DNA from: a virus
DNA: 64,000 bases
IMG/VR virus record: IMGVR_UViG_3300021365_000005
Coordinates: 1 to 64,000 of that record
Reading direction: 5' to 3' (one strand)
Part shown: piece by piece, positions 1 through 64,000 of the stretch
Layout of the letters: each line of letters starts with the position of its first letter
Numbering within the stretch: position 1 is the stretch's first letter
Program-made: the position numbers and the translations under genes
The notes under the pieces: model-generated
The model's database searches: none
What the model saw: only the letters and a program-made list of their open reading frames with translations
What the model was told of the DNA's origin: nothing

Positions 1-200
1 GCTTTGGATATATTGTGGTCTCCCACTTTTGTTTGCATATCGCCACGGGCTCCACTCATTAGGTGAAAGCCAGGGCCTACTGCTATAATTTCACCGACCA
101 TTGTTGCCTCTTGGGATGTATCGGGAATTATTACTCCGCCTGTTGTGATGTCTTGTGCATCTACAGGCTTTAAAACTACCTTATCGGAAATTGGTTTCAT
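1..200 (-). CDS. GroES-like co-chaperonin (3' part cut by window edge)
   Basis: The minus strand from the ATG at 198-200 reads MKPISDKVVLKPV and later GGVIIPDTSQE, GEIIAVGPG and VGD. This matches the GroES/Cpn10 pattern of an N-terminal beta strand, the mobile-loop GGIxLP element and the VxAVGxG strand. GroES proteins cap the GroEL folding chamber; T4 gp31 does this for capsid protein folding. About 66 codons are visible and the rest lies left of the window. An AAGAG element precedes the start. It is the last gene visible downstream of DNA polymerase. I am confident of the fold; which GroEL it partners is unknown. Confidence 0.85.
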   Translation of the reverse strand, partial: MKPISDKVVLKPVDAQDITTGGVIIPDTSQEATMVGEIIAVGPGFHLMSGARGDMQTKVGDHNISK

Positions 201-228
201 ATATATTACTCTTTTTTTAATTTAATAT

Positions 229-2691
229 TTAAGCTGGTTGGGATATCTTTTTAACATATCCTTTGTATGCATTAAGCATAGTTTTAACTTCTGGTATAAG
301 TGCGAACTCTTCTAGTTGCTCATAGATTTGTTTTTTAAAGTAGACATCATAATCAATGCTAAATACGTCTGGCCTTTCATCGATAAACTTAAGGTCCGCT
401 TCATTTAAGCATATTGCTTTTTGTCTGTCGCCTTTTTTTAGATCTGGTTCGCAATTAGACTTGATATAGAATAAGAATGGATTATCCTTATTAGTGATTT
501 CAATGCCTAATTTGTTGTTTGCCCACTTAGATGCTTTTACGTGCTGAGGCATAGTCTTTGTATACTCAGAAAATGGTTTTCCAAAAGCTTTGGCTATTCC
601 TAGATCAGCATATGGTATTGTTTCAATCTCTGCTCGTATCTGAAGTAGCCAATTTAAGTCTAATTCATTACGAACAGCTTTTTCAGCCATTTCATTAAGT
701 TTAGCCTTTAGGAATTCAGGAGTGTCTTTTCGGATTATATTTAACCCGCGAATAACTTTTTTATTATTTTCCCGAATAATACCGTAGTATCGCTTTTTAG
801 CTGAACTGAAATAGATATACTCTAGATCATACTCGAATTTAAGATCCATGTGCTGATAGTCCATATTAATGCCAGGATTATAGTGCTTAACGAAATTGTT
901 TTCGAGGTCCTTATTAAAGCCTATGAGTTTTTGTTCCATAGCTTCAGGAGTTTCACCTTCGGACCTAACAAAAATTGAATCTGTATCTCCATAGAGAGTT
1001 TTATGGCCCCGATCTTTAAAGTTGACTATAGCATACTTTAGAGCTTGTCTGGCAAAGAATGTGATAGCATCTGCACATTCATATGAGCATAACCTAAAAT
1101 AGTTAAAGCCCATTGCACCGTATGCTGAATTCATAATAAGCTTAAAAGCCCATTGTCTTTTGTGCATAGCATCGACTTGACTCTTATCATATTCGCCAGC
1201 TTTTAACTTTCTATTGATTTCCACTCTTTCGTGAAATAGGCCTTTTAAGGCTTGTGGCAATATACCTTGTTGGTGCGAGTGTGCATAGAATAGATAACGA
1301 CCCCCTATTAAGTCAGCTTGTTTACCTGTGTCTACATAGTCAATATTTTCTGCTTTTAACTGAGCTACAATATCTTCTATGTCCATTCCAGCTTCCATAC
1401 ATGCTTGCTCTGAAGCTATGAATGTTTCAGGGCTAATATTAAAAGCCATTATAGTTGTTGGGTATAGAGAAGTGTAGTCCATTACAGTAACATCCTCAGA
1501 CCTACCAGGTTCTGTAGGATCTATTACGATAGCACCTGCAAAAGGCTTCCGAGGAATTGTTCTTCGGGTTGGGAATATTAACTTATTGTGGAATTCCTTG
1601 ATGATGTAGTTGTCTACGATCATTGACTTAAAGAACACCAAAGAAAGAGATTCTAGATTAGCAATCTGTTGGATGGCTGTGTATAAGTCGAACATCTGGA
1701 TCTTATCATTAATCTCTTTTAAGATTTCAACGTCACGAATAGCGTAGCGAATAAACCCATCATAATCTTCGAGCCAATCACGCCAAGTAACATCAGTTAA
1801 CTTATCCAGATCAGGGTCACCTAAGATTTCCTTAGCAGCAGTAGCTAGCTTCCAGTTGGGTAGATTGTACCCCATGTCCTGAAGACCTGTCATCATATCT
1901 ACGTGGTCTAATCCACGAATAGCTGTTCTCCAGAATTCGCCACGTTTACGCATGTAGATGTCATTAATAGGCGATAGCATTTCAGCAGGTAAACCTAAGA
2001 CCTTACAACGATTAATAATGTATGGCATATCATAGCCATCAGAATACCAACCTGAAAGAATGTCTACCTTGCTTACTCTAACAAGGTTAAGGAATGCCAT
2101 AATCATTTCCTCTTCGGTCTTTGTGTAGATGTAGCTGACATTGCCCTTGTCTTCGAGCTTAGGCTCTTCTAAGTTAGCAGTGTGTTTGGGATGCCATGAC
2201 ATAACAAAGTACTGATCTTTTTCAGTTGAATATGTTACCAATGAAGTAATAGGCATTAAAGCCTTTTCGGGCTTATTCATAGACGAATCGTCAGGATCAT
2301 ACCATGTCTCAATGTCGTAGTACATGATATGTCGCTTAGTAGACCACTCTTGCTTATTGTCTAGAACATATTTGAATTCAGGCTTTACGTCTGCTTGAAA
2401 TACCTTGCCAGGATAGCTTTTTGATAGTTTGTTCTTTTCTTTAATCGAGCTATAGTAAACCCGTTGTACCATGTCTCCATGTAGGGTTTTATAGATTTTT
2501 GTATCATTACAATCGAATTGGTTCTTATCGTCAAGATCCGCAATATCTTCATACTTGTAGTAAAAGTAGTCCCGATATTTATCCACGTGTTCTTTATAGT
2601 TCCCTTCGGAATCATAACCGAACTTATGAATATTCCACATACCTTTATCGAATTTAGCGGCTATTCTTGAAAGTTTGAAATCCATGTGCAT
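229..2691 (-). CDS. 43: Family B replicative DNA polymerase (T4 gp43-like)
   Basis: Template-directed DNA synthesis with 3'-5' proofreading. The exonuclease motif YYDIETW lies near residue 125 (D126, E128). Polymerase motif A, DYTSLYP, is near residue 405, motif B is KLIMNSAYG, and motif C, YGDTDS, is near residue 571. All catalytic Asp residues are present. At 820 residues it is somewhat shorter than T4 gp43 (898), and motif C is the canonical YGDTDS where T4 has AGDTDS. A second ATG lies two codons downstream, so the exact start is uncertain. A promoter-like element precedes it, and the GroES-like gene follows. Confidence 0.97.
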   Translation of the reverse strand: MHMDFKLSRIAAKFDKGMWNIHKFGYDSEGNYKEHVDKYRDYFYYKYEDIADLDDKNQFDCNDTKIYKTLHGDMVQRVYYSSIKEKNKLSKSYPGKVFQADVKPEFKYVLDNKQEWSTKRHIMYYDIETWYDPDDSSMNKPEKALMPITSLVTYSTEKDQYFVMSWHPKHTANLEEPKLEDKGNVSYIYTKTEEEMIMAFLNLVRVSKVDILSGWYSDGYDMPYIINRCKVLGLPAEMLSPINDIYMRKRGEFWRTAIRGLDHVDMMTGLQDMGYNLPNWKLATAAKEILGDPDLDKLTDVTWRDWLEDYDGFIRYAIRDVEILKEINDKIQMFDLYTAIQQIANLESLSLVFFKSMIVDNYIIKEFHNKLIFPTRRTIPRKPFAGAIVIDPTEPGRSEDVTVMDYTSLYPTTIMAFNISPETFIASEQACMEAGMDIEDIVAQLKAENIDYVDTGKQADLIGGRYLFYAHSHQQGILPQALKGLFHERVEINRKLKAGEYDKSQVDAMHKRQWAFKLIMNSAYGAMGFNYFRLCSYECADAITFFARQALKYAIVNFKDRGHKTLYGDTDSIFVRSEGETPEAMEQKLIGFNKDLENNFVKHYNPGINMDYQHMDLKFEYDLEYIYFSSAKKRYYGIIRENNKKVIRGLNIIRKDTPEFLKAKLNEMAEKAVRNELDLNWLLQIRAEIETIPYADLGIAKAFGKPFSEYTKTMPQHVKASKWANNKLGIEITNKDNPFLFYIKSNCEPDLKKGDRQKAICLNEADLKFIDERPDVFSIDYDVYFKKQIYEQLEEFALIPEVKTMLNAYKGYVKKISQPA

Positions 2692-2716
2692 TCTTTTTTT
2701 GTTTGTTTATATAGCT

Positions 2717-2747
2717 AATATAAGGCTTATTTGGCTATTACTACGAT
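2717..2747 (-). promoter_or_regulatory. Promoter-like element of DNA polymerase
   Basis: On the coding strand ATCGTAGT (2740-2747) is followed after 17 nt by TATATTAG (TATATT at 2717-2722). The same two words with the same spacing occur upstream of uvdE at 13205-13235. The shared arrangement suggests a promoter class for replication and repair genes; no transcript data support it here. Confidence 0.5.
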
Positions 2748-2768
2748 AAAAAGCGTTAATTTTTAAGA

Positions 2769-3206
2769 TTATTTTTCGCCTGTGCTTCCGAACCCACCTT
2801 CGCCGCGAGTAGAGACTTCTGTATATAGATCTGCCTCAGGTACTTCCTGGAGGAATGGGTTACCTAATGGTAATAGTACAAATTGAACAATCTTATCTCC
2901 AGGATTAATAACTTGCTCATGTTCACCAACGTTGGTTAAGTTTATATGAACTTCACCTTGATAGCCATTATCAACTACGCAAGCTCCAACGTGCAGAGAC
3001 TTTTTAACTGCAACGCCAGACTTATTAAATGCAACTAAAGCAAATCCTTTGGGTACATTTACCTTGATTCCAGAAGCTATTAAGCAAGATTCTCCGGGGT
3101 TGATTCTTATCATTTTTTGATCTTCTGGTACGAAGAAATCTATACCAGCGTCTGTACTGTTTGCTCTGGTAGGAAGCTTTACATTTCTAATTTTTGATAT
3201 TTTCAT
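2769..3206 (-). CDS. dut: dUTP diphosphatase (trimeric dUTPase)
   Basis: Hydrolyses dUTP to dUMP and pyrophosphate, keeping uracil out of DNA and supplying dUMP. All five trimeric dUTPase motifs can be seen: DAGIDF near residue 20, NKSG in place of the usual (A/G)RSG, VVDNGYQGEV, GDKIVQFVLLP, and the C-terminal RGEGGFGSTG that closes over the active site. Its length of 145 residues is typical. The start codon overlaps the stop of the upstream thymidylate-synthase-family gene (TAATG), indicating translational coupling in a nucleotide-metabolism operon. The Asn in motif 2 is a mild departure from the consensus. Confidence 0.95.
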   Translation of the reverse strand: MKISKIRNVKLPTRANSTDAGIDFFVPEDQKMIRINPGESCLIASGIKVNVPKGFALVAFNKSGVAVKKSLHVGACVVDNGYQGEVHINLTNVGEHEQVINPGDKIVQFVLLPLGNPFLQEVPEADLYTEVSTRGEGGFGSTGEK

Positions 3207-3949
3207 TATTTGTTCTTTTGTCTTAAAACTCCAAGTTCATTCTTGAAGACGTGTAGTGAAACTATATGCATATTAAAATAGCCTGGCTTGACATTTTCCC
3301 AGCCGGGCTCGCTTTTAAGTTGGTCTAGTATCCAGAATAACTTTCCGCAAGCTAGATATATATCATCTCTTAAGTGTCTTAAATAGTCACAAGATCTAAT
3401 ATAGTAAGTTAGATGCATAACATTATCTCTCCTAATAAAGTGATATCCTATTGTGCATGGTACTCTTTCACCATGGGTTGCTCCGGTGTCTTCTGGGAAC
3501 CACATTGGTAGAAATGCTTGCCTAGTAAATGGCTCTTTGCGTAGCATATCTACTACGTCACCCATATTACCATAATCATAGCGTATACCTTTTAATTTTG
3601 GAGACCATAATCTTTCTGGATATGTATGACTGAATTTCTCATCAGCTTTAAATTGCTTATTTCCTCTTTGGGCAAAAGGCCACCATTCATTACTTGGAGG
3701 AGGATTTAAAGGTTCGCCACCTACCCTTTCCTGTAAGTGGTCCTTAGCCCATGGGAGGTTTGGCCGAACTTCATCAATCACTTGTACCATATTGTCAGGT
3801 ATAACAAATTTGATAGTGTGATTTAGAAGTTCGACCATTGGTTGTTCAACATCAATAGATTGCCACTTGCCTGAAAATACTTCTACTCCATTTTGGTGAA
3901 GCTTTTCTTTTGCAAATCTAATGGCATCTTTTGGCTTTGTGAACATCAT
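3206..3949 (-). CDS. Thymidylate synthase family protein, probable dCMP hydroxymethylase
   Basis: Thymidylate synthase fold: catalytic Cys165 in VPCTIGYHF, phosphate-binding RSCD at 185-188, and a C-terminal SLHVFKNE that aligns with the ThyA DTHLYSNH block. Counting from the RSCD arginine, residue 196 is Asp where ThyA has Asn177. That Asn selects dUMP, and T4 dCMP hydroxymethylase has Asp there. The 247-residue length is close to T4 gp42 (246). I therefore infer a dCMP-specific hydroxymethylase, giving hydroxymethyl-dCMP for modified DNA, though a dTMP-forming activity is not excluded. The His after the catalytic Cys is replaced by Thr. Its start overlaps the asparagine synthetase stop. Confidence 0.75.
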   Translation of the reverse strand: MMFTKPKDAIRFAKEKLHQNGVEVFSGKWQSIDVEQPMVELLNHTIKFVIPDNMVQVIDEVRPNLPWAKDHLQERVGGEPLNPPPSNEWWPFAQRGNKQFKADEKFSHTYPERLWSPKLKGIRYDYGNMGDVVDMLRKEPFTRQAFLPMWFPEDTGATHGERVPCTIGYHFIRRDNVMHLTYYIRSCDYLRHLRDDIYLACGKLFWILDQLKSEPGWENVKPGYFNMHIVSLHVFKNELGVLRQKNK

Positions 3950-5310
3950 TTTTCAGTGTGATAATCTACGAACAAATCTAATACTTTTTTGCGGTATTGC
4001 ATTTGGTCTTTTTTAATACTAGGATTTTTTAGGGGAGCTTTAATTCTGTCAAGAATCTTTTTTGGGATATCATCCTTAAAGGCTTCTTTCAATATAGACT
4101 TATGAGTTCTATCTTTTAGATCTAAAGATCTAGCAAACCTAACAACTTCATGACCTAGAAATGGAGATCTTAATTCTATAGTATGAGCCATAGACATACG
4201 GTCTAATCTAGGTAGGTGATAGTATGTTAATTCGTCAAAAATATCAGACCCTTGGGAATCATACTCATCTATTCTGCGGTAGCCTCCAAATAACTCATCA
4301 GCACCGTCTCCAGATATAACTATTCTATGTCCAGTTTTAGCAACTGCTTCAAATAGGTGGTATTGAGGAATTACAGACCCTAGGTCAATTGGAGTTTCAT
4401 TCCACTTGCAATATATTTCAGATAGCTTTGTTTTATCCTCTAAATCATAAGTTAGCCTTTTGACCTTTATTCCCCAGTGGTCTTCACATAGGCTTACATA
4501 CTCATCTTCTCCGTTGGAAATAGTGTAGTATGTAACATCTGCTTTTAACTCTTCTAGTATTGATGTTATGATTGTTGAGTCAAGCCCACCAGATAGTAAA
4601 ACTGATATTGGGTAGTTTTTAGATAGTAGTCTTCGCTTAACAGACTCGACTAAAATTTCTTTTAGACTTCCAGATGGCGACTCATTAAGTAAAGTCCAGT
4701 TTTCTGCAGTTCTCATATAACGAGGTTGTCCGAAACGATAATTATACCAGAATCTTGGGTCTAGTCTTTTTATTCTATTCCAAGGAGTTCGACAGTCATG
4801 GTTATAGCCAAACTTATGTATTGCCCCAATATATGAATCATCTATAGTATCATAGGGTCTAATTAAAGGTTCAATTTCTGAACATATTTCTCCATGGGTA
4901 TTTACATATAACTGTTTTTTGCCTAAAGGGTCATTCATTGCAGTTATCATTTTAGTTTTAGCATCATAGAGAACTATAGACCAAAACCCATCCCAGTTAG
5001 AAATATCATCCTTATACATAGAAATTTTCTCTAGATCAATAGATCCTATAGTTGCGAAAAAATCTACTAGATATTCTGTGTCTGAACTAAATTTTTCGGT
5101 ATCATAGTTAAAAATTTCACCATTAAATAGTAGGTATAAGTCTGGGGCATATTCATATGGCATAGCCCATTTGTCATTATCTACAGTTTGAATTGGAAGC
5201 CTATGGTGTGACAATCTTATATGATCGACCATTATAGTCTTGTGTTCTGTTCCTCGGTGACTTATAAGGTGAGATCTATCAGGACCTCCTGAAATTGATA
5301 TTCCACACAT
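3946..5310 (-). CDS. asnB: Asparagine synthetase (glutamine-hydrolysing), AsnB-like
   Basis: ATP-dependent amidation of aspartate using glutamine nitrogen. The N-terminal glutaminase domain begins MCGISISGG, where Cys2 must become the N-terminal nucleophile. I therefore place the start at 5310 rather than the in-frame ATG at 5325; a GAGGA Shine-Dalgarno sits 8 nt upstream of 5310. FNGEIFNYD belongs to the glutaminase domain. The synthetase domain has the PP-loop SGGLDST and DGADELFGGY. At 454 residues it is shorter than E. coli AsnB (about 554). It sits between the kinase-like gene and the dCMP-hydroxymethylase-like gene. The amide acceptor could differ from aspartate. Confidence 0.88.
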   Translation of the reverse strand: MCGISISGGPDRSHLISHRGTEHKTIMVDHIRLSHHRLPIQTVDNDKWAMPYEYAPDLYLLFNGEIFNYDTEKFSSDTEYLVDFFATIGSIDLEKISMYKDDISNWDGFWSIVLYDAKTKMITAMNDPLGKKQLYVNTHGEICSEIEPLIRPYDTIDDSYIGAIHKFGYNHDCRTPWNRIKRLDPRFWYNYRFGQPRYMRTAENWTLLNESPSGSLKEILVESVKRRLLSKNYPISVLLSGGLDSTIITSILEELKADVTYYTISNGEDEYVSLCEDHWGIKVKRLTYDLEDKTKLSEIYCKWNETPIDLGSVIPQYHLFEAVAKTGHRIVISGDGADELFGGYRRIDEYDSQGSDIFDELTYYHLPRLDRMSMAHTIELRSPFLGHEVVRFARSLDLKDRTHKSILKEAFKDDIPKKILDRIKAPLKNPSIKKDQMQYRKKVLDLFVDYHTEK

Positions 5311-5311
5311 T

Positions 5312-5851
5312 TTAATTTTCCTCATTTAAAAGTTCACGGAAATCAAGTGATGAAAACATTGTGAACTCGTTTGCGAATCTAGTTATTTTTAAATTTGGAA
5401 GTGCTTCATGAAGCTCAGACAATAACTCTTCATATAATAAGACTTCTTTATTTTTAGACGAGTCATCCCAAACGTCTTTTGCCCCACGTTCACGAGGATT
5501 AGTACCATGAATATATATTATTTCAGTCTCATCAAATAATCCTTCGTTAGCAAAAGTCCAGAGCTGTTTAACAGCTTCATCCATAGTTATCCTATTTTCC
5601 ATTACCCCCCAAACTAAAACCGTAAGTATTCCTCGGTCAATATATAGTTTTTTTGTAATGTGCTTATCACGGTTTAAGTGGTGCAGCATTATTTCTTTAC
5701 TAATAGCAAATTGGTGTGTGCCCAAATCATTATTGCTTAACTTAAGTTTTCCATACCAAAAAGGAAATGGAAACTTATAAGTCTTAATGTGTGCTTGCTG
5801 CAGTAAGTAAGTTTTGCCAGTGTTTCTGGCCCCTTCAATCAATTTTAACAT
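5312..5851 (-). CDS. P-loop deoxynucleoside monophosphate kinase-like protein
   Basis: Begins with a Walker A loop, GARNTGKT (residues 7-14), and has YIDRG near residue 70, which resembles the DR(F/Y) element of thymidylate kinases. The C-terminal part carries an Arg-rich NPRERGAKD stretch that could be a lid. Together with dUTPase and the TS-family enzyme in the same operon, phosphorylation of a dNMP (as by T4 gp1) is the best guess. No specific substrate can be read from sequence, and a nucleoside kinase is the main alternative. The stop lies one base before the asparagine synthetase start chosen here. Confidence 0.6.
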   Translation of the reverse strand: MLKLIEGARNTGKTYLLQQAHIKTYKFPFPFWYGKLKLSNNDLGTHQFAISKEIMLHHLNRDKHITKKLYIDRGILTVLVWGVMENRITMDEAVKQLWTFANEGLFDETEIIYIHGTNPRERGAKDVWDDSSKNKEVLLYEELLSELHEALPNLKITRFANEFTMFSSLDFRELLNEEN

Positions 5852-5877
5852 CTATAACTTTTATTTATTGTATACTA

Positions 5878-5917
5878 CAAATATACGAAACTATTGGTGA
5901 TATAAAAAATATATCAC
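5878..5917 (-). promoter_or_regulatory. Dyad-type promoter of the kinase/asparagine synthetase/TS/dut operon
   Basis: A perfect 8-bp inverted repeat with a 5-nt A/T loop (GTGATATA at 5897-5904, TATATCAC at 5910-5917) is centred 22 nt upstream of coding-strand TATATTTG (5878-5885). Five other genes carry the same arrangement. TATATTTG fits the TAnnTTTG -7 box known from Bacteroidetes promoters, but a matching -33 TTTG is not evident. Confidence 0.55.
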
Positions 5918-5969
5918 AGGGTATTTCACAATAGCCCGTAATATATTCTCGTTATCCAGTCGTCACGTC

Positions 5970-7838
5970 TCATAAAGCTTCTACTGTGCAGCTTCCGCCG
6001 CTACAAGCTAATTCCCCTGATAGGTCTGTATTGTCTTCCATTTCTACTACACGGGTAAGATCTATAGAATTTAAAGATTCTATCATTGACTCATACTGGG
6101 CTTTAGTTATGTCTTCAAATGGGGCTTGAACGTATGTTCCTCCATCATGTGGTAGTACTGATAATCCATTATAAGATTCTCTGTTTTCCCACATCCACTC
6201 TCCGACTGGTTCCCAATCCTTTTCTTTAAGAGAAACTGTTGCAGATACGTTGTGGGTATTAGATCCGTTTCTATGTCCAGGTTTAACCCATTCTGTAGCT
6301 ACCTTTTTGATTCTTTCTAATAGATCGAGAGGTTTTTCTGTACGAAGGATTGCTCCTCGGGGAGCTTTCTGAGGTATACTAATGACCGCAGTGTCATGGG
6401 CTCTAAAATAGTCATCTTCAACTAATTCCGGATGGTACTCCATTAAATATCCATAAATAGCTTCGTTTTTACCAACGCGAAGTCTTCGGATATAATATGT
6501 ATTGTGCCATGCATGAATTCCAGAGGATGTTCCTAGTACTAATGATGTTGTTCCTGCAGGCTTTACCGTAGTTATTCTTGCTGCTGGATTAATACCTAAT
6601 ATTTTAGCCATTCTAGTATTTTCTCTTTTTGCTATGCTTGAAGCTTTTTTAAGATCATACTTTAATACTTCACCAGATCCAATACCAGTCATTGAAACCC
6701 CTACCAAAGCATCTTTTTCTGTGGTCTCTTTCCAGACTTCTCTAAGGTAGTGAAAGTCTGTATATGAAGCTTGGATAGTTCCAATAAATGAAGCTACTTT
6801 AACCCTTTTATTAAAATCTTCTTGAGATTCTATATTAGATACATTTACTTCGCATAGGTTACAAAACTGATAAGGTCGAAGAGCAATTTCGCAACAAGGA
6901 TTAGTTCCCCAGTCTTTATCATTTGACAAGTAAATTCCTGGCTCTCCAGCTCCAGATAACTCTACACGCTTCCATAAGTCCATAAAAAATTCTTTTGTTA
7001 TTTTATGACGCATTAGGACTGCTGAATTGTTTGCACGACCTCGCTGGGCATTTAGTTCCCACCAATTTCCAGATTTACAAGAAATCATTTTTTCATCTGT
7101 AGCTGTAAATAGGCTAATAAGAGCTGCTCTTCGAATACCACCAGCTAGTACTGCGTCTGCAATATGGCAAACAATATCATGTACTTCTAGTGTTGATAGT
7201 CTGTCGCCTTCTAACTTAGCCTCAAGAATACCTTCGATTTTTAAAATGCACTCTTTTAGTGGCTGAGGTCCTGGGGCTTTACCACCTGATGTTACTAGCA
7301 TTGCACCTTTAGGTCTGATATCCGAATAGTCAAATTTAATCCTGGATCCTCTTTTGTTTCCTAGGAATGACTTCATAAGTACCTTAATAGCATCTGCCCA
7401 TCCTTCTATAGAATCTCCTATTACAAACCTTCGTTCCCGTTTTGGGAATGGCTTTAAAACGTGGGGTAATTGATCTACGTGATGGTTTTGCACACTATAG
7501 CCAACTCCACAGCCACTAAGTAATAAAAACATTGTTTCACTAAAAGAGTCAATATGATCTATAGGCAAATAGCTGCAATTATAAAGTCTGTTAGGAGAAA
7601 TTTCTATCGGACGACCTCCGAATTGTAAGCTTCGCATAGATGGCAATACTTTTTTAGAATATACAAATTTATAACATTCTTCTATTTCCTTAGCCAAGTC
7701 AGGGAATTTTTTTATATGCATAGCTTTGTTGCGATCTACTAGCTCTTCCCATGTTTCCCTTCTATTTTCATCGGGTGTGTATTTTGCATACTTCATATGC
7801 ACTGTCAAATCAGACAGGATTTTATTCGATATATTCAT
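5970..7838 (-). CDS. nrdJ: Class II (adenosylcobalamin-dependent) ribonucleotide reductase
   Basis: Reduces ribonucleotides to deoxyribonucleotides using a B12-generated thiyl radical. LYNCSYLPI contains one redox Cys (C88), NPCCEIALRPYQFCN (from residue 313) carries the active-site Cys/Glu motif typical of class II enzymes, and the C-terminal CSGGSC (C612, C617) is a CX4C relay pair. No NrdB-type radical subunit is present in the window, consistent with class II. At 622 residues it is compact. GAGGA precedes the ATG. Whether it acts on di- or triphosphates is not clear from the sequence. It would depend on host cobalamin. Confidence 0.93.
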   Translation of the reverse strand: MNISNKILSDLTVHMKYAKYTPDENRRETWEELVDRNKAMHIKKFPDLAKEIEECYKFVYSKKVLPSMRSLQFGGRPIEISPNRLYNCSYLPIDHIDSFSETMFLLLSGCGVGYSVQNHHVDQLPHVLKPFPKRERRFVIGDSIEGWADAIKVLMKSFLGNKRGSRIKFDYSDIRPKGAMLVTSGGKAPGPQPLKECILKIEGILEAKLEGDRLSTLEVHDIVCHIADAVLAGGIRRAALISLFTATDEKMISCKSGNWWELNAQRGRANNSAVLMRHKITKEFFMDLWKRVELSGAGEPGIYLSNDKDWGTNPCCEIALRPYQFCNLCEVNVSNIESQEDFNKRVKVASFIGTIQASYTDFHYLREVWKETTEKDALVGVSMTGIGSGEVLKYDLKKASSIAKRENTRMAKILGINPAARITTVKPAGTTSLVLGTSSGIHAWHNTYYIRRLRVGKNEAIYGYLMEYHPELVEDDYFRAHDTAVISIPQKAPRGAILRTEKPLDLLERIKKVATEWVKPGHRNGSNTHNVSATVSLKEKDWEPVGEWMWENRESYNGLSVLPHDGGTYVQAPFEDITKAQYESMIESLNSIDLTRVVEMEDNTDLSGELACSGGSCTVEAL

Positions 7839-7870
7839 AAACTATATTTCCTCTAGTAAATTGGTGTAGT

Positions 7871-7880
7871 AATAAATATC
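7871..7880 (-). promoter_or_regulatory. GATATTTATA-type box (one mismatch) before nrdJ
   Basis: Coding strand GATATTTATT, about 32 nt before the nrdJ ATG, in the helicase-nrdJ gap. It is a variant of the box found before most structural genes. Confidence 0.4.
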
Positions 7881-7894
7881 CACATATGTGTATA

Positions 7895-9250
7895 TTACTT
7901 TGGTTGTGCTTCGTTTAATTCGGTAAATTTTTGAGCCAACATTTTTCTCATAAATTCGCTACTTCCATTTATTTGTTGTTGAGTTTCTTGGCCCTGCAAT
8001 GTGCTAGCTTCAAATATTTCTATCATTCCATTCGAAGCATTTATTTTGCTTGGTAGGGTTATACCATCTGGACCAAATCTATTTTTAATAACGTGCCATC
8101 GACCTGTTCCAGCAACCTTATCTTCAATCTTACGGGATAAAGATGCTACAAAGTCGGCTGTCATAATTTTTGAATAATCCTCTGCAATTTTATCTGCTTG
8201 GATTACATCTTCTTGTAATGCCGACCTATTGGCCTGAGAGGCCGTCCAAATTGGTATTTGGTATTCTCCTGCCATACCTCTAAGGTCTTCATATATATTT
8301 CCAATCTCAAATCTTTTTTCTTTGCCTTGACCTTTTAGTAGGTCTGCATAGTCTACTATTATTAGATCTGGTTTTTTATCATTAATTCTGCATCTTTCTA
8401 GGTGAGCACCTAAAGCGTTAACCCCAGCGCCTTTTGTTGGATAGTATTTAATTGTTAATTCTCCAGGTAGTTCGCCTACTATTTTAGCAACTTTTTCTTG
8501 GTGAAACCGTAAGTCTTGAGCAGCTATTCCTGTAAATACTGAATCATATCGTAGCCCTACATAATGTTCATTTAACTCTAAAGTATAATGGACTACATTA
8601 AGGCCCGCTTTAACAGCATTTGCTCCTATATTAACTAAGGCCCAAGATTTTCCAATACCAGCTGGTGCTACTATAACTCCCAATTCCCCACTGCCAAGTC
8701 CACCGTCAGCTAAATCGTCAATAACACTCCAACCAGTAGTAACAGTATTTCTTACAGACTCTTCATACCTTAAAGCTATTTCTGTATTATAATCGTGACC
8801 AAGGTTTTTTTCTACTCCTGCTTTCATTGCATCATCAATCTTAACTTTAATGGCATCAAACTCACCATGCTGTAGCAGATCTACAGATTCAACTATGGCT
8901 TTTTTCAAAGCTTGATTTTTACAAAAGTCTAATGTTTTAGTCTTAACAAATTCTAGGTCAGTTGCCTCAAATTGTTTGTAGATATCCTTTAAATGGGATT
9001 TAATCGTTTCAACTAATAAAGCATTTTCAATTTCATCTAATTGTACTTTCATTACTTCCATAGTCGGAGCATCTTTATACTCTTGGAAGTATTCCATTAT
9101 TGTGCCAATTATAAACTGATTTGCTTCAGACTCGAAAAACTTAACATCGAGGATGTCAGAAATTTGTTGTAGAAATAGGCGGTCTGTAAAAAGGGAGGAT
9201 ATTAACTTTATTTGAAAGTTGTACCCCCAATCGGAAATTCTATCGGTCAT
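7895..9250 (-). CDS. 41: Replicative DNA helicase, DnaB/gp41-like
   Basis: Hexameric 5'-3' helicase expected to unwind the fork ahead of gp43. The C-terminal RecA-like domain has Walker A APAGIGKSWAL near residue 198, Walker B DLIIVDYADLL near residue 300, and an IPIWTASQANRS motif like the DnaB Q/sensor region. The N-terminal part has the short helical domain expected of DnaB proteins (ISSLFTDRLFLQQI). Its 451 residues are close to T4 gp41 (475). It lies directly downstream of the 5' nuclease, an arrangement that groups the replisome genes. Confidence 0.93.
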   Translation of the reverse strand: MTDRISDWGYNFQIKLISSLFTDRLFLQQISDILDVKFFESEANQFIIGTIMEYFQEYKDAPTMEVMKVQLDEIENALLVETIKSHLKDIYKQFEATDLEFVKTKTLDFCKNQALKKAIVESVDLLQHGEFDAIKVKIDDAMKAGVEKNLGHDYNTEIALRYEESVRNTVTTGWSVIDDLADGGLGSGELGVIVAPAGIGKSWALVNIGANAVKAGLNVVHYTLELNEHYVGLRYDSVFTGIAAQDLRFHQEKVAKIVGELPGELTIKYYPTKGAGVNALGAHLERCRINDKKPDLIIVDYADLLKGQGKEKRFEIGNIYEDLRGMAGEYQIPIWTASQANRSALQEDVIQADKIAEDYSKIMTADFVASLSRKIEDKVAGTGRWHVIKNRFGPDGITLPSKINASNGMIEIFEASTLQGQETQQQINGSSEFMRKMLAQKFTELNEAQPK

Positions 9251-9257
9251 GGATATC

Positions 9258-10307
9258 TTATAATTTTAAACCTGCCATAGTGTCTAAATAGATAAACGAA
9301 TCCCTAAGCCAAAACTCTGGGTTGTTTACTATCCTCATCCGATCCTCTTGCAAGTATTTTAAGAACTCTGATGGTACCAATCGTGATGTTGGTTGCTCTA
9401 CGATATTTCGAATGGATTCTTTAGCCACTCCAGATATATCAACTTCATGTAATTGCATTAATTGGAAATTAAGATCTAGAAGCTTTTCGGAGGTTGCTAT
9501 AGCATCTAATACTTTAGCTTCTTCTTTTCTTTGCTTGGCATCTTTTATCACATCATCCATTGAAACAATAGTATCTCCAAATAACATTGGGAGACGTTTT
9601 TCTAAGGTTTTTTGTCCAAGACCTTTAATTCCTGGTATGTTGTCGGACTTATCCCCAGTTAGAGACTTATATAAAATATAGTTTTCAGGTCTTAGCTTAA
9701 ACCTATCTTTCATATCCTGCTTAAAATAAAACTTTTTTGCTGTTGGAGACCAAACTGCAATCTTATCATTTATAAGCTGTAAAAAGTCTGTGTCCGTAGA
9801 CATAATAAAGTGTTGGCTATCTGGAAGAACCTGCTTTGCTATATATGCTATAGCATCATCAGCTTCTATTTTTTCAGTAGCCATTACAGTTACAGGAAGA
9901 TGTTCTAGATACTCAGTTAGTCTGTGTATTTGTTGGCCCATAAAAACCCGTTCATCTTCACCACTTGAATTAGAATTTATTCGAGTTAAGCGGTTATTGA
10001 CTGTTCTTTGGGCTTTGTAGTTTGGAAATAGCTTTTTACGTCTAGCAGATCCTCCCTTGCCATCAAAACAAATAATAACTCTAGTTGGCTTGATATGCCT
10101 TATAGCATACCCAATTGAAAGGAGGAATCCAGTTATGCCGCCGATATGTATTCCATCTTCGTTAGTTGCTGGGTTACATGTGTATGATCTGATAAACGTA
10201 TTAAGTCCATCTATTAACAGTACACGATCGTTAAGCCCCCGTGGGGTGGAATCCTCCTTTAGATTGGCTAGAATGTCTAGATATTTAACCTTGTGGGACA
10301 TCGTCAT
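9258..10307 (-). CDS. 5'-3' exonuclease / RNase H (FEN-like, T4 Rnh-like)
   Basis: Flap endonuclease family protein that would remove RNA primers from lagging-strand fragments. LLIDGLN near residue 31 supplies the first metal-binding Asp, ICFDGKGGSARRK is the second acidic block with the helical-arch Lys/Arg residues, EADDAIAYI and MSTDTDFLQL carry further metal ligands, and GDKSDNIPGIKGLGQKT is the helix-3-turn-helix DNA-binding motif. At 349 residues it is a little longer than T4 Rnh (305). Its start overlaps the uvsX 3' end by 23 nt; an ATG two codons on (10301) is an alternative. Confidence 0.92.
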   Translation of the reverse strand: MTMSHKVKYLDILANLKEDSTPRGLNDRVLLIDGLNTFIRSYTCNPATNEDGIHIGGITGFLLSIGYAIRHIKPTRVIICFDGKGGSARRKKLFPNYKAQRTVNNRLTRINSNSSGEDERVFMGQQIHRLTEYLEHLPVTVMATEKIEADDAIAYIAKQVLPDSQHFIMSTDTDFLQLINDKIAVWSPTAKKFYFKQDMKDRFKLRPENYILYKSLTGDKSDNIPGIKGLGQKTLEKRLPMLFGDTIVSMDDVIKDAKQRKEEAKVLDAIATSEKLLDLNFQLMQLHEVDISGVAKESIRNIVEQPTSRLVPSEFLKYLQEDRMRIVNNPEFWLRDSFIYLDTMAGLKL

Positions 10308-11409
10308 TGCCTATTTCGATGTCATCAATACCTATAGCATCAGTCTTATAATCCATAATCATAGAATCACAAATCTGATTATATAGCCTGTCTTTGCGTT
10401 CAGGGTCATTCAATACCTTAGTTTCGAACTCTTTGGATTGAAATTTAATAATCTCTCCAGTCGTTTCATCGGTATATGTATACCAAGCTCCAGCTTGTGA
10501 TACTAATTTAGCATCCTTCATCATTTGTAGCCAGGACCCATAATCATCAATACCACTATCAAATAGAATATTAAATTCTGCTGTTCGTAGTGGTGGCCCC
10601 ATTCTGTTTTTGACTACTTGAGCTTTGGTTTTTATACCAATGACTTGATCTTTACCATTGACTTTGACTTTAATCTGTCCCGCAGCTTTTAGTCTTAGCC
10701 TACAACTTGCATGAAAGCCAATTGCCTTACCGCCTGATGTAGTGTATGGGTCTCCAAACATAGCACCAAGCTTAACCCTTAGCTGGTTTGTGAATATTAA
10801 GCATATTCTTTGGCGACCAATCATCTGAGTTATCTTCCTCATTGCTTTTGAAAGAATAATAGCTTTTTGAGTTGCCCAACCTGTCTGGTCAAAATCGTCA
10901 GCCTGTTCCACTTTGGTAGTGGCAGCAGCTACTGAATCAACAACAATAGAAACTAATCTATCTTTGTCAGATTCTCTTACTTTAGTAATAATGTTTTCGA
11001 TAACTTCAAAGATATCTTCAACTGTTTCCAATTGGATATACAACATTTTAGAAACGTCAATACCAATACACTTTGCAAAATCTTCATTCATTGCATTTTC
11101 AGTATCGATATAAACTGCCAGTCCACCTTGTTTTTGGGTGTTGGCCAGAAGATGGGCAGCTAGCAGGGATTTCCCGCTAGCTTCTAAGCCCGTCAATTCT
11201 GTTATTCGTCCTACAGGTAAGCCTCCATTCTTGCGGTTAGAAATAGCAAGGTCTAATATACTTGAACCTGTACTAATCCATTCTTCTAGATCGGTAGGAG
11301 TTTCTTCCGAACCATCTAAAAAATACGCAACTTTGAACGACTTAAACTTTTTATTTAGTGAATCTGCTAATGTATTAGCTAGATCGTCTGTTTTTTGAGA
11401 TTTAGACAT
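10285..11409 (-). CDS. uvsX: UvsX/RecA-like recombinase
   Basis: ATP-dependent strand exchange for recombination-dependent replication and repair. Walker A GLEASGKS lies near residue 72, followed by GLAVYIDTENAMN (RecA YIDTE with the catalytic Glu) and the Walker B region VSIVVDSVAA. The loop regions are QLRVKLGAMFGDPYTTSGGKA, here split across L1 and L2. The 374-residue length resembles T4 UvsX (391). The acidic C-terminus (IEIGNDDVPQG) is typical. It forms a tight cluster with gp32 upstream and the 5' nuclease downstream. No clear Shine-Dalgarno precedes the ATG. Confidence 0.93.
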   Translation of the reverse strand: MSKSQKTDDLANTLADSLNKKFKSFKVAYFLDGSEETPTDLEEWISTGSSILDLAISNRKNGGLPVGRITELTGLEASGKSLLAAHLLANTQKQGGLAVYIDTENAMNEDFAKCIGIDVSKMLYIQLETVEDIFEVIENIITKVRESDKDRLVSIVVDSVAAATTKVEQADDFDQTGWATQKAIILSKAMRKITQMIGRQRICLIFTNQLRVKLGAMFGDPYTTSGGKAIGFHASCRLRLKAAGQIKVKVNGKDQVIGIKTKAQVVKNRMGPPLRTAEFNILFDSGIDDYGSWLQMMKDAKLVSQAGAWYTYTDETTGEIIKFQSKEFETKVLNDPERKDRLYNQICDSMIMDYKTDAIGIDDIEIGNDDVPQG

Positions 11410-11414
11410 TCAGA

Positions 11415-12194
11415 TTAGCTAAATAGATCGTCAAATGCAGCTGAAATGTTATCGGTCTTTTTGACACTTGCTGGAGCATCTGTTGCTGTATCCTTAAAGG
11501 GACTTTCGGACTTTGCTGTTGGAGAAGTAGCTTCAGCTTCTTCACCACCATTAAGCCAAGTCGCTAGAGCAGCTTTTAAGTCGTCATACGTGCACTTTTT
11601 GTAAATATCGAAGATATCAGTTTGACCGTTCATTACCATTTCTGCAACATTTTTATCTTCTGTTGCTGGTGTAACATTAGGCTTAACCATGATTGTAGTC
11701 TTTGGATATCTTTCACTTCCTTCTGGAGGAGTGTAAGTAATAACTAAGTCACGACCTGATGTCGGGTCTGTGATGTCTCCATAGTCAGGATCAGCAATAA
11801 ATGTTAATAGCTCTTGGTAGACCTGTTTACCAAATCCCCACATTTTAACACCTTCTGATTCTTTTCCACGAACTAATACTGGTAGATATGTACGCATTTT
11901 AGGTTCTAGCTTTTTCCCTAATTTCCAGTCATCTGAATTACCTGAAGACTTTAGTTGCTCTGCAAATTCGACGACCGGATCCGGTTCTCCGAAAGTTACA
12001 GGAGATAAAAAGTTTCGCTTACCTAGATCATAATGAAAGTATAATTCCATAAATGGATTGTCTTTATTGTGCTGATAGGGTACTATACGTAGCTGGTTTT
12101 TACCTGGTTCTGGTTTCCAAAGATTAGATACTCTTTGGTTAGTTGTTTGAAGCTTATTTAGCTTGTTTCGGATTGCATTTAAATCAATTGCCAT
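11415..12194 (-). CDS. 32: Single-stranded DNA-binding protein, gp32-like
   Basis: Coats ssDNA and recruits replication and recombination proteins. The N-terminus is basic (RNKLNKL) as in the gp32 cooperativity domain, an OB-fold core follows (LWKPEPGKNQLRIVPY to VYQELLTF), and the tail is acidic, ending ISAAFDDLFS, the protein-interaction tail. Unlike T4 gp32, the region expected to carry the zinc-binding His/Cys residues has no Cys; only one Cys occurs in the whole protein. Start supported by AAGGAG five nt upstream. The neighbour is uvsX, as expected for co-expression. Confidence 0.88.
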   Translation of the reverse strand: MAIDLNAIRNKLNKLQTTNQRVSNLWKPEPGKNQLRIVPYQHNKDNPFMELYFHYDLGKRNFLSPVTFGEPDPVVEFAEQLKSSGNSDDWKLGKKLEPKMRTYLPVLVRGKESEGVKMWGFGKQVYQELLTFIADPDYGDITDPTSGRDLVITYTPPEGSERYPKTTIMVKPNVTPATEDKNVAEMVMNGQTDIFDIYKKCTYDDLKAALATWLNGGEEAEATSPTAKSESPFKDTATDAPASVKKTDNISAAFDDLFS

Positions 12195-12224
12195 TGGTTC
12201 TCCTTTTAATTGTTAATAGACATG

Positions 12225-12262
12225 TAAATATAAGACATAACTTTTTAAATAAAAAATTATTT
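12225..12262 (-). promoter_or_regulatory. Dyad-type promoter of gp32
   Basis: Inverted repeat at 12247-12262 (AAATAA/TTATTT arms) centred 22.5 nt upstream of TATATTTA (12225-12232). Same layout as upstream of the kinase, bS21 and PolA-like genes. Confidence 0.55.
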
Positions 12263-12267
12263 GTTGG

Positions 12268-13191
12268 TTAGTTTTCAAAATTTGTCATATAATCTTGAAT
12301 AGATAATTCTTTTGCTTTAGATTCCACCATAATATCTAGTGGTAGCCCCCACGAGTTGATTTTGTCGTGGATGTAGTCTGAGTGAGCTTGCGGCTTTATT
12401 TTTGGATTATTTTCGTGCAAGGCTTTAGATTCTGAGTAGTGTACACATTGCTTGATGCCATCTGGCCAAGTTTTAGATGCTAAGTGTAGTGCAGCTTCTT
12501 CGGATAGATCCCCAGTGCAAAACTTGTGGTGGTGATAGTCGAAGACAATAGGTATGCCAATAACTTTATGTATACCATGGTACAAATCCATTACAGAATA
12601 CATTGAAGCACGGTCGTCGTTTTCTATAGTAAGCCTAGCTTGTGCACCAGGACTAAGACGTTTAAAGCTTTCGCAGAAGCGAGCCATTGCTGCTATTTTG
12701 TCGCCATATGCGCCACCAACATGTATATTGATTTTTGCATAGTTGGATTGTGGTAGGCCCATTAGATCCATGACTTCCGCATGTTGGTTTAATTCGTGGA
12801 TTGATTTGTCTACGACTGACGGGGATGGGGAAGCCAAGACCACAAATGGACCTGGATGGAATGATAGACGCTGATTGTATGATTTAGCCAGTGTGCCAGC
12901 ACCTTTTAATATGTTTGATATTTTAGTGTAGTCTGGCAGATCTGATATTGCATACTCCGACATCCAAGGAAATATACCTGATGACATGCGAAATAGCTTG
13001 ATACCATTTGCATGATTCCACTTTATAATTTCCACTAAGTCTTTTGAATTTTGCAATGCTAATTCAGATGCATACTGAATGCCTTTAGCGTTAAATGTTT
13101 TTTTGATCATTGACCGACTTGTAAATATACCCGACTTTCGGAGGTGGGTATTGATACATGCATATCCTAATTGTGTTTCCATATTATCCAT
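12268..13191 (-). CDS. uvdE: UV damage endonuclease UvdE/UVDE-like
   Basis: TIM-barrel endonuclease that nicks 5' of UV photoproducts. Family signatures in order are LGYACINTHLR near residue 8, RMSSGIFPW, LSFHPGPF, NIHVGGAYGDK, LTIENDD and VFDYHHHKF. These supply the His, Glu and Asp metal ligands of the trinuclear centre. Its 307 residues match bacterial UvdE. M4 is an alternative start. It lies just upstream of gp32 and uvsX with its own promoter-like element. T4 uses the unrelated DenV for this task, so the enzyme choice is lineage-specific. Confidence 0.9.
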   Translation of the reverse strand: MDNMETQLGYACINTHLRKSGIFTSRSMIKKTFNAKGIQYASELALQNSKDLVEIIKWNHANGIKLFRMSSGIFPWMSEYAISDLPDYTKISNILKGAGTLAKSYNQRLSFHPGPFVVLASPSPSVVDKSIHELNQHAEVMDLMGLPQSNYAKINIHVGGAYGDKIAAMARFCESFKRLSPGAQARLTIENDDRASMYSVMDLYHGIHKVIGIPIVFDYHHHKFCTGDLSEEAALHLASKTWPDGIKQCVHYSESKALHENNPKIKPQAHSDYIHDKINSWGLPLDIMVESKAKELSIQDYMTNFEN

Positions 13192-13204
13192 TTTGTATAC
13201 TACT

Positions 13205-13235
13205 AATATACGACTTATTTAGTAAAGACTACGAT
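13205..13235 (-). promoter_or_regulatory. Promoter-like element of uvdE
   Basis: Coding strand ATCGTAGT (13228-13235), 17 nt, then TATATTAG (TATATT at 13205-13210). Identical words and spacing to the DNA polymerase element. Confidence 0.5.
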
Positions 13236-13253
13236 GTTAATCGTTAAAAAACG

Positions 13254-13598
13254 TTATTTCCAGAATAGTTGCACACAGATAATACCTGTTGACAATATCA
13301 AGGATGTTAGAGTTTTAAGGTTAATACCTTCGCTCATAAAGTAACTAGTTAGTAAGGCATATGCCACCATACCAAAACCAAAGCCTAAAAAACGGCCAGG
13401 CCATAATAGACCATCAAAATATTGATATGAATACTTAGTTGCTTGAATAAATAGATATGAAATAATTGAACCCATACCGACTGCTAGTAGCAGGGGGTTG
13501 CGTTTGAACCATGGCCATAGAAATTGACCATTTACTTGGAACCAAATTAGGGTTTGTCCGCCGAGGAACAGGCTTATAGCCAGTAAAAGTTTATGCAT
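13254..13598 (-). CDS. Small four-helix membrane protein, unknown function
   Basis: About 114 residues with four hydrophobic stretches separated by short loops: LLLAISLFLGG, LLLAVGMGSIISYLFI, FLGFGFGMVAYALL and TLTSLILSTGIICVQLF. It is probably an inner-membrane protein. The frame is also open from a TTG at 13607, but I prefer the ATG at 13598 (MHKLLLA). The topology resembles small transporters of the drug/metabolite type, yet no family motif is clear; a role in host takeover, superinfection exclusion or lysis timing cannot be read from sequence. Confidence 0.6.
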   Translation of the reverse strand: MHKLLLAISLFLGGQTLIWFQVNGQFLWPWFKRNPLLLAVGMGSIISYLFIQATKYSYQYFDGLLWPGRFLGFGFGMVAYALLTSYFMSEGINLKTLTSLILSTGIICVQLFWK

Positions 13599-13625
13599 AA
13601 TATTCAATCTTTAATTAGTACTTAG

Positions 13626-13663
13626 TAAATATAATAAATCTTTTGTAAATAAAAAAATTTATT
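13626..13663 (-). promoter_or_regulatory. Dyad-type promoter of the membrane protein gene
   Basis: Inverted repeat AATAAA...TTTATT at 13648-13663, centred 22.5 nt upstream of TATATTTA (13626-13633). Confidence 0.5.
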
Positions 13664-13682
13664 GGTGGTTATTTTTTAATTA

Positions 13683-14234
13683 TTATTTTGCAAACATACG
13701 CTTGGTTTGATCTGAAGAGCTCGCGGTGTCTTCCGGAGGAACACTTAGGACCTTAGCATATGCTTTGGCATCGCTGATGAACTTAGGCACCCACGACTTT
13801 AATTCCGATTCTAATTTATCCAAGGTATCTACCTTTTTAATTGTTTGGGACATCTTAGTCTTTTTACCTGGTATATGGTTTGCCATTAGGTTGATGCTTT
13901 GAAGCTCTAATTGCCCAAACTTCGATATGTTGATTCCGGCATAGCAAGTGGCTGTAAACATTATTGGGCTTCTTCCAGGGAAAACTGGAGGGAACTTTTT
14001 GGACTCTCCAGTTGTGTTTGCCGGGTCTTCGATATTACGGCCATTTCCAAAGTGGGGTCCTGGGTTGACTACAGAAAGTTTTGATATCCCAGTGTAGCCA
14101 GACTTTTTAGCAGCAGCTAAAACCTTTTGCATTGGGTTGTGCATCATCTTTATGTACTTATCAAGAATTGGGTCAGCTTCTTCTTTGGTGAATTGTATTT
14201 GGCCCTCATTTAGAATTTCAGTTAGCTTAATCAT
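13683..14234 (-). CDS. Unknown protein with capsid-targeting-like N-terminus
   Basis: I do not recognise the 183-residue body. The N-terminus MIKLTEILNE closely matches those of the genes at 43896, 44237 and 44927 and ends in Leu-Asn-Glu, which fits the (L/I)xE rule for cleavage by T4-type prohead protease. T4 internal proteins carry an analogous ten-residue capsid targeting sequence. I infer, without proof, an internal head protein. The rest is basic and soluble, with a Ser-rich C-terminus. It follows the paralogue-bearing gene at 14240 with a 5-nt gap. Confidence 0.6.
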   Translation of the reverse strand: MIKLTEILNEGQIQFTKEEADPILDKYIKMMHNPMQKVLAAAKKSGYTGISKLSVVNPGPHFGNGRNIEDPANTTGESKKFPPVFPGRSPIMFTATCYAGINISKFGQLELQSINLMANHIPGKKTKMSQTIKKVDTLDKLESELKSWVPKFISDAKAYAKVLSVPPEDTASSSDQTKRMFAK

Positions 14235-14239
14235 GTTGA

Positions 14240-14602
14240 CTAAACGTTTCTAAATTTAGGAGCCCCTTTTACAGCCTGGACATTACGAAAGTCTGAGTCT
14301 ACATAGATATAGTACTTTTCACTGCCTTTAGTTAGGTAGTGGACAACAAAGTTTTCGAAGTCTTGGTATGATTTAACACCTGTAAGCTGGTCCTGTGCGA
14401 TTTCACCATCAGTAGCCATTTTATCCAATGCAGATTTTTTACCAGATGGGAAGTTTTGAAATTCCCAACCATTATCGAACATATTCTGAACGAAGTCTTC
14501 AAAATTACTAGCTTTAACTACATCTTGTGGATGTGTGAATGCTGATTCATATAAGTATTTTTCATTCCATTCGCGAATGTTAAATTTTTTAGGTCTTGAC
14601 AT
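14240..14602 (-). CDS. Unknown protein, paralogue of the gene at 43896
   Basis: 120 residues. From THPQDV to the C-terminal AVKGAPKFRN it aligns throughout with the 43896-44237 protein: shared THP(Q/K)D, GWEF, FPS, KS.LDK, DG, Y(L/V)T.G and AVKG.PKFR. The two lie 29 kb apart, so this is an old duplication. Its N-terminus is longer (MSRPKKFNIREWNEK) but still reaches LYES, as in the other copy. Start supported by AAGGAT. Function unknown; if the tag hypothesis holds, both may be internal head proteins. Confidence 0.65.
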   Translation of the reverse strand: MSRPKKFNIREWNEKYLYESAFTHPQDVVKASNFEDFVQNMFDNGWEFQNFPSGKKSALDKMATDGEIAQDQLTGVKSYQDFENFVVHYLTKGSEKYYIYVDSDFRNVQAVKGAPKFRNV

Positions 14603-14636
14603 TATAATATCCTTTTTTTTGAAGGGGGGCCTTTAG

Positions 14637-14665
14637 GTAAAAAACCTTCTTCGGTAATTTTTTAC
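14637..14665. other. A/T-rich hairpin between genes
   Basis: GTAAAAAACC (14637-14646) pairs with GG...TTTTTTAC (14653-14665) around TTCTTC, with a three-base bulge. It lies between the 14686 and 14240 genes. Either strand could fold it; a weak terminator or mRNA 5'-leader structure are both possible. Confidence 0.4.
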
Positions 14666-14668
14666 ATA

Positions 14669-14678
14669 TATAAATATC
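14669..14678 (-). promoter_or_regulatory. GATATTTATA box before 14240-14602
   Basis: Coding strand GATATTTATA directly followed by TATG, 66 nt before the ATG, downstream of the 14686 gene. Confidence 0.45.
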
Positions 14679-14685
14679 AAGGAGT

Positions 14686-15078
14686 TTACTTTGTATGCAC
14701 CACTTTATGGATAATGGTGTTTATACGTCGTAGGTCCTCGACATTTGTTGTTAATAAACAGTTTCTATAATCATTCCAGTCTACCTGAAAAGTGGAATCT
14801 AACTCATTCCCATTTACTGATTTGATTAGCGTATTTAGTGCATTGATTGTATATAGGGTATTGGTGTGCCTTTTCCTATGTAGAGATATTGTACTGCCGA
14901 GAATATTGAAATCCACAGCAGATGTTACATTGTACGTACACATATAATCATACTGTTTATCTGCATTTTCTAGGACAAATATTTTACCATATAGCACATC
15001 ATAATTCTGGATTATAGAATCAAGAGTCTGATCTAAATTTTCACCGAAGGTAAATGTACATAGGAGTTGGGATTTCAT
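14686..15078 (-). CDS. Unknown 130-residue protein
   Basis: No family recognised. The protein is soluble and mixed in charge, starting MKSQLLCTFTFGENLDQTL. Its start overlaps the stop of the large 15078 gene (TAATG), so it is probably translated by coupling and may act with that protein. Two-thirds through there is a DWNDYRNCLL segment. No signal peptide or membrane segment is visible. Confidence that it is a gene comes from the coupling and the full-length open frame. Confidence 0.55.
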   Translation of the reverse strand: MKSQLLCTFTFGENLDQTLDSIIQNYDVLYGKIFVLENADKQYDYMCTYNVTSAVDFNILGSTISLHRKRHTNTLYTINALNTLIKSVNGNELDSTFQVDWNDYRNCLLTTNVEDLRRINTIIHKVVHTK

Positions 15079-17156
15079 TATGATTTAGCAGCCTTGGCTT
15101 GTAAGCAATCTCTCATTCCCTTTCCAAAACCTGTTGCGACTTTTTGGGAGGTTCCAGCGGTTCTCCAAGTATCATCGAATAGTTCTACTCCTTTACCACT
15201 TGCATCGTCAATTGTAATCCTATCTCCACCTGGCTGGACTCTGCATCTTTTTCTTAAATGGTCTTTAAGAGCTGCCTTTCCTTCAGCGGTGGAACTATCA
15301 CCTTTAAACCCACTTTTTTCTGCTACGCACGTTCTAATCATAGATGGCTTTACCCCATTAATTCCCATCTGAAGTAGCATACCATCATCTGAATCCATAT
15401 CGACGTATGTGTCAATATGACATGCATCTAGAACACCACTAATATATCCCTCTTGGTGTGGGCCATTATCAGCATCTGGGTTGTCTTTTGAATATCCGTC
15501 TGGTTTGTCTGCTTCTACCAAATCGTTGACTGCAGCTGCGTGTGAACTTTTTACTATGTCTTTTTCTGTTTGTTTTATTTTTGCAGATGCTTTGACACTT
15601 TCATCGTTAAAGTTTAATGTTGGATTGTCCCTTTTAAACTTACTATCTGCTGCAAACTCTCCTACTTTAATAGCAATTTTACCATAGGTTGTGTATGAGG
15701 GACTTTTCCCTTCGTCAGTAAGTTTTTTTGAATGAGCGTTCATTTCAGTTAAAAGCTCTTTGGTATTCATTTTGTCAGGATCTAATCCATTCTTTTTAAG
15801 ATGAGTTCTAAACTTTGAATTTTCCCTTAACTTTTTGATGTAGGGTTTCATTTCTTTTGATTCGCACACAGCAACAAAGTCGTCAGTAATTTTAATGTCG
15901 CTTGCTGCTTTAACAGTATTTTCCTTGACCTCATCAACTTTTTTTATATTTTCCTGAAGAGATTTTATTACTTCTTTGGCAACCTTAGGTCCATACTTAG
16001 CTTCTAGCTCGCGAAAACGTTTACTAGGTGACGAGTTGTTTTGGGGATCCCGAATCTGATCATCTTTTTTGTTAGATATGCCCATATAGGTGGTTCTGCC
16101 TTTGTCGTCTTTACCTACAACATAGGTGTCATGATATGATTTGAACTTGGAAAAGTTTTTTAGTTGCTTTTCAGCGTATTTCCTATCTTCAGGAGTTTTA
16201 GCATTTTTTAAATTATCTTCTAAATGGGCTTCAACTGCTTGATCTGCTTCTGGGGTAGACTGAACAGTTACATTAGGTTTTGATGTGTCTATTGACGACT
16301 CTTCTATAGATTGCTTAGTTGATAATGCTCCATCATAAGCAGTTTCCATCCATTCATCATATGCTTTGTCGTTACTATTAAAGCCTTTTTTACCTTTTTT
16401 GTGGAATACACTTTTTGGGTCAGATTTGGCTTTTTTTCTTTGCTGTAGAACCCACACCTCTCTTTTTGCAAGGTAGGTATTAAATTCAGGAGAATCGGGT
16501 TCTAAACCTAAAGCTTTAGCAGTACGAGAATCTTGTTTAGTTTTTGGTCTATTTTCAATTTCTTTTTCTTTTTCTAATATAGCCTCTTTATTTTCCGAAT
16601 CGAACTTATTAAAGTCAGTGTTAGTAGCCTCGCAATACTTGGATTCCCCTTCACTAGCTAGCGCACCTCCTGGTCCAGCAATTCCTAAGGCCCTATTAGT
16701 TTGTACGCCATTTTGGAATTCTACAAGAACATCTAGATTCCCAGAGTTTAGGTCATCTAAAACTTCCTTTCTAGTAGGTCCTTTAGGGTTATCCTTGTGG
16801 GTTTTATCCTTTTCACCAAACTTACTTCTATCAACATTTATTTTGAGATCTTCTTTTGGGACATCATCTTTATCTATTTTAGGATCATTTTTAGGCTCAT
16901 CCTTAGACTTTTTTGGAGAGTCTCCAGGGCTTGACCCGTATGGTTTTCCTACTCTTCCAAGACCCCTATTTTGAGAATTATCAACGTAGGTTCGTTCTTC
17001 TGTAAGGGTTTCTATTAATTCATTAATAGCAGGAGTAGTCCACTTATGCATAGTCAGGACCACTCTTAATTCTTGTAGATGCTCTGGGTTGTTGAAGTCT
17101 GGAGTTCCATCTTCTAGTCTCCAACAAAGTTCTGTTATTATTCTATTAAAATCCAT
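15078..17156 (-). CDS. Large Lys-rich protein, probable virion component
   Basis: About 692 residues. An N-terminal helical module (MDFNRIITELCWRL to AINELIETL, about residues 1-45) is followed by a low-complexity Lys/Asp/Pro linker (about 60-130), a long charged region with many KK/EK pairs, and a C-terminal folded part with Cys residues (DACHIDTYVDM, RTCVAEKSGF, RKRCRVQPGG). I chose the ATG at 17156 because AAGGA is 7-8 nt upstream; the ATG at 17162 is too close to it. I recall similar N-termini in marine T4-like virion proteins but cannot name a function. A GATATTTATA box precedes it. Confidence 0.6.
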   Translation of the reverse strand: MDFNRIITELCWRLEDGTPDFNNPEHLQELRVVLTMHKWTTPAINELIETLTEERTYVDNSQNRGLGRVGKPYGSSPGDSPKKSKDEPKNDPKIDKDDVPKEDLKINVDRSKFGEKDKTHKDNPKGPTRKEVLDDLNSGNLDVLVEFQNGVQTNRALGIAGPGGALASEGESKYCEATNTDFNKFDSENKEAILEKEKEIENRPKTKQDSRTAKALGLEPDSPEFNTYLAKREVWVLQQRKKAKSDPKSVFHKKGKKGFNSNDKAYDEWMETAYDGALSTKQSIEESSIDTSKPNVTVQSTPEADQAVEAHLEDNLKNAKTPEDRKYAEKQLKNFSKFKSYHDTYVVGKDDKGRTTYMGISNKKDDQIRDPQNNSSPSKRFRELEAKYGPKVAKEVIKSLQENIKKVDEVKENTVKAASDIKITDDFVAVCESKEMKPYIKKLRENSKFRTHLKKNGLDPDKMNTKELLTEMNAHSKKLTDEGKSPSYTTYGKIAIKVGEFAADSKFKRDNPTLNFNDESVKASAKIKQTEKDIVKSSHAAAVNDLVEADKPDGYSKDNPDADNGPHQEGYISGVLDACHIDTYVDMDSDDGMLLQMGINGVKPSMIRTCVAEKSGFKGDSSTAEGKAALKDHLRKRCRVQPGGDRITIDDASGKGVELFDDTWRTAGTSQKVATGFGKGMRDCLQAKAAKS

Positions 17157-17172
17157 AGGCATTTCCTTATAT

Positions 17173-17182
17173 TATAAATATC
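17173..17182 (-). promoter_or_regulatory. GATATTTATA box before the Lys-rich protein gene
   Basis: Coding strand GATATTTATA followed by ATATAAGGAA, placing the box within 20 nt of the ribosome-binding site. Confidence 0.5.
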
Positions 17183-17185
17183 ATT

Positions 17186-18184
17186 TCACAAAGCCAAAGG
17201 TCTCATGGCATCATAATTCTTACCATACTTTGATTTGGTTGGTAGGCCCATCAGGGCTTTTAGTTCGAACAATAGGGATTTGCCATCTTCAGGGGCAACG
17301 TCAAACAAAAATGAATCGTAGGTATATAGAACCAATTTGGTTTTACGATCTTTTAATAGTGCTTGAATTTTTTCCATAACTTCGATATTTTTTTCGGTCT
17401 CATAGGCTTGGATTAAATAATTAAATAATTTCTGAGGAGACATGTCCTCATAATTCTTTTTATAAAACCTTCTACCAAAGATCGGGGTCTCGATGTAGCC
17501 CCTCTCATTATAATTATCCCATAATTCAAAAATATAGGTCTTAGTCTTCTTAAAGTATTCTATGTTCTCAAACTCCTTCGGTATACCTCCATAGAGCACC
17601 CTAAACGAGATCCTTTTCGACTCTTCATATTCCTCATTGGTCAAGTTATTAGTGTCAAAGTACATTTTTCCAAGATGAGAGTGAACTGAGGGTTCTGAGA
17701 ATTCATAGTCGATAAGTCCAGCTATTAACCTTAGGTGGTAGGCATCATAGTCAAACTCAACTAAAACTCCTGAGTCATGTCTACTAATAAACCTTGCCCT
17801 AGACTTGTCGTCTTTGTTTAATGCAGCATAGTTTACCCCATTGTTGGTGTTTGAAGGTCTACCGGTAAGTGTATACAAGTTGTATTTAGAATGTTCTGTG
17901 CCTGTTGTTGTGAATATGCCGTTATCTTCAATTGCTTCAAATAGCGGAGCAATCCTATCTATATATGTTTCTTCACATATTGCCTTAGGCATACCTGCTA
18001 GCACTCTGGAGTTTATTGCTTCCTGCTCTCTGTGCTTGTTTTTTGGTATAATCATATGAACATCATTTCTATTCCAGTACTTATGACTAAAAAATTTAAA
18101 TATTGGTAGCTGAATGGTTTCCAGATCGGTGGCTTTCCCAGTGTTCAGGTAGCTACGAATTGAAATCTGCTTCAGGATATCCAT
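17186..18184 (-). CDS. Compact family A DNA-polymerase-like protein
   Basis: The C-terminal two-thirds match the Pol I palm and fingers. TLTGRPSN (106-112) is the TGR element. Motif A is FDYDAYHLR with catalytic D145. HSHLGKMYF follows. Motif B is K190xxxF194xxxY198G. NYLIQ (255-259) is the N...Q element, and motif C is YTYDSFLFDV with D290 (HDE changed to YDS). Both catalytic Asp residues survive. The first 90 residues are unlike Pol I, and no 3'-5' exonuclease is present. At 332 residues it is far smaller than Pol I. The motif B Arg equivalent to Pol I R754 is Tyr. Activity as polymerase, terminal transferase or repair enzyme is open. Confidence 0.75.
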   Translation of the reverse strand: MDILKQISIRSYLNTGKATDLETIQLPIFKFFSHKYWNRNDVHMIIPKNKHREQEAINSRVLAGMPKAICEETYIDRIAPLFEAIEDNGIFTTTGTEHSKYNLYTLTGRPSNTNNGVNYAALNKDDKSRARFISRHDSGVLVEFDYDAYHLRLIAGLIDYEFSEPSVHSHLGKMYFDTNNLTNEEYEESKRISFRVLYGGIPKEFENIEYFKKTKTYIFELWDNYNERGYIETPIFGRRFYKKNYEDMSPQKLFNYLIQAYETEKNIEVMEKIQALLKDRKTKLVLYTYDSFLFDVAPEDGKSLLFELKALMGLPTKSKYGKNYDAMRPLAL

Positions 18185-18190
18185 ATAGCC

Positions 18191-18227
18191 AATATACGAA
18201 ATAAAAGCTATAAATAAAAATATTTAT
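18191..18227 (-). promoter_or_regulatory. Dyad-type promoter of the PolA-like gene
   Basis: Inverted repeat ATAAATA/TATTTAT at 18210-18227, centred 22.5 nt upstream of TATATTGG (TATATT at 18191-18196). The ATG lies only 6 nt after TATATT, which would give a nearly leaderless transcript. Confidence 0.55.
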
Positions 18228-18769
18228 GAGGTTATTTTAGCTAGGTCATCTGCAGGAAGAACTAGCGGTAGTTCCGGAAATTTATCTTTGTGAATAGCCA
18301 TAGACCTCTGGTTGGTGTCTATAATGCCAGTTTTAACAATTGTACCACTAGAATTAGGTATATCATTTAAAGGTCCAGATATTTTCCACACTAGCTTTAT
18401 TGCTGCATACAAGTTTTTTAGAATTATGTCTTTTTTCTTGTAGATAGTATATGTTGGTTTTGAAACTTCATAAATAGTTTTTGTATATAGGTTTTTAACA
18501 AAGTACCTATTTATTCTTGAAATGGCGTAATCTTTTTCTAAAGGACTAGGTTTAAAGCTTACAGGATCGTCTAGGTGTTGGCCAAATGTAGGATGTAAGC
18601 CATTAAATTCTAATGCTTCTACGCCAAATTGAAATTCACTAAGCCTAGTAGAAGGTCTAGGATCGTCTACTCCTGAATATGGAAAACCTTTGTAATAGTG
18701 ATATAGGCCTACATACTCTTTTCTAGTATCGACCAATATAAATTCCGAGCCTTGAGTGGAGTAGATCAT
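18224..18769 (-). CDS. Unknown tail-region protein
   Basis: 181 residues, no family recognised. It is rich in Tyr and Lys, with a helical middle (KKKDIILKNLYAAIKLVWKI) and no membrane segment. The start overlaps the stop of the hub-candidate gene upstream (ATGA), implying co-translation in the tail operon. Position after the hub candidate and LysM protein suggests a baseplate or hub-associated part. The name cannot be made more specific from sequence. Confidence 0.55.
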   Translation of the reverse strand: MIYSTQGSEFILVDTRKEYVGLYHYYKGFPYSGVDDPRPSTRLSEFQFGVEALEFNGLHPTFGQHLDDPVSFKPSPLEKDYAISRINRYFVKNLYTKTIYEVSKPTYTIYKKKDIILKNLYAAIKLVWKISGPLNDIPNSSGTIVKTGIIDTNQRSMAIHKDKFPELPLVLPADDLAKITS

Positions 18770-20955
18770 GCTTTCTGTCCTACAGGTACCCCACTCCAGC
18801 TAGTAGCTTTTGCTATAGGTTTTGGTTTTTTTCTTTCGACCTTTTCAGCAGGAGGAAGCGGCTTTATTCTCAAAACAGTAGATAGTGAAGTGTCCCAGGA
18901 ATCCCCACTTATGCTATGATCAATTCCAGTTACCATAAAGGTAGAACCATCATATCTTGCAGGAATTGGGTCTATAGTTAAAGAATGTCCCCACTTAAAG
19001 CCTCCAATACCATCCATTTTAAATGATAAGTTTATTGGAAGAATTGGAGGGGAATTTTGTACTACATCCTTATACGGGCTAAATGCCTGTAAAGCTTTGA
19101 CTGAAGCTTTCATAGTGTCTATAGTGTCAGGATCTACACCTTTGACCAAATCTAACCAAGCATCTGTGTATTGCTCTTTAAGGTGTTCTAATTCAACATC
19201 AGGGTCATCTATTTTTGGGGTTCCATGTGTGGTTCCATCTTCGTCAGTTTCACAATGGTTTTGGACTTCGGGAACCATTTCTCCCCATCCTGGGGTTCTG
19301 TCTTTTAGGCCTGCCCCAAATAAGCTAAACTCATCATTATTGGGTTCTGCCGATCCTCCATCTTTTTCTGGAACTTTTGAATTTGAACCATACATTATTT
19401 GGGCTTTAATATCATTAGAGACTTTGGTGTCAATTGTTACGTCTTTCATTATGCTGTGATTTCCATAAACACTAAGAGCATATGGGGTAACAGACTTTCC
19501 TAGAGATTTGGCATCAACAACAGTCATTAAAGCAGGGTTGTCTGGAAGTGGCGTTATAATTAGTTGCCAAGGATTTCCACAAGCTTGATTTATTCCATCT
19601 AAAACTTTATTTACTAATTCCTCAATGGTTTCAGATTCTAGAGCCATTCGTTGAAGAAATCTAACGTTAATGCATATATGAGCCAACCACCCTAGGTTTT
19701 TGTATGCATCTCCAGTTCTCGATACTTTAAAAGGCTTCATTTGGTTAAGACCTAGCATTTGCTCAAAGTCTAAAACATCGCCTGCGGCATTAGCCGATTT
19801 TTTTTCATGGACTAAGTCCCAAAAGTTTTGACCAGGTAGCATGCAAACAGTAGGATCTGCTGAAGTCATTTTATCCGGGTTTGCAAGAGTTGTCATGCGG
19901 GAGTCGAACCTATACGCAGACTTGACAGCTGTATTTCGATAGCTTGCTGGTGCCTGGTCAGCTGTTGTCCCTCCATTATTAGAGGTTTTAGCACCAGGGG
20001 CCTTTGGCAACAAAGCATCGTTTAGAAGCTCTTCTTCGAACCAAGCATAAGTTACAAATTTTTGGGCAGTCATTATTGACCCTCCACCTATAAATGATTT
20101 GAAGGATTCCCAGGTACTATTATCTGCTTTTTCTGCGTCGGACTGTTGTTTGTCCATTTTCATTGCAAAGCCCCAAGGCTTGCCGTATTTCGATCTGGAC
20201 TTTCCCATAGGGATTACACTATCAGATGCCAAAAGCTGATTTAGTTTTCTAGATAAGTCAGACTCTTTTGCACAATTAGACCCATCTTCCTGTTCTTCAG
20301 TTTTACAACAAACAGCGTCTTTGCCGACTTTGGTGGATTCATGAGACATCATCATTTCTGCAGGAGATGAAAATGTTGTGGTACATGAATAAGTTCCGTT
20401 GGAGTCTTGAGTCCATGAAAAATTTGACACCACACCTTTTTCTGCGCCATAACAACCTTCGTTTATATCAGAAAGTTTAGCAGCTTTGGTTAAGAATTCA
20501 TCAAACGTTAATGCATGGTCTGCAGCAGTCATAATATCTACCATCCTTCCACCAGATGGCTTTACCGTCCATCCATATTCAAGAACCACGGTTTTACCAA
20601 GAGACATAAAAAGTTTTTCAAGTTCTTCGAGATGCTTTAAGCTATAACATTTATAACTAACCTCAATTTTTTTAAGAGTTTTTAAAGTCCCTGTGTGCTT
20701 TATATCTGCAGAAACAAGTCCTGGCATTGGCGTTAACCTGGTGGTTGTGTCATATAAATCGTCTGTAGTGTTATTACTTTCTAGAGATTGAAAATCACTT
20801 AGTTTTCCATTTTGAAGTACGTTTGAAGTGAATCTTAGCCAAACCATTCTAGATGTTGTCCAAGCAAGGTTACTCCCTGGAGATTTGGCTGCAGCTATTC
20901 TATTGGTAAGAGATGTTTTCAGAGCTCCTGAAACCTCTATCATTTTCATAGCCAT
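18766..20955 (-). CDS. Large tail protein, baseplate hub candidate
   Basis: 729 residues. The N-terminal part has repeated beta-rich segments and TVVLEYGWTV near residue 127, a phrase I associate with hub proteins of T4-like marine phages. The C-terminal part has MVTGIDHSISGDSWDTSL, typical of hub domains in which beta-barrels dock on the spike. The order tape measure, [21254 protein], LysM protein, then this gene mirrors simple contractile tails, where LysM (gpX) precedes the hub (gpD, gp27-like). I call it a hub by synteny and weak motifs. AGGA precedes the start; two later ATGs are possible. Confidence 0.6.
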   Translation of the reverse strand: MAMKMIEVSGALKTSLTNRIAAAKSPGSNLAWTTSRMVWLRFTSNVLQNGKLSDFQSLESNNTTDDLYDTTTRLTPMPGLVSADIKHTGTLKTLKKIEVSYKCYSLKHLEELEKLFMSLGKTVVLEYGWTVKPSGGRMVDIMTAADHALTFDEFLTKAAKLSDINEGCYGAEKGVVSNFSWTQDSNGTYSCTTTFSSPAEMMMSHESTKVGKDAVCCKTEEQEDGSNCAKESDLSRKLNQLLASDSVIPMGKSRSKYGKPWGFAMKMDKQQSDAEKADNSTWESFKSFIGGGSIMTAQKFVTYAWFEEELLNDALLPKAPGAKTSNNGGTTADQAPASYRNTAVKSAYRFDSRMTTLANPDKMTSADPTVCMLPGQNFWDLVHEKKSANAAGDVLDFEQMLGLNQMKPFKVSRTGDAYKNLGWLAHICINVRFLQRMALESETIEELVNKVLDGINQACGNPWQLIITPLPDNPALMTVVDAKSLGKSVTPYALSVYGNHSIMKDVTIDTKVSNDIKAQIMYGSNSKVPEKDGGSAEPNNDEFSLFGAGLKDRTPGWGEMVPEVQNHCETDEDGTTHGTPKIDDPDVELEHLKEQYTDAWLDLVKGVDPDTIDTMKASVKALQAFSPYKDVVQNSPPILPINLSFKMDGIGGFKWGHSLTIDPIPARYDGSTFMVTGIDHSISGDSWDTSLSTVLRIKPLPPAEKVERKKPKPIAKATSWSGVPVGQKA

Positions 20956-21257
20956 TATCGTTCTTCCTGGAGTTTTCTGTAAGAGGCTTGTATTTTTGTT
21001 ATTTCTGTAGGTATTCTAAGTTGGATTCCCGGAGGAACTATCATACCATGCTTACCAAGGCCATTTGCTACTGCTATGATCCACCATAGGGTTTGGTCTT
21101 CATAATACTTACTGGAAAGAAGATCTAGCCTGTCTCCAGAATTACTTATTAAGTAAATATCACTTATGCTTCTTGGGATCACCGGGTAGATATTACTTTT
21201 AAATTGTCTGGGTTTACCCTCGTAGCGAATTTCTGGGTTGGATGCGTATCTACTCAT
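20955..21257 (-). CDS. LysM-like baseplate protein
   Basis: 100 residues. The core from DRLDLLSSKYYEDQTLWW through IIAVANGLG to PPGIQLRIPT fits a LysM fold: a start helix, the W-x-I-A-x-x-N segment, and the PxG..L.IP strand. T4 gp53 and P2 gpX carry such domains and join the baseplate to the tube or peptidoglycan. Its start overlaps the stop of the 21254 gene and its stop overlaps the hub candidate start, so three tail genes are coupled. Confidence 0.75.
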   Translation of the reverse strand: MSRYASNPEIRYEGKPRQFKSNIYPVIPRSISDIYLISNSGDRLDLLSSKYYEDQTLWWIIAVANGLGKHGMIVPPGIQLRIPTEITKIQASYRKLQEER

Positions 21258-22930
21258 TTTACACTCTCGTCAAATGCGGTTTTCCAATACCTGGTGCCTT
21301 TTGTAAAGAACCCACCGTCGGCGTTTGTTAATAGTTTATAGCCTAGATTTAATTTTATTACCATGGGCAATTCAGCTTTAGCGGTTTCTGTTCCAGCGGT
21401 CCCTAGGTTTATGTCCCAAGGAACATCTTCATCTACAGTAAAAGTTATTTTATCTATAATTACATTTTGATTTTTATAGAGATCTCCTAGTGTGAGTTGA
21501 CAAAATGCGGCTTTTGCAAGACCACTGGTTGTTATTGATGGAGATGCCATTTGATAGAGGCTATTTAACCGAATATAATTTTGTTTTGCTTCTACTGCTG
21601 TGAATGAAACTATCATTAGATCATGAGAAACGTCTCTGGCTACACTATCAAACCTTTGCTGGGCCATTGTTCTTCCTGCATACTTAACTTCTGACCAACT
21701 GAATGAAGTGTTGTCAGTAATAGAGCCTAAGCCATAAGACCTGAATTTAATTTCCTCTGAACCTCTCGTGAGCTTTAAAGTAACGTAATCAGATCCTTTG
21801 CCGGCAACTTCGCCATATTGATCTGCCTCTCCTCCCGTAGATTTTCCATAGTCTATAAGACCAATTCTTGAATATGAGTTATCCGTAGCTTCATATTCAG
21901 TTCCATCTCTAAATGACCGAATAGCATTTGAAGAGTCGTTGGTTTTTCCCTTTCTAGTTATGCCCCCATAATCTAAAGCCCCATACTTTATAATAGCATC
22001 GTCACCACTTTTAGCTGGAATGTTAATTGGGTTAAAATCATCACCTAGTTTTTCAATACCTGGGCCTATACTTCCTACATAGTTTCCACCTTCTTTATAT
22101 TTGCCTTCATATGAATCATCTCCGGTTTCTCCGATAGGCAGGTTTGTCCCTGTTGGAGGTTGATACATGACAATAACTTCACCATCAATTCTCGGGGGTT
22201 TGGAGGTTCTGTGGTTGGTAAAGCCTATTCCAAATACAGAGTTAGGTCCTCCTAATCCAGACATAGCATTTATTTTTTTACTACGATTAATATACCAATT
22301 GGTATTTTTTATTTTGTCAGCTACTTTTTGAATAAATGTCTTGTCTGAACTTACTTCTTCAGTTTCAGACGGTGCTATGACTAGCTCTTTAAAATGTCCG
22401 ACATTTAGTTGACTTGCTATGCTAACTAGTCTATTTTGTCCGAGAAGGGCTTTGGCTTTAATTCTTTTTTCATAATTAATAGCTTCAAGATTAAGGGGCC
22501 CTAGACCATGACGATCAATATGAATCCCAAGCGCTCCTGCTGGAATCTGGGCTGCTGTAGCTAATGGATTGTATATTCTTCCTGCATTAATGGGCCCAGG
22601 AGCTAGGAATTCTCCTTTTGGATTCGACAATTGCAAGCCTGCTTGCTTTGCAATAAATAGAAGACCTTTTGGAGAGCCCATAAACTTAGCTATTCTGCCT
22701 GTGTCTATTACAGGAGCAGTTAAAAAGTTTATTTTATTTGAAGGGTTGTCTTGCCCTTTTTGGATTCCCCTTTGCATAAATGGCTGAGCCATCCATAATG
22801 GGGTTCTAATATTTTTATTTTCAGCTTCTGCTCGTATACTTTTAAATTCAGCTGCGCCAATATGAGTGTGGTAGTGGTCTGCCATTTTATTGGCAAAAGC
22901 GTCATTGGTTAAGTTTTCTAAAAATCCCAT
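21254..22930 (-). CDS. Tail/baseplate structural protein, unknown type
   Basis: 558 residues from the ATG at 22930 (MGFLENLTND); the frame also opens at a TTG at 22957, but that start would overlap the tape measure gene and lacks support. The middle is Gly/Ser-rich (VFGIGFTNHRTS to YGALDYGG), and the C-terminal third is more regular beta sequence (DDYVTLKL, VIDKITFTVD). It sits between the tape measure and LysM genes, where contractile phages often encode a distal tail or hub-linking protein. No signal peptide, no enzyme motif. Confidence 0.6.
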   Translation of the reverse strand: MGFLENLTNDAFANKMADHYHTHIGAAEFKSIRAEAENKNIRTPLWMAQPFMQRGIQKGQDNPSNKINFLTAPVIDTGRIAKFMGSPKGLLFIAKQAGLQLSNPKGEFLAPGPINAGRIYNPLATAAQIPAGALGIHIDRHGLGPLNLEAINYEKRIKAKALLGQNRLVSIASQLNVGHFKELVIAPSETEEVSSDKTFIQKVADKIKNTNWYINRSKKINAMSGLGGPNSVFGIGFTNHRTSKPPRIDGEVIVMYQPPTGTNLPIGETGDDSYEGKYKEGGNYVGSIGPGIEKLGDDFNPINIPAKSGDDAIIKYGALDYGGITRKGKTNDSSNAIRSFRDGTEYEATDNSYSRIGLIDYGKSTGGEADQYGEVAGKGSDYVTLKLTRGSEEIKFRSYGLGSITDNTSFSWSEVKYAGRTMAQQRFDSVARDVSHDLMIVSFTAVEAKQNYIRLNSLYQMASPSITTSGLAKAAFCQLTLGDLYKNQNVIIDKITFTVDEDVPWDINLGTAGTETAKAELPMVIKLNLGYKLLTNADGGFFTKGTRYWKTAFDESVK

Positions 22931-22931
22931 A

Positions 22932-25322
22932 TCAAGTTCCCATTGGTCCACGAGCAAGAGCTATTACATCTCCAACTTTTTTACCGTCCATATTAACAAC
23001 CCCTGGCTGGCTCATCAAATCTATTAGTATATCAAGCTTTTCTGCTATAACATTGCTACTATCGTCTTTGTCGCCCCCACCTGACATTCCACCTACTATA
23101 GCACCAACTCCCATTGCCAATCCACCTAGTAATAATAGTGTTGGTAGCATAGGGGTAAGCATTACTAAACTTGCCCCAAGAGACATAATTCCTAATCCCA
23201 GGATTCCAAAGGCTAGACCTAATGCTCCTATGCCTGATGCAAGTGGAGTTAGAATAGCCATACCTGCAGCAAGTCCTGTTATAATTTCAACTCCACCTAC
23301 TAGTCCGAATAATCCCACCCCAACTGCTGCTATGCCAAAACCTGCTCCAAGAAGTATTAAGCCATAGCCGATAAGCGGCATAATTGGTATTGCTGGTGCA
23401 AAGGTTAAGAGCCCCATCGATAGTTCGGGTAGCATTGGTATAAGTAACAAGAAGTTTGGTATTGCTTGACTTACAATGTTAAGAGCAATTGCCAACACTA
23501 GCATCGCTCCAGCAACTATCAACATTGCTGCAGCACCTGCAATGATTGCTAGAGCTCCTACTCCTGACATCATGATCGCTCCAAGTAGAGCTACCGCTCC
23601 AACTAGAGCCAACATCGAAACAACTGCCATACCTACTGCCTCCCAACTTACACCCATGAATTCCTGTACTGCTTTAGCAAATACAAATACAGCTGCTGCT
23701 ACTATTACCATTGCTGCAGCACCTTGAATTACCTTTTTCATGTCTATCTTAGCCATGCCTTTCATCATACCTCCACCAGGGGCCTCTTCTCCGCTATCAC
23801 CTAGCTTATCCATTATTTTGTCTTTACCTTTGTCAAGTAGATCCCCACCCTTTTCTTCGACCATGTCTTTTGCTTTATCTTTTAGATTATCTACTGGAGT
23901 TTCTGCCTCTCCGCCGCCGCCAAATAATTTTTTCCAACCTAGGTGAGCTTTTTCTTTAAGCCAATGAGCGACATCCTTTCCATATTGTATACCTTTTTGA
24001 ATGCGTTCTTTTATTCTCATCTTATCCGAGTTTATCAACATATTACTCGTTGCTGATAATAGGCCCATATTATTTTTAATAGTTTTCCCAGTACCCATTA
24101 TAAATCCTAGGGATTTTTCTAAAGTGCTTGCTTCGACAAGTCCCATTTCGATTTGCTTTTCCTTATTTCCAATCATGGATTGCATCGTTGCAAGATCAAC
24201 TCCAGCAGCATCAGCAAGGGCTTTTCTTTGGATAACCGACATTTTTTCAAATTCTGCTATACCACCTACTTGTTGGAGAATAGCTTTAGTTGCTCCTACA
24301 GTATCTCCTGCCATAGCTAGTTGTCTGGCTCTATCAAATGATATTTGGCGACCTAGTAGCACAGAAACCTGCATTTCTTTTTCTATAGATGTTTCTATAT
24401 CCAAAATGCTAGTCATCATCTGATCTATAGCAGCCATATTTGTGCCGAGCTTGGCTGCTTGTACTGCAGTTTCTGCCATCGATAAAGCACTCTTACCACC
24501 AAACTTTGCCATAAATTCTGAGCTTTGAGCCATGTCCTCCATGACCGCTCCTGGAGCAACATTATTAGCTTTGGCTAGGTTGGCTACACTTAGCATCTGG
24601 TGTTTAACCATTTTGTCAGATTCATTAGACATTAATTTAATCTGTTTAAATAGCTTGGCTCCAGATGCTTCTGATACTCCATAAGTTTTGCTCAACTTTG
24701 CAACAGCGACAATTGCTGTTGAAGTTACACTATCGAGGTCGCCCATTTCAGTAGCTAGGGCTCCTGCAGCTTTTGCAGACTTTTCAAAGCCAATACCGAG
24801 TAGCATTCCACTACCAGCTGATTTGGCCAAAGTTCCTGCCATTGCTAGACCCTGGGTGTATGATAGCCCCATTGAGTGCTGGGCATCCATTAAAGTGCCC
24901 GATATCTCCATTGCTTTATCAGCTGCAGCCACCAAAAATAATCCTTTGGCTATTTTAGGGTCAGTGGCTAAATCATAAAATTGTTTAAATTTCTTTTTAA
25001 AGTAATTTATTTTATCATTAATTGCTGCCTGTTGTTCTATTTCTTTCCTTTTTAACTTTAAAGCTTTTTCTGCCATTTTAACAGATTTGTCATTTTCGAG
25101 GGCTTCGCTTTCAAGAAGGGTCTTCATTTCTTTTTCAAGACTTCTAGTCTTTTCCCTTACAGCAAGTAGTGCTTTGGTAGAACTATAGCTCTCCCCCATA
25201 GCTTTGGCCAGATCTCGGACCGTTCCAATTCTTTCTTTTTCAGCATCATTAAGAGCATTAGTTGTCCTGAGATGCTTGTCTAGAGCTGCTTGAGCTTCTT
25301 TATGGGAGGGGTTCTTAGCCAT
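22932..25322 (-). CDS. Tail tape measure protein
   Basis: 796 residues, setting tail length and filling the tube. The first 110 residues are charged coiled coil (LEKEMKTLLESEALEND). Residues about 130-430 form an alpha-helical Ala/Gly-rich region, and residues about 525-760 hold several long hydrophobic segments (VIQGAAAMVIVAAAVFVFA and others), as in tape measure proteins that insert in the host membrane. Position after tube and tail chaperone genes is diagnostic. It would take the role of T4 gp29. A basic, Gly-rich patch lies near residue 460. Confidence 0.88.
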   Translation of the reverse strand: MAKNPSHKEAQAALDKHLRTTNALNDAEKERIGTVRDLAKAMGESYSSTKALLAVREKTRSLEKEMKTLLESEALENDKSVKMAEKALKLKRKEIEQQAAINDKINYFKKKFKQFYDLATDPKIAKGLFLVAAADKAMEISGTLMDAQHSMGLSYTQGLAMAGTLAKSAGSGMLLGIGFEKSAKAAGALATEMGDLDSVTSTAIVAVAKLSKTYGVSEASGAKLFKQIKLMSNESDKMVKHQMLSVANLAKANNVAPGAVMEDMAQSSEFMAKFGGKSALSMAETAVQAAKLGTNMAAIDQMMTSILDIETSIEKEMQVSVLLGRQISFDRARQLAMAGDTVGATKAILQQVGGIAEFEKMSVIQRKALADAAGVDLATMQSMIGNKEKQIEMGLVEASTLEKSLGFIMGTGKTIKNNMGLLSATSNMLINSDKMRIKERIQKGIQYGKDVAHWLKEKAHLGWKKLFGGGGEAETPVDNLKDKAKDMVEEKGGDLLDKGKDKIMDKLGDSGEEAPGGGMMKGMAKIDMKKVIQGAAAMVIVAAAVFVFAKAVQEFMGVSWEAVGMAVVSMLALVGAVALLGAIMMSGVGALAIIAGAAAMLIVAGAMLVLAIALNIVSQAIPNFLLLIPMLPELSMGLLTFAPAIPIMPLIGYGLILLGAGFGIAAVGVGLFGLVGGVEIITGLAAGMAILTPLASGIGALGLAFGILGLGIMSLGASLVMLTPMLPTLLLLGGLAMGVGAIVGGMSGGGDKDDSSNVIAEKLDILIDLMSQPGVVNMDGKKVGDVIALARGPMGT

Positions 25323-25328
25323 CTAACC

Positions 25329-25610
25329 TTAGCTATATTTTTTATTTAGTCTTGCAGCTGCTTTATACGATTTTTTAATATCAGCTTCTTGTTTTCTAAT
25401 TCGATTGACTAATTTTTTTGCTTCGGGAGATTCTGAAGCTAGCGCATCCATTCCGTCAATATACATTTGGGAATTTGTATTTAGAAGGACTCCTTTTATG
25501 TGATCCATAATACTATCAAATATCCCTTCTTGTAATTTATTGGGATGTTTTGCCATTTGGGCCAGAATTACAGGCCTTAATGCTTTTCTAAGTTTTTTCT
25601 CATTATCCAT
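25329..25610 (-). CDS. Small helical protein upstream of tape measure
   Basis: 93 residues, Lys-rich and predicted helical, ending AARLNKKYS; no family recognised. Start supported by AGGAG five nt upstream. It sits between the frameshifted chaperone extension and the tape measure, where tail assembly factors are common, so a chaperone role for the tape measure is plausible. No Cys, no membrane segment. Confidence 0.6.
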   Translation of the reverse strand: MDNEKKLRKALRPVILAQMAKHPNKLQEGIFDSIMDHIKGVLLNTNSQMYIDGMDALASESPEAKKLVNRIRKQEADIKKSYKAAARLNKKYS

Positions 25611-25637
25611 GGCTACTCCTATGTAGATCTATTCAAG

Positions 25638-25647
25638 TATAAATATC
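25638..25647 (-). promoter_or_regulatory. GATATTTATA box before the tape measure unit
   Basis: Coding strand GATATTTATA two bases after the stop of the frameshift frame (25649) and 28 nt before the 25610 ATG. Confidence 0.5.
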
Positions 25648-25648
25648 A

Positions 25649-25891
25649 CTAATTTGGAGTTTTGGTTGAATTAGGGTATCTTGGAGGAGGAGTTCTAGAC
25701 TTGTTTCCTTTGCTTGCTTTTTCCTGAGCTTCTTTCTCTTTCTTAAGCTGGTCAGATAGGGTCTTATAATAGAAAGTTCTTAGGTATACTGGAAGGGTGT
25801 AGACATCAGTGTGCGTAAATGCACCTTGAGAATGGTATGCTATCTCAAAGATTTGTTTGTGTAGAATGGGCTTGTAATCAAGCCCTAGGCC
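25649..25891 (-). CDS. Frameshift-accessed C-terminal extension of the tail chaperone
   Basis: An 80-codon frame (GLGLDYKPILHK to KTPN) directly beyond the T7 run of the gene upstream. The frame is open only back to a TGA at 25907-25909 and contains no ATG, GTG or TTG, so it cannot be started conventionally. The sequence is protein-like: IFEIAYHSQGAFTHTDVY, then LPVYLRTFYYKTL, then a charged Lys/Glu tail. Similar C-terminal phrases occur in tail chaperone ORFs of other myophages as I recall them. A +1 or -2 slip at 25892-25898 joins it to the 25878-26750 frame. Confidence 0.75.
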   Translation of the reverse strand, partial: GLGLDYKPILHKQIFEIAYHSQGAFTHTDVYTLPVYLRTFYYKTLSDQLKKEKEAQEKASKGNKSRTPPPRYPNSTKTPN

Positions 25892-26750
25892 AAAAAAATT
25901 GGACGTTCATTGGCATCTGAACTGTTGGGTCTTCGTGACCACAGCTTTCACATTCGAAGTCAATCGTCATGTCTACGTCGGGAGATACTGTGTCTAGGTA
26001 CTGACGGAATGCTAGAGAATCTCTAGAAAGAAATTCATTGTCAACAAACGATCTAATTGCCGTTTTGTCTTCTTCACCATCTATAGCTACAATCATATAT
26101 TTAAACCGACTGGTTAATTCATATGTTACTCCGTTGCCACCAACCTTCTTTTTTTTCATTCTTTTTGCTTCTGCTTCAACTAGCTTTTCGTCAGCGTGAG
26201 TTAGAATTTTAAATGTTAAGGTTTTTTTAGCTATTGGAAGTTTAAATGTAAATCTTCCTTCACTGTCTGGGGCATCACCTTCTAGGATTTTATTTTCTAA
26301 AGATGTTAAATCGACAGTTTGTTTGTGTTTAGCGCCACATGCAGGACAGGCCATTTCTACTGGATATTCAGCACCATATCCTAGCACTCTTGCTGCTACC
26401 ATGATTGCATTTTTATCGCCAGTAACTAAGTCGTTATAGTTTACAGATTTACCTTCACCATTGCTTACGATCAGAGCTCTAAGTAGTGTGTCAATAACTA
26501 AGCCTTTTTGGATCAAATTAGAAGATGTTAGGATATCTTCTTCTTTAGCAGTCATATACTTCATTTCAACTTTACCTGATGATAGTGCACTATTTTCAGG
26601 ATATAGGGCTCCTCCACTTGGGAGATCTATAATTTCTGTTGGGAATTTAGACTCTTTTATTAGGGTCGTATTAGACTCGTTTGCAAGTTGGTGCTTTAGG
26701 TCGTCTGTGGAAAGGGCTTTGCCCGGGTAATCGTCTGTAACTTTATTCAT
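25878..26750 (-). CDS. Tail assembly chaperone / baseplate protein, gp26/gp51-like, with Zn ribbon
   Basis: 290 residues in the unshifted frame, ending QFFWPRA. The N-terminal third has EIIDLPSGGALYP, typical of the T4 gp26/gp51 baseplate family. Two CxxC pairs, CPAC (about residue 134) and CESC (near residue 270), could bind one Zn. Its place between tube and tape measure is where tail assembly chaperones with programmed frameshifts sit in many phages. About 287 residues plus the 80-residue extension would give a fusion near 367 residues. Preceded by a terminator and box. The family label is from memory; the locus role is inferred. Confidence 0.7.
   Translation of the reverse strand: MNKVTDDYPGKALSTDDLKHQLANESNTTLIKESKFPTEIIDLPSGGALYPENSALSSGKVEMKYMTAKEEDILTSSNLIQKGLVIDTLLRALIVSNGEGKSVNYNDLVTGDKNAIMVAARVLGYGAEYPVEMACPACGAKHKQTVDLTSLENKILEGDAPDSEGRFTFKLPIAKKTLTFKILTHADEKLVEAEAKRMKKKKVGGNGVTYELTSRFKYMIVAIDGEEDKTAIRSFVDNEFLSRDSLAFRQYLDTVSPDVDMTIDFECESCGHEDPTVQMPMNVQFFWPRA
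25892..25898 (-). promoter_or_regulatory. Slippery T7 run, probable programmed frameshift site
   Basis: Seven T on the coding strand, read TTT TTT TGG in the upstream frame. Slipping the second Phe tRNA by +1 or -2 keeps perfect UUU pairing and enters the 80-codon extension. A -1 slip meets a stop after two codons (TTG GCC TAG). Confidence 0.7.
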
Positions 26751-26777
26751 AATTAGGTTCCTTTGAAGGTTCGTATA

Positions 26778-26787
26778 TATAAATATA
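26778..26787 (-). promoter_or_regulatory. TATATTTATA box before the tail chaperone
   Basis: Coding strand TATATTTATA immediately after the tube terminator and 27 nt before the 26750 ATG. Because the terminator separates it from the tube gene, a promoter is needed here. Confidence 0.55.
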
Positions 26788-26794
26788 TAGCAAT

Positions 26795-26820
26795 AAAAAA
26801 AGCTCCATAAAGGAGCCTTT
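26795..26820 (-). terminator. Intrinsic terminator after tail tube gene
   Basis: On the minus strand AAAGGCTCC pairs with GGAGCTTTT (9 bp including one G-T) around a TTTAT loop, followed by a T-run. It lies 20 nt past the gp19 stop. Confidence 0.85.
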
Positions 26821-26840
26821 CTTAAATATATTATTTAATC

Positions 26841-27335
26841 TTAGTATTGTAAGATAGCGTGATCGAATCTAATGTCTAGAGAAATCATTAGAGGAGTTCC
26901 GTCCTCTTCATATGATAAATCTCCAAATGTTGCTTTTGTTATAAAAGCACCTTTAAGATTCCACTCTTCAACCTTATCACCTACTGGACCTAACACATTA
27001 ATTGTTATATCCTTTTTATACATATCAGAATAGCCATTTCGGCCAGTAACTGATTCGTGATGTAGTCTTACCCATTCCATAACGGCTTGTGCTCCAGACG
27101 GAACAATTGGATCGTAAAGTTCCATGCCTGATATTGCATCCCATTCTGACCTACCTTTGATGTATCTTGTAGTGTTCATATGCTTAATTGCAGTTTCACC
27201 ATTACTAATACTAGGCCTTGGGCACTTGCGTATAAGATATGATGGTATTCCGTCAACATACATGATAAACCTATTTGCAACCTTAGGTTCAAAATTAGTG
27301 TGCATCAGTTCTGTTGGGTCTATTAAATTTGCCAT
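26841..27335 (-). CDS. 19: Tail tube protein, gp19-like
   Basis: 164 residues; forms the inner tube of the contractile tail. NRFIMYVDGIPSYLIR, SEWDAISGMELYDP and the C-terminal PLMISLDIRFDHAILQY fit gp19-type tube proteins (T4 gp19 has 163). It directly follows sheath, as in T4. AAGGAG precedes the start and a GATATTTATA box lies just upstream; a strong terminator follows, which would allow high separate expression. Confidence 0.93.
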   Translation of the reverse strand: MANLIDPTELMHTNFEPKVANRFIMYVDGIPSYLIRKCPRPSISNGETAIKHMNTTRYIKGRSEWDAISGMELYDPIVPSGAQAVMEWVRLHHESVTGRNGYSDMYKKDITINVLGPVGDKVEEWNLKGAFITKATFGDLSYEEDGTPLMISLDIRFDHAILQY

Positions 27336-27353
27336 TTAGTGTTTCTCCTTGTA

Positions 27354-27363
27354 TATAAATATC
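27354..27363 (-). promoter_or_regulatory. GATATTTATA box before tube gene
   Basis: Coding strand GATATTTATA begins right after the sheath stop codon and is followed by TACAAGGAG of the tube ribosome-binding site. Confidence 0.55.
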
Positions 27364-29466
27364 TTAGTCTTCGAAAGTTGCGCCAGTTGGCATGATGTTA
27401 AAGTCAACTACGATAAACTCTGCAGCTTTTGCAGGCTGTAAGAAAATCTCTCCTTTCATGATATTTCTATCGATTAGATCTGGAGTGTTGTTAGACTCAT
27501 CCATAACTACTTTAAATGCATATAGACCTTGGTTTTGTTGAACAGATTCCATATATGGATTAACTGAACCTAGGAATCTATTGCGAGTAGCTGCTGTGTT
27601 GTTCTCGAATACAAGGTATTTAGAAGTACTAGCTATGAATTTCTTAAGATTGATTAATAATCGACGTACATTCACACGATCAAGAGCAGAAGCTTTCTTT
27701 TGAAGAGTCTTTTGACCCCATACGCAAACGCCTTCTCCTGGGAATGTTGCTAGAGGATTAACATTGTCCTCGTATAAAGTGTCACGGTTTGCATGTGTTA
27801 GCTTACGCTCTGCTTGAACTACAGTTTCTAAACCACCTCGGTTAAGTCCTGCAGGAGCATACCATTCAGCAGCAACTTTATCATTAAAGGCATAAATACC
27901 AGGAATGAGAGTTGATGGTGGAACCCAGCAATATTTGCCATTTGCATTTGTTTGTACCCAAGGCCAATACATAGCTGCATAGCTTGTATCAAGGCCTGAA
28001 CCTTCAGTGGTAGCAGTTGAAATGTTTTGGGTAGCTAGTGTTGGATCTACTAAAGCAAAGCAATCTCCTCTTGTTTCACAAGCAGTAATTAACTGATCTG
28101 TTAGGGTTTTATGACCTGAAGTATTTAGACCTGGCATTGAAATTAAATTAATATCATACTCATCGGCATTACTTAATAAGCTTATAGCAGTTTGATATGA
28201 TGTTAGGCCTTTTGCAGCAACCGTTGGATCTAATCCTTGAACATTATTATTTGCGATATCTCCAAAAAATGCTGCTCCTGCTGTTTGACCATCCCCATCT
28301 GCTCCAGTTGAAAAAGATCCTGAAGATGCCTTAGGTAAATTCTTAAGATTTACAGATGCGGTGTTTCCATTTGCATCAAGGTAGTCTGGTATTTCATTAA
28401 CAGAAGATACGTAGACATATTTAGACTTATTTTGAAAGTTACCACGTGGCTGAAGGTATTTCTGAGTTCCATCCGTTGCTATTTCTTGGTATTGATCCCC
28501 GATCATTTTACTAATAAAGTTTGGCTGATTTGGATCAAGACTTAGGCCTGACCAAGTCTCTAAAATAGTTTTGCGTTTAGATGTATCATTACCTTGACGA
28601 ATCAATAGTGTAAATGTACCTTTTTTCTCGCTAACGTTTGAAATTTCATATCTTAAATTATCACTAGATCCATTTGTTAATATGTTATTAGTTGTTTCTG
28701 CACCAGTAGAGTTTTGTGTTGCACCGTCTGCAAATGTATTAAGAACAAATGGAGTTACTCCTGAAGCTGTTGAATTGGTACCTCCTGCAAGTGCGATTTT
28801 ACCAACAAAAGTTTCTGGGGTAGCCGCTGCTGATGCAGATACTTCCCAACCATTATATGCCGTTCCAGCTGCTGAACCAGAAAGCTCGAATTTCGATGAA
28901 AGTCCTATTGCTGTTAGATCTACTCGAGCGTTACTATTAACTGCAAGTGCTAAATTAGATGCTACTGTTGCAGCATCTGAACCACTTTGGAAGTAGTCAA
29001 TAGAAGCGTCTTCAGAGTCGCCTCCAGCAGAAGTACTTGAAATAAATGTTGTTACTTCACCTGAAGGGGACACGAACTTATATCTATCACCTAATGCAGG
29101 TGTTGCTACTGTGTAATGACCTACTGCGTAAGCAAGTCCAGTAATAGATCCTGATGGTGTAACTGATGCAGTTGCATTTGAATAACCATCTCCAAGAATT
29201 CTAACTACGGTTAAAGCACCTGAATGCTTTAGATATTCTCTTGCTGAGATTGAGGTTAAGTACTCTGCTGAAGTACTACCAGATATAAAGGTGTCTCCAA
29301 ATAGCTGAACGTATTCTGGATAGCTTGATACTTTTGTTGGTATTAAAGCAGGACCTTTGACTGTAGGACCTATAATGGCTCCACCAATTTCACCAATACC
29401 TTGTGGTACGAATGACAAATCATTTTCTTGCGTAAATACACCGGGGCTTATTATTTTTTCAGCCAT
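27364..29466 (-). CDS. 18: Tail sheath protein, gp18-like
   Basis: 700 residues; contractile sheath subunit. The N-terminus ISPGVFTQENDLSF and GAIIGPTVKGPAL are characteristic of gp18. The middle (about 90-260) is Ala/Ser/Gly-rich and probably surface exposed, the C-terminal domain has RFLGSVNPYMESVQQNQG and DLIDRNIMKGEIFLQPAKAA, the conserved sheath core. Length is near T4 gp18 (659). TAGGAG precedes the ATG. Confidence 0.96.
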   Translation of the reverse strand: MAEKIISPGVFTQENDLSFVPQGIGEIGGAIIGPTVKGPALIPTKVSSYPEYVQLFGDTFISGSTSAEYLTSISAREYLKHSGALTVVRILGDGYSNATASVTPSGSITGLAYAVGHYTVATPALGDRYKFVSPSGEVTTFISSTSAGGDSEDASIDYFQSGSDAATVASNLALAVNSNARVDLTAIGLSSKFELSGSAAGTAYNGWEVSASAAATPETFVGKIALAGGTNSTASGVTPFVLNTFADGATQNSTGAETTNNILTNGSSDNLRYEISNVSEKKGTFTLLIRQGNDTSKRKTILETWSGLSLDPNQPNFISKMIGDQYQEIATDGTQKYLQPRGNFQNKSKYVYVSSVNEIPDYLDANGNTASVNLKNLPKASSGSFSTGADGDGQTAGAAFFGDIANNNVQGLDPTVAAKGLTSYQTAISLLSNADEYDINLISMPGLNTSGHKTLTDQLITACETRGDCFALVDPTLATQNISTATTEGSGLDTSYAAMYWPWVQTNANGKYCWVPPSTLIPGIYAFNDKVAAEWYAPAGLNRGGLETVVQAERKLTHANRDTLYEDNVNPLATFPGEGVCVWGQKTLQKKASALDRVNVRRLLINLKKFIASTSKYLVFENNTAATRNRFLGSVNPYMESVQQNQGLYAFKVVMDESNNTPDLIDRNIMKGEIFLQPAKAAEFIVVDFNIMPTGATFED

Positions 29467-29503
29467 TTATTTGTCTCCTAATAGATTGTATTATTATTCA
29501 ATA

Positions 29504-29513
29504 TATAAATATA
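29504..29513 (-). promoter_or_regulatory. TATATTTATA box before sheath gene
   Basis: Coding strand TATATTTATA about 38 nt before the sheath ATG, after the stop of the 29536 gene. Confidence 0.5.
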
Positions 29514-29535
29514 TTTCTAGAAGGCCAAACATCAC

Positions 29536-29787
29536 CTATTTAGAAATAAAAACTCCTGTTTCTGGATCTAATGTGCCATCACCATACTTAGCCGTTATAT
29601 CTGATATAACTTTAGATTCATTAGCTTTTAATGAAACAAATTCTTTTTTAAGCTTTGTTTTTTCTAATTCTAAATTTTGCATTTCTAATTCTATTTGCCC
29701 GAATTTAAAAGTTAATTCTTCGAATGATGATTTTATAGATGAAACGGAAGTCATTTCTTCTGGTGTAAACTTGATTTCTTTTGACAT
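29536..29787 (-). CDS. Small coiled-coil protein before sheath
   Basis: 83 residues with a heptad-like Leu/Glu/Lys stretch (FKFGQIELEMQNLELEKTKL approximately residues 28-50), then KYGDGTLDPETGVFISK. Such short coiled-coil proteins occur between neck and sheath genes in marine T4-like phages. Function unknown; an assembly or whisker-like role is speculative. Confidence 0.55.
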   Translation of the reverse strand: MSKEIKFTPEEMTSVSSIKSSFEELTFKFGQIELEMQNLELEKTKLKKEFVSLKANESKVISDITAKYGDGTLDPETGVFISK

Positions 29788-29798
29788 AATGTAAACTC

Positions 29799-30560
29799 TT
29801 ATTCTTTGTTTGGAATATCATCTAGAGAGCCCAAGGTTTCAGTTCCCATAACAATTTTTGCAGAAGAAAATGTTTTAGGGTCGAAATTACTTAGGGATTT
29901 TTGGATATTGTTTGGTATAACGTAGCCATTCATTTCTATTGTGAATGTAGCCTTTGAAGCACGGTCTTCTCCTATTTCAGAGGTTAAAGATGTTGCAAAT
30001 GTAGATATTTTAGAAAGAAATTTAAATCGTTCATTTCCCCAGTACTGATTGGCAGCATAGTTAATATCTTCAATGATTAAATTTAATTGTGATATATAGT
30101 CTGCCCAAATAATACAATCATAAGTTAGTTTAACATAGTCAGGAACTACAATATTTGTATATTCCCTAACTGGGGTTCTTTCATTTAGTACTGAAAAGTT
30201 GTCATATCTATTTTTAGAACTGTATGGTTTTTGATATGACTGAACAAGAGGGTTGTTAACGTCCACTTTTGTTCCTATCATGGAATTTTCCATAGAGGTT
30301 CTTTGGTATGCAATCGCAGGTAGTTGTATTTTACCTTTAGCGTCTCTTAAAAAGCCGCCTCTAGATATAGACTTCCATTTTTCAGGGGAAGCATATATAA
30401 TTGGCACAGGGGTTTTACCGTCGTGGCCTGCTACCGTGGGTTGGATTACATTATCAAAGTAGTATTTAATAACCGAATCTATATCATATAAACCTAGGGA
30501 AATGGCTTTTTTAGAGCCGGTCGTATCAATCTGTTTAGATCTATCTATCTCTTTTGCCAT
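29799..30560 (-). CDS. Tail terminator / sheath-stabilising protein, gp15-like
   Basis: 253 residues. VPDYVKLTYDCIIWADY and INYAANQYWG fit gp15-like tail completion proteins that cap the tail and bind the neck. T4 gp15 has 272 residues. It lies between neck candidates and sheath, the order expected for 13-14-15-18. Its start overlaps the stop of the 30560 gene by one base (TAATG). Confidence 0.65.
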   Translation of the reverse strand: MAKEIDRSKQIDTTGSKKAISLGLYDIDSVIKYYFDNVIQPTVAGHDGKTPVPIIYASPEKWKSISRGGFLRDAKGKIQLPAIAYQRTSMENSMIGTKVDVNNPLVQSYQKPYSSKNRYDNFSVLNERTPVREYTNIVVPDYVKLTYDCIIWADYISQLNLIIEDINYAANQYWGNERFKFLSKISTFATSLTSEIGEDRASKATFTIEMNGYVIPNNIQKSLSNFDPKTFSSAKIVMGTETLGSLDDIPNKE

Positions 30561-31075
30561 TATATATTCCTAAGCTTATTATTGTATGCTCTGTGTATTT
30601 TTTCTATGTTGAGTCTAGTTGTTCTTGTTTGGTGAGTTTCACAAAGTACTGAAAAGTTCCCTCCATGCCCACCATCGCCTTTGTCGGTAGAAGGATTTTT
30701 ACCTGCTATGTATTGGCTTTCACTTTTTTTATCAATTTCCCAATAAGCATTGTCCCAACCAATAATATCCCCAATTTCAAGTTTTAGATTAGCTACATTT
30801 TTTAATTCCTCTCTAAGAAAGTTAAATCTTGCCGTCTTGTTAAAGTCTATGCCAAACTCATCAGATGAATATTCTTTAGAGTCAACTTCTACCATGCATG
30901 CAATTCTAACCCCTGGGAAGTACACTTTGTTTATGGCTTCACCATACAAGTCTTCTTTCATGTCTTTTAACGAAGATTTATAAATGTCAACAGATATACC
31001 AATTACCTCGTTTATAAGTTCCTTATTCATTAAGTTGAATAGTCTTACGTCTCTAAATGATCCAAATAATCCCAT
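30560..31075 (-). CDS. Neck protein, gp14-like by position
   Basis: 171 residues, starting MGLFGSFRDVRLFNLMNKEL. A beta-rich centre (LEIGDIIGWDNAYWEID) and a Gly/His-rich loop (DKGDGGHGGNFS) precede a basic end. Between the 31077 neck protein and the gp15-like gene, so it probably joins head and tail. It is shorter than T4 gp14 (256), and sequence similarity is not obvious to me. Confidence 0.5.
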   Translation of the reverse strand: MGLFGSFRDVRLFNLMNKELINEVIGISVDIYKSSLKDMKEDLYGEAINKVYFPGVRIACMVEVDSKEYSSDEFGIDFNKTARFNFLREELKNVANLKLEIGDIIGWDNAYWEIDKKSESQYIAGKNPSTDKGDGGHGGNFSVLCETHQTRTTRLNIEKIHRAYNNKLRNI

Positions 31076-31076
31076 G

Positions 31077-32219
31077 TTAACCTAAGTAGATGTTTAATGG
31101 AATGTTTGTAATTGTTTCTCTAAGGAATTCTGCTTCGTCTTTTTTTGCTTCAAGCATATTTCTTCTAGATGATGCTTCTAAGTCTTCTCGTAAAGAAGCT
31201 ATTAGGGATTCTTTTTCTGAAGCTCCTTCGCTTCTCAAGGCATCGCCATCAACTGTGATTTCTCCTCCTGGAGTAGGTATAGAGCTATATTTACTTCTGA
31301 CAATTCCTAAAAGCTCTTTAGATAGCGCTAGTGCATACTTTCTAATCCACTGAACTCCGGGAGCATTAATAGTAGAATAATCTAAAGCCCTGTAATCTAT
31401 ATCAGCAAAATTAGATACTGTGCCAGCATCGCCTAAACTATCAGTATACTTATTGTCCTTTACATAATATTGAAACCACATTGTAAAGTCTGTTTTTGGT
31501 TCTGGGAATAGCCTTATTTTATTGTTTTGAAGTTCAAAACTATATGCAGACTTTCTAACTAAATCACTAAATTCTACTTGTTGTTGGCGTAGTAGGATGT
31601 CATATATAGGTAGCATCATAAATGATACACCAGCACCTCTATTTTGTAAGCCAAATTCACTAACTGCCATAGCACTATTATTTCCTAATGCATATTGATC
31701 TGTGTGGCGTATTGACGCTGGAGTTCTATCGTGAAAAATCTTTCTTACTTCTAATCTTTTACCACTTTCGCTAACTGCTCCCCATAATGCCTGCAGATCA
31801 TAAACCTGGGACCCAGATACTACTGAAATAGAGCCTTGCTTTAGATCTGTCTTACCCCCAGTCAAGGTTTCTGTTCCATAATGTTCAGTTAGACTTATTA
31901 AACCATTTAGCCCGTCTGCCGATCCTGTTGTTAGATTTGTTTTGGGTTGAGATGTTGCATCTAAAAGGTTTTGTCTAATTTGATATCTTTGGATCTGAGC
32001 ACCATATTCTGTTACAGCTTCTTCAAAACATGCAAAAAAATGAACATCTTGAAGTTCGATATCCACTATAGGATAGCCAAGTCTTTTAGCACACCATAAA
32101 GCTGTATTTTCTACATCAGAGTTATATGTGCCTTGGTTATCATATGTCCCAAATGGGGTTTGTCCGAAACCGGCATTGAATGTCGCGGTGCCAGCAAATA
32201 AGTTAGTTGTTTCAGCCAT
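31077..32219 (-). CDS. Neck/head-completion protein, gp13-like by position
   Basis: 380 residues. ALWCAKRLGYPIVDIELQDV and FEEAVTEYGAQIQRYQIR resemble neck proteins of T4-like cyanophages, and FMMLPIYDILLRQQQVEFSD with the helical C-terminus fit a head-tail connector. I would place it at T4 gp13 (309 residues). CAGGAG precedes the start and a GATATTTATA box lies upstream, separating this neck-tail unit from the fibre genes. Confidence 0.6.
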   Translation of the reverse strand: MAETTNLFAGTATFNAGFGQTPFGTYDNQGTYNSDVENTALWCAKRLGYPIVDIELQDVHFFACFEEAVTEYGAQIQRYQIRQNLLDATSQPKTNLTTGSADGLNGLISLTEHYGTETLTGGKTDLKQGSISVVSGSQVYDLQALWGAVSESGKRLEVRKIFHDRTPASIRHTDQYALGNNSAMAVSEFGLQNRGAGVSFMMLPIYDILLRQQQVEFSDLVRKSAYSFELQNNKIRLFPEPKTDFTMWFQYYVKDNKYTDSLGDAGTVSNFADIDYRALDYSTINAPGVQWIRKYALALSKELLGIVRSKYSSIPTPGGEITVDGDALRSEGASEKESLIASLREDLEASSRRNMLEAKKDEAEFLRETITNIPLNIYLG

Positions 32220-32235
32220 GGGGTTCTCCTGTACT

Positions 32236-32245
32236 TATAAATATC
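32236..32245 (-). promoter_or_regulatory. GATATTTATA box before neck operon
   Basis: Coding strand GATATTTATA then AGTACAGGAG of the neck protein ribosome-binding site. Confidence 0.55.
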
Positions 32246-32258
32246 AACTCGTTTGCGT

Positions 32259-32465
32259 TTATGGTCCAGTGGAAATTCTAATAACCCCTTGATATGCATT
32301 ACTAACCCCTTGGGTGTCTACCCATAAAGCTCCTAACTCTCCTGGATCTGAGATGGGTAGATCCTTAAAATTAATCTTTCCGGTTATAGTAAGAAACTCT
32401 GAAATGTGTAGAGTCTTAATATCTGCAGCATTGCCGCTATGAATTATTTTTTTCCAAGTACTCAT
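32259..32465 (-). CDS. Small WKK-tag protein
   Basis: 68 residues, beginning MSTWKKIIHSGNAADIKTLH, the tag shared by five genes in this cluster. The remainder (FLTITGKINFKDLPISDPGE and LWVDTQGV) resembles the end segment of the 33264 protein. It may be a minimal adhesin tip or a cap using the tag to bind the same site. The start is four bases from the upstream stop. Confidence 0.65.
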   Translation of the reverse strand: MSTWKKIIHSGNAADIKTLHISEFLTITGKINFKDLPISDPGELGALWVDTQGVSNAYQGVIRISTGP

Positions 32466-32468
32466 AGC

Positions 32469-33260
32469 TTACATAGTATATCCAAAAGGATTATTAGGAC
32501 TAGCATCAGTCCCGACATTTAGGAAAGTAGATCCTCCCCATATGCCTCCGGTTGTTTGAGTAAAATAGAGATATACGAATATATCAAAGTAGGTATAAGG
32601 AAAAGTGCTGGCGTTGTATACCGGAGGATTTGAATTCTCTATGTAGGAGTATACTGCTGTGAGATCCCCTAAAAGCCAGAACTCAGAGTGAAACTGATGC
32701 ATTGGTCCAAATTCCCCATAACGAGCAGCTACAGACTCCGGAGTAACGTATGTGCCAGCATCATTCGCCCAGTCATAAACTGGGTCTGTGAAATCTATAG
32801 GAGGTCTGTTGTCGTCGTCAAGCGATAAGAACTCTCCATATTCTACAAGGAAACCAAGTAAATCGGCAGAACCAATCTCACCATCGCCGTTGAAATCGAA
32901 ATTAGGGGTATAACCAGATTCCCCATCAGCAGTACCATATGCTATAAGGAAGCCAAGTAAGTCGGCAGCTCCAATTCCCCCATCTCCGTTGAAGTCAAAA
33001 GCGTAGGCTTGCCATGGAATATAATAGGGAGATATTGTCACAGGATCGTTGGAAATTCTCACCATTACATGTTGGTCAGCAGACGACTTCATTAAACTCC
33101 CTATAGGCAGGTCGAAGTCTGAAGTTGGTAGACCGTTGAATTGAACGGAAGAACCTTCTATCTGAAGAGATGCAGTGTCTGAACTTGAAGGACCTGATAC
33201 TATGACCGAAGCCGCTTCAGTGCTGCTGCCACTTATCATTAATTGTTTCCAGGTTGCCAT
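32469..33260 (-). CDS. WKK-tag protein with two dockerin-like Ca-binding repeats
   Basis: 263 residues. It begins MATWKQLMISGSS, a divergent form of the cluster tag. Residues 88-109 (DFNGDGGIGAADLLGFLIAY) and 121-142 (DFNGDGEIGSADLLGFLVEY) are two DxNxDGxIxxxD loops followed by helices with 33-residue spacing, as in type I dockerin. The C-terminal part (DWANDAGTYVTPESVA, then Tyr-rich) is unlike the other tagged proteins. Probably a virion adhesin; the Ca loops may bind a host or fibre partner. A cohesin-type partner is not seen here. Confidence 0.65.
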   Translation of the reverse strand: MATWKQLMISGSSTEAASVIVSGPSSSDTASLQIEGSSVQFNGLPTSDFDLPIGSLMKSSADQHVMVRISNDPVTISPYYIPWQAYAFDFNGDGGIGAADLLGFLIAYGTADGESGYTPNFDFNGDGEIGSADLLGFLVEYGEFLSLDDDNRPPIDFTDPVYDWANDAGTYVTPESVAARYGEFGPMHQFHSEFWLLGDLTAVYSYIENSNPPVYNASTFPYTYFDIFVYLYFTQTTGGIWGGSTFLNVGTDASPNNPFGYTM

Positions 33261-33263
33261 AGA

Positions 33264-33452
33264 TTAACTAGTTACTTTTAAAAATGACCCCGAGTTCCAT
33301 AGGTACCCAGATCCTACAGGGGGTGAAGTCGGAAGATTTTTCATTATTATTAAGGACCCAGTAACTTCTAAAATACCACCCGGGGTTACTGTTAAAGCGT
33401 TTAGTTCTGCAACACTACCACTAACTATTACTTTTTTCCAATCCGATGGCAT
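33264..33452 (-). CDS. Small WKK-tag protein
   Basis: 62 residues starting MPSDWKKVIVSGSVAELNAL, the clearest copy of the tag. The rest (VTGSLIIMKNLPTSPPVG) resembles the 32259 protein. It may be a fibre tip or a spacer using the shared attachment module. Two consecutive TAA codons of the next gene lie just upstream. Confidence 0.65.
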   Translation of the reverse strand: MPSDWKKVIVSGSVAELNALTVTPGGILEVTGSLIIMKNLPTSPPVGSGYLWNSGSFLKVTS

Positions 33453-33455
33453 TTA

Positions 33456-33608
33456 TTACTTTTCCGGTTTTACTTTTACTTTTTCAGGCTTTTGATGTAT
33501 AGTTGCAACCTTATTTAATAGCGCTGCTACTACATGAGAATCTCCTCCTCGAATTTGGAGCTCTGACAATGCTTTGTGTATTAATGCTAATTCTTCTTTT
33601 TCAAACAT
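33456..33608 (-). CDS. Small unknown protein (50 residues)
   Basis: Reads MFEKEELALIHKALSELQIR through to a Lys/Pro-rich tail ending KVKPEK. AAAGGA precedes the ATG and a dyad-type promoter lies upstream. Helical N-terminus, basic C-terminus. No family recognised; the promoter and ribosome-binding site argue that it is real. Confidence 0.55.
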   Translation of the reverse strand: MFEKEELALIHKALSELQIRGGDSHVVAALLNKVATIHQKPEKVKVKPEK

Positions 33609-33639
33609 AACTATTCCTTTATTTAATTAATATCTAGCT

Positions 33640-33674
33640 AATATATGACAAAAAGTTTACAATAAAAAATTATT
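33640..33674 (-). promoter_or_regulatory. Dyad-type promoter inside the fibre cluster
   Basis: Inverted repeat AATAA/TTATT at 33661-33674, centred 22.5 nt upstream of TATATTAG (TATATT at 33640-33645). The dyad overlaps the last codons of the 33670 gene. Confidence 0.5.
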
Positions 33675-33837
33675 GGGTGATTATTTTTTGCAATTTTACT
33701 GCTGTTTGGTAAACTAGCTGAACATCTTTGCCATCAAATTTAGAGTCTGCTACTAGTTTTAATAGGAATTCTAATTCTTCTTTTGATAAAGTTGTTGAAA
33801 TTTTTTCTTTCTTTTTGTCTTTGGATAATATTCCCAT
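33670..33837 (-). CDS. Small unknown protein (55 residues)
   Basis: Reads MGILSKDKKKEKISTTLSKE, then EELEFLLKLVADSKFDGKDV and a basic end (LQKIITQ). It is similar in size and layout to the adjacent 50-residue protein (both have a KEEL-type helix), so the two may be related. The Shine-Dalgarno is weak (AAGAG). Confidence 0.5.
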   Translation of the reverse strand: MGILSKDKKKEKISTTLSKEELEFLLKLVADSKFDGKDVQLVYQTAVKLQKIITQ

Positions 33838-33858
33838 AGGTTATAACTCTTATTTTAT

Positions 33859-35913
33859 TTATACGTGGAAGTAAATTTCTCCAGCGCTATCAACTCTCAT
33901 GTTTCCATCTACATTTGCTTTTACTGATTCTGCACCATCGGCTGAGCCTGAAAATACCCCTACAAAGTGGACTTTGGTTGCTCCTAGGTTTGTGGTGAGT
34001 TCAGGTGAGCCGCCAGCATAACCCATACCAAAACGGCCTTTATTTCCTATTCCACTATCATACATTAAAGTGTTACTTTGTGTCGGGTCTTGACCAAAGG
34101 TTATACCAAAGTCAAAGGTGTTAAGCTCTGCTCCTTTTCCCATAAGAAAACAACTATCAGAAATTATTAAGTTTTCAGATTTAAATATAGTAACATTTTC
34201 TGCATCGGAAATATTTAGATTTCCTGGTATGGTGATAACGTCGTTTACACTAGTTCCAAAAGCCAAAGTATTACTTTCAAAAGGCCCTGCAAGTAATAGT
34301 GCTACGGAATCTTCTTCTGTTCCTTTTGAAAGTCCTCCATTGGCGAAACTTAAAAATTGGTCATCGGCTCCTACGGCAGAAGCTGTCCAGTCTGTGTTAT
34401 TGACATTAACCCCTCCGGCAATATCTTCGATAGTAATAGCAGGTGTGGTTGTTGCATTTGTAAGTGTTAGGAATAGCCCATCTATAGTTGAACCACCTTC
34501 TAATGGAGCTACTGACATTGATGTTACCGTACCTGTAGTAGCCGAATAGTTTGGTAGGCCTTCTACAACTTTAGTTTTTAATGCACCTAGAGAGTGTTCG
34601 TAAAGCAGACCAGAAGTGGTCGCATTTGGATAATGGTGCTCGTACATTAAAGTATCGTTAGTTGCAAAAGATTCTGAAGGGATATGCGTGTGGCGGGATA
34701 TTATACTACCGGTAAATCTAGAACCTGATATAGAGGTATTTGCATAAGCTGGGGCATTAAAGGACCCTGAAACGATCATAACAGAGATCACACCAGAATC
34801 TTTAATTTTTATACCATCGGCATCTAATCCTAGACCTGAAGTGCGTCCTGCATCTTCCCAAAGCTGTAGCGCCATTGTTGCAGGAGCTTGGAAATTAAAG
34901 TGTTGGAAGCCAGAGCCAGTGTTGAATCCCGTGGACATTGTTAATGCCCCGAAAGCAACCTGTGAAGCGGCTATACCCGTTAGGCCTGAACCAGTACCTG
35001 TGAATGATGCTGCTAGGAATCCTTGTGAAGCCGTAAAGTCTGTAGTGAAACTATGAGAAGCGGTAGCATGTGCTCCCATAACAACTGAACTAGTTGTCTG
35101 TGATGTCACAAACTCGTTAAAGTCCGTTCCGTTGTAGTAAAATGTTCCGTCGACACCTAGGTCCCCGAAATTACTAGAGCCGGAAGCAATCAACGTAGAA
35201 GCTGTTAAATATGATACCTGTAATCCTCCAAATGGTCCTGTATGAGTATGGTCCCCAGCATTTACAGCACCTACCTGAAAAGGGTTAGTAAGAGGATTGG
35301 TGGTCTGTATATCAATATGATTGCTTCCAATATCAATATTGAAATTACCATTAATACTACCAGCTTCGTTTGACCCTGCGTCATCAGAACCAAGAGCCCC
35401 CACCGAAGTCCATGCTTGAGCGTTGCTCGATGAAACATCTCCTTGTCTATTGGTTGCAGTTAAATCACTATATGCAATGTCACCAACACCGGTGCCATTT
35501 GTGAGCTCGGTGTTGGTATAGTTTGTTGAATGGATTACTTGGCCAGGAACATCGCTTCCCCATGCATAGTGAACTTCTGTGGTGTTGGTTGTTGTTGAAG
35601 ACCCACTATAGTGAGGAATACTGTCGTGATCTAGAGTGCCTTCATTAATACTCATAGTAAAGGCTGTGGCACCTTCTTCTTCTGTGCTTAAAGAAAGTCC
35701 TGTTGCAACATCGTACGTGGTGTTGATCCCGCCTAGATCTGATTGGGTGATAGGAAGGAAATTTCCAGCAGCGTCATGAACTAATACTTTATCTTCTATA
35801 GCCCCGCCGTTTGAAGCTAGAGGGGTTACTTGTAGTTCCCCTGTAGGAATTGTTAGTTGAGTTAACTCCGCGGAGCCTGATTCAACTATTACTTTTTTCC
35901 ATGTACTTGGCAT
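33859..35913 (-). CDS. Large WKK-tag tail fibre/adhesin protein
   Basis: 684 residues. The tag MPSTWKKVIVESGSAELTQL is followed by Ser/Thr/Gly-rich beta sequence with repeated T(A/G)S units typical of trimeric fibres. TYDVATGLSLS and VHYAWGSDVPG are repeated in form in the 35942 protein, and the two share end segments (LNISDAENVTIF and GIGNKGRFGMGYAGG). Probably a tail fibre or head fibre with receptor-binding function; no enzymatic motif visible. Confidence 0.7.
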   Translation of the reverse strand: MPSTWKKVIVESGSAELTQLTIPTGELQVTPLASNGGAIEDKVLVHDAAGNFLPITQSDLGGINTTYDVATGLSLSTEEEGATAFTMSINEGTLDHDSIPHYSGSSTTTNTTEVHYAWGSDVPGQVIHSTNYTNTELTNGTGVGDIAYSDLTATNRQGDVSSSNAQAWTSVGALGSDDAGSNEAGSINGNFNIDIGSNHIDIQTTNPLTNPFQVGAVNAGDHTHTGPFGGLQVSYLTASTLIASGSSNFGDLGVDGTFYYNGTDFNEFVTSQTTSSVVMGAHATASHSFTTDFTASQGFLAASFTGTGSGLTGIAASQVAFGALTMSTGFNTGSGFQHFNFQAPATMALQLWEDAGRTSGLGLDADGIKIKDSGVISVMIVSGSFNAPAYANTSISGSRFTGSIISRHTHIPSESFATNDTLMYEHHYPNATTSGLLYEHSLGALKTKVVEGLPNYSATTGTVTSMSVAPLEGGSTIDGLFLTLTNATTTPAITIEDIAGGVNVNNTDWTASAVGADDQFLSFANGGLSKGTEEDSVALLLAGPFESNTLAFGTSVNDVITIPGNLNISDAENVTIFKSENLIISDSCFLMGKGAELNTFDFGITFGQDPTQSNTLMYDSGIGNKGRFGMGYAGGSPELTTNLGATKVHFVGVFSGSADGAESVKANVDGNMRVDSAGEIYFHV

Positions 35914-35941
35914 TTATTTTCTCTCCATTACTGCTTTTGAT

Positions 35942-37777
35942 CTATGCGTAGATATACATATTACCACCTGAATGTCTGATGTTTCCTATCTGATCTGCCT
36001 TAGCGTTCGTTGCTTCTGCCTCTGATCCATTTATTACAGCAGCAAAGTGATAGTCGGCTGCAACATCTTGAGGAGTTTCAGAATTCCAAATGTCAATATC
36101 ATTATTATAGTTGACCCCAAATCTACCATTACTTCCACTATAGTTGGTTTCCCATACTAGCATATTACCTTGCGATGCCGCTTCTCCAAATTGAATTCCC
36201 ACGTCTGTTGTAGTGGACCCAGATCCAATCAATATAAACTTATCTTTGATTTCTAGGTTTGTAGAAGCTATTGATGTTAGGGTTCCTTCTACAATTAGAT
36301 CACCTGCAATTGTAATAGTGTCTGAGGCATCTCCAAAGGTGAGGTTTCCAAGGTTGGCATTTAATAAAGCCCCGGCTGCAGCAGCTGGTGTGGTTTGACC
36401 TGTTCCACCGTGGTCTATAGCAAGAGCTGCGCCTGACCAATTATCATCGTTTATTTGAACCGCACCACCAAGAGTAATTACCGGGGTATTGCCTCCACTG
36501 CTTTCAAGGGATAGACCTGAGACGTTTGAGTCTGCTGTGACAGCCGTTACCGTTCCCACTTCTGTTGTGAAGTCTAGAGAACTACTTATAAAGCTAGTTA
36601 TATCAGCAAGGGTTGTGGACTTGATAGTAGCAGTGTCTGCGTCTTGGATTAGGAATTTATTTGTTGAATTAAGTGAATTAGCAGCAACATTGTCAAGCGC
36701 AGATATAAAACTCGGTGCTAAGTGTTCAGATAGAATAGCCCCAACACCAATTTTATCATTAGTAACTGCTCCGGGAGCTATTTGACTAGTTCCTACTCCA
36801 TCATCTTTAATTCTAATACCTGCACTACCTAGCTGAAGAGTGTTTCCATTTAAGTCAACAGTAAATGTCCTATCGCCAGAACCATCATAGGAATTAGCGC
36901 TAATACCATGACCATCATGAAGAGTTCCCAATCCAGAAATACCCGATCCTGGGATTCCCGTTAAGTTGGATCCATCACCTGTGAATGTCGAAGCAGAAAC
37001 TCCACCGCTTGCTGTTACACTTCCTGAAAAATAGTGGCTATCGCCTTCGTTATTTCCCCAAACTGTGGATCCTGTAATAACCCCAGCTGCAGCGTTCTCA
37101 AATGTGTATGCATTAAATGTAAGACTTCCGTCTACTGCAAGGGATCCTGTTATGGTTGCGTTTGAAGCGGAAATCCCCGTTGTTGCAGTAATCGTACCAG
37201 CTATTTCGGAATTCCCTGCAAGGAGTATATTCTCAGTGACGAGCACTGAAGCAGACACGACTGATGCAGAAACTATACCCGTTGTTGTGATATCACCAAA
37301 TCCTGAGACTATTGATCCTCCAGATAAAGCCCCTACAGAAGTTACATGTGTTTGAGCTGCATCAAGATTAATTGTGGTTCCATCAATCGTAACTCCGGTG
37401 CCTCCTGTGTAGGTCGTATCCGAGTAGTTAGATTCATGAATATTAGAAGAAGTAGTTGCTGCCCAATTAACGTGTTGATCTTCAAAATAGCCTGAAAGCT
37501 GGGAGTGAGTTATTTCTGCTGGTACTACGGAGAATGTGTTGTTTGAACCTGCATCTTGAAGTCCATCTCCGGGTACGTATGTGGTATTAGTACCAGCAAC
37601 CGAGCTTTGTGCAATAGATCTTAAGTTTCCACTACCATCAATTGTTACTACACGATCACCAGTGCTTCCAGGAGTCCCTGCTGTTATTGCGGTTCCTAGA
37701 TTTACCCCGACACTAGCTGTGACTGATGCTAGAGTTGCGTCGCTGCCGCTTAATATAATTTTTTTCCAAATTGCCAT
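35942..37777 (-). CDS. Large WKK-tag tail fibre/adhesin protein
   Basis: 611 residues beginning MAIWKKIILSGSDATLASVT. Long stretches alternate Ser/Ala/Thr/Val (ISASNATITGSLAVDGSLTF), as in fibre shafts, and the end holds a short conserved block (SNGRFGVNYNNDIDIW) that matches the 33859 protein. Both likely descend from one gene. It is downstream of the 37799 structural gene with a 21-nt gap. Confidence 0.7.
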   Translation of the reverse strand: MAIWKKIILSGSDATLASVTASVGVNLGTAITAGTPGSTGDRVVTIDGSGNLRSIAQSSVAGTNTTYVPGDGLQDAGSNNTFSVVPAEITHSQLSGYFEDQHVNWAATTSSNIHESNYSDTTYTGGTGVTIDGTTINLDAAQTHVTSVGALSGGSIVSGFGDITTTGIVSASVVSASVLVTENILLAGNSEIAGTITATTGISASNATITGSLAVDGSLTFNAYTFENAAAGVITGSTVWGNNEGDSHYFSGSVTASGGVSASTFTGDGSNLTGIPGSGISGLGTLHDGHGISANSYDGSGDRTFTVDLNGNTLQLGSAGIRIKDDGVGTSQIAPGAVTNDKIGVGAILSEHLAPSFISALDNVAANSLNSTNKFLIQDADTATIKSTTLADITSFISSSLDFTTEVGTVTAVTADSNVSGLSLESSGGNTPVITLGGAVQINDDNWSGAALAIDHGGTGQTTPAAAAGALLNANLGNLTFGDASDTITIAGDLIVEGTLTSIASTNLEIKDKFILIGSGSTTTDVGIQFGEAASQGNMLVWETNYSGSNGRFGVNYNNDIDIWNSETPQDVAADYHFAAVINGSEAEATNAKADQIGNIRHSGGNMYIYA

Positions 37778-37798
37778 GTTGTTTACTCGTTATAGATT

Positions 37799-38980
37799 CT
37801 AATATGTTGTTGCGTTAAACCTAGGGGTTCTTTCAGCTATTGAGGTATCCATCGGGATTGCGTAGCCTGAACTAGTTCCACTTGCCGAAGGAAATACATA
37901 TATTCCTGGTAAAGCTGGAGTTGCTAGGGTAACGTCTCCGAAGATATGGGATCCTGAATTTGGTCCAAATCCCTTCCAAAATTCAAAAGGGGCTGTGGCC
38001 TGAGATCCTGATACGAAATATATGGTTCCTCCAGATCCAGTAGCTCCTGACATAGATACATCTGATATTGCATACGTTCTAAGAAATGATTGTGACGCTA
38101 CTACGGATCCTGTTGGAAAGTGAAGAATATTTGTTTTTGGAGCAAAGTCATATGCTTCATCCGGTCCATCACCTAAAGCCTTAAGAAATCCAGTGTGCGT
38201 GACAAAATCTTTATAGTAAGGTTGTGCAGTATAAGAACCAGATCCCCAGTTAGTTCCAATAACCGAGGCTGTTGTTGAACTTGATGATCCATAAGGAGTC
38301 CAAATAGATGAACTTGCATATGTTTCAGAGCTATATTCAGATCCTGTAAAACTATGGAAAGCTATGCTTCTTGATGGGAAAGATCCTGCAAAACTCATTG
38401 TTTCCATTGGAAGGGTAAACTCAACAATAGTTGTGTTTCCAGCAATACTACCACCTCCTGCTTTGAGTATGATGTTTGTTGCGTTTGTGGATGTGTTGTA
38501 AATTGAAAGTAAGTTTGTTTGACCATCTCCTATAAATGCTACAGGAACTTCCCAACTAGCTGTTGCTGGAGCAGATGCCGTGGAAGATCCAGTATAAGAA
38601 CTAGAATCTATTTGCACGATAAGAGCAGGAAAATTTACAGCATTAAATGATGTACTTATTTGACTTTTAGCTGCAGAAGATAATGAACTAGAATTAAGAA
38701 AATTCGTCATATCTACTTTAAATCTATCCCTTTCCATTGCAGTATATGATAGGCCACTTCCAGTGTCGTAGATATAATATCCATCAGGATAGTCTGGGGC
38801 GGTTACAATAGAATCCCTATTGAAAAACCCAGTTGAGTTTTTAGATGCCTTAGCACCTTGCTGAAGGGTTAGAGGTAGCCTGTGTTTTGGTCTAAACTCA
38901 AGAGCGTTTGTAGAGTCACCTACTGATGCAGATAACTGTGCCCATGTTTTCATTTCCCACTTATTTTTGTATAATGACAT
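37799..38980 (-). CDS. Structural protein in fibre cluster
   Basis: 393 residues, rich in Ser, Thr and Gly, with many aromatic residues. The N-terminus MSLYKNKWEMKTWAQLSASV is only loosely like the tag. Short GSxxS motifs and ATASWEVPVAFIG suggest a beta-structured virion protein. No family recognised. A GATATTTATA box followed by AAAAGGA precedes the gene. Confidence 0.6.
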   Translation of the reverse strand: MSLYKNKWEMKTWAQLSASVGDSTNALEFRPKHRLPLTLQQGAKASKNSTGFFNRDSIVTAPDYPDGYYIYDTGSGLSYTAMERDRFKVDMTNFLNSSSLSSAAKSQISTSFNAVNFPALIVQIDSSSYTGSSTASAPATASWEVPVAFIGDGQTNLLSIYNTSTNATNIILKAGGGSIAGNTTIVEFTLPMETMSFAGSFPSRSIAFHSFTGSEYSSETYASSSIWTPYGSSSSTTASVIGTNWGSGSYTAQPYYKDFVTHTGFLKALGDGPDEAYDFAPKTNILHFPTGSVVASQSFLRTYAISDVSMSGATGSGGTIYFVSGSQATAPFEFWKGFGPNSGSHIFGDVTLATPALPGIYVFPSASGTSSGYAIPMDTSIAERTPRFNATTY

Positions 38981-38998
38981 TGGTTTTAAATCCTTTTA

Positions 38999-39008
38999 TA
39001 TAAATATC
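38999..39008 (-). promoter_or_regulatory. GATATTTATA box before 37799-38980
   Basis: Coding strand GATATTTATA overlaps the last bases of the 39007 gene and is followed by TAAAAGGA. Confidence 0.5.
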
Positions 39009-39627
39009 AGTTGCCAAGGTAAAAGTCCCCGGAGGCACTATAGAACATACCACCAGTAACTGGGGTAGGAGTTGTGTCGAATTGGCCTAATATTGTTACC
39101 CCCTGGAGGTTTATTACAAATTTAGTGTCTTCAGAGTTATGAGCTCTAACTACAAATAAGTCATTTACCCCATCTCCCTGAATGCTTACTTTTGAACTAG
39201 TAACTAAAGGAGCAAATAATGATTCAGAAAGATGTAGTTCGTGCTGAGGGTTTATAATGTGTAGTCCTACATTATCACCAACAACTGTGAATGGATTCCC
39301 AATTATATTACCAAATGCAGGGTTGGCTATAGCAGCAGGAAAAGCCATATTGTCTGTAACGGTTACTGCAGTAGAGTCTGCAATTGTTATAGCAACTTGG
39401 TTTGGCGAATCAACTGCGACTTGAACTTGAACGGTTGTTGCAGGCTCTGTTGATATGTTTTCAACGACTGGGGAAGTTGTTATGGTACCACCCTCTAATA
39501 CACTAACAGCAGAACTTATTGATATAGTGCCACCTGCTAAAATATCATTAATATCTAGACTATATACAGCAATGTCGGAAACACTTATCGATTCTGAATC
39601 GTCATGTATTTCAACCGATTGTAGCAA
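39007..39627 (-). CDS. Virion protein, TTG start or read-through partner of the gene upstream
   Basis: 206 residues. The first available start is TTG at 39627, since no ATG occurs before residue 93; it lies in the same frame as the gene upstream, separated only by TAA CTA. Content: acidic N-terminus (IHDDSESISVSDIAVYSLD), beta-rich middle, and GMFYSASGDFYLGN at the end, a typical fibre tip. Probably a fibre-associated protein. Whether it is initiated at TTG or made by stop read-through cannot be decided here. Confidence 0.55.
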   Translation of the reverse strand: MLQSVEIHDDSESISVSDIAVYSLDINDILAGGTISISSAVSVLEGGTITTSPVVENISTEPATTVQVQVAVDSPNQVAITIADSTAVTVTDNMAFPAAIANPAFGNIIGNPFTVVGDNVGLHIINPQHELHLSESLFAPLVTSSKVSIQGDGVNDLFVVRAHNSEDTKFVINLQGVTILGQFDTTPTPVTGGMFYSASGDFYLGN

Positions 39628-39630
39628 TAG

Positions 39631-40002
39631 TTATCTCGTAACTTCTGGAGATAACTTTATCGAGCCTTGTAGTAATCTAGTTACTGTTGAAGAAGCAGGA
39701 TCTTCTATTTCAATATCATAAACTGCTGAATCAAATGTGTAGTTCTTTGTAACAGATGCTTCAATTCTAAGCTGTATAGTACCACTAGCTGTGGAATTGG
39801 TAGTAGCTAGTATAGTCATGCCACTTCCAGTTTCAAATGACCCTCCAACCACAGGAGCAGCATCTGTTATAGCATCTCGTATATGCATTCGTACTAAATA
39901 GCCATTTAGATCTACAACATTAGCACTTGAATCTTTATATGTGAATTGCTTTACTACTGTTGTTCCTTGTTCTATGGTAAAATTATAAATGCCGGCTGCC
40001 AT
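39631..40002 (-). CDS. Small virion protein, Ig-like candidate
   Basis: 123 residues, beta-rich throughout (IYNFTIEQGTTVVKQFTYKD, GTIQLRIEASV, YDIEIEDP). Looks like a single immunoglobulin-like or carbohydrate-binding domain common in phage structural proteins. TAGGAG precedes the ATG. The stop TAA is followed in frame by CTA TTG of the next gene. Confidence 0.6.
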   Translation of the reverse strand: MAAGIYNFTIEQGTTVVKQFTYKDSSANVVDLNGYLVRMHIRDAITDAAPVVGGSFETGSGMTILATTNSTASGTIQLRIEASVTKNYTFDSAVYDIEIEDPASSTVTRLLQGSIKLSPEVTR

Positions 40003-40034
40003 GTGGGTCTCCTAAACGTGATTGTACTTCCATA

Positions 40035-40044
40035 TATAAATATA
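40035..40044 (-). promoter_or_regulatory. TATATTTATA box before 39631-40002
   Basis: Coding strand TATATTTATA about 33 nt before the ATG, downstream of phoH. Confidence 0.5.
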
Positions 40045-40067
40045 CAAAAAAGTACTAAATGAATACA

Positions 40068-40748
40068 CTATAAAACTTTACCAGGTCTATCTTCATAAGC
40101 CTGAAGTATAAGTTTTAGTATTGGGTGTCTGTGATTTTCTAATAACTCGATGGTGTGTAGTCCAGCTACAGTTTTAATTGATTGCAAAAACTTTAACCCA
40201 GACTCTCCTGTAGACTTTAGATCTATTTGATCTGAATCTCCGCAAAACAACATTTTAGATCCTTTACCTATTCTTTGAAGAATCATTAAGGTTTGTTCAT
40301 GGGTCAAGTTTTGGGCCTCATCTACAATTATTACAGAATTTGTAAAAGTACGGCCTCTCATATAAGATACAGGAACTATTTCAATTTGTCTATTACTTAT
40401 CATAGCGTCTATACGCTCGCGCCTAAGTAGCTGATACATGTTTCCATATACAGGTGCTACCCATGGATCCATTTTGTCATCAATACCTCCTGGTAGATAT
40501 CCCAGATCTTCTTTAGATATTGTAGGCCTTGTGATTATTATTTTTTCAACATGTTTATCTAAGGCTAGGTTTAGTGCTATTTGACATGCTAATAAGGTTT
40601 TTCCAGATCCTGCATTTCCTAGTACGATTGACACATCATTTTCTAAGATTATAGACTTTGCTTTTTTTTGCTCTGGGTTTAGAGATAATAAAAACCTATA
40701 TCCTTTTTTATTATTTTTAGGCTTAACTTTTGAAAAACTTGTAGACAT
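40068..40748 (-). CDS. phoH: PhoH-like P-loop ATPase
   Basis: 226 residues with Walker A GNAGSGKT near residue 44, TRPTISKEDLGYLPG, Walker B IIVDEAQN and the PhoH-specific GDSDQIDLK. PhoH proteins are ATPases, often viewed as RNA-associated, widely carried by marine phages; their phage role is not settled. It has AAGGAG and its own GATATTTATA box after the capsid terminator. Confidence 0.92.
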   Translation of the reverse strand: MSTSFSKVKPKNNKKGYRFLLSLNPEQKKAKSIILENDVSIVLGNAGSGKTLLACQIALNLALDKHVEKIIITRPTISKEDLGYLPGGIDDKMDPWVAPVYGNMYQLLRRERIDAMISNRQIEIVPVSYMRGRTFTNSVIIVDEAQNLTHEQTLMILQRIGKGSKMLFCGDSDQIDLKSTGESGLKFLQSIKTVAGLHTIELLENHRHPILKLILQAYEDRPGKVL

Positions 40749-40768
40749 TAAGATCTCCTTTTCTTTAC

Positions 40769-40778
40769 TATAAATATC
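40769..40778 (-). promoter_or_regulatory. GATATTTATA box before phoH
   Basis: Coding strand GATATTTATA just past the capsid gene terminator, 21 nt before the phoH ATG. Confidence 0.55.
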
Positions 40779-40784
40779 TCACAC

Positions 40785-40816
40785 AAAAAAAGAGACTCAA
40801 ATTAATGAGCCTCTTT
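40785..40816 (-). terminator. Intrinsic terminator after major capsid gene
   Basis: Minus strand AGAGGCTCA pairs with TGAGTCTCT (one G-T) around TTAATT, followed by a T-run. Starts about 25 nt past the gp23 stop. Confidence 0.85.
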
Positions 40817-40840
40817 CGTAGAATTATACTAAACTTAAAC

Positions 40841-42349
40841 TTAAAGGATGTTTGAAACTGTTAGCTTAGCGTAGAAGTCTTTACGAACTACTTTCTTAGC
40901 ATAACGTGTCATTACACCTTTACGTGGAGTAAAGTTGTTTGGATCATAAACCAATGGAGTCATGATTAGTGGGATATATGGAGCGTAAACCGCACCTGTT
41001 TCAAGGAATTGATTTCCTCGGAATCCTATAATCATATCTGCAGAGTTCCAATATGGATTCTTGTAAACCTTATAACGGTTTGCAAAGTTTCCAATTTTTT
41101 CTACACCTGCTGCAAATCCATCTGTATTTCCATCTGTATCTACTGCGAAACTAGGAATAGTTTCAAGAACAGTAGCAACATCAGGAGAACAAACGATAAA
41201 GTTTGCACCACCACGCATTGTCGCTCTGTGGATCTTATTAGATAGCTTTTGGATTTCATATCCAATAGTAGCATTGTGTGTACCTAACGTGTAAGCCCAA
41301 GGACCTGAAGACGTTTGATATCCCTTAGCAGAAGCATTTGTTGGATCACCGACCCAAGTGCCGCTAAAGCCAGCAGAAGAGTGTAGCATTTCAAGGATCT
41401 CTAGATCGATTTCCATTGCAATGTACTCAGATAACATTGAAGTTAATTCTGCTTCAGCATCAATTGAGTGATACGCATTTAAATCTTGTGCAAACTCTGG
41501 AGTCCATACAACTTTTAACTTACGTGTCTTAGCAACTAAAGCCTCTGACTCTAGAGAAACCTCTAGTTCTGGAATATTTAGTTGAGCTTCCTCAAGTTCA
41601 TTTCCAACAGTGTGCTGGGCCTCGAAATCACCACGAAGACCAGCTGCAGTAGATACATCACCATTCTGTTCAAGTTGGTGATAGTGTACTGTTACAACGT
41701 CAGTTGCACCAGGCATACCACTGAATGTTACCTCACCGGTTGCTTGATCAAAAGAAGTAGCAGCGTATTCAGTAGATCCTGATACAGCGTATGCTGAAAG
41801 ACCCATGTCTAAATCTGCCTTTGTAAAGCCACCTGCATTAAGCTTGGTTCCCTTAGCAGCTAGAGTAACTGAAGCAGTTGATTGGGGAGCTCGCATAGAG
41901 TAAGCAGAACGACCAGGACCAGGATAAAGACCTTTTGTAAAGTCAGTTGTAGCTGCCTTTCCGTTTGATCCGAATATTGACTGTGTGTTGTCTACTGGGA
42001 ATTTATCATTACCATATTTGAAATCCAACCAGAAAACTAGACCTGAAGGTAAGTTCATTGGTTGTACCGATACGAAATCTTTTGCTGAGATTTCTGCAAA
42101 GATACGTCTTACTAGGGGAAGAGCTACGCCATTCCACTCATCATTAGCTGTTGCAGTGTTGTTTGCCTCAGAGATAAGTTGTTTAGCTTGGTTTTCCAAA
42201 AGAATAGCAGTGTTATGTTTATCATATTCACCACCAAGTCCTTCTAAAAGTCCAGTCTTTTCCCATTTAGTAACGTAGCCTTGTGTTTCATTGCGTTGTG
42301 TCGCAAATGCTGCCTTAGAATCTTGCAGCAAGTTTGAAATATTTGACAT
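40841..42349 (-). CDS. 23: Major capsid protein, gp23-like
   Basis: 502 residues (T4 gp23 has 521); forms hexamers of the head. MNLPSGLVFWLDFKYG and VVWTPEFAQDLNAYH (with K before it) and the C-terminal RYAKKVVRKDFYAKLTVSNIL are typical of gp23. Candidate gp21 cleavage sites with (L/I)xE are GLLE near residue 37 and QLISE|ANNT near residue 61, near the T4 position (about 65). TAGGAG precedes the start; no separate box, so it is probably co-transcribed with gp22. Confidence 0.97.
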   Translation of the reverse strand: MSNISNLLQDSKAAFATQRNETQGYVTKWEKTGLLEGLGGEYDKHNTAILLENQAKQLISEANNTATANDEWNGVALPLVRRIFAEISAKDFVSVQPMNLPSGLVFWLDFKYGNDKFPVDNTQSIFGSNGKAATTDFTKGLYPGPGRSAYSMRAPQSTASVTLAAKGTKLNAGGFTKADLDMGLSAYAVSGSTEYAATSFDQATGEVTFSGMPGATDVVTVHYHQLEQNGDVSTAAGLRGDFEAQHTVGNELEEAQLNIPELEVSLESEALVAKTRKLKVVWTPEFAQDLNAYHSIDAEAELTSMLSEYIAMEIDLEILEMLHSSAGFSGTWVGDPTNASAKGYQTSSGPWAYTLGTHNATIGYEIQKLSNKIHRATMRGGANFIVCSPDVATVLETIPSFAVDTDGNTDGFAAGVEKIGNFANRYKVYKNPYWNSADMIIGFRGNQFLETGAVYAPYIPLIMTPLVYDPNNFTPRKGVMTRYAKKVVRKDFYAKLTVSNIL

Positions 42350-42370
42350 TATTGTCTCCTAAATTTTAAA

Positions 42371-43282
42371 TTAAATTAAACCGGCAAGCTTACGCATGCG
42401 GTCTGAAAAGTTGTTTGATTCTACAATCACCGATTTGTTTGGTGCAGTAGATTTTGTAGATTTTGAAGCTAAGCCTTCAGTCATTGAAGATTTAGTTCCG
42501 CCTTTGCCTACGATTGATTCAGCAAGTGTTGAATAGACCAACTTAACTTCGCGAACTGATGCTGCTCTATCGAACGTTTCAATTACACGTAGCTTTTGTG
42601 ATTCATTCAAGTTATTAGCTCTGAAAAGTTTATTAGAAAATAGTAGCTTAGCATTTAGTAAGTTAACCTCATTGATCTTAGATCTTAGGAACTTAATAGT
42701 AGCATAAGCTTCTTCTAAATCAGATTCACCAACGACTTCTTTATCGTCTTCAGCTTCTTCATCTTCTTCTCTTAGTGCATTAATAACTTCTTCGAGGTCG
42801 AATTCTTCATCGTCCTCTGTTGCATCTTCTGTTACAGGCTCTTCTTCTTCAGCAGCGGCGTCTTCAGCGACAGGGACTTCGTCCTCATCTGTTTCAGTTC
42901 CGGCTTCTAGTTCACGAAGGATAGCTTCTAACTCGAGGTCATCTTCAGATTGTTCACCTTCAGCTTCTGCTGCAACTTCTGCATCATCTTCTTCAGGGGC
43001 CATTTCTGCGTCTTCGTCATACATACCTTCAACCTCTGTATCTTCTTCATCTGCTGTGAGTTCTGCAACGGGATCAGTTTCTTCTTCAGAATCCATTGCC
43101 ATTTCAGCAGTGGGAACTTCTTCTTCTTCTTCGTCTTCGTACTCTTCACGAATTTTAGTAGATAACATAGACTGGAGTTTGGGCGTAAACGCTTCTTCTA
43201 AAGCTAATTTTGCATTTGCAATTGCAGTCTGACGGACTGCCTTAGCATCAGCTATAGCTTCTTTTAATAGGTCTTTTGACAT
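42371..43282 (-). CDS. 22: Prohead core scaffold, gp22-like
   Basis: 303 residues. N-terminus MSKDLLKEAIADAK, then an extended acidic block (residues about 45-195, dozens of D/E) and a basic helical C-terminal part (LRSKINEVNLLNAKLLFSNK, SFSDRMRKLAGLI-like end). T4 gp22 is likewise acidic and is degraded by gp21. It precedes gp23. The acidic block is larger than usual. AAGGAG supports the start. Confidence 0.9.
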   Translation of the reverse strand: MSKDLLKEAIADAKAVRQTAIANAKLALEEAFTPKLQSMLSTKIREEYEDEEEEEVPTAEMAMDSEEETDPVAELTADEEDTEVEGMYDEDAEMAPEEDDAEVAAEAEGEQSEDDLELEAILRELEAGTETDEDEVPVAEDAAAEEEEPVTEDATEDDEEFDLEEVINALREEDEEAEDDKEVVGESDLEEAYATIKFLRSKINEVNLLNAKLLFSNKLFRANNLNESQKLRVIETFDRAASVREVKLVYSTLAESIVGKGGTKSSMTEGLASKSTKSTAPNKSVIVESNNFSDRMRKLAGLI

Positions 43283-43328
43283 ATTATTCTCCTTATATTA
43301 TAATTAGGAAATAAGACTATTAGGAGTC

Positions 43329-43400
43329 TCAATAAAATTGTTTTGGATTGCATGTCTTGCCACATATTACGGATGGGGCATTTTTGCATGCTGGTTTCAT
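43329..43400 (-). CDS. Possible 23-residue Cys-containing peptide
   Basis: ATG at 43398-43400 reads MKPACKNAPSVICGKTCN then a short end and TGA. No Shine-Dalgarno. It fills the otherwise non-coding 43283-43493 gap with the bS21 terminator. Three Cys in 23 residues is unusual, but chance cannot be excluded. Confidence 0.2.
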   Translation of the reverse strand: MKPACKNAPSVICGKTCNPKQFY

Positions 43401-43433
43401 AATATAAGTATATATGAATTTATAAAAGCCCAC

Positions 43434-43466
43434 AAAAAAAAGACCAAAGACGCTAAATCTTTGATC
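43434..43466 (-). terminator. Intrinsic terminator after bS21 gene
   Basis: Minus strand GATCAAAGA pairs with TCTTTGGTC (one T-G) around TTTAGCG, followed by eight T. It lies about 28 nt past the bS21 stop. Confidence 0.85.
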
Positions 43467-43493
43467 TAATTTAAGTTTTATATGAAAATTAAC

Positions 43494-43820
43494 TTACATT
43501 GCTGTGCCGCCGCCTTGGCTGTCTTCTATAATAGCGGTCCAAATATAACCATCTTCTAGTTTTTTCTGGGCTTTCCATCTAAACTGCTCGTTACGACAAG
43601 CTTCGATTCGGGCTCTTCGTTTAACAGAAGTTGGTTTGGTATATGTTCGGCGATTCTTATACTCGTCGATTTTACCAGCTTCTTTTAGATTTTTTTTAAA
43701 ACTTCTTAATGCACCTTCAAGTGCTGCTGAAGAATCGTCTGGCACCCTTACTCCAGTTCCACTTTTATCTAGTGTGAAGTCACTTCTTTTATAGCGCTTA
43801 CGCTTTTTATAATCTTCCAT
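43494..43820 (-). CDS. rpsU: Ribosomal protein bS21 homologue
   Basis: 108 residues. Residues about 31-75 match the bS21 core: LEGALRSFKKNLKEAGKI, then YKNRRTYTKPTSVKRRARIE. bS21 binds the 30S platform next to the anti-Shine-Dalgarno. The N-terminus (30 residues, KKRKRYKRSDF) and the Trp-bearing C-terminal extension (about 30 residues, RWKAQKKLEDGYIW) go beyond bacterial bS21 (about 70). The gene has a dyad-type promoter and a terminator but no Shine-Dalgarno. Phage bS21 is known from some marine phages. It probably joins host ribosomes to bias translation. Confidence 0.88.
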   Translation of the reverse strand: MEDYKKRKRYKRSDFTLDKSGTGVRVPDDSSAALEGALRSFKKNLKEAGKIDEYKNRRTYTKPTSVKRRARIEACRNEQFRWKAQKKLEDGYIWTAIIEDSQGGGTAM

Positions 43821-43846
43821 GTATACTTTATTAATTATTTACTATG

Positions 43847-43883
43847 TAAATATACAAAAAAATAGTTGATATAAAAAATTTAT
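43847..43883 (-). promoter_or_regulatory. Dyad-type promoter of bS21
   Basis: A/T inverted repeat at 43871-43883 centred about 23 nt upstream of TATATTTA (43847-43854). Confidence 0.55.
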
Positions 43884-43895
43884 TTGGGGTTATTT

Positions 43896-44237
43896 TTAAA
43901 TAGACCTAAATTTAGGAGATCCTTTTACCGCTTCGTCTTTACCGGAAGCCGTCATCTGAACTAATAAATACCAATCTTCTTTACCATTAGTTACATAATA
44001 TGCAGCCCAATCTTCTCCAGAAAAATAGACATCAGCGCCAGTTATATAGCTATCATTATCTACACTACCATCTGAAGATTTCTTATCTAATAGAGACTTA
44101 TACTTACTTGGAAAGTCTTTGAACTCCCATCCACTTTTTTTAAGGTCCTTAGCAAATGATGGGAAATCGCTCATTTTTGAGATATCTTTGGGATGTGTAT
44201 CTGATGATTCGTATAGGAGATTTTTTAATTTTATCAT
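43896..44237 (-). CDS. Unknown protein with capsid-targeting-like tag; paralogue of 14240 gene
   Basis: 113 residues. The N-terminus MIKLKNLLYE|SS fits an (L/I)xE prohead protease site. The rest aligns with the 14240 protein (THPKD, GWEFKDFPS, SLLDK, AVKGSPKFRS). Start overlaps the stop of the 44237 gene (TAATG). No Shine-Dalgarno, so it probably depends on coupling. I infer internal head protein; function unknown. Confidence 0.65.
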   Translation of the reverse strand: MIKLKNLLYESSDTHPKDISKMSDFPSFAKDLKKSGWEFKDFPSKYKSLLDKKSSDGSVDNDSYITGADVYFSGEDWAAYYVTNGKEDWYLLVQMTASGKDEAVKGSPKFRSI

Positions 44238-44527
44238 TATTTTATTTTTTTATTAAGCCACTTAACACAATATGCAATTAATTCTTTTTTGGCTGGTTTA
44301 ATATCAGATGGTTCAGTCAGTGGACCTCTACCCCAAGTAAGCCAAGCTTCTTCAATAAGTGCTAAACCTGCACCTACATCTCCATCCCCATCAATAGTTT
44401 CAACATACTCTTCGTTTATTGGCTCCGATTCCGTTAGAGGATTCCACTTCATTTTCATCAATTTAGATGATGGTAGAGTCCCTAGTGCAGAATTCTCTTT
44501 TAATATGCCTTTTAATTTTATCATCAT
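44237..44527 (-). CDS. Unknown protein with capsid-targeting-like tag
   Basis: 96 residues from MMIKLKGILKE. The frame extends to an ATG at 44638, but that part overlaps the 44524 gene and has a biased Arg/Lys composition; GGAG lies about five nt before 44527, so I start there. The tag ends Leu-Lys-Glu. The body has an acidic segment (EYVETIDGDGDVGAGLALIE) and a basic tail. Function unknown. Confidence 0.6.
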   Translation of the reverse strand: MMIKLKGILKENSALGTLPSSKLMKMKWNPLTESEPINEEYVETIDGDGDVGAGLALIEEAWLTWGRGPLTEPSDIKPAKKELIAYCVKWLNKKIK

Positions 44528-44670
44528 TTTTCTCCGAAATATTTTGATCCTTTTTTGGGTTGCCCTTTTTTTGTAGTTACGTATACTGGGTCGTCGGGTT
44601 CGAATTGGGCTTCTAATTCTACTAGCTTTCGTTTCCATTCCTGTACGCTAAATGTTTTATTTTTACTCAT
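44524..44670 (-). CDS. Small unknown protein (48 residues)
   Basis: Reads MSKNKTFSVQEWKRKLVELE, then EPDDPVYVTTKKGQP and a basic end (GSKYFGEK). The start overlaps the stop of 44667 (ATGA) and the stop overlaps the start of 44237, placing it in a chain of coupled small genes. AGAGGA lies just before the ATG. Confidence 0.6.
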   Translation of the reverse strand: MSKNKTFSVQEWKRKLVELEAQFEPDDPVYVTTKKGQPKKGSKYFGEK

Positions 44671-44927
44671 AGTCCTCTTTCCGAAATGTAGGCATCAATA
44701 TCTTCAGACCAATCATCCAAGTCAAAGTTTTTATACTTTTTAACACCAGACTTTTTAATGTCTTTTGCAAGAGATGTTAGGTATGCTTTTTTTTCATGAG
44801 GAGTTAAGTTTTCCTTAGCTGCTGCTATGTTAGCAAGCATTAGGACATCTTTCGAGGAAAGAGCTTCTCCAAGTAAAATACTAGAAATTTCCTCTCGGAT
44901 TATTTCTTTTAGTCTTTCCTTATTCAT
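44667..44927 (-). CDS. Small unknown protein with (L/I)xE-rich N-terminus
   Basis: 86 residues. The N-terminus MNKERLKEIIREEISSILLG has several LKE, IIRE and ILLGE elements, similar in spirit to the tags of its neighbours. The rest is Lys-rich helical (TPHEKKAYLTSLAKDIKKSG). Start coupled to the stop of 44927 (TAATG). Function unknown. Confidence 0.55.
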   Translation of the reverse strand: MNKERLKEIIREEISSILLGEALSSKDVLMLANIAAAKENLTPHEKKAYLTSLAKDIKKSGVKKYKNFDLDDWSEDIDAYISERGL

Positions 44928-45661
44928 TATGCCTTGCTCACTGAATCTACGTCAACAGCCATCCAATCATTATTGCCGCCTTTAAAGCCTGCTTTTGCCT
45001 GAACAACTTTCACAGCCTTTTTAATTGCTTCTGCTGGAGTTCTAGCAATTACCTTTGACACACCACCAAAAGCAACGCCATTTACATTTGACTTTGCAAA
45101 CTTAACTTTCCATGTGCCAGAGCCTTCTTTAAGAATAGATCCTAGTTTTGTTGATTCAGTAAATTCTTCTGCATTTTCTTTATCATCCTTATCTACACTT
45201 TTAACTGGGAATTCCTTTCCGTCTACAGTAAACTCGTCTTCGTCATTAGCTATTGCTTTTGCTCTTTCAGCTCCAAATGCATTACCTTCTGAAATCTCAT
45301 AATACTTACCTAGCTTGTGGCCCATGTCTTCATAAACAGACTCAAGTCGCTGTTGAAGTGCGGATAGTTCTCTTGCTGTTTTTTCAAACAACTTAACAGA
45401 AGATGCTACTTCATTCATATCACGCTTAACAGTTACAGAATCAAACCAATCGTCGGTTTCTTGAAGAGCTAGTTGTGTAGCTCCTTCAGACATTTTAACT
45501 ATGGCTTCAACCATTTCTTTAATTTCTTCGGTTCTATAGATTTTAGATCCAAACTCGTTGAATGAAGAAACAGATTTAATAATATCTTGTTTTGCTTCTT
45601 TTGTTAAGTGCCTTGCTAGGCGATCCTTATTATTCTCGTATAGAAGATTTTTTAATTTCAT
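44927..45661 (-). CDS. Unknown protein with capsid-targeting-like tag
   Basis: 244 residues. MKLKNLLYE|NN at the N-terminus nearly equals the tag of the 43896 gene. The middle is helical (ELSALQQRLESVYEDM), and an internal KLGSILKEGS around residue 175 holds a second (L/I)xE site. The C-terminal domain (AFGGVSKVIARTPAEAIKKA) looks compact. It lies next to the protease gene. Best guess: an internal head protein cut by gp21 at least once. Confidence 0.65.
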   Translation of the reverse strand: MKLKNLLYENNKDRLARHLTKEAKQDIIKSVSSFNEFGSKIYRTEEIKEMVEAIVKMSEGATQLALQETDDWFDSVTVKRDMNEVASSVKLFEKTARELSALQQRLESVYEDMGHKLGKYYEISEGNAFGAERAKAIANDEDEFTVDGKEFPVKSVDKDDKENAEEFTESTKLGSILKEGSGTWKVKFAKSNVNGVAFGGVSKVIARTPAEAIKKAVKVVQAKAGFKGGNNDWMAVDVDSVSKA

Positions 45662-45664
45662 GGG

Positions 45665-46297
45665 TTATCTCTTGTTTGGAAGTGCACAGACACACGTTAA
45701 GTCACAAAGGACTTCATTTATTATAGTATTAACCCTATCGTACTTATTTAAGGGTATTAGTTTATTATTTACAGATTCATTAATTGCAGGAGTCATAAAT
45801 GCTCCATGGGTAGATGGGTTGCTTACAAAGTCCCAACACACTAATTCAAAGTCGTCTTGAACTTCTACACCAGCTGCAGATTCTTTTACCGAACCTAGAC
45901 CTCTTGAGCTAATGCCTAATAGGATGCCAGCTTTTAGAAGTTCTTTTAAAATGTTTCCTGATGGTGTGCTAAGTACTTCTACTTCACCCATTAGGTCGTT
46001 ATTTTTCCACCAGATTTTTCTAATGTTATGGGAAACATTGGCCAGGTTAACCACCGAAGAGTCTGGATGGTCTAGTTCACCAAGTGCTCGGTTTTGAGTT
46101 ATAAATTGTTGATCATACTTTTTGGCTTCACGTTCTAGTACTGGACGTGGGTATACCCTGCCGTTTTGATTTTCAGCACCTGCTCTTTGAAGAATTCCCT
46201 TTACAATTACCCTACCACCATTTTTGGCTTCAGACTCATTAATCATTTGGGGTGAAATTTTAAATATATTATAATCAACCAGTAATTGTTTAGTCAT
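45665..46297 (-). CDS. 21: Prohead protease, gp21-like
   Basis: About 210 residues from ATG 46297 (MTKQLLVDYN). An in-frame TTG at 46309 also exists, but GGAG lies 7 nt before 46297. RAGAENQNGRVYPRPVLE, ALGELDHPDSS with the catalytic His, and GISSRGLGSV with the catalytic Ser define gp21-type proteases, herpes-assemblin fold. They cut scaffold, capsid and internal proteins after (L/I)xE. Location between portal-side genes and scaffold is as in T4. Confidence 0.92.
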   Translation of the reverse strand: MTKQLLVDYNIFKISPQMINESEAKNGGRVIVKGILQRAGAENQNGRVYPRPVLEREAKKYDQQFITQNRALGELDHPDSSVVNLANVSHNIRKIWWKNNDLMGEVEVLSTPSGNILKELLKAGILLGISSRGLGSVKESAAGVEVQDDFELVCWDFVSNPSTHGAFMTPAINESVNNKLIPLNKYDRVNTIINEVLCDLTCVCALPNKR

Positions 46298-46440
46298 TAG
46301 TTGCTCCAAGTTGACTTTTTACGATATAGATCAAAAAAGATTTTTGCAACTTCTTTTCTGATTACAGCTCTTATTATTGAAATGTCATCAGGGGTTAAAT
46401 TTTCAGTAATGACTTTGTTGTTGGGCTTTTGGGTTGGCAT
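46297..46440 (-). CDS. Small unknown protein (47 residues) between core-like gene and protease
   Basis: Reads MPTQKPNNKVITENLTPDDI, then ISIIRAVIRKEVAKIFFDLY and KKSTWSN. Start overlaps the stop of 46440 (TAATG), and its stop overlaps the protease start (TAATG). T4 has small core genes (67, 68) in this stretch. Function unknown but the coupling on both sides makes it convincing. Confidence 0.65.
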   Translation of the reverse strand: MPTQKPNNKVITENLTPDDISIIRAVIRKEVAKIFFDLYRKKSTWSN

Positions 46441-46868
46441 TAGAATTTCCTTAATTTTTCTGAAATGCCAGACATTCTTTCTGCTATTTTGTATAGAGTT
46501 TTTCTAGTGCTTTTCCAATACTTTCCTCTATCAACTCCAGTTTCAGTTTTAAGCTTTATATTGTTAGTAAGGATTTTATCAATTTCTTTAAGCTTTCCTG
46601 CAATCTCTTTAATAGCTCTATTTACTTTTTGCTTGGGAGTAGCAGTCTCGTCTTTTTTATATGCTCTATAACTAGTTTCACCTAGCATAATTTTAGAAGC
46701 TTTTACGAATGTAGACTCTTCGACTTTTTCATAGCCATTTTTTTCAACATCCTCATCATCAAGCTCACCAAATGCATAAGGGGTATTATAAGCTTCACCA
46801 GCTCCAGTAGAATTGGTTTCGTCCATAATGTCTTTGATCAATTCTTCAAGTTGGCTATTTAACGACAC
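46440..46868 (-). CDS. Head-region protein, T4 67/68 position
   Basis: 142 residues. GTG start at 46868 with AGGAG seven nt upstream. GEAYNTPYAFG near residue 23 is a phrase common in marine T4-like proteins of this locus as I recall it. A Lys-rich helical C-terminus (KLKEIDKILTNNIKLKTETG, then EKLRKF) follows. Probably a core or scaffold partner; assignment to gp67 or gp68 rests on position. Confidence 0.6.
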   Translation of the reverse strand: MSLNSQLEELIKDIMDETNSTGAGEAYNTPYAFGELDDEDVEKNGYEKVEESTFVKASKIMLGETSYRAYKKDETATPKQKVNRAIKEIAGKLKEIDKILTNNIKLKTETGVDRGKYWKSTRKTLYKIAERMSGISEKLRKF

Positions 46869-47715
46869 GATTTAACTCCTGGGCTAGTTCGTGGGCTCTC
46901 ATTATAGAAAGTACTTGCTCGTCTTTAATTATTTTCGATTCATTAATAGCCAATAACTGAACTATAACTTCTTGAAGCTTTACTTTGATTACTTTGTCTT
47001 CGACTTTTGGAAGGTTGGCTCTTAAAGATTTTGTTATTTTGCTAGTAGCTGACTGGACATGCTCTTTAAGTTTTCCAGTATTAGAAACATTATTGATATA
47101 ATTTTTTAATAGGTTTTTTTGGCCTTTATTTAATCCATTATACTTAGAATTAAACTTTTCTAAAAGAATATTGTATGTTAGCAAACGAACATCTTCAGAT
47201 TCTGTTTTATAAGTTTCTAAAAGTTTGTCACTTTTGCGGGCTTTAGATTTGGGCTTAAAAATATGCTCGACTAAAGTATTTCTTGAAGTCATCGTTTTTA
47301 AAGGGGACTTAGACTTCATTAAATTCATTTCAAACAAGTTGTATATAGAAGCATTGACTTTATAGTCGGATATTTTAGTTGAAAAAAATAGATCTAAATC
47401 ATAAGTGTTTTTTATTTCACGAATTAAATTATACTTTTCAGACTTAAGCTTTGGTTGGCTTAGGTTTTTATGCTCTACCAAAACAATATCAACAAATTTA
47501 TTTGCTTTGGCTTCTGAAGTCATTGCTTCTGTTTTAAGCATTTGATAGTAGTTTAGCTCTTTTTTAAGCAAAGAAGGTCCACTAAAAAACTTTTTAACTA
47601 TATTTGCAGCCGGAGAATTGTCTACAGCATTAATAGCATCATTTGTTATCTGTCTTACCAGTAACTCGAACAATACGCCTGTATTTTTAAATTTTGAATG
47701 TTTTACTTTACTCAT
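46855..47715 (-). CDS. Helical head-region protein downstream of portal
   Basis: 286 residues, mainly helical and Lys-rich, with few Gly, Cys or Trp. KFKNTGVLFELLVRQITND starts the conserved part, and VLSIMRAHELAQELNRVVK ends it. It lies between portal and protease, where T4 has core genes 67/68. A core or assembly function is the best guess. A GATATTTATT box lies upstream. Confidence 0.6.
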   Translation of the reverse strand: MSKVKHSKFKNTGVLFELLVRQITNDAINAVDNSPAANIVKKFFSGPSLLKKELNYYQMLKTEAMTSEAKANKFVDIVLVEHKNLSQPKLKSEKYNLIREIKNTYDLDLFFSTKISDYKVNASIYNLFEMNLMKSKSPLKTMTSRNTLVEHIFKPKSKARKSDKLLETYKTESEDVRLLTYNILLEKFNSKYNGLNKGQKNLLKNYINNVSNTGKLKEHVQSATSKITKSLRANLPKVEDKVIKVKLQEVIVQLLAINESKIIKDEQVLSIMRAHELAQELNRVVK

Positions 47716-47747
47716 ATTATTTCCACGATGGGTTTCGATGCATCACT

Positions 47748-47757
47748 AATAAATATC
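47748..47757 (-). promoter_or_regulatory. GATATTTATA-type box (one mismatch) before 46855-47715
   Basis: Coding strand GATATTTATT about 33 nt before the ATG, in the gap after the portal gene. Confidence 0.4.
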
Positions 47758-47765
47758 TATATATT

Positions 47766-49559
47766 CTATAAAGAGTTATCATCCATTATATTATTTTCAC
47801 TAAGTAGGTTTTGGCGTTTAGACTTGGCTAATCCTTTTTCATCTAGAGATTTTATAAAGTTTTCTCTATTAACAGATCTAGTTTCCTTTCCTAATGGGTC
47901 TCGGCCTCTTGCTGAGTTTTGGGATACTCCATACTTTGGAGATTTTTTTGGCCTACCACCTTCTGTCCCAAATTCTTCGTCGGTTTTAGCAGGGGCACCT
48001 TCAGGAGGGCCATCTGACTCTTCTGCGTCTATTGTTGCCAATGCATGAGGGGTTCCTAGGGTTTCTTGAGATTTAGATGGATCGTTACCTTCCATTTCGA
48101 TTTGAGACTTTCTAAATGCTTGTTTAGTATCTTCTATTACACCTTCACGTTCACCTTCTACATCTTCGGAGTTAAGACCAAATACATTTTCATAGATCCA
48201 AGATTCTGAAAGCATTTTATTGCTTTTCATAGATTCTGCTAGGTCGACTTTAGATGACCATAGTTCCATTTTTTCTTGTTCGGCAATTGTTGACGGATTA
48301 GATAATGTTAGTTTAAAGTCTACTAGATCGGCATCTGTATATCCCTGAGAATATAAATGGACTATAGCTATTTTGGTTAATTCTGAAACGAATATTTTTT
48401 GAAGTCTTTCTATTGTTCTAGCAAATCGAACATCTTCAGCTGCTAACGTAGCTTTTTCGCCTAGGTTTTCATCATAGCCTAAAAATGCTTTTGGTATTTT
48501 TAAAGCAGCAAACATACGATTTCTTAAATATTCAATATCATCGATACCTCCAAAGTCCATACCAGATAAAGAATCGATTTCAGTTCCAGATTGACCACCT
48601 CTAACCGGAAGGAAAAAGTCCTCCATCATATTTTGCATGTTAAATTCTAAATTATATTGTCCGGTTGCAGGATCTACAAAAGGAGTTTTTTTCATGCTAT
48701 CAATAATTCTTTTCATATAGTTGTCAACTTCTGCAGGAGGAATATTTCCGATGTCGATTTTAAATACTCTTTTTTCAGGAGCTCTCATGATTCTATGGAT
48801 CATCATCGCATCTTCCATAAGAGTTAACTGTTTCCAGTTTTTGCGGGCTCCTTCTATCATTGACTTACCATATGGGATAAAATTAGCATCACTTAATAGT
48901 CTAAAGTGTGCTATTTCATAATTATCATATTCATCTTGCTCTCTATTAACAGCACCGCCATACTGAGAAGCCCCTGCCATAGAAGGGTCGTGTACAAATT
49001 TAACAAGTTCTGGGTTTGAAGGATCTTCGCCGTCAATACGAACCATTTCGTAAGTTGACATAGGATGAACACCAGTAACTCCATACTTTTCAGTAATATC
49101 TAGCTTAAGATAAAAGTCCCCATACTTGCACATGTTTCTAATCCATGGCCACAAATTAAATTCAATATTTAATACGTCATAAAAAAGGTTGTTTAGTATT
49201 TTTTCAACTTCTGAATTAGTGCTAGTGATTTCTAAAACATTTCCAAATTCATTTTTTAATGTTGACTCGTCTGCATAAATATCTAATGCTGAAGATATGA
49301 TTGAATCTTCATCCATTAACTCATAGTCTGTAAATAGTTGCATTCGAATAGCATGATAATTTGTATGAATTCCTCTACCTTCGCCACGTTGAGCTTGGTA
49401 TAAGCGATTAAACCTATCAACCAACCTATTAGAAGCTAGGTCTGAACCTGCCTGTATTTTATTAATGTCAACAACTTTAAGACCTTTATCAGCCCTTTGG
49501 ATAATTGTTGAAGTAGAAAATAATGTTCTTAATCTACCAAAAAATGATTTATCGTTCAT
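47766..49559 (-). CDS. 20: Portal protein, gp20-like
   Basis: 597 residues (T4 gp20 has 524). GIHTNYHAIRMQLFTDYELM, then SSALDIYADESTLKNEFGNV and WPWIRNMCKYGDFYLKLDI are hallmark portal segments, as is EDAMMIHRIMRAPEKRVFKI. The C-terminal 100 residues are extended and acidic. It forms the dodecameric vertex through which terminase packages DNA. Follows terminase with an 11-nt gap and AAGGA before the start. Confidence 0.96.
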   Translation of the reverse strand: MNDKSFFGRLRTLFSTSTIIQRADKGLKVVDINKIQAGSDLASNRLVDRFNRLYQAQRGEGRGIHTNYHAIRMQLFTDYELMDEDSIISSALDIYADESTLKNEFGNVLEITSTNSEVEKILNNLFYDVLNIEFNLWPWIRNMCKYGDFYLKLDITEKYGVTGVHPMSTYEMVRIDGEDPSNPELVKFVHDPSMAGASQYGGAVNREQDEYDNYEIAHFRLLSDANFIPYGKSMIEGARKNWKQLTLMEDAMMIHRIMRAPEKRVFKIDIGNIPPAEVDNYMKRIIDSMKKTPFVDPATGQYNLEFNMQNMMEDFFLPVRGGQSGTEIDSLSGMDFGGIDDIEYLRNRMFAALKIPKAFLGYDENLGEKATLAAEDVRFARTIERLQKIFVSELTKIAIVHLYSQGYTDADLVDFKLTLSNPSTIAEQEKMELWSSKVDLAESMKSNKMLSESWIYENVFGLNSEDVEGEREGVIEDTKQAFRKSQIEMEGNDPSKSQETLGTPHALATIDAEESDGPPEGAPAKTDEEFGTEGGRPKKSPKYGVSQNSARGRDPLGKETRSVNRENFIKSLDEKGLAKSKRQNLLSENNIMDDNSL

Positions 49560-49570
49560 TTGAATTCCTT

Positions 49571-51145
49571 CTATAGTAGCCAGGTAAGATCTTCATCCTT
49601 TCCGGCGATATTTTGTTTCCAAGCATTAGTGCCAGGACCTGTTGCATTACTGTAAAACCCAGTTCTACCTATATGATCCATAGCACTTCTATTTAATTCA
49701 AGACCTTCATTTCTAAGTTTCAATGCAGAATCTCTAACAAATAGCCCAATGGCAAATGCCATTACAAGATCATCATTATAACCACGTTGAGCTTCAGGTC
49801 TTGAACCGTTCCAAATAAAAACGAATAACTCTTCTAACAATCTAGAAGACCTTACTGTACAAGCTTTCTCTCTAAAATAAATATCAAGTTTTGATATTAG
49901 GAGTGGTCTTGTTCTAGATGTTGTTGAAAATCCTGGGGTCATTTGAGATCGGTCTTTTAAATCATAACCTTTAGACAATTGGGTTGCTGCATCAACTACT
50001 CCTTCATGTTTATAAGTGTAGTATAAATTTTTATAACCTCTGTCTATTGATGGCTGCAGTGCTGCCCATCCGACATTATCGTTTTCTACAATTAATAAGG
50101 CTTCATTATATTCTGTAGCGACATTAACTAGCATGTTTCCAAATTCTTTCGTACCGATCTGGGCTTTATACTCTGCCACTTGTGTTACCGAATCTACATC
50201 CATTATATGGAAAGTTGAAAAATCACTCCCGTCGCCTCGAGCTACATCTGCTACTACAATATAGCTTTTTGTATAATCAGGCCTTTCCCATATTTGGAAT
50301 TCTCCGGCTACTCCTCTAGTTTCAATAGGAGGCAAAGCCATATTTTCTTTATACCACTCTAGGAGCTCTCCGGAAATTACAGAGTTACCAGAAGTAATAA
50401 AGTCACAGTCACATTCTTGGGCAGCATGTTTAGCCCCAAGAAGTTCGTCTTGTTCGTCTCTCCAAGGTTGATGTCTTTCTGGATGGACCGACCAATGCAG
50501 TCTTATAGTATTGAATTTATTATTGGGCTCTTCTGCTTTTACCCATGTTTTATGGAAAAAATTACCAGTACCATTTGGAGTTGACAAAATAATTGCTTTA
50601 CCCCCTGTTGCTAGGGTTTGTTGAGAGGATGCCCAGATTTCATCGATTTTATCAATAAAGGCTGCCTCATCCATAACCAATAAAGACAGGGCTTCAGATC
50701 TACCAGCATCACCAGCAGCAGATACAGCTTTAATTTGTGATCCATTTTCAAATCTTAAAGATAGTTTGTTATCTTCCGACGCTGCATTTTTTAGCCATGA
50801 AGGAAGATAGTGATGCATAACCCTGACTTTAGTAACCAGGTTTTTAGCAACTTCTTGCTTTGTAGCAATAACTAATGTGTTGAAATCCTCATTAAATGTC
50901 ATAGCCCAAAGAGCATAACCAGCGGTTAGAGTTGATATCCCCAACTGTCTAGATTTTAGAATAATATTGTAGTCGTAGTCTTTAAATTCTGTTAAAGATT
51001 TTTCTTGAAAAGGAAAAAGATTAAATAGGATTTTACCTCTAGTTGGATGTTGGATATAGCAATACTTTCTCATAAAGTGTACTGGATCCTTTGCACACAG
51101 CTGATACTCGTCCGCAATGATTTGTTTTATTGTTTTCTTTGCCAT
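49571..51145 (-). CDS. 17: Terminase large subunit, gp17-like
   Basis: 524 residues. The ATPase domain has a Walker A variant KSRQLGIST near residue 84, Walker B SLLVMDEAAF near residue 155, and STPNGTG as coupling motif. The nuclease domain has VADVARGDGSDFSTF near residue 300 and a C-terminal Asp in NDDLVMAFAIG. Length is a little below T4 gp17 (610). A TATATTTATA box precedes. A small terminase (gp16) was not recognised upstream. Confidence 0.96.
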   Translation of the reverse strand: MAKKTIKQIIADEYQLCAKDPVHFMRKYCYIQHPTRGKILFNLFPFQEKSLTEFKDYDYNIILKSRQLGISTLTAGYALWAMTFNEDFNTLVIATKQEVAKNLVTKVRVMHHYLPSWLKNAASEDNKLSLRFENGSQIKAVSAAGDAGRSEALSLLVMDEAAFIDKIDEIWASSQQTLATGGKAIILSTPNGTGNFFHKTWVKAEEPNNKFNTIRLHWSVHPERHQPWRDEQDELLGAKHAAQECDCDFITSGNSVISGELLEWYKENMALPPIETRGVAGEFQIWERPDYTKSYIVVADVARGDGSDFSTFHIMDVDSVTQVAEYKAQIGTKEFGNMLVNVATEYNEALLIVENDNVGWAALQPSIDRGYKNLYYTYKHEGVVDAATQLSKGYDLKDRSQMTPGFSTTSRTRPLLISKLDIYFREKACTVRSSRLLEELFVFIWNGSRPEAQRGYNDDLVMAFAIGLFVRDSALKLRNEGLELNRSAMDHIGRTGFYSNATGPGTNAWKQNIAGKDEDLTWLL

Positions 51146-51153
51146 AACCTATA

Positions 51154-51163
51154 TATAAATATA
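51154..51163 (-). promoter_or_regulatory. TATATTTATA box before terminase
   Basis: Coding strand TATATTTATA, 8 nt before the terminase ATG, after the stop of 51167. Confidence 0.5.
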
Positions 51164-51166
51164 TAC

Positions 51167-51547
51167 TTACTCTGGTAAAGTGTACCCTACAACATGAATA
51201 AGACCTATTGTTCCTAATACCCCTAAAACTACCCCGAAAGGCCTTTTATCATACCATTTATCAACTTTATTAAGTCTATCATCATATAGTTGAATCTGGC
51301 TTTCTAATAGAGTAATTTGCTCTTGCTTATATGCAATAACCAAGCTATCTTGTTTAATAATAGTTTCAAAAAATTTAATTTCAGATTCTAAACTAATTAT
51401 TATTAAATTGTTTATAGAATCCTGCTCAACTAAAGTGTCTATAGCTTCGATTATACCATCAAGCTCGACTTGAGGTACTGGTATTGTGTCTTGAGCCGAA
51501 GTGGCAAATGACAACATGGTTAAGAATAGTACTAATATTAATCTCAT
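51167..51547 (-). CDS. Secreted coiled-coil protein with C-terminal membrane segment
   Basis: 126 residues. A signal peptide (MRLILVLFLTMLSFATSAQ) is followed by a long coiled coil (about residues 25-95, SLESEIKFFETIIKQDSL) and a C-terminal hydrophobic segment (GVVLGVLGTIGLIHVVGYTL). The layout fits periplasmic lysis factors such as spanins, or an envelope anchor. No lipobox Cys. The SAQ cleavage context is common in Bacteroidetes secreted proteins. Start overlaps the stop of 51544 (ATGA). Function inferred only. Confidence 0.55.
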   Translation of the reverse strand: MRLILVLFLTMLSFATSAQDTIPVPQVELDGIIEAIDTLVEQDSINNLIIISLESEIKFFETIIKQDSLVIAYKQEQITLLESQIQLYDDRLNKVDKWYDKRPFGVVLGVLGTIGLIHVVGYTLPE

Positions 51548-51855
51548 TTCTTTTTAGACTTGTATTTGGCTTTAAAATTTTTAGCGGTAGATTTAGCTTT
51601 AGTTGTAGGTTTCTTTTTTGCTTTTGCTTGGGCTGTTTTAACTTTTGCTTTTTTTAGTTTTGTTTTAGTAACCTTTTTTTCAGCAATAACTTTTTCAGTT
51701 TTTTCTTTGGTAGCTTTAACTGCTTTTTTAGAGGCTTTTACGTCTTCTTTAAACTTTTTTTTGGATGCAGATTTTTTATTACTTGCAAATAACATTGTAA
51801 GAACGGCAGCAATTGAAGCTCCTACAATTAACACAAACTTAAATATTTTTTTCAT
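51544..51855 (-). CDS. Membrane-anchored polylysine protein
   Basis: 103 residues. One N-terminal membrane segment (FVLIVGASIAAVLTMLF) is followed by about 75 residues of Lys/Ala/Thr repeats (TKEKTEKVIAEKKVTKTKLK). It looks like a membrane anchor with a histone-like basic tail that would bind nucleic acid or acidic surface. It is co-translated with the coiled-coil protein, so the two may act together, for example at the cell envelope. No family recognised. Confidence 0.55.
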   Translation of the reverse strand: MKKIFKFVLIVGASIAAVLTMLFASNKKSASKKKFKEDVKASKKAVKATKEKTEKVIAEKKVTKTKLKKAKVKTAQAKAKKKPTTKAKSTAKNFKAKYKSKKK

Positions 51856-51865
51856 AACATATTTC

Positions 51866-52423
51866 CTATTTAGATTTTAAATCTTTTTTTATTTTATTAA
51901 CTTGGGTATCAAATTCTTTTTTTAGAGTTTCTTTAGATTTACCTCCCGACCAGTCTTCAATATCTCCTGCTTCAGTAATATAAGACTTGCTATTTATTGT
52001 AGTTAGCCAATCATAATATTCTTCGGTTTTATCCTTTAGCCATGCTTCATTATCAGACTTTGACAGCTCTTTTGCAAATTCTTCAAATTTACCAGCGGCT
52101 TTAAGTTCATTTTCAAATTTATAAACACAATTAAAGCACATGCCAAATTTTTTATACATAGCTTTGTAGGCATGGTGTTGCATTCTAGGATCTCCACACT
52201 TTGGGCACTCCATAGGAACCTTTATAGCTTCTCTAGCAGCATCTAGTTTAGATACTGTTTGTCGAATACCATTTTTTATAGTCCAGGTTTTACCTTTAAT
52301 TTCCCAAGTATCACCTTCTGATCTAACGATTCTTTTTTTACCATAACCAGTTGAAACTTTTGTTTTGTTTGAGGCATTCCCGGAAACCAGGTTCCTCATT
52401 CTTTGTATTCCTTTTTTATCCAT
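51866..52423 (-). CDS. Zinc-ribbon protein upstream of terminase, possible packaging factor
   Basis: 185 residues. GDTWEIKGKTWTIKNGIRQT precedes ECPKCGDPRMQHH, and a second pair GMCFNCVYKFE completes a four-Cys zinc site. The C-terminal part is helical and charged. Its position two genes upstream of terminase is where T4 has gp16, but a zinc ribbon is not a gp16 feature, so a DNA- or protein-binding accessory is as likely. Start overlaps the kinase gene stop (TAATG). Confidence 0.55.
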   Translation of the reverse strand: MDKKGIQRMRNLVSGNASNKTKVSTGYGKKRIVRSEGDTWEIKGKTWTIKNGIRQTVSKLDAAREAIKVPMECPKCGDPRMQHHAYKAMYKKFGMCFNCVYKFENELKAAGKFEEFAKELSKSDNEAWLKDKTEEYYDWLTTINSKSYITEAGDIEDWSGGKSKETLKKEFDTQVNKIKKDLKSK

Positions 52424-54303
52424 TATAACTTTTTACTTTTTTTAATCCACTTAAGGGCTTCTTTGTTTTTTACAGGTTTGTTTAAAAATGACATTACTGC
52501 TGATTTAGTTCCTGGGGGAAGTTTTTCTATCATGTTGCCATCAGCTTCTACTTTTACAAAATTAGAACCAAAGCCACTTTTAAAAGTGTTAAAATTGTCA
52601 TGAACTTTTTGCCAGGTCCTTTCCACTACCTTATCAAGTAATTTTCGTTCAGGCCTATTTGCATTTCGTTGCAAAGCAGTTTCTAGGGTTGTGTTGACAT
52701 AAACCATATAAGTGTCATAACCTAAAGCCTCAATACTTTTCTTTTTTCCAAAAAGGGCATTCGAAGATGCACCAGTTCCATCTATTATAATTCCAAGTTT
52801 ACCATCCAAATAATTTTCTAATTGCTTTTTAGCAATCTTAACGGACTTACCCATAAGCTTACCATCAAGGCTTCGTTCGGCATCTGTCATGGCATCAGAA
52901 TCTGCAGGGATTTTGTGCTTCTTTTTTAAGTACTCAAGGGCTTGATCTAGATTAACAACTTTAAGCCCTGTAGATGTTAGACTTTTTATTTGTTTAGAAG
53001 ATGGGTCGTTGAACAACTTGTTGATAACAGTAGATTTGCCAGAGCCTGGGCCTCCAGCTAAAAATATAGCCTTAAATATGTACTTATCATTGATCCCTTC
53101 TGTAAGAGGCTCTTCGATTTTTTCGCCGTCTGGAGATTTACTAGGAATTTCATCTTTAAAACTTAGAAATTCAATTCCAAGTTTACTTGCTATTTGCTGA
53201 ATGTGTTTTTTCCATAAAGCGTATGCTTGGGATGACTTATAGTCTTTGGGATTTGAAGGGGTGCCTTCGCCGGGAAGTCCTGCTGGAAAGAATGAAGGTG
53301 AGGTCGATGAGTATGGATCTTGAAAGCTTTGGAAATCCCCATCATTCATTATATAGTCTACAACTTTCATTCCTAAACGATCTGCCATTTTGGTAGATGC
53401 ATTTTTGAAGTGAGCTAAGCTATTATAATATGCTGTAGGCCCGTCGTCGACGTCGGCACCAGTTAGGTTTGTGGAATTACTTTCAATTATAAACTTATCC
53501 AACTCTTTCTGGGATATCGTTTCAAGTATGGTAGTAAAGGCTATTTCTTCGCCTAGAGTTAATGGTTCGTTGGGAATTGTGATTTTTGATTCCCCTAAAG
53601 ATTTTAGCTTAAGCTGGTCTTGTATCCATTTCTTTCCAATTGGGTTTTTCAAAGGCTTACTTACTAATCTAGAAACTCCTTTAATTTTATCTGCATGCAT
53701 TTTATTAAAATTGCCAACCTCTGTGTTGTCGATGATAACAAATGAAGATCCAAATAGGGATTGAAACTTGCCCATATTGTTTTGAACATCCATCCAGCTT
53801 TTTTCTAAAAGGTCTGCTGGCAATACTCTGTCTCTTTTAAGGTTTCTTTCTTGGGCAACTTTTAGAGAAGTGTTTACAAAAACCATAGAGCAATCATAAC
53901 CTTGAGCCTCTAATCTTTTTTTACGCTTTGCAATTTTACTGTAGTTTGCTCCAGTGCCATCTAGTACTAGACCTAGCTTTCCATCTTCATACATAGCTTG
54001 TAGTTTTGCTTTCATTCTACGAGCTTTTTGGCGAGCAGCATTGGGATTGTCTGTGTAGTACTTAAAAACTTTATCCGTCATTTTAGATAGGTTCTTAGGA
54101 TTAACCCCAGATTTTTTTAGAAACATTTCAAATGCAGGATCTGAATTAACTTGTTTTAGTCCTGTAGCAGAAGTAGATTTCATTATGTCGGCAACACCAA
54201 ATACTTTAGATGCGGCGTATGATTTTCCAGATCCAGGACCTCCTGCTAGAAAAATGGCCTTTAATATATTTGGATCGTAGACCCCTTCATTAACTGATTT
54301 CAT
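52423..54303 (-). CDS. Double P-loop kinase-like protein
   Basis: 626 residues containing two related kinase domains. Domain 1 has FLAGGPGSGKS (P-loop K27) and LVLDGTGANYSKI; domain 2, from about residue 405, has FLAGGPGSGKST and IIIDGTGASSNAL. Both have later VFVNTS/VYVNTT and an Arg-rich loop, as in zeta-toxin/polynucleotide-kinase-like families. A middle region (about 265-400) of unknown fold separates them. An internal duplication is clear. Substrate unknown: nucleotide, RNA end or protein are all open. AAGGAG and a GATATTTATA box precede. Confidence 0.7.
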   Translation of the reverse strand: MKSVNEGVYDPNILKAIFLAGGPGSGKSYAASKVFGVADIMKSTSATGLKQVNSDPAFEMFLKKSGVNPKNLSKMTDKVFKYYTDNPNAARQKARRMKAKLQAMYEDGKLGLVLDGTGANYSKIAKRKKRLEAQGYDCSMVFVNTSLKVAQERNLKRDRVLPADLLEKSWMDVQNNMGKFQSLFGSSFVIIDNTEVGNFNKMHADKIKGVSRLVSKPLKNPIGKKWIQDQLKLKSLGESKITIPNEPLTLGEEIAFTTILETISQKELDKFIIESNSTNLTGADVDDGPTAYYNSLAHFKNASTKMADRLGMKVVDYIMNDGDFQSFQDPYSSTSPSFFPAGLPGEGTPSNPKDYKSSQAYALWKKHIQQIASKLGIEFLSFKDEIPSKSPDGEKIEEPLTEGINDKYIFKAIFLAGGPGSGKSTVINKLFNDPSSKQIKSLTSTGLKVVNLDQALEYLKKKHKIPADSDAMTDAERSLDGKLMGKSVKIAKKQLENYLDGKLGIIIDGTGASSNALFGKKKSIEALGYDTYMVYVNTTLETALQRNANRPERKLLDKVVERTWQKVHDNFNTFKSGFGSNFVKVEADGNMIEKLPPGTKSAVMSFLNKPVKNKEALKWIKKSKKL

Positions 54304-54320
54304 GAATTATCTCCTTAGTA

Positions 54321-54330
54321 TATAAATATC
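54321..54330 (-). promoter_or_regulatory. GATATTTATA box before the double kinase gene
   Basis: Coding strand GATATTTATA then TACTAAGGAG of the kinase ribosome-binding site. Confidence 0.55.
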
Positions 54331-54332
54331 TA

Positions 54333-55004
54333 TTATATCCCAATTACCTTTCCAATATTTGCTGTTGCTACACCTAACACTTCACCTATGTTTGCTGTCG
54401 CAACGCCTATAACGTCATTTGCATATCCAGACGATGCTTCTGTGTAAGTAAGAGTAATTGTAGTTCCAAATCCTATACCTGCGTTTAAAGCCGTTCCTGA
54501 GGTTGCTGCTGTATTGCTGTAGTCTTTATCATGTTCAACTATAGCGCAAATAAAGGCATCATCATTTTGTATGTCTGTATTTGCGGTTGAATTAAGGGTA
54601 ATGTCATTAGTACCTGAAGCATCCCATGAAGCATATTCACTACTATATGCTGTACTAAAATCTATTGTAGAAAAAAAATCTGAAGTTGCTAATGTTGTGC
54701 CCCCATCTCCACCAAAAGCCGTACTTTTTAAAACAATAACATCAGCTGTGTCTCCTCCAGCTCCTACAATATTAAGTGAAGTATTTGATATTGTTCCAGT
54801 TAGTCCACTAGTGTCAAAATAAAGGAATGTTCTTCTCATAGCATGAGTAAGAGAACCACGACCAGGAACTGCTGTATATTGAAGAGCAGCTTGGTCGTTT
54901 GTAGGAGCTGATACTACACTACTACCATTTTGTCTTGCAGTTGCAAAAATTCTAGAGGATTGACCTGTAATATATCCTGCTTTAGATGCGTCTATTGTTG
55001 CCAT
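54333..55004 (-). CDS. Tail/fibre protein with C-terminal VIGVATANIG repeats
   Basis: 223 residues. A beta-rich body (RTFLYFDTSGLTGTISN) resembles carbohydrate-binding modules, ending in two copies of (V/E)(I/V)(I/L)GVATANIG(E/K)V. Short tandem ends of this type are found on phage fibre or appendage proteins. It overlaps the methyltransferase start by 13 nt. Function probably structural. Confidence 0.6.
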   Translation of the reverse strand: MATIDASKAGYITGQSSRIFATARQNGSSVVSAPTNDQAALQYTAVPGRGSLTHAMRRTFLYFDTSGLTGTISNTSLNIVGAGGDTADVIVLKSTAFGGDGGTTLATSDFFSTIDFSTAYSSEYASWDASGTNDITLNSTANTDIQNDDAFICAIVEHDKDYSNTAATSGTALNAGIGFGTTITLTYTEASSGYANDVIGVATANIGEVLGVATANIGKVIGI

Positions 55005-55552
55005 TTTGGTAGGTAGTAGGTTTTGTTATTAAAGTACATATTTGTAGGAGGATCAACAGAATATTGTTGGTAGGTAACATTAGGTATGTTATAGAAGTTA
55101 TTTTCTTCTTCTAGGTTATTCCACCAAGTAGCTACTCCTCCTTTTTTTACTAGAGATGATAATGAAGCAGAAAAGTGTATCATATCATCATCACCAAAGG
55201 TATCATAAAATACCCCATCGTATGTTGATAGGGAATTTCTTACATCATACCAACTTCCTGTTATTATTGTTACGTTAGATTTTCCACTTGCCCAAGCCTG
55301 AGCTTTAGGGATCACTTCTGGGTGGTTTTCTATAATAGTATGAGAAGAAATTGAGTGAGAATGCATATACCCTGCTGAGATACCCATCCCAAATCCTATT
55401 TCTAAAATATCTCCACCTCCCTTACAAACATAAGCAGCAGAAGCTGACATTAGAGAATCCTCCCAATTCATCATTACTTCAAACTTTACACTTTCTTCGG
55501 TGTAATAAATCTTATCGGATTCAAAGGTTAATATTTTATCTATATATGTCAT
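54992..55552 (-). CDS. SAM-dependent methyltransferase, GAMT/RMT2-like
   Basis: 186 residues. VMMNWEDSLMSASAAYVCKG, ILEIGFGMGISAG (motif I), HTIIENHPEV (motif II with the ribose-binding Glu) and YDGVFYDTFGDDD (motif with acceptor-site Asp) follow the guanidinoacetate N-methyltransferase/RMT2 pattern. GAMT methylates guanidino groups; RMT2 relatives modify arginine. The gene sits among fibre genes, so a virion or host arginine substrate is imaginable, but a small molecule is also possible. TAATG overlap with the 55552 gene. Confidence 0.7.
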   Translation of the reverse strand: MTYIDKILTFESDKIYYTEESVKFEVMMNWEDSLMSASAAYVCKGGGDILEIGFGMGISAGYMHSHSISSHTIIENHPEVIPKAQAWASGKSNVTIITGSWYDVRNSLSTYDGVFYDTFGDDDMIHFSASLSSLVKKGGVATWWNNLEEENNFYNIPNVTYQQYSVDPPTNMYFNNKTYYLPKWQQ

Positions 55553-57450
55553 TAAGCAATTTCCACATAAGTGCTATCAGGATTAAAGAACATTTTTTTG
55601 TTGCTAACGCCTAGAGAATATCCTAAAATTCTAACTAGGTCACCAGAATCAGACGGTGCAGTTAGAGTAGCTTCCCCACCGGTTTCAGAAGCATATACTG
55701 GAATACCTGCTGCATCAGAACCTGCTGTGTAAGCAGATGCTAAAGTAACACATCCTTTTATAATCATACCATCTCCAGAGTTTCCATTACCTGCGGCGAT
55801 CGTTGCAACAGCACATAAGTTATAGACTCTGTTGTCAAAGTTTGCGTCGATTAGCGTCCAAACCCCAGATCGTAAAGTATATATAGCCCCAGCTGTAACA
55901 CTAGTACTACTAATGCCATATAGTATTTCGGCACCTGGCCCGTAGTCTCCGGCGTTATTACCACTAATAGAATGCTTTATACTAGTAGCTGTAATTTCTC
56001 CTGTGTCTATAGTGCTTGTGCCATTATCTATATTGCCAAAGCCAGAAGCTATTGTTCCCGATCCTAAAGCACCTACTGTTGTTATAGCTAATCCATTAAT
56101 ATCGGCTTGGGTTTGATCAGCAGTAGCACTCGCTTCAATAGCATCCAGTTTTGTTTTGTCTCCATTTGCAAATGCTCCCTCAGAAGGTTTAGGTTGTAGT
56201 GTACTTATCGTTACACCTTTAACTCCTGCTAAATCTGTAAGTTCAGAATCCATAAGGGCACCTGCTGAGGTAACATTTGCCGTATCAGTTACATCTGCGC
56301 TAGCTTCGATACCATCTAATTTTGTTTTATCACCATTAGCGAAAGCACCTTCCGAAGGTGGTTGTTGGGCTGAGTCAGCTTTGGTTCCTTGTGCGGATGT
56401 GGCATAGTCTGAAGAATCGAATGCTTTAACTTGTGCTAAGTTAGTCACTTCTGAGTCCATTAATGCTCCTGCACTGGTTACGTTTGTAGTGTCAGTTACA
56501 TCTGCACTGGCTTCTATTCCATCTAATTTTGTTTTATCACCATTAGCGAAAGCACCTTCTGAAGGCTTAACTTGTAGTGTTGAGATTGTTACTCCCTTAA
56601 CACCTGCTAAGTCAGTTAATTCACTATCCATAAGGGCACCTGCTGATGTGACGTTTGCTGTATCTGTAACATCAGCGCTGGCTTCAATGGCATCCAGTTT
56701 TGTTTTATCGCCATTAGCAAATGCTCCCTCAGAAGGCTTAACTTGTAGTGTTGAGATTGTTACTCCCTTAACACCCGCTAAATCTGTTAACTCTGAGTCC
56801 ATTAATGCTCCTGCAGCTGTAACGTTTGTAGTATCGGTTATGTCTGCTGACGCTTCTATTGCATCTAGCTTGTCGTGATGTGCAACTGACATTACGCCTG
56901 CAATTGTATCAGATGCTTCTGCAATTATTACATTAGTTCCATCTGAGGAGTTTATTGTGATCTGAGATGCGTGTGTTGTTGCGGTTAAGTTTGTGCTTAC
57001 GTTTGTTGCTTTAGCAGTGTTAGCAGTGATTGCTGTTTCAACATTTGCTATGTTTGGTATTGCAACTGTACCCGTAAATGTTGGACTTGCTATAGGAGAA
57101 TAAATTGTGTTTATGTTTGCACCATTATCAAAATAGTCTGCAGCATATATATTAGCACTTGCACTTATATTACCTGAGGCTGTTATGTCGCCTGTGAACG
57201 TATGAGTGTCTCCAGCAGAGTCTCCAAACGCGGTAGATCCCGAACTGAATGATGTTGTCATGTGAGTTACCGATGAGGAAACCACATATGTTTCTGCAGT
57301 TAACGTGTCGACTTTAAAGTCGCTTAGTACACTTGAGCCTGATCCATAGAATAATTTACCCGAATCAAGATTAATTGCTAGTTCGCCTTCTGCAAGACTT
57401 GATGGTACGGAACTACCAGTTCCTCTTTTTATTTGTATTGTGTTTGCCAT
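55552..57450 (-). CDS. Tail fibre protein with tandem repeats
   Basis: 632 residues. Residues about 195-440 carry four copies of a unit of 57 residues (third copy longer, 69), e.g. GDKTKLDAIEASADVTDT and SAGALMDSELTDLAGVKG. The C-terminal part (SVTAGAIYTLRSGVWTLID and MFFNPDSTYVEIA) may be a tip. The start segment MANTIQIKRGTGSSVPSSLA resembles fibre N-termini of marine T4-likes. Probably a long fibre. Confidence 0.7.
   Translation of the reverse strand: MANTIQIKRGTGSSVPSSLAEGELAINLDSGKLFYGSGSSVLSDFKVDTLTAETYVVSSSVTHMTTSFSSGSTAFGDSAGDTHTFTGDITASGNISASANIYAADYFDNGANINTIYSPIASPTFTGTVAIPNIANVETAITANTAKATNVSTNLTATTHASQITINSSDGTNVIIAEASDTIAGVMSVAHHDKLDAIEASADITDTTNVTAAGALMDSELTDLAGVKGVTISTLQVKPSEGAFANGDKTKLDAIEASADVTDTANVTSAGALMDSELTDLAGVKGVTISTLQVKPSEGAFANGDKTKLDGIEASADVTDTTNVTSAGALMDSEVTNLAQVKAFDSSDYATSAQGTKADSAQQPPSEGAFANGDKTKLDGIEASADVTDTANVTSAGALMDSELTDLAGVKGVTISTLQPKPSEGAFANGDKTKLDAIEASATADQTQADINGLAITTVGALGSGTIASGFGNIDNGTSTIDTGEITATSIKHSISGNNAGDYGPGAEILYGISSTSVTAGAIYTLRSGVWTLIDANFDNRVYNLCAVATIAAGNGNSGDGMIIKGCVTLASAYTAGSDAAGIPVYASETGGEATLTAPSDSGDLVRILGYSLGVSNKKMFFNPDSTYVEIA
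56133..56870 (-). repeat. In-frame tandem repeat in fibre gene
   Basis: Unit starts on the plus strand at 56133, 56304, 56511, 56682 and 56853 give spacings of 171, 207, 171 and 171 nt. The 207-nt unit has a 12-residue insertion with SSDYATSAQGTKADS content. All keep the reading frame. Confidence 0.85.
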
Positions 57451-57873
57451 TTAAAATATTCCTCCATCCATATTTCCTATGAATGATGTTGCTGTTATTA
57501 TTCCACTTGAGCTTATATCGCCTGATGCTGTTATTGAACCCGAGACAATTAGGTTGGATAGCACATCTGTTGATGCTGGATTAAATCTAAGACCCGAAGT
57601 AGTATTGGAATGGTTAACGATATCTCCTGCTGTAATAATGCCACTTGCAGAAACATCACCTACTAGGTTAATATCCCCTTGCATTTCTATGGTATCTTGG
57701 AAAATTATGGGATTAAAAAATTGGGCATCGCCATTTACATTAAATTGATTAACCTCTAAATTTAGGGATGATACAATACTACCCGTACCATTAAATAAGG
57801 TTGACCCATCAGTATGTAACACCCTTTGAAAAGTGTCCTGTATATTACTTCCGCTTAAGTTTGGTAACGCCAT
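57451..57873 (-). CDS. Fibre-associated structural protein
   Basis: 140 residues. Ser/Gly/Ile-rich with repeated GxIxAxG units (SASGIITAGDIV, GDISSSGIITATSF), as in fibre shafts. Ends NMDGGIF, and the 58738 protein likewise ends in GGTF, hinting at a shared tip context. Follows directly on the 57881 gene, 8 nt apart. Confidence 0.6.
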   Translation of the reverse strand: MALPNLSGSNIQDTFQRVLHTDGSTLFNGTGSIVSSLNLEVNQFNVNGDAQFFNPIIFQDTIEMQGDINLVGDVSASGIITAGDIVNHSNTTSGLRFNPASTDVLSNLIVSGSITASGDISSSGIITATSFIGNMDGGIF

Positions 57874-57880
57874 TTACTAA

Positions 57881-58444
57881 CTACTTTCTTTTTTCTAAAA
57901 CTTTTAGGACTTTGTTTATTACTGGAGACTTTTGAGCAGGCTCTATAGTGTTTTCATTTACATATGTTGCTACGATGTTATTTAGTTTGTTGCGCTTAAT
58001 AACAAGATTAGCCATTGTGATGTCTTCTTTTATTAAAAGTTTAACTAGGTTTAATACGTGTTGCTTTTCAGTAATAGTAGGCTTTTGGGATAAGATTTCT
58101 ATTTGAGATTTAGATTCAAGTACTTTTCGGGATCCCTGAGATTTAACTTCAACAGTTACCTTTTTAGAAGTTTCTACTTCAAAGGTTGATTCCCATGGAA
58201 TAAAGTATGTGTCTTCGGCAATCACTTCTAAACGAATGTTTCCACTAGATCGGTCTTCTAGTAATCCTTTTAGTCTTTTAACAGGGATTTCAACTTCACC
58301 CCCTGATGATATTGTACCCTTAAACATTAAATCAAAATCTTCAGATTCGACTACTAGTCTTGCTTGGGACTTTTTAAGTGAGGCACCTTCGAGCTTTATT
58401 TTAGCTGAAAACTTTTCTATTTTGTCAGTGTATAATGTGTACAT
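57881..58444 (-). CDS. Unknown virion-region protein
   Basis: 187 residues. N-terminal half beta-like (KFSAKIKLEGASLKKSQARL), C-terminal half helical and Lys-rich (VLNLVKLLIKEDITMANLVI). No family recognised. Its 5' end overlaps the 3' end of 58425 by 20 nt, so the genes are probably co-translated. Similar gene blocks occur between fibres of marine T4-like phages. Confidence 0.55.
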   Translation of the reverse strand: MYTLYTDKIEKFSAKIKLEGASLKKSQARLVVESEDFDLMFKGTISSGGEVEIPVKRLKGLLEDRSSGNIRLEVIAEDTYFIPWESTFEVETSKKVTVEVKSQGSRKVLESKSQIEILSQKPTITEKQHVLNLVKLLIKEDITMANLVIKRNKLNNIVATYVNENTIEPAQKSPVINKVLKVLEKRK

Positions 58445-58724
58445 GTCTTTTTAATTCCTCTGCTATTAATTCTATTTCTTTTGTATGATGAGTTATATTT
58501 TTAACTTCTTTTTTTTCATCATAAATTTTAATTCCATTCCTATGCATAATTAAACGGATTAACTTTTTCTTTTTGTCGTCCTTTAACTTGCGAAGCTCTG
58601 TGTCGTCTACATAGCCATTATTAGTTACAGAATCGACAATTTCTGATATTTCAGCCAAGTTCCATAAATGGGGGTTTAGGTCCCATTTAAAATTAGCTTC
58701 GTTCCATTTAATTTTAGTTGCCAT
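58425..58724 (-). CDS. Small unknown protein
   Basis: 99 residues, mainly helical and Lys/His-rich (KLKDDKKKKLIRLIMHRNGI), with IKWNEANFKWDLNPHLWNLA at the start. No family recognised. The ATG is only one base past a GATATTTATA box, leaving practically no leader if that box is a promoter. Confidence 0.55.
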   Translation of the reverse strand: MATKIKWNEANFKWDLNPHLWNLAEISEIVDSVTNNGYVDDTELRKLKDDKKKKLIRLIMHRNGIKIYDEKKEVKNITHHTKEIELIAEELKRHVHIIH

Positions 58725-58725
58725 A

Positions 58726-58735
58726 TATAAATATC
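58726..58735 (-). promoter_or_regulatory. GATATTTATA box abutting a start codon
   Basis: Coding strand GATATTTATA followed by T and the ATG of 58425-58724. Either a leaderless message or a non-promoter role. Confidence 0.45.
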
Positions 58736-58737
58736 AC

Positions 58738-60426
58738 CTAAAAGGTTCCTCCGTCTATACCAGATACACTAAGGGTTCCACTTGCGCTTATATTACCTGA
58801 CAAACTTAGATTACCTGCTATATCCGCGTTACCGTCTACATCTAAAGCGTCAGCATTTACAGTACCATCAAAATAAGCATCTTTCCACTGCCAGGTACCA
58901 GAACCTAAATCATAGGTATCATCTGCTCCTGGGTAAAGATTACCATGTAGATAACCATCTTTGTATCTTTCTAAAAAGTTAACACCTTGTGTGTTAGCGG
59001 TGCTAGTGTTATTTAAGCTGTTGTCACCAGCTCTATAGTTAGCGGCATATAACGTGTGTATTCTAAAATAACTATTGTTTTGACTTCCTCCTAACGTATA
59101 TCTTAATTTTGTTGTTCCTTGCCCTGTTCCGCTGTTACCAGTAATTTGTCTTAATACAACATTCTCTGAATTGTCTGTAATGTCACAAAGAGTTTGCCAT
59201 CCATCGTCTGTTTGATACGCTTCTATTTTAACTCTTTGAGGAGTAAAACTAACTGCCCCAAAAACTATACCTACCCAAGAGCTATATTGTAACTCGTTAG
59301 TCCACTCTAAAGTGATAACACCAACACCAGCGGTACTACCATCCGCACCGTTATCAGAGTACCAGCTACCAGCTGTACTTGAGTGCGCGTCAAAAGCTTT
59401 CCCACTGTCAAAATCTGATTCAGCGACAGGGTTGCTATAAGTATAATTTCCAGATGAACCGCTTCTAGTTTTATATAAACCAGTTACCGTTATACTCGAG
59501 TTACTCCACTTATTAAACCCTGCTAAGTCATTTATTATATGAGGTATGTGAACCATAGAGGCTTCAGCTGCTGGGTTTAGAAACCCACCGCGTACCACGG
59601 TGCCAGTGGTACTTGTGCTAATAGCCTGAAAGTCAGCTCTGCCGTTTATATCTAGGCTAGTACCTTCTAATTCTGTACCTGTAATTTTACCAGTAGATGT
59701 TATCGCTCCGGATCCTATTGTACCTGTAACCGTAAGTAGACCTGCTTTGTCTAAAGTCATTACAGTAGCTAAGCTTCCACCAGTGTTTGTACCGTGTTTC
59801 CAAACCCAGTTGTCGTTTCCAGATCCACCGCCCCAAAGCTCAAAACTAGTGTTCATAGCATCGCCATCGGTCTCATCTTGTCTGTGTATTAAGTGTGCTG
59901 TTCTATCTTCTGTATATACTCCCCAGTATTCAGTTGAAGCTCTACCAACTTTAAATTGAGGACTATTTGGAGCTCCTTGAGATACAGTATATACTTCCAA
60001 TCCAGCATCCCCTGTTGGGTGGATTATTTGAAGGCCATCTTCACTTTGATCCCAAAGCATATATGATCCTGCTGTCGCTCCAAAGAATTTAACATCGTGG
60101 CCCGTGTCATTTACACCGACGGTGAGATCGCTTGAGATAGGAGATCCTAAAGCTAATGTTGTATCACTAGAACCTATAGTTAATGTAACACCTGTTGATC
60201 CATCTTCTGCTTTTATATTGCCTGTTTGTTCAAATAAAATGTCTACATTATTAGTACCATCTCCGATGTAAATATCAGATGCCCCATCACCTATTAATAC
60301 ATCTCCTACTGCATTGCTAATAACAAGATTATTACCATCTTGGGTTATTGCTCCGCATTCAGCGCCTGAACTATTATCAAATACTATATCGCCATCTGCT
60401 GGCGTGATTATAATGTCTTTTGCCAT
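58738..60426 (-). CDS. Tail fibre with discoidin-like domain
   Basis: 562 residues. The N-terminal part (IVFDNSSGAECGAITQDGNN) holds Gly/Asp-rich beta repeats. Residues about 320-480 have a galactose-binding-like (discoidin) look: KAFDAHSSTAGSW, ITLEWTNELQYSSWVGIVFG, RVKIEAYQTDDGWQTL and YFRIHTLYAANYRAG. The C-terminus ASGTLSVSGIDGGTF resembles the 57451 protein. Likely binds host glycans. Confidence 0.65.
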   Translation of the reverse strand: MAKDIIITPADGDIVFDNSSGAECGAITQDGNNLVISNAVGDVLIGDGASDIYIGDGTNNVDILFEQTGNIKAEDGSTGVTLTIGSSDTTLALGSPISSDLTVGVNDTGHDVKFFGATAGSYMLWDQSEDGLQIIHPTGDAGLEVYTVSQGAPNSPQFKVGRASTEYWGVYTEDRTAHLIHRQDETDGDAMNTSFELWGGGSGNDNWVWKHGTNTGGSLATVMTLDKAGLLTVTGTIGSGAITSTGKITGTELEGTSLDINGRADFQAISTSTTGTVVRGGFLNPAAEASMVHIPHIINDLAGFNKWSNSSITVTGLYKTRSGSSGNYTYSNPVAESDFDSGKAFDAHSSTAGSWYSDNGADGSTAGVGVITLEWTNELQYSSWVGIVFGAVSFTPQRVKIEAYQTDDGWQTLCDITDNSENVVLRQITGNSGTGQGTTKLRYTLGGSQNNSYFRIHTLYAANYRAGDNSLNNTSTANTQGVNFLERYKDGYLHGNLYPGADDTYDLGSGTWQWKDAYFDGTVNADALDVDGNADIAGNLSLSGNISASGTLSVSGIDGGTF

Positions 60427-60427
60427 A

Positions 60428-63199
60428 TTATATCCTTCCGCTTATTCGTTTTTTATTTGCTGTAAAACTAGTTCTAACACTCTTTCTACCTAGTTTAGTT
60501 GCATGGAGATGGTCAGTATGTAAGCTAGCTTTTGACAAAATTACATCTATAGGTAGAGCTTTAAAGCCTGTGGTTGTTATATCATGGTCATCTACATAAT
60601 AACCATAAGCTAATTCATATCCCACACTTTGTGATGCCACTGTAAGGGTTTTTGTTTCCCATGCGCCTTGCGCCGTGCTGGTGTGGGGGATATACTCTAC
60701 AAAACTATTTGTATATAAAGATCCAGAGAGATATGTTTCTGTACTTGTTTTTATGCCTGCTCTATCGCCTGCACTATTTATAATATCCCAATCGGAGAGT
60801 AATGTTCTAACATTACCACTATCTGTAACCACCCCTTCATTATGTCTTCCACCAAACGCGGAATTTTGAATTGATCTTGCTATAAGAACGGGCATTGAAC
60901 TGTCTGCTACAGTATTAGCTACCCCATCATAATCAGCGTCATTTATCTTTAAACGCGATCTTAAGTTAACAACAGTGTATGCAGGTACAAAAATACTAGC
61001 CATTATTTGGGGAGTTGATTGAGGGGCTACTATAAATTCATGGACAGAAGTACCACCTTTTATTAATAAAGTCATTGATCCCCCATACTCTACATACTCA
61101 TCTTGTCTAAATCCATGTTCTATCCAAAACTGTTTACCTTGCTTAGCACCTGTACTTACATAAGGTTTATTATGACCGGTAGCATAGTGTCTTATTTGAT
61201 CTATATCATAATTAGGTGTGTGACCCATGCCCCATATGTGAGAACTTGCATCCCAATAATTAGGCATAAATTGAGAATCTAGAAAGATCTCATCAATAGA
61301 ATCTGTTGCGTATATATATCTATACCTGTCACAATAAATTCTACGAAAAGTAGTCCTATTGGAGGAACCGGGGTGAATACAATAAGAATTTGCATACCGT
61401 ATGTCAAAATGTTGAACGGTAGTCATATCATTTTGTCTTCCCAAATTGCTTTTAATCCAGTTATAATCCTCTGCCATTCTTAAATACATGTAAGAAATTT
61501 CATTGGGTCTTTCATATGCTGCTTCTGTAGACAATGAGCTATAATTATTAGCTGCTGATATGTGTCCATGGCTCTTTATAAAATGTTGACTACTCCAATG
61601 CCATACACCTCTACCAGTTCCTATAGTAACTAGGTTTCTAGCAACCATACCATAAGGATGTCTCATACATATACTAGGGTACGAATCACCATCTCTAGTT
61701 GTATTTGAGCATAAATTATAAGCAGTGTAACTACATCCGTCTATATAATTTTCACCTGTTTGAGTACAGCCACTGGTAGAGTGGATTGTTGTATTATCGG
61801 CAGCTGCTCCTGTGATTTTAGTATCATAATATCCGTTATAACCAGCTATATTAACTCCCTGCCTAAAATTGGTGCTATCACCGGTATTATACCCTAGCCC
61901 ATCAAATTCAACATATTTTATTTTGACTCTTCTTGTTGGGGCATTATACCAAGTATTAGAAGTCCAATATTTAACATTAAAAAACACTCTAGCAGTGTCT
62001 TCATCTGCATAAGCAATATCGTCACCATTAGCAGCACAAGCTTTAATAACTACACCTCTTGACATTTTAGTTATTAGCCCTCCAATTTTACCATCATATA
62101 GAATATCTCTGTCTACAGTTATTGTGGTGCCACTTATACTAGATATAGTATAAACTAATCGATGCCTCCATACGTTTGTTTCGCCTCCACTAGCATAGGT
62201 ATAACTATCATCTCCGCAAGCTTCTATATATATTTTATCCCCCGATGAAAAGTCTGCAGCATTATTAACAACTACTGTTCTTAAATCAGCAGCTCCGGAG
62301 TATGTTGCTGCCATGGCGCTAGAAGTCCTTCTTACATGTGAGTCATTTAAGTGATATTTTTCGGTGCCCGTTTGGTATACGTATTCGCCAATCAAACTGG
62401 GGGCGTTATCTATAGTGCTACCAAAAGTGATTACATTTGTTTTGCCATTTATAGCAGTTATTTTTAAGACATTTCTATTGTCACCTGTTCCAAAAATTAA
62501 TAAATACCCCACCCTGAAAACATTTGCATCATCTACTGTTATTGTAGAACCGGAAACGCTACTTATTATAGGAGCTTTATTTGTTACTCTTGGATAAACA
62601 AACTGTCTAAAATATATTCTATGATTTTCAGTATCTACATCATGTACCCAAAAACATTCATCATTCGCTAATCTAAAATCTTCTTCTCTTTTATATATAG
62701 AGATAAGATCATTAGCTGTAAAATTGGTTGAATCGTCAACTGTTAAATATGGGGATTGTTGAATATGGTTACCATTTAATTCTGTTTTTAAGGTTGGTTC
62801 TCCTCCATCTATATCAACACCACACCATTTTCTAGCATCAACTTGTATACCATGTTGTGCAGAGTTATTTCCTGATATTTTGATTTGAGAACCACTATGC
62901 ATACTAAGTAAAGCACCACTAGTGGTAGAGCCCTCTACAAATTCACCTGCTGTGTTGTTAGAATTACTAGTATTTTTAACTGTCATTCTACCGTTAAGGT
63001 GCATTATACTACCACTGATAAAATTTAAATTACCATCAATAGTAACATTGTCTGTTATAGCAGCAGTAATATCAGTACTAACAGTTACTCTGTGTCCATG
63101 AGCAATAACAACTGAATCGTTATTAGCTGGTACAGCACCACCTACCCAAGTTCCAGTAGCATGCCAATCCCCTGTTTGTGTACTAGTTATCGTTGCCAT
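60428..63199 (-). CDS. Tailspike-like protein with N-terminal G8-type module
   Basis: 923 residues. The N-terminus TGTWVGGAVPANNDSVVIAH with later Gly/His pattern fits a G8 domain, usually followed by a right-handed beta-helix; the long Asn/Thr-rich middle fits that helix. A Tyr/His-rich segment (DYNWIKSNLGRQNDM) and a basic C-terminus (RKSVRTSFTANKKRISGRI) end the protein. Probably a receptor-binding or glycan-degrading spike. No catalytic residues can be assigned. Confidence 0.65.
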   Translation of the reverse strand: MATITSTQTGDWHATGTWVGGAVPANNDSVVIAHGHRVTVSTDITAAITDNVTIDGNLNFISGSIMHLNGRMTVKNTSNSNNTAGEFVEGSTTSGALLSMHSGSQIKISGNNSAQHGIQVDARKWCGVDIDGGEPTLKTELNGNHIQQSPYLTVDDSTNFTANDLISIYKREEDFRLANDECFWVHDVDTENHRIYFRQFVYPRVTNKAPIISSVSGSTITVDDANVFRVGYLLIFGTGDNRNVLKITAINGKTNVITFGSTIDNAPSLIGEYVYQTGTEKYHLNDSHVRRTSSAMAATYSGAADLRTVVVNNAADFSSGDKIYIEACGDDSYTYASGGETNVWRHRLVYTISSISGTTITVDRDILYDGKIGGLITKMSRGVVIKACAANGDDIAYADEDTARVFFNVKYWTSNTWYNAPTRRVKIKYVEFDGLGYNTGDSTNFRQGVNIAGYNGYYDTKITGAAADNTTIHSTSGCTQTGENYIDGCSYTAYNLCSNTTRDGDSYPSICMRHPYGMVARNLVTIGTGRGVWHWSSQHFIKSHGHISAANNYSSLSTEAAYERPNEISYMYLRMAEDYNWIKSNLGRQNDMTTVQHFDIRYANSYCIHPGSSNRTTFRRIYCDRYRYIYATDSIDEIFLDSQFMPNYWDASSHIWGMGHTPNYDIDQIRHYATGHNKPYVSTGAKQGKQFWIEHGFRQDEYVEYGGSMTLLIKGGTSVHEFIVAPQSTPQIMASIFVPAYTVVNLRSRLKINDADYDGVANTVADSSMPVLIARSIQNSAFGGRHNEGVVTDSGNVRTLLSDWDIINSAGDRAGIKTSTETYLSGSLYTNSFVEYIPHTSTAQGAWETKTLTVASQSVGYELAYGYYVDDHDITTTGFKALPIDVILSKASLHTDHLHATKLGRKSVRTSFTANKKRISGRI

Positions 63200-63371
63200 C
63201 TATATCCTCGGTATTAAATTGTTCTTGGTATGCAGATACGTTCAATGCAATTTCAATTGACACTTCGGTATTAGTATCTGTAATTTTACTAGCCACAGCC
63301 TCCATTAAAGACTCATCGTCCACTATAACTATAGTACCATCTATTTTATTGTAAGTAATATTAATTATCAT
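63183..63371 (-). CDS. Small unknown acidic protein
   Basis: 62 residues, acidic (VDDESLMEAVASKITDTNTE), ending EDIDGNDN. Its start overlaps the fibre gene stop and its end overlaps the 60428 gene start by 17 nt. Could be a small chaperone for the fibres; function unknown. Confidence 0.5.
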   Translation of the reverse strand: MIINITYNKIDGTIVIVDDESLMEAVASKITDTNTEVSIEIALNVSAYQEQFNTEDIDGNDN

Positions 63372-64000
63372 GTTCTATCTGCTCTATATCTTTTCTGTTA
63401 GCGTGAATTACGAAATAGCAATTTGGGGTTTTTAATGTACCGGCGCTAATGTAAACTTTATTATTTTTGATTTCTTTTACATATAAATTTTGATGTTTAC
63501 CTATCGAGGTTAATTGAACTGATAGGGTATTCTCATCAACTAACCATTCCCACTCTTTGGGTAGATCTATGATATTGCCATTACATTTACCTCTATGGAA
63601 TACATCGTGCTGTCTACCCTCTAAGCTTCCATATTCTAAGGATCCGCCGGTTGGAGTGTCTATAACAAATGATTTTGTTGTTGCTCTTAAAGCTCCTACG
63701 ATGGTTGTGTTACCAACTACATGTAGGGGAACGGTTGGACTCGTAGTTCCTATCCCAACGTTGCCTCCTGATGGGTTTATCCATGAATTACCATCTGTGA
63801 TTACTCTAAACGCCTCTGTCCCATCAGGTGCGTATAATGACATTTGAGACCTTTCGTTTGCTCCTGAGTCTATGCCTGTGATTTTAAATCTTGTAGTTTG
63901 CCCATGATTTGCACCTGAACCTATAAAGTTAAAAGATTGAGCATGTCTACTTATTACAAAATTCATATTATCACCTACTACATCCTCAGCAGATATGTAG
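63361..64000 (-). CDS. Tail fibre C-terminal part (5' end beyond window)
   Basis: The frame stays open to the window edge, reading ISAEDVVGDN before the first visible ATG (63966), so the gene starts outside. GNVGIGTTSPTVPLHV is a motif found before the C-terminal part of many fibre proteins. The end (KSFVIDTPTGGSLEYGSLEG, then HQNLYVKEIKNNKVYI) matches the tip domain of marine T4-like fibres as I recall them. Receptor binding or trimerisation role inferred. Confidence 0.75.
   Translation of the reverse strand, partial: YISAEDVVGDNMNFVISRHAQSFNFIGSGANHGQTTRFKITGIDSGANERSQMSLYAPDGTEAFRVITDGNSWINPSGGNVGIGTTSPTVPLHVVGNTTIVGALRATTKSFVIDTPTGGSLEYGSLEGRQHDVFHRGKCNGNIIDLPKEWEWLVDENTLSVQLTSIGKHQNLYVKEIKNNKVYISAGTLKTPNCYFVIHANRKDIEQIEHDN

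Follow-up and report, generated by a model that had tools for sequence, protein, structure and literature searches.

Nine sites on the coding strand of a phage genome share one composite motif, in which AAATAACC is followed after about 10 nt by an A/T-flanked T run and after about 14 nt more by TATATT. On the evidence of their sequence they are a real promoter class, most likely pre-late and of the Bacteroidota sigma-A type with a lineage-specific upstream box. The analysed stretch of DNA (the window) comprises bases 1–64,000 of a virus record of 97,456 bases.

The gene content is that of a T4-like myovirus, including DNA polymerase, ribonucleotide reductase, DnaB helicase, gp32 and tail sheath as well as a gp23-type capsid, portal and terminase. 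The genomic GC content is 37 %, and the minus strand is the coding strand for nearly all genes of the record. Named relatives among the best matches of the major capsid protein include Flavobacterium phage immuto (49 %), Microcystis phage Mel-JY01 (47 %) and Rhodothermus phage RM378 (36 %). Since the capsid relatives include immuto and RM378, with Flavobacterium and Rhodothermus as hosts, the host of the phage is likely a member of the Bacteroidota. Records of relatives were gathered via the capsid, gp32 and PolA-like proteins, and a distant-DNA search in named phages gave no match.

A preliminary description had reported six sites with A/T dyads in the window. At each of these, all on the minus strand, TATATT was confirmed together with an A/T inverted repeat centred 21.5–23 nt upstream:

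5880–5885, minus strand: TATATT of site 1 (putative -7 box); the 179-aa gene 5312–5851 starts 28 nt downstream
5897–5917, minus strand: dyad of site 1, GTGATATA-TTTTT-TATATCAC, around the T run; strongest dyad among the nine sites
5919–5927, minus strand: upstream box of site 1, GAAATACCC, of the AAATAACC family
12227–12232, minus strand: TATATT of site 2, 32 nt before the gp32 gene (11415–12194)
12247–12262, minus strand: dyad of site 2, AAATAATTTTTTATTT
12266–12274, minus strand: upstream box of site 2, AAACTAACC
13628–13633, minus strand: TATATT of site 3; the 114-aa membrane-like gene 13254–13598 follows after 29 nt
13648–13663, minus strand: dyad of site 3, AATAAATTTTTTTATT
13667–13675, minus strand: upstream box of site 3, AAAATAACC
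18191–18196, minus strand: TATATT of site 4, 6 nt before the ATG of the PolA-like gene 17186–18184; leaderless geometry
18210–18227, minus strand: dyad of site 4, ATAAATATTTTTATTTAT
18230–18238, minus strand: upstream box of site 4, AAAATAACC, within the end of the preceding gene 18224–18769
33640–33645, minus strand: TATATT of site 5; the 50-aa gene 33456–33608 follows after 31 nt
33660–33675, minus strand: dyad of site 5, CAATAATTTTTTATTG, overlapping the end of gene 33670–33837
33679–33687, minus strand: upstream box of site 5, AAAATAATC
43849–43854, minus strand: TATATT of site 6; the bS21 gene 43494–43820 follows after 28 nt
43871–43883, minus strand: weak dyad of site 6, ATAAATTTTTTAT; orthologous sites in relatives are predicted long RNA hairpins, broken here
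43888–43896, minus strand: upstream box of site 6, AAAATAACC

A matrix built from the six sites retrieved three extra members in the remaining record, with TATATT at 71456 (upstream of a primase-like gene), 87174 (upstream of a 70-aa gene) and 90768, which brings the family to nine sites in 97 kb. In leave-one-out matrix scans of both strands, each of the nine ranked first genome-wide with scores of 32–47, the best non-site score being only about 7–10. Taken singly, the upstream box, the T run and the spacer all discriminate, to differing degrees, between the sites and the 146 other TATATT of the genome. The AAATAACC box is conserved at -42 to -34 relative to TATATT and on the upstream side only; it is intergenic at some sites and at others falls inside the last part of the preceding gene, and its retention in both settings therefore indicates that it acts as a DNA element. 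A search with the strict consensus pattern returned zero matches, and a plain sigma-70 scan was uninformative (50 found vs 68 expected in shuffles).

Stems of at least 6 pairs at the dyad offset were present at 6/9 sites vs 1/106 coding TATATT (Fisher P = 2e-7, a partly circular value as six sites had been chosen for their dyads); a similar rate of such pairs in coding DNA, which the preliminary description had named as evidence to the contrary, was not found. That A/T-rich intergenic DNA often yields such pairs by chance might be argued from the low GC content and from stems of at least 6 pairs at 51 of 887 T5 places. Given the leave-one-out ranks, the position of all nine sites on the coding strand, their orthologous conservation in relatives and the lack of equal-scoring sites in shuffled or coding DNA, we consider chance a nearly negligible explanation.

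The promoter layout is best compared with that of Bacteroidota sigma-A (sigma-ABfr), for which the B. fragilis consensus comprises TTTG near -33 and TAnnTTTG at -7 (PMC7366714), the -7 box of F. psychrophilum spanning -12 to -5 (PMC9723704). With TATATT at -12 to -7, the phage sites would share this -33/-7 layout, including a T-rich box at -33 at about equal spacing; the identity of this box as a -33 element is a lead. TAnnTT is kept in 9/9 sites and TTT at the -33 offset likewise in 9/9. The phage lineage differs in having a T run for TTTG, the next base being T rather than G, and in its AAATAACC box and A/T arms. Moreover, TATATT is followed by the expected TG of TAnnTTTG in only 1/9 sites, which counts against sigma-A as the best explanation. 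Across the relatives, 667 distinct intergenic TATATT have T at 43–51 % exactly at -24 to -20 and enriched nowhere else, and no comparable enrichment is present at 4066 coding TATATT. ATTTGG occupies the place of the T run in records G004 and G005, and upstream of gp32 the cultured relative Mel-JY01 carries TTTG-N20-TATATTTG, the exact B. fragilis sigma-A consensus.

The PolA-like gene served as a ruler for the position of +1. Among its diverged orthologues (L155–L166), the gap between TATATT and the start codon measures 5–8 nt in 10 of 11 (6 nt in eight, 5 or 8 nt in two). With TATATT as -12 to -7, this constancy places +1 at the start codon and would therefore make the mRNA leaderless, so that the gene looks leaderless clade-wide.

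From this layout we infer that host RNA polymerase with the Bacteroidota primary sigma factor would contact TATATT (-12 to -7) and the T-run -33 element, the flanking A/T arms presumably being part of the -33 consensus in this lineage, and that the AAATAACC box near -50, probably bound by a phage activator or the alpha subunit, would mark the class off. Because TATATT would occupy -12 to -7, the dyad centre falls at about -34.5, atop the -33 element, and the distance between dyad and TATATT would be constant because the arms belong to this element and the -33/-7 spacing is fixed. We hold it to be fairly probable that the pre-late class is read in this way by host Bacteroidota sigma-A via TATATT and the T-run -33 element, with a class-specific AAATAACC box. 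The earlier suggestion of a -35 substitute thus came close, since in a promoter of the Bacteroidota type the dyad would lie over the -33 element. It is also plausible, as suggested, that the regulon is early or middle: the class precedes replication and small genes (gp32, PolA-like, primase, bS21) and is distinct from the late-like class described below. Of the target genes originally named, gp32, PolA-like, bS21 and small genes stand, and nucleotide metabolism reduces to a sub-threshold AAA_14 match of gene 5312–5851.

Pairing is not the defining feature of the promoter class in the window. Most arms across the nine sites read AATAA(A)/TTATT, and the view that the arms differ in sequence was overstated: when right arms were dealt among the sites, pairing was nearly equal (6.00 vs 5.59, P = 0.15; P = 0.53 without site 5880), and the dyad here is therefore mostly the shared consensus AATAA-T run-TTATT. 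At sites 71456 and 87174 there is no good dyad (stem scores 4.5 and 3.5), although T run and upstream box are both retained; the dyad thus does not extend to the whole class, whose AAATAACC box had been missed in the preliminary description.

In relatives, sequence comparison suggests that some selection on pairing exists. The arms of sister record G001 pair better than dealt arms (P = 0.004), and -22.5 is the top covariation centre clade-wide, both of which speak against sigma-A as the best explanation. The covariation shrinks to z = 1.8 when arms are dealt within lineages, and part of the clade-wide signal is therefore lineage make-up. Stems of at least 6 pairs occur in 21 of 27 own-clade sites vs 10 expected from dealt arms, and in the gp32 orthologues L082 and L083 compensatory changes from A-T to G-C accompany longer arms (AGATAA/TTATCT) relative to site 2. 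Together with the symmetry and the fixed centre, these features would suit a phage-encoded dimeric activator that binds the dyad at about -34.5 and replaces the -33 element, with a MotA-like place and cII-like symmetry. Such an activator, put forward in the preliminary description, finds no specific support in this genome, where 2/9 sites are without a dyad, the arms do not pair beyond consensus and the AAATAACC box is one-sided; relatives carry the asymmetric ATTTGGATAWGTC or TTTTTATGTC at the same offset, and their strong pairing is RNA-like (see below). Pfam searches of 8 records, which may be partial, gave no match to MotA or AsiA, albeit with no positive control, and PHROGs and Pfam scans of candidate regulators revealed no known activator. 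We therefore regard the dimeric activator as quite improbable. Upstream of gp32 in the relatives L084, L085, L092, L121 and L147, TATATT is preceded at about 15.5 nt by the centre of another inverted repeat, TTTC-N7-GAAA.

T4 middle promoters, composed of a MotA box at -30 and a sigma-70 -10 element, resemble the present class in combining a host -10 element with a phage-specific upstream element and in serving similar kinds of genes (gp32, primase). They differ from the symmetric T-run element centred near -34.5 in this phage; the MotA box (TGCTTtA, 12 ± 1 bp before the -10 element) is absent from the aligned sites, and MotA acts as a monomer (PMC2988021).

The dyad might also represent an RNA hairpin at which the upstream transcript is intrinsically terminated or processed. 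Such a hairpin would overlap the following promoter, its loop containing the -33 T run and its U tract falling within the promoter spacer. Evidence in this direction comes mainly from the region upstream of phage bS21, where six lineages possess stems of 16–21 pairs (coding-strand z from -4.8 to -8.3) with a tract of 6–8 T and 2–3 G-U pairs per stem, and where pair types have changed in a compensatory manner at 11/11 compared stem positions. In addition, coding-strand RNA folds better than dealt-arm chimeras in all six lineage groups, the excess being larger on the coding strand than on the complement in most of them (own clade, z = -8.5 vs -3.6). Because the coding strand carries G-U pairs and T tracts, strong pairing in relatives reads as RNA rather than as a dimer site, and the most fitting interpretation of the pairing in some relatives is a terminator-like RNA hairpin that overlaps the promoter. 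Like intrinsic terminators overlapping promoters, the six bS21 regions contain an A tract, a G-U-containing stem, a loop, a T tract and TATATT. The stems of this phage differ in being short, A/T-only and mostly without a subsequent T tract: only site 5880 folds well, lacking a T tract, the other eight ranging from -0.1 to -6 kcal/mol, and at the bS21 site the hairpin is lost, with AACCCC as its left arm. Strong stems are furthermore confined to a minority of about 140 clade sites, and counts of G-U vs A-C mismatches at the dyad centre gave no clear RNA signal over all sites together, the signal being confined to the strong-stem subset. As a general account of the dyad, an RNA hairpin hence appears unlikely.

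Two further promoter classes were recognized. The first shares TATATT within AACGTTTTTTAACG-N7-TCGTAGT-N10-AAGTCG-TATATT (AACG box), lies ahead of the genes for DNA polymerase and an endonuclease as well as of small genes, appears early-like, and was detected beyond this record only in close relative G001 among the scanned records. The second, GATATTTATA / TATTTATATA, is late-like and precedes structural genes on the coding strand only:

2717–2762, minus strand: AACG-box site in the window
13205–13250, minus strand: AACG-box site in the window
92831, 93261, 96035 and 97066 of the record: further AACG-box sites
14669, 17173, 25638, 26778, 27354, 29504 and 32236, minus strand: late-like sites
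38999, 40035, 40769, 51154, 54321 and 58726, minus strand: remaining late-like sites

GATATTTATA is skewed 12:0 towards the coding strand in this record; across 12 related records, each with one favoured strand, the ratio is 104:2, and in Flavobacterium phage immuto it is 6:0. A sigma-like protein is encoded by the P0001 gene (84525–85301 of the record, minus strand; L002:725–1501). The predicted fold of its product resembles sigma-factor domain 2 over residues about 40–141 (1or7_B, Z 8.3, 91 residues, rmsd 2.4), and nearly all top ranks of a Foldseek search were sigma factors, none of them significant alone. No match was found to PDB sequences, and relatives among named phages are limited to immuto, Mel-JY01, LR756508 and RM378. 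P0001 may thus be a late sigma factor analogous to gp55; with a Z of about 8, a modest value for a helical protein, this identity is only a lead. In the possession of a separate GATATTTATA class before structural genes and of a sigma-like protein, the phage resembles the T4 late system with gp55; the difference lies in the nine-site dyad class, from which the GATATTTATA class of the same genome is separate.

The classes also differ in translation signals. Shine-Dalgarno sequences of at least 4 nt precede 0/6 genes of the AACG class, 3/8 of the dyad class and 14/17 of the late-like class (late-like vs rest, P = 0.001), and over all records examined 68 % of 97 late-like vs 25 % of 113 dyad-type genes, figures that are approximate because gene starts were called by simple rules. 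Phage bS21 has been proposed to favour late phage transcripts (Chen 2022, PMC9723584), and Flavobacterium ribosomes without bS21 shift mRNA selection (McNutt 2023, PMC9976891); the portions of these two reports available to us do not mention a Shine-Dalgarno split by promoter class. The ASD-blocking Tyr54 of F. johnsoniae bS21 (7jil_z) would correspond approximately to Asn77 of phage bS21, as counted from phmmer coordinates. In immuto, whose host is known to be a Flavobacterium, a search for bS21 gave no match and Shine-Dalgarno sequences are nearly absent.

A two-level switch is conceivable, though doubtful, on this basis. Early and middle mRNAs from pre-late promoters such as the dyad class, that of bS21 included, would mostly be devoid of Shine-Dalgarno sequences and be read by the unmodified Bacteroidota ribosome; phage bS21 would then replace host bS21 and expose the anti-Shine-Dalgarno, whereupon Shine-Dalgarno-bearing late mRNAs from GATATTTATA promoters would be translated. 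In relatives, the switch gene bS21 would be insulated by the terminator-like hairpin that surrounds its promoter.

The literature searched described no promoter map for T4-like phages of Bacteroidota and provided no direct precedent among phage promoters. The present result is a concrete map of three classes with exact coordinates and predicted +1, in which what looked like a dimer site is more readily interpreted as a -33 element. Combined with the presence of a phage bS21, the Shine-Dalgarno split would allow a direct test of why phages encode this protein.

Follow-up and report, generated by a model that had tools for sequence, protein, structure and literature searches.

We found that the window (the whole 64,000-nucleotide stretch of viral DNA analysed here) carries a tail assembly chaperone gene of T4 type, and we consider it likely, from comparative sequence evidence, that a programmed +1 shift at UUU_Y in this gene yields both a short product (TAC-N) and a long product (TAC-NC). 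The elements of the locus are the following:

26750-25878, minus strand: zero-frame gene for the short chaperone form (TAC-N), 290 aa from ATG to TGA, assigned to PF12322 (T4_baseplate) and phrog_150
25909-25907, minus strand: TGA that closes the +1 frame 5' of the U-run
25898-25892, minus strand: slip site UUU UUU U (within UUU UUU UGG CCU), with two zero-frame UUU codons and a U after each
25652-25891, minus strand: +1-frame extension (TAC-C), 80 codons, without a start codon of its own
25885-25868, minus strand: stem-loop GGGCTTG-ATTA-CAAGCCC, a perfect 7-bp stem that begins 6 nt past U7 (after GGCCTA) and overlaps the zero-frame stop
25651-25649, minus strand: TAG stop of the long product TAC-NC (366 aa if the shift is +1)

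The zero-frame product matched PF12322 (E 2.5e-14; 53.9 bits against a cut-off of 24.5) and phrog_150, a baseplate hub family (E 1.9e-16), and contained two CxxC pairs. Its gene ends with CAA TTT TTT TGG CCT AGG GCT TGA (Q F F W P R A stop), the TGA at 25880-25878 standing two codons past Trp-Pro; the last of the seven T belongs to the Trp codon, and the terminal Pro-Arg-Ala follows at once, not three codons later as the original prediction had it. The +1 frame reads ACG TCC AAT TTT TTT GGC and stays open for the 80 codons beyond the U-run. Because this frame is closed by the TGA at 25909-25907, the shift must occur between there and the zero-frame stop. We detected no ATG, GTG or TTG in the 80 extension codons of the window, and the positions of the run, of the second frame and of the upstream TGA agreed with those predicted. 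A -1 slip had been said to meet a stop within two codons, and at the window's run it indeed reads TTG GCC TAG; the extension lies here in the +1 frame and not, as in other T4-like TACs, in the -1 frame.

As is characteristic of a T4-like TAC, the gene is placed between the genes for the tail tube and the putative tape measure protein, with these neighbours:

27364-29466, minus strand: tail sheath protein, upstream of the tube gene (PF04984, E 3.8e-15; PF17482, E 5.1e-11)
26841-27335, minus strand: tail tube protein (gp19-like), upstream neighbour (PF06841, E 3.5e-5, under the curated cut-off)
22932-25322, minus strand: putative tape measure protein, downstream neighbour, 796 aa, named from its position, length and hydrophobic segments

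The 796-aa putative tape measure protein had no family match; an annotated tape measure stands at the corresponding place in two relatives (L082 and L086), and the order tube-TAC-tape measure recurs in annotated relatives. The gap between the chaperone and tape measure genes also holds a 93-aa ORF of no known family (25329-25610, minus strand), and small ORFs were present at the matching place in Flavobacterium phage immuto, SP-15 and Mel-JY01. Elsewhere in the tail region, a 263-aa protein (32469-33260, minus strand) contained two calcium-binding repeats of the dockerin/EF-hand type (DFNGDGGIGAADLL..., DFNGDGEIGSADLL...); such repeats (PF00404, E 7.8e-5) are unusual in a phage structural region. 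Finally, five adjacent ORFs on the minus strand between 32259 and 37777 (at 32259, 32469, 33264, 33859 and 35942) had in common an N-terminal motif of approximately W-K-[KQ]-[ILV]-[IM]-x-x-S-G, and 4 out of the 5 had no Pfam match; the motif suggests that they are paralogous tail or fibre proteins sharing their N-terminal portion.

The original prediction proposed searching relatives for the same split at the same place, and such a split was found almost throughout. The first scan recovered the extension in the +1 frame in all 69 relatives in which both parts were visible, at TTTTTTTGGCCT. Scans that used other members as queries, with search patterns mostly distant from the slip site, brought this to 187 out of 189 loci, with the other 2 in the -1 frame; the final count was 338 +1-frame extensions among 339 related loci with both parts, a recurrence far in excess of chance, and no continuous in-frame fusion of the two parts was found among the 339. 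The identical 12-mer UUUUUUUGGCCU (TTTTTTTGGCCT) was present in 144 of 207 distinct haplotypes, followed by TTTTTTTACCCT (39 haplotypes), TTTTTTTTCCCT (7) and TTTCTTTGGCCT (7), and it was retained though protein identity drops to about 45%. Both Phe codons were UUU in 88 of 97 clusters, against 73.6% UUU among the Phe codons elsewhere in these genes (nominal P about 5e-15, relatedness ignored); since the clusters are not phylogenetically independent, these counts overstate the number of independent events. A programmed frameshift site is marked by two open frames that overlap and by a slippery site that is conserved where the zero frame ends, and both were observed. The +1-frame arrangement was also present in isolated phages, namely Flavobacterium phage immuto, Microcystis phage Mel-JY01, Bacillus phage SP-15, Listeria phage LIS04, Streptococcus phage GXN1 and Rhodothermus phage RM378, while a scan of viral contigs with the RM378 query returned RM378 itself only. 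In practice annotation overlooks the extension, which in the isolates inspected either had no entry or appeared as a hypothetical gene of its own. The extension lay in the -1 frame in a distant locus (L089) and in the huge-phage record LR756511, the latter at TTTTTTC. In two members (L184 and L185) the zero-frame tail beyond the U-run reached about 12 codons, far longer than in the others.

The substitutions in the extension point to purifying selection in the shifted frame, where the codon-position bias is strong: compared with the relative L003, the differences at codon positions 1, 2 and 3 numbered 1, 1 and 16, with dN 0.026 and dS 0.72. In profile comparisons, the window-type +1-frame extensions matched the -1-frame extensions of T4-like phages (hhalign E 1.3e-5, probability 81%), and the C-terminus of T4 gp51 matched the same -1-frame extensions (E 1e-10, probability 97%); window-type extensions set directly against gp51 alone gave no significant match (P 0.07). 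Through the intermediate -1-type sequences, the window extension is by profile similarity homologous to the gp51 C-terminal domain, which is the C-terminal part expected of a T4-like TAC, where it is fused in the long form only. This homology to gp51 and to the -1-frame extensions of seven isolates identifies the PF12322 gene, by comparison, as a TAC-N/TAC-NC tail assembly chaperone, a family known before from T4-like phages. The best Pfam lead for the extension of the window and that of L043 was DUF6760 (PF20546), with E 0.098 and 0.024, both under the cut-off; a search for DUF6760 in six genomes gave no match, and the controls were likewise without a match. DUF6760 may be the extension domain as it is annotated in other places, where it forms a protein by itself.

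The 2022 abstract by Vladimirov et al. is said to describe genes 26 and 51 as TAC-N and TAC-NC, with conserved frameshifting in several T4-like groups. The window gene resembles the T4-like TACs in its PF12322 family, its short and long forms and its split at a Phe-Phe U-run. We found one PF12322 gene in each of P-SSM2, S-PM2, HTVC008M, Cr30, phiM12, Vi01 and KVP40, and two in T4. The seven isolates have a -1-frame extension at the position of the window's split, mostly at (N)UUUUUC or (N)UUUUUU (e.g. AGT TTT TTC GTA TAA in P-SSM2), whereas the window's clade uses the +1 frame and, in the window's subclade, has a stem-loop as well. T4 gp26 covers positions 14-235 of the 282 in phrog_150 and gp51 covers 13-280, so gp26 corresponds to the short form and gp51 to the long form; in T4, however, they are two separate genes on opposite strands without a frameshift, whereas the window has one gene with a probable shift. 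Lambda gpG/gpGT and Mu also have a frameshifted chaperone upstream of the tape measure gene with a low-level long form, a likeness of arrangement, with no sequence similarity expected; lambda shifts by -1 and Mu by -2, in contrast to the +1 frame of the window. More generally, tailed phages vary in the direction of the shift in this chaperone, which may be -1, -2 or +1 (Atkins et al. 2016, PMC5009743). Short and long chaperone forms were also proposed, by analogy, for gp143/gp144 of 0305phi8-36 (PMC2147016), which we liken to the window by description; these are two paralogous genes without a shift, unlike the window gene.

The stem-loop after the slip site was missed by the original prediction. 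Folding of the 66-nt stretch that holds it gave a z of -2.69. A stem of at least 6 pairs at exactly the window's offset was present in 20 of 97 clusters, and the same geometry at 39 other offsets in 0 to 4 clusters (8 at one offset). The arms co-vary (GGGCTTG/CAAGCCC, GGGCCTA/TAGGCCC, GGGTCTG/CAGGCCC and GCGTCTA/TAGACGC): in 24 aligned members, picked for having the stem or a near version of it, 93.8% of the cells pair and compensatory changes on both sides occur at 5 of the 7 pairs, and 0 of 500 shuffles matched the observed pairing or covariation score. Among the 207 haplotypes the stem-loop occurred in 38, all with U7 GG, and was not found in sister subclades; downstream structure across all clusters was weak (mean z -0.68), the signal being limited to the window's subclade. 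An Rfam search gave no relevant match. From its position and conservation, the stem-loop probably stimulates the slip in this subclade.

Whether the shift is +1 or -2 had been left open. Both directions do reach the extension frame on U7, as predicted, but the variant sites of relatives favour +1. An in-frame UUU followed by Y, at which tRNA-Phe is able to re-pair after a +1 slip, was present in 104 of 106 +1-frame clusters (80% clustering); considering tRNA-Phe re-pairing, 93 of these 104 also permit -2, 11 permit +1 only and none permits -2 only. The variant sites comprised UUC UUU U (L091, L095, L098 and L144, with UUC UUU UGG in L095 and L144 and UUC UUU UAC in L098), UUC UUU CGU (L087 and L176) and UUU CUA UUC (L084). 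Since these sites re-pair after +1 and not after -2, and are without a long homopolymer, the most convincing reading is that tRNA-Phe slips by +1 at UUU_Y. The aligned junction length is constant if the shift is +1, and in bacteria UUU_Ynn is especially prone to +1 frameshifting (PMC5009743). Two clusters (L188 and L199) are without UUU_Y and require another site. In the SP-15-like contigs L188, L192, L195 and L199 we observed TTA TTT AAT CCC AGT or a similar sequence, then the zero-frame stop, with the extension in the +1 frame and no UUU_Y; CCC_A is perhaps a candidate slip site there.

A -2 shift would involve the same gene and products, with the P-site tRNA-Phe on the second UUU moving back two bases within U7, the stem-loop helping, and one extra Phe in the long form (QFFFGLG). 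Downstream stem-loops are more typical of backward slips, the Mu counterpart uses -2, and a shorter spacer raises the ratio of -2 to -1 at the HIV site (PMC5009743). Moreover, all hairpin haplotypes (38/38) have an unbroken U7 with no variant site, so that within the window's subclade -2 is disfavoured solely by comparison with its sisters. Relatives whose site is UUC_UUU or UUU_CUA nevertheless use the same frame, although a -2 slip there would allow no re-pairing, and tandem -2 slippage needs U's 5' of the run, where AA, AG, AC, GG etc. stand instead; overall, we regard a -2 shift as unlikely. Similarly doubtful is a combination in which one orthologous gene would use three slip directions, minor changes at a single Phe-Phe U-run having turned one into another: cyanophage-like T4 relatives would shift by -1, most of the window's clade by +1 at UUU_Y, and the window's subclade by -2, with its stem-loop 6 nt past the run.

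Transcriptional slippage, in which RNA polymerase would omit one U or add two in the T7 run to give mixed mRNAs, would fit the homopolymeric run and its conservation in most loci, but it is very improbable given the variant sites without a long homopolymer: the same frame is reached from TTCTTTT, TTCTTTC, TTTCTTT and TTTCTATTC (runs of three to four). It also leaves the conservation of GGCCU and of the stem-loop unexplained, and seven T is short for efficient transcriptional slippage. We give slightly less credence still to the extension being a separate small gene, translated from its own start or by coupling at the zero-frame stop. The annotation of Mel-JY01 does present it as a separate gene, and some ATG, GTG or TTG was found in the permissive stretch scanned in 66 of 97 clusters; against this, 31 of the 97 clusters have none and neither does the window's extension, the slip site is conserved and not a start, and T4 gp51 has the C-terminal domain fused to the N-part. 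An independent start for the extension had been named as evidence that would count against a shift, and relatives had no conserved start. The original prediction also warned that a homopolymer error could mimic the arrangement, and one extra T splitting a continuous gene would indeed look identical in a single genome. The same split, however, recurred at 338 loci on many separately assembled contigs, in the isolates SP-15, RM378, Flavobacterium phage immuto and Mel-JY01, and at sites without a long run, and this recurrence excludes a sequencing error for practical purposes, making it the least credible explanation of all; six T in one continuous frame had been named as the other counter-evidence, to be sought in reads, and no relative showed it.

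The programmed shift into the +1 frame that the original prediction proposed is thus supported by the conservation of slip site and frame, by purifying selection, by the location of the gene next to those for tube and tape measure, with one on either side, and by the gp51 C-terminal homology. Under the +1 reading, the majority of ribosomes would produce the 290-aa TAC-N, while a minority would pause at UUU UUU UGG CCU, where the P-site tRNA-Phe would slip by +1 (at UUU_Y, re-pairing with UUY), probably promoted in the window's subclade by the 7-bp stem-loop. The slipped ribosomes would read 80 more codons and make TAC-NC (...NVQFF-GLGLDYK...). On the model of lambda gpG/gpGT, the tape measure protein would then be covered by many copies of the short form and a few of the long one, whose extension would bring in the tube protein for a lambda-like loading onto the tape measure.

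A frameshifted tail chaperone is, as a kind, already known. The original prediction regarded the extension of this rule to the gp26/gp51 family as new, but Vladimirov, Gautam and Davidson had identified TACs of T4-like phages in 2022 (doi 10.1016/j.virol.2021.11.003), according to passages of two other articles (PMC12846349, PMC10885494). Three points may be new: a large clade of the PF12322 family with the extension in the +1 frame, the support that comparison of sites gives to UUU_Y, and the stem-loop with its covariation. The clade takes in the Flavobacterium, Rhodothermus, Microcystis and SP-15-like isolates, and its natural site variants at one orthologous position make the choice of slip direction testable. 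The T4-like tail chaperone appears in three genetic forms, one chaperone being reached through two genes in T4, a -1 shift in cyanophages and others, and a +1-frame shift in the window's clade; it seems that the short and long forms are kept, and not the way of making them.

Follow-up and report, generated by a model that had tools for sequence, protein, structure and literature searches.

The bS21 ribosomal protein encoded by this phage appears to be of a type that does not mask the anti-Shine-Dalgarno (anti-SD) sequence. We put at about one half, or slightly above, the probability that it is matched to the ribosomes of a Shine-Dalgarno (SD)-using host of the same Arg54 type, rather than serving to retarget ribosomes. 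The window, as the whole analyzed stretch of 64,000 nucleotides is called here, is part of a virus record of 97,456 bases (the contig), which is probably incomplete. Sequence comparisons across phages and hosts support the view that the type of bS21 residue 54 and the use of SD sites go together.

The phage bS21 gene and its product

The bS21 ORF (Table 1) matches PF01165 in a profile search (41.2 bits, with a cut-off of 27) and corresponds to PHROG 21469, "ribosomal protein S21"; by these matches it is a genuine bS21. Positions 43821-43883, which the first-pass annotation had grouped with the gene, lie outside the ORF and comprise its leader and promoter region. The same annotation had described extra segments at both ends of the protein, and these are indeed present: approximately 30 additional residues at the N end and approximately 25 at the C end, which are kept among relatives and are clade-specific. 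Within the alignment of five sequences, R7, K11, D14, F15, G23, V24, V26 and P27 are invariant in the N-terminal extension, as are W94 and T95 in the C-terminal one. The relatives thus share the pattern R.. K.. DF......GV.VP ahead of the core and WT close to the end. An AlphaFold model of modest confidence (mean pLDDT 64.6, pTM 0.28, input of only five sequences) predicts helices at residues 31-47, 50-57 and 65-101. A tblastn search of isolate phages with the window bS21 gave no match.

The genes for the putative scaffold and for gp23 are located downstream of bS21, and those for portal and terminase upstream, all on one strand. The replication block encodes DNA polymerase B, asparagine synthase, RNR, DnaB, an exonuclease, RecA, gp32 and UvdE, of which the RNR and gp32 genes have SD sites. 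The window contains no tRNA genes.

Table 1. Coordinates of features in the window
Feature	Coordinates	Strand	Remarks
Replication/metabolism block	229..13191	-	Mostly SD-less; SD fraction 0.15 (n = 13)
Asparagine synthase	3946..5325		Encoded by the phage
UV-damage endonuclease UvdE	12268..13191		52% identity to a UvdE from a Bacteroidota genome
Late block	13254..64000, on to contig position 87142	-	SD in ~46% of genes; ATATTTAT precedes many places
Virion-region protein	32469..33260		Dockerin/EF-hand match PF00404, 23.2 bits, barely above the cut-off of 22.9
Major capsid protein gp23 (T4-type)	40841..42349	-	PF07068, 261 bits; SD TTTAGGAG
Gene between bS21 and capsid	42371..43282	-	AAGGAG as strong SD; matches no family; taken as scaffold from its position
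Phage bS21 gene	43494..43820	-	108 aa; core 34-77; Arg76 at F. johnsoniae Tyr54 position; N- and C-terminal extensions
SD-less leader and likely bS21 promoter	43821..43895	-	TTTTTTAT (43871-43878), TATATTT (43848-43854); conserved in L002, L007, L008
Portal protein	47766..49559	-	Upstream of bS21
Terminase large subunit	49571..51145	-	Upstream of bS21

Residue 54 and SD use in phages and bacterial genomes

Tyr54 of F. johnsoniae bS21 stacks on A1534 and guides the 16S tail to its pocket (PMC9976891). In the reference sequence, which was taken from a structure (7jil_z), this residue lies 13 positions past the KP motif, and Arg76 of the window protein aligns with it, gap-free across the KP...A stretch. 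Arg is invariant at this position in the five-sequence clade alignment. Other non-aromatic residues occur elsewhere, namely Ala in sister group S, Lys in phage Mel-JY01 and Leu in three further loci (L150, L158 and L159). The basal relative L011 carries Phe and has SD sites in 3 of 16 genes.

Residue 54 separates two classes of phage bS21. Phages with a non-aromatic residue have SD sites in a median of 68% of genes (range 10-88; 24 contigs, with many near relatives that represent about four or five lineages), compared with 5% for those with an aromatic residue (0-19; 12 contigs) and 7% for gp23 relatives that lack bS21 (0-15; 17 contigs). The comparison of classes gives p = 2.6e-6 and 1.2e-7, the contigs not being independent samples. 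Among the gp23 relatives, loci with a non-aromatic bS21 have SD sites in many or most genes, whereas loci without bS21 do not. A search with F. johnsoniae bS21 revealed 21 viral loci in which residue 54 is Tyr or His, and none of these has SD sites over background. Likewise, SD use is not above background in three huge phages with Tyr54, and reaches 15% in a fourth (LR756501). LR756508, one of the non-aromatic lineages, is an exception, with Met54 and SD sites in just 10% of genes.

The same association is found in cellular genomes. From the phylum of a Flavobacteriales MAG, 148 genomes were sampled; approximately 20 kb around bS21 was taken from 60 of these, and 58 could be scored. The median proportion of genes with SD sites is 4.5% where residue 54 is aromatic (n = 21) and 17%, up to 59%, where it is not (n = 37; p = 5e-7), and these scores show that SD-using Arg54 lineages exist inside the phylum. 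The link between bS21 and SD use suggested by the first-pass annotation therefore holds, in that bS21 type tracks SD use in phages and host genomes alike. The count of SD sites that it proposed for host and phage was run on the phage contig and on these 58 Bacteroidota genomes.

In the literature searched, no report relates residue 54 of phage bS21 to SD use by the phage. The residue might serve as a one-position predictor of SD use by a phage and its probable host, and as a marker for host type. A vague notion of phage translation control would become a testable rule, namely that a non-masking bS21 goes with SD sites.

Perhaps, however, phage bS21, as an exchangeable protein, acts apart from SD recognition, by keeping ribosomes complete late in infection or by recruiting phage messages through its extensions, with SD use merely mirroring that of the host. 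The conserved, clade-specific extensions fit this idea, as does the published late expression of phage bS21 (PMC9723584). Moreover, Tyr54-type phage bS21 exists without SD use, so the protein must bring some other benefit there. Alone, such a role does not explain why early and late genes of the window phage differ in SD use (see below), and we consider it rather unlikely.

The likely host

Among the sampled hosts, the eight best matches to the core of the window bS21 are all Arg54 proteins from Bacteroidota sensu lato, and the best matches to L002 bS21 are likewise all Arg54. Tyr54 phage proteins are closest to those of Tyr54 hosts, and the His54 protein of phage L167 is closest to that of a His54 host; on these similarities, phage bS21 type tends to mirror host type. 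The gp23 relatives include Flavobacterium and Rhodothermus phages. Promoters of the Bacteroidota kind are present in Tyr54 and Arg54 hosts alike, and therefore narrow the host down to Bacteroidota sensu lato, but no further. A lineage of this group that uses SD sites and has an Arg54-type bS21 is the most likely host. The first-pass annotation had assumed a Flavobacteriia host with a hidden anti-SD. This assumption is not supported, given the arginine in the phage protein and its nearest cellular homologues among the sampled hosts, all Arg54.

The single informative host-like gene is uvdE, whose product is closest to that of a Tyr54 genome; on the basis of two genomes, it favors Bacteroidota over Pseudomonadota. 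Other indicators were set aside. RNR matches a Bacteroidota genome and Vibrio phages equally (61%), and asparagine synthase has weak matches everywhere. MAG bins place group-S phages in Flavobacteriales, Euryarchaeota and other bins, and one bin contains both phage types. By tetranucleotide composition, the control immuto falls with Tyr54 hosts and SD-using phages fall more often with Arg54 hosts; the window contig is undecided.

Most sampled Tyr54 hosts have GGAGG-like sites before their bS21 genes. These include extended SD sites such as AAAGGAGGT before rpsU (L238, L254, L255, L256, L267, L273, L278, L279, L282, L286 and L294), in agreement with what is published for Flavobacteriales. Nearly all Tyr54-type phage bS21 genes are without an extended SD, the exception being that of LR756501 (L165), which has GGAGG. 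Tyr54-type phages may thus escape host-type autoregulation by means of an SD-less bS21 gene.

The bS21 leader and promoter-like motifs

As the first-pass annotation had stated, the bS21 gene has no SD; the predicted pairing of its upstream region is -0.5 kcal/mol, compared with -0.2 for its own shuffles. This absence is not exceptional, because about two thirds of the genes on the contig lack an SD, among them the neighbors of bS21 at 43896-44237 and 44237-44638, and so it was rejected as a special mark of bS21. Nevertheless, it is common to six phages (the window phage, L002, L007, L008, L011 and G369), each with its own AT-rich promoter-like region upstream, and its retention is more than chance. 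Members of sister group S (L018, L020, L052 and others) instead have a conserved AGAGGT before bS21.

The spacing of TTTTTTAT and TATATTT before bS21 is like that of the -33/-7 boxes of Bacteroidota promoters, and the region resembles the stretch ahead of 5312-5851. Two promoter-like motifs of the Bacteroidota kind are overrepresented in the contig: TTTTTTA-N-TATATT (5 occurrences, 0.1 expected) and TCGTANNTT (6, 0.2 expected). Sigma70-type promoters are not enriched in any contig tested.

Further motifs were observed in this phage group and its relatives. ATATTTAT, a likely late promoter, is enriched 5' of genes in all contigs of the window's phage group (13 occurrences in the window's contig, 1.5 expected). 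A/C-rich leaders ahead of the ATG, for example TTTAAACCCACTAAA, are common to early genes (contig 92-97 kb, L004; also L307), as are long conserved promoter regions of the form TTTAACGA...TCGTAGT...TCGTATATTG. Early promoters of group S (G037:C1, L125-L133) conform to CTTGACTT-N-TTCGTAGCTTTA, which is a TTG/TANNTTTA variant. This variant is also enriched in SD-rich Arg54 hosts (11 TTTR, 0.8 expected) and is a possible host clue.

Distribution of SD sites along the contig

An SD core (AGGA, GGAG or GAGG at -18 to -4, the anti-SD being taken as the usual CCUCC) precedes 37 of the 108 genes of the 97-kb contig (34%), whereas the control interval from -45 to -31 gives 7; ORFs were called and start codons assigned mechanically on the joined contig, with ATG only, and short ORFs may be false. 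The SD duplexes are energetically stronger than those of the genes' own shuffles (p = 6e-6). The first-pass annotation had portrayed a genome that uses strong SD sites. This is true of gp23, the putative scaffold gene, gp32 and several tail-region genes, which are preceded by AGGAG or AAGGAG, but not of the genome as a whole.

SD sites are unevenly distributed. They precede 34 of 74 genes in the late block (contig 13.3-87.1 kb), compared with 3 of 33 in the replication (0-13.3 kb) and early (87.1-97.4 kb) blocks; Fisher's test gives p = 1.5e-4, although rotating the gene order gave an equally extreme result in 6 of 108 cases; block borders were set after looking, and the labels "early" and "late" are based on gene content and on promoter-like motifs. 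The frequency of G at -12 to -7 is 0.09 in the early block, close to the values for Tyr54 hosts (0.12) and for the phages of such hosts (0.08-0.10), whereas late-block genes have 0.30. Close kin share the SD-less early block (G359, 0 of 16 genes; G356, 2 of 24; L308, 0 of 20).

These observations, together with the SD-less bS21 genes of the six phages, could reflect a translational switch in a Tyr54, SD-blind Bacteroidia host, in which unaltered host ribosomes would read the SD-less early genes and bS21 first. The Arg54 phage protein would then replace that of the host, free the anti-SD and turn ribosomes to SD-bearing late messages, thereby bringing about the early-to-late change at the level of ribosome type. 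F. johnsoniae bS21 that is truncated or carries Y54A allows more translation of strong-SD messages, with a 3-fold gain in vitro for the Tyr54-to-Ala change (PMC9976891); unmasking of the anti-SD by an Arg54 protein is therefore conceivable in principle. However, the core of the phage protein is like that of Arg54 hosts, phages with a clear Tyr54-type bS21 hardly use SD sites, the equally non-aromatic group S and Mel-JY01 have no such clear split, the split is weak in the more distant relative G369, and the borders were chosen after the fact, so both the exchange and the order of reading that it implies are unlikely. Of the earlier suggestion that exchange of bS21 could retarget ribosomes, what stands is that bS21 type tracks SD use, and that SD sites are lacking from the early genes and from bS21 but present before many late genes; its premise of a Tyr54 host that hides the anti-SD does not.

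A putative non-masking bS21, probably matched to its host

Matching of the phage protein to an SD-using host is preferred because it accounts for most of the data with no need for retargeting. Transcription of bS21 from a Bacteroidota-type promoter of its own would give an SD-less message, whose translation would be independent of SD pairing. The protein would be loaded onto 30S subunits, either replacing host bS21 or beside it. With Arg at the Tyr54 position, such subunits should keep the anti-SD free, which would suit the SD-bearing late genes. Because the host would itself be SD-using and of Arg54 type, phage bS21 would supply ribosomes of the host's own type and would not convert SD-blind ones.

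The invariant Arg, the SD classes of phages and hosts, the Arg54 best matches, the Bacteroidota-kind promoter motifs and the gp23 kin are all consistent with matching, as is the entry of another phage's bS21 into E. coli 70S ribosomes (PMC6375957). On the other side, the early/late split is not what would be expected of a fully SD-using host; the early block, which is SD-less and has leaders like those of Bacteroidia, is poorly explained and looks like a switch in an SD-blind host. UvdE is nearest a Tyr54 genome, LR756508 has low SD use despite Met54, and independent lineages are few.

Comparison with known systems

Redirection of ribosomes by phage bS21 has been proposed before (PMC9723584, PMC6375957 and the discussion in PMC9976891). 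In the Bacteroidetes phages described by Chen et al. 2022 (PMC9723584), the bS21 gene lies in a neighborhood of terminase, portal, protease and capsid genes, and its product was proposed to replace host bS21. As in their clades a-e, the window bS21 is close to TerL, portal and MCP, although no protease gene was found there. Residue 54 is aromatic in 61 of 61 of those phages (according to their text), whereas it is Arg in the window. Also, bS21 and the structural genes are on opposite strands in those phages but share a strand in the window.

F. johnsoniae bS21 (PDB 7jil; PMC9976891) belongs to the same family and, by homology, occupies the same place on the 30S platform as the window protein would. 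Its Tyr54 hides the anti-SD and its own gene has an extended SD; the window bS21 has neither, and has long extensions instead.

The RpsU protein of Microcystis phage Mel-JY01 (PP395634.1) has Lys54 and is encoded upstream of gp23, in a genome with SD sites in 67 of 228 genes; RNR of this phage is 66% identical to that of the window. Mel-JY01 differs from the window phage in carrying an AGGA site on its bS21 gene and in lacking a clear block of SD-less early genes. Intergenic regions of Mel-JY01 (L144-L147) contain 19 instances of TTG-N17-21-TANNTTTG, compared with 0.6 expected, which corresponds to the Bacteroidota promoter. On account of this enrichment, the recorded Microcystis host is probably wrong, and a member of Bacteroidota present alongside it in the culture is a likelier host.

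Pelagibacter phage HTVC008M also encodes a bS21, the one shown to enter E. coli ribosomes (PMC6375957), but this protein is of the alphaproteobacterial type and comes from a phage lineage different from that of the window.

What the first reader, a model, noticed from the sequence alone, without database searches (positions are those of the whole stretch)
43896..45661. Family of capsid-targeting-like N-terminal tags
Genes at 43896, 44237, 44927 and 13683 begin MIKLKNLLYE, MMIKLKGILKE, MKLKNLLYE and MIKLTEILNE. They have unrelated bodies (except the 43896/14240 pair) but the same 9-11 residue start ending (L/I)xE, the cleavage rule of gp21-type protease, which is encoded next door. T4 internal proteins carry an analogous tag. 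This predicts at least four new internal head proteins, possibly injected with DNA.
Basis: partly seen in the sequence, partly recalled or inferred. Interest (0 to 1): 0.72.

Follow-up and report, generated by a model that had tools for sequence, protein, structure and literature searches.

The report
Shared head-targeting tags in marine phage
This uncultured T4-like phage and its relatives put the same short, exchangeable 'address label' on the front of dozens of unrelated proteins, ending in the cut site of the phage's own head protease, so from sequence alone one can predict which proteins are loaded into the virus head and probably delivered into the bacterium.

Summary
Four minus-strand genes (43896, 44237, 44927, 13683) start with M(I)KLxx(L/I)LxE, next to a Peptidase_S77 (gp21-type) prohead protease gene. 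The tag is far commoner at gene starts than at internal methionines or in control phages without gp21. In loci picked only by gp21 or by homology to 44927, 38 of 44 genes starting M(I/L)KL have Glu at position 10. Across relatives the tag sits on 69 unrelated body clusters, including ADP-ribosyltransferase, Nudix and zeta-toxin-like kinase domains. Homologous bodies carry different tag classes with the switch at or within a few residues of the Glu (43896 versus 14240 in this window). One peptide has 63 DNA spellings, so the peptide is what is kept. It matches the register of T4's capsid targeting sequence MKTYQEFIAE (hydrophobic 4 and 7, I/L at 8, E at 10). Best reading: removable capsid-targeting propeptides. 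The count of 'four internal proteins' needs revision: 43896, 13683 and 14240 (other tag class) are likely packaged cargo; 44927 and 44237 look like conserved prohead-core parts. Targeting, cleavage, presence in virions and injection are inferred, not shown.

The parts
43896..44237 (-). Tagged cargo candidate, 113 aa; leader MIKLKNLLYE|S at 44208-44237; no further L/I-x-E site
   Evidence: no family match; leader unordered in the model
44237..44527 (-). Tagged small protein, 96 aa; leader MMIKLKGILKE|N at 44495-44527; probable prohead core part, homolog of immuto gp069 beside its gp21
   Evidence: six L/I-x-E sites
44524..44670 (-). 48-aa ORF with a class-3-like leader MSKNKTFSVQEWKRKLVELE|A; kept in L002
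   Evidence: tag class tentative
44667..44927 (-). 86-aa protein with a class-2-like leader MNKERLKEIIREEISSILLGE|A
   Evidence: tag class tentative
44927..45661 (-). Tagged 244-aa protein; leader MKLKNLLYE|N at 45635-45661; conserved beside gp21, probable prohead core protein
45665..46297 (-). gp21-type prohead protease (ATG start at 46297)
   Evidence: Pfam Peptidase_S77 8.5e-32; PHROG head maturation protease 4.9e-54
42371..43282 (-). Acidic gp22-like scaffold candidate, by position and composition only
   Evidence: net charge -59, 11 L/I-x-E sites; no family match
40841..42349 (-). Major capsid protein gp23; predicted propeptide cut ISE|A after residue 61
   Evidence: Pfam Gp23 2.3e-77; site conserved as (I/V/L)xE in relatives
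13683..14234 (-). Tagged cargo candidate, 183 aa; leader MIKLTEILNE|G at 14205-14234; no further L/I-x-E site
14240..14602 (-). Cargo candidate, 120 aa, body homologous to 43896, class-3 leader MSRPKKFNIREWNEKYLYE|S at 14546-14602
52423..54303 (-). Double zeta-toxin-like kinase; starts MKSVNE|GVYDP where relatives have MIKLKDILNE|GVYDP; LTE|G between its two domains

Best explanation
The leaders are removable capsid-targeting propeptides. During prohead assembly the hydrophobic residues of the 9-11-residue leader bind the internal scaffold/core, so the attached protein is enclosed as the shell forms. The gp21-type protease then cuts after the Glu of (L/I/M)-x-E and releases the body. Core-type bodies (44927, 44237, 44667) have more cut sites and are probably degraded with the core; cargo-type bodies (43896, 13683, 14240) have none outside the leader, stay with the DNA and are probably injected. 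Leaders are exchangeable modules: class 1 (MIKLxxILxE) and class 3 (FxIxEWxxKxLxE) are found swapped on homologous bodies; a class 2 (MKKSELxxIIREE...LxE) is tentative. Shown: leaders, protease gene, conservation of the peptide, tag swaps. Inferred: binding, cutting, packaging, injection.
For: Excess at gene starts over internal Met and over gp21-lacking phages. E10 in 38/44 M(I/L)KL starts in loci not chosen by the tag, 2.9% elsewhere. Same 10-residue register as T4 IPII/IPIII MKTYQEFIAE, whose residues 4 and 7 target and 8 and 10 are processed (PMC9026906); gp21 cuts after L/I-x-E. Same leader on 35 (one exact peptide) and 69 (all variants) unrelated body clusters. Tag swaps at the cut site. 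Insertion directly after the Glu in the 13683 family. 38 of 61 gp21 loci have a tagged gene within 2.6 kb downstream. ADP-ribosyltransferase cargo, as T4 Alt. Peptide kept with 63 DNA spellings. Capsid protein of the same phages has (I/V/L)xE at its expected propeptide end.
Against: No virion or cleavage data. The residue after the Glu is varied, with many V, K, N and I. Only 8 of 18 long tagged contigs hold gp21 and gp23; most others look like fragments, but G004 and G013 share none of the window genes tested. 23 of 61 gp21 loci show no recognised leader in the downstream 2.6 kb. Letter identity to the T4 leader is low. Depletion of cut sites in cargo bodies was not specific.
Confidence: 0.85

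Rival explanations
1. The leaders are cut by gp21 but only mark prohead core/scaffold components; nothing tagged remains in the virion or is injected.
For: 44927 and 44237 are conserved beside gp21 and have several L/I-x-E sites.
Against: Most tagged bodies are variable, stand in runs and include enzymes such as ART, Nudix and kinase domains; 43896, 14240 and 13683 have no cut site beyond the leader.
Confidence: 0.1
2. The leader is a targeting or interaction signal for something else (tail, membrane, replication site), and the L-x-E end is not a protease site.
For: Some long tagged contigs lack a recognised gp21; direct cleavage is untested.
Against: Glu at the fixed position, match to the T4 register, switches at the Glu in homologous bodies, absence in three gp21-lacking phages.
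Confidence: 0.05
3. A DNA- or RNA-level element (translation enhancer, recombination site) that happens to encode the leader.
For: Runs of tagged genes could arise by recombination at shared starts.
Against: 63 different DNA spellings of one peptide in 124 copies and no common upstream sequence.
Confidence: 0.02
4. Chance similarity of Lys- and Leu-rich starts in an AT-rich genome.
For: The window has 37% G+C and only about nine residues are shared.
Against: 0/386 internal Met in the window and 0/176 genes in three gp21-lacking phages; one 10-residue leader on 35 body clusters.
Confidence: 0.01

Closest known systems
T4 capsid targeting sequence of internal proteins IPII/IPIII (and leaders of IPI, Alt)
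   Same: N-terminal, 10 residues, hydrophobic at 4 and 7, I/L at 8, E at 10, shared by otherwise different proteins, gp21 homolog encoded.
   Different: Consensus letters differ (MIKLKDILNE against MKTYQEFIAE); three leader classes; far more body types than T4's few; found in the Far-T4 side of the group, where the literature searched does not describe it.
T4 prohead core proteins gp67/gp68/gp22
   Same: 44927 and 44237 are small conserved proteins between gp21 and gp23 with several L/I-x-E sites.
   Different: No sequence match was found in Pfam or PHROGs; gene order differs, as they follow gp21.
phiKZ/SPN3US head protein propeptides (S/A-x-E cut sites)
   Same: Prohead protease of the same superfamily cuts leaders after Glu; two SPN3US paralogs share an identical N-terminal 15 residues (PMC5694885).
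   Different: Different protease family (S80) and cut motif; no broad leader family described there.
P1 DarB capsid signal and polyvalent proteins
   Same: An N-terminal packaging signal for an injected effector (PMC9024508); ART domains in predicted virion effectors (PMC5512222).
   Different: No N-terminal consensus among P1 Dar proteins; polyvalent proteins are large multidomain chains, while these are mostly short single proteins.

Membership tests
T4-type capsid targeting sequence (CTS) | Short N-terminal leader (10-19 residues in T4) shared by otherwise unrelated proteins | tested here: met
   9-11 residues on 69 body clusters
T4-type capsid targeting sequence (CTS) | Hydrophobic residues at 4 and 7, I/L at 8, Glu at 10 | tested here: met
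   42/44, 43/44 and 38/44 at positions 7, 8 and 10 in M(I/L)KL genes not chosen by the tag; 44927 has a one-residue shorter form
T4-type capsid targeting sequence (CTS) | Genome encodes a gp21 (S77) protease cutting after L/I-x-E | tested here: met
   Peptidase_S77 8.5e-32 in the window; 8 of 18 other tagged contigs, many of them fragments
T4-type capsid targeting sequence (CTS) | Leader is sufficient to bring a protein into the prohead | not testable with these tools
   needs a reporter fusion
T4-type capsid targeting sequence (CTS) | Leader is removed in mature virions | not testable with these tools
   needs virion mass spectrometry
T4-type capsid targeting sequence (CTS) | Common descent with the T4 leader MKTYQEFIAE | tested here: inconclusive
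   too short; register agrees, letters mostly differ
T4 internal proteins IPI-IPIII | Body homologous to an IP, small and basic | tested here: not met
   No family hits above cut-off for the window's tagged bodies; net charge -1 (43896, 14240) and +8 (13683). They may work like IPs but are not filed as IP family members.

The most novel reading that the evidence does not exclude
T4-related phages of a large, mostly uncultured marine group run a general, interchangeable head-address system: several leader classes that dock on the same core, swapped between genes near the protease cut site, used to load dozens of effector families (ADP-ribosyltransferases, zeta-type kinases, Nudix, NMNAT-like polyproteins) that are injected with the DNA.
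Probability: 0.5. Interest if true: 0.78.

Novelty: new variant of a known kind. Interest (0 to 1): 0.64.

Why it matters
If right, a simple sequence rule (M(I)KLxxILxE at a gene start, in a phage with a gp21 homolog) turns many unannotated proteins of uncultured T4-like phages into predicted virion-borne effectors, a class otherwise found only by mass spectrometry of purified virions. It gives testable candidates for early takeover and counter-defence, and a set of ready leaders for loading proteins into phage heads. It also indicates that the T4 capsid targeting sequence is one case of a wider modular signal.

Tried and rejected
Depletion of L/I-x-E in cargo bodies as a sign of exposure to the protease: apparent (7.7 against 15.3 per 1000 aa) but the reversed motif is lowered as well, so not used. 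Structure of 43896 (pLDDT 62) gave no PDB match with E below 1 and 13683 (pLDDT 49) was unusable. T4 clamp family PF02916 found nothing anywhere, so uninformative. Homologs of 13683 and of one common cargo family in named phages: none. No paper in the held library contains the leader sequences; preprints and most subscription journals are not covered. The invariant E10 in alignment A1 is by construction of the selection, so the set chosen without the tag is relied on instead. Some regex hits are surely false, e.g. MKVKDVIEE on a DNA polymerase A-like frame in L245. Searches failed on input or permission; one search stopped part way on a missing file.

Full report
WHAT IS THERE. The window is part of a 97,456-base IMG/VR record. 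Its capsid protein is nearest, among named phages, to those of Microcystis phage Mel-JY01, Flavobacterium phage immuto and Rhodothermus phage RM378, i.e. the 'Far-T4' side of the T4 group (RM378 belongs there, PMC4360716). On the minus strand lie a gp21-type prohead protease (45665-46297, Peptidase_S77 8.5e-32), small genes, a very acidic gp22-like protein and gp23. The gene at 44237 starts at an internal ATGATG with a GGAG just upstream, as its close relative does.

MORE THAN CHANCE. The leader pattern occurs at 3 of 62 starts and 0 of 386 internal Met in the window; in loci fetched for gp21 alone at 73/1043 starts against 29/5986 internal Met. Duplicates removed: 46/695 against 0/176 in Cellulophaga phages phi14:2 and phi38:1 and crAss001 (p = 3.6e-5). 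In loci picked by gp21 or by homology to 44927, genes starting M(I/L)KL have Glu at position 10 with a hydrophobic residue at 8 in 38/44, against 2.9% of other genes. All leaders together: 217 distinct proteins, 69 body clusters. 124 copies of the one peptide have 63 DNA spellings, so it is the peptide that is conserved.

TAGS ARE SWAPPED AT THE CUT SITE. 43896 (MIKLKNLLYE|S) and 14240 (MSRPKKFNIREWNEKYLYE|S) have homologous bodies; the alignment starts at the shared LYES. A homolog of 44927 in L007 carries MKRFDIKDWRSKLNE|S where L013 has MKLSNMINE|S, with 72% identity right after. The kinase body GVYDPGIFKA... follows MIKLKDILNE in L113 and MSQFNDRAWRRSLLEEIHLNE in L011, and MKSVNE in the window. 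A systematic comparison finds many more pairs; the switch lies at or within a few residues of the Glu in these examples, not in every pair. In the 13683 family the leader is kept and a 16-18-residue insertion lies directly after the Glu. A homolog of 44237 in Flavobacterium phage immuto has a third-class leader. This is what a removable, modular leader predicts.

FIT TO THE T4 RULE. T4 IPII and IPIII begin MKTYQEFIAE|A (read from NC_000866). In IPIII residues 4 and 7 matter for targeting and 8 and 10 for processing (PMC9026906); gp21 cuts after L/I-x-E. The class-1 leader has hydrophobic residues at 4 and 7, L/I/M/V at 8 and E at 10. The capsid proteins of the same phages have (I/V/L)xE, mostly followed by A or S, where the gp23 propeptide should end.

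CARGO OR CORE. 44927 and 44237 are conserved genes close to gp21, with six L/I-x-E sites each, leader included: probably core proteins. 43896, 14240 and 13683 have none beyond the leader: probably retained. In relatives tagged genes stand in runs, seven in a row in L232, and include ART-PolyVal (1.3e-27), Nudix (1.4e-16), zeta-like kinase (1.2e-10) and HAD-like domains and ADPrib_exo_Tox (6.7e-8); one member matches the Alt-like ART family of PHROGs. T4 Alt, the packaged and injected ART (PMC5512222), is the obvious parallel. Most cargo bodies match nothing.

MECHANISM. Most likely the leader binds the prohead core, is enclosed with it, and is cut off by gp21 after the Glu during maturation; cargo bodies then stay among the packaged DNA and enter the host with it. 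The leader, the protease gene, the conservation of the peptide and the swaps are shown. Binding to the core, cutting, packaging and injection are inferred from T4.

LIMITS. No virion data exist here. Only 8 of 18 long tagged contigs contain gp21 and gp23. One more has a relative of the 47766-49559 gene next to TerL and four others share replication genes with the window, so they look like fragments, but two share none of the genes tested. 23 of 61 gp21 loci show no recognised leader in the 2.6 kb downstream. The residue after the Glu is varied. Classes 2 and 3 are less sharply defined than class 1. A search of the held literature found no report of these leaders, which is not proof of novelty.

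Noticed in passing
43494-43820 (-): Ribosomal protein bS21 homolog (Pfam 1.3e-10) between the tagged genes and gp22; Microcystis phage Mel-JY01 has an annotated S21 in the same place.
   Followed up: partly
52423-54303 (-): Two zeta-toxin-like kinase domains in one chain with LTE|G at the domain boundary, a possible internal gp21 site.
   Followed up: partly
L040:557-4432, L044:369-4250: About 1,290-aa chains joining a relative of the kinase and an NMNAT-like domain behind a leader MNKLxxWLVE; possible polyprotein for the head.
   Followed up: no
L111:14131-14376 (-), i.e. about 97130-97375 of the record, outside the window: A further leader MIKLTNILE|A on an 81-aa ORF near the end of the contig.
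   Followed up: no
46440-46868 (-): Conserved gene just before gp21 (STGAG...TPYAF motif), also in relatives and isolates; possible core protein with a class-2-like start.
   Followed up: no
L112-L231 (MIKLKDILNE hits): Ile-7 is ATA in 118 of 124 copies while Ile-2 is mixed; may be an effect of how the capped scan returns rows.
   Followed up: no
17186-18184 (-): A DNA polymerase A-type protein (Pfam 2.2e-11) in a T4-like phage.
   Followed up: no
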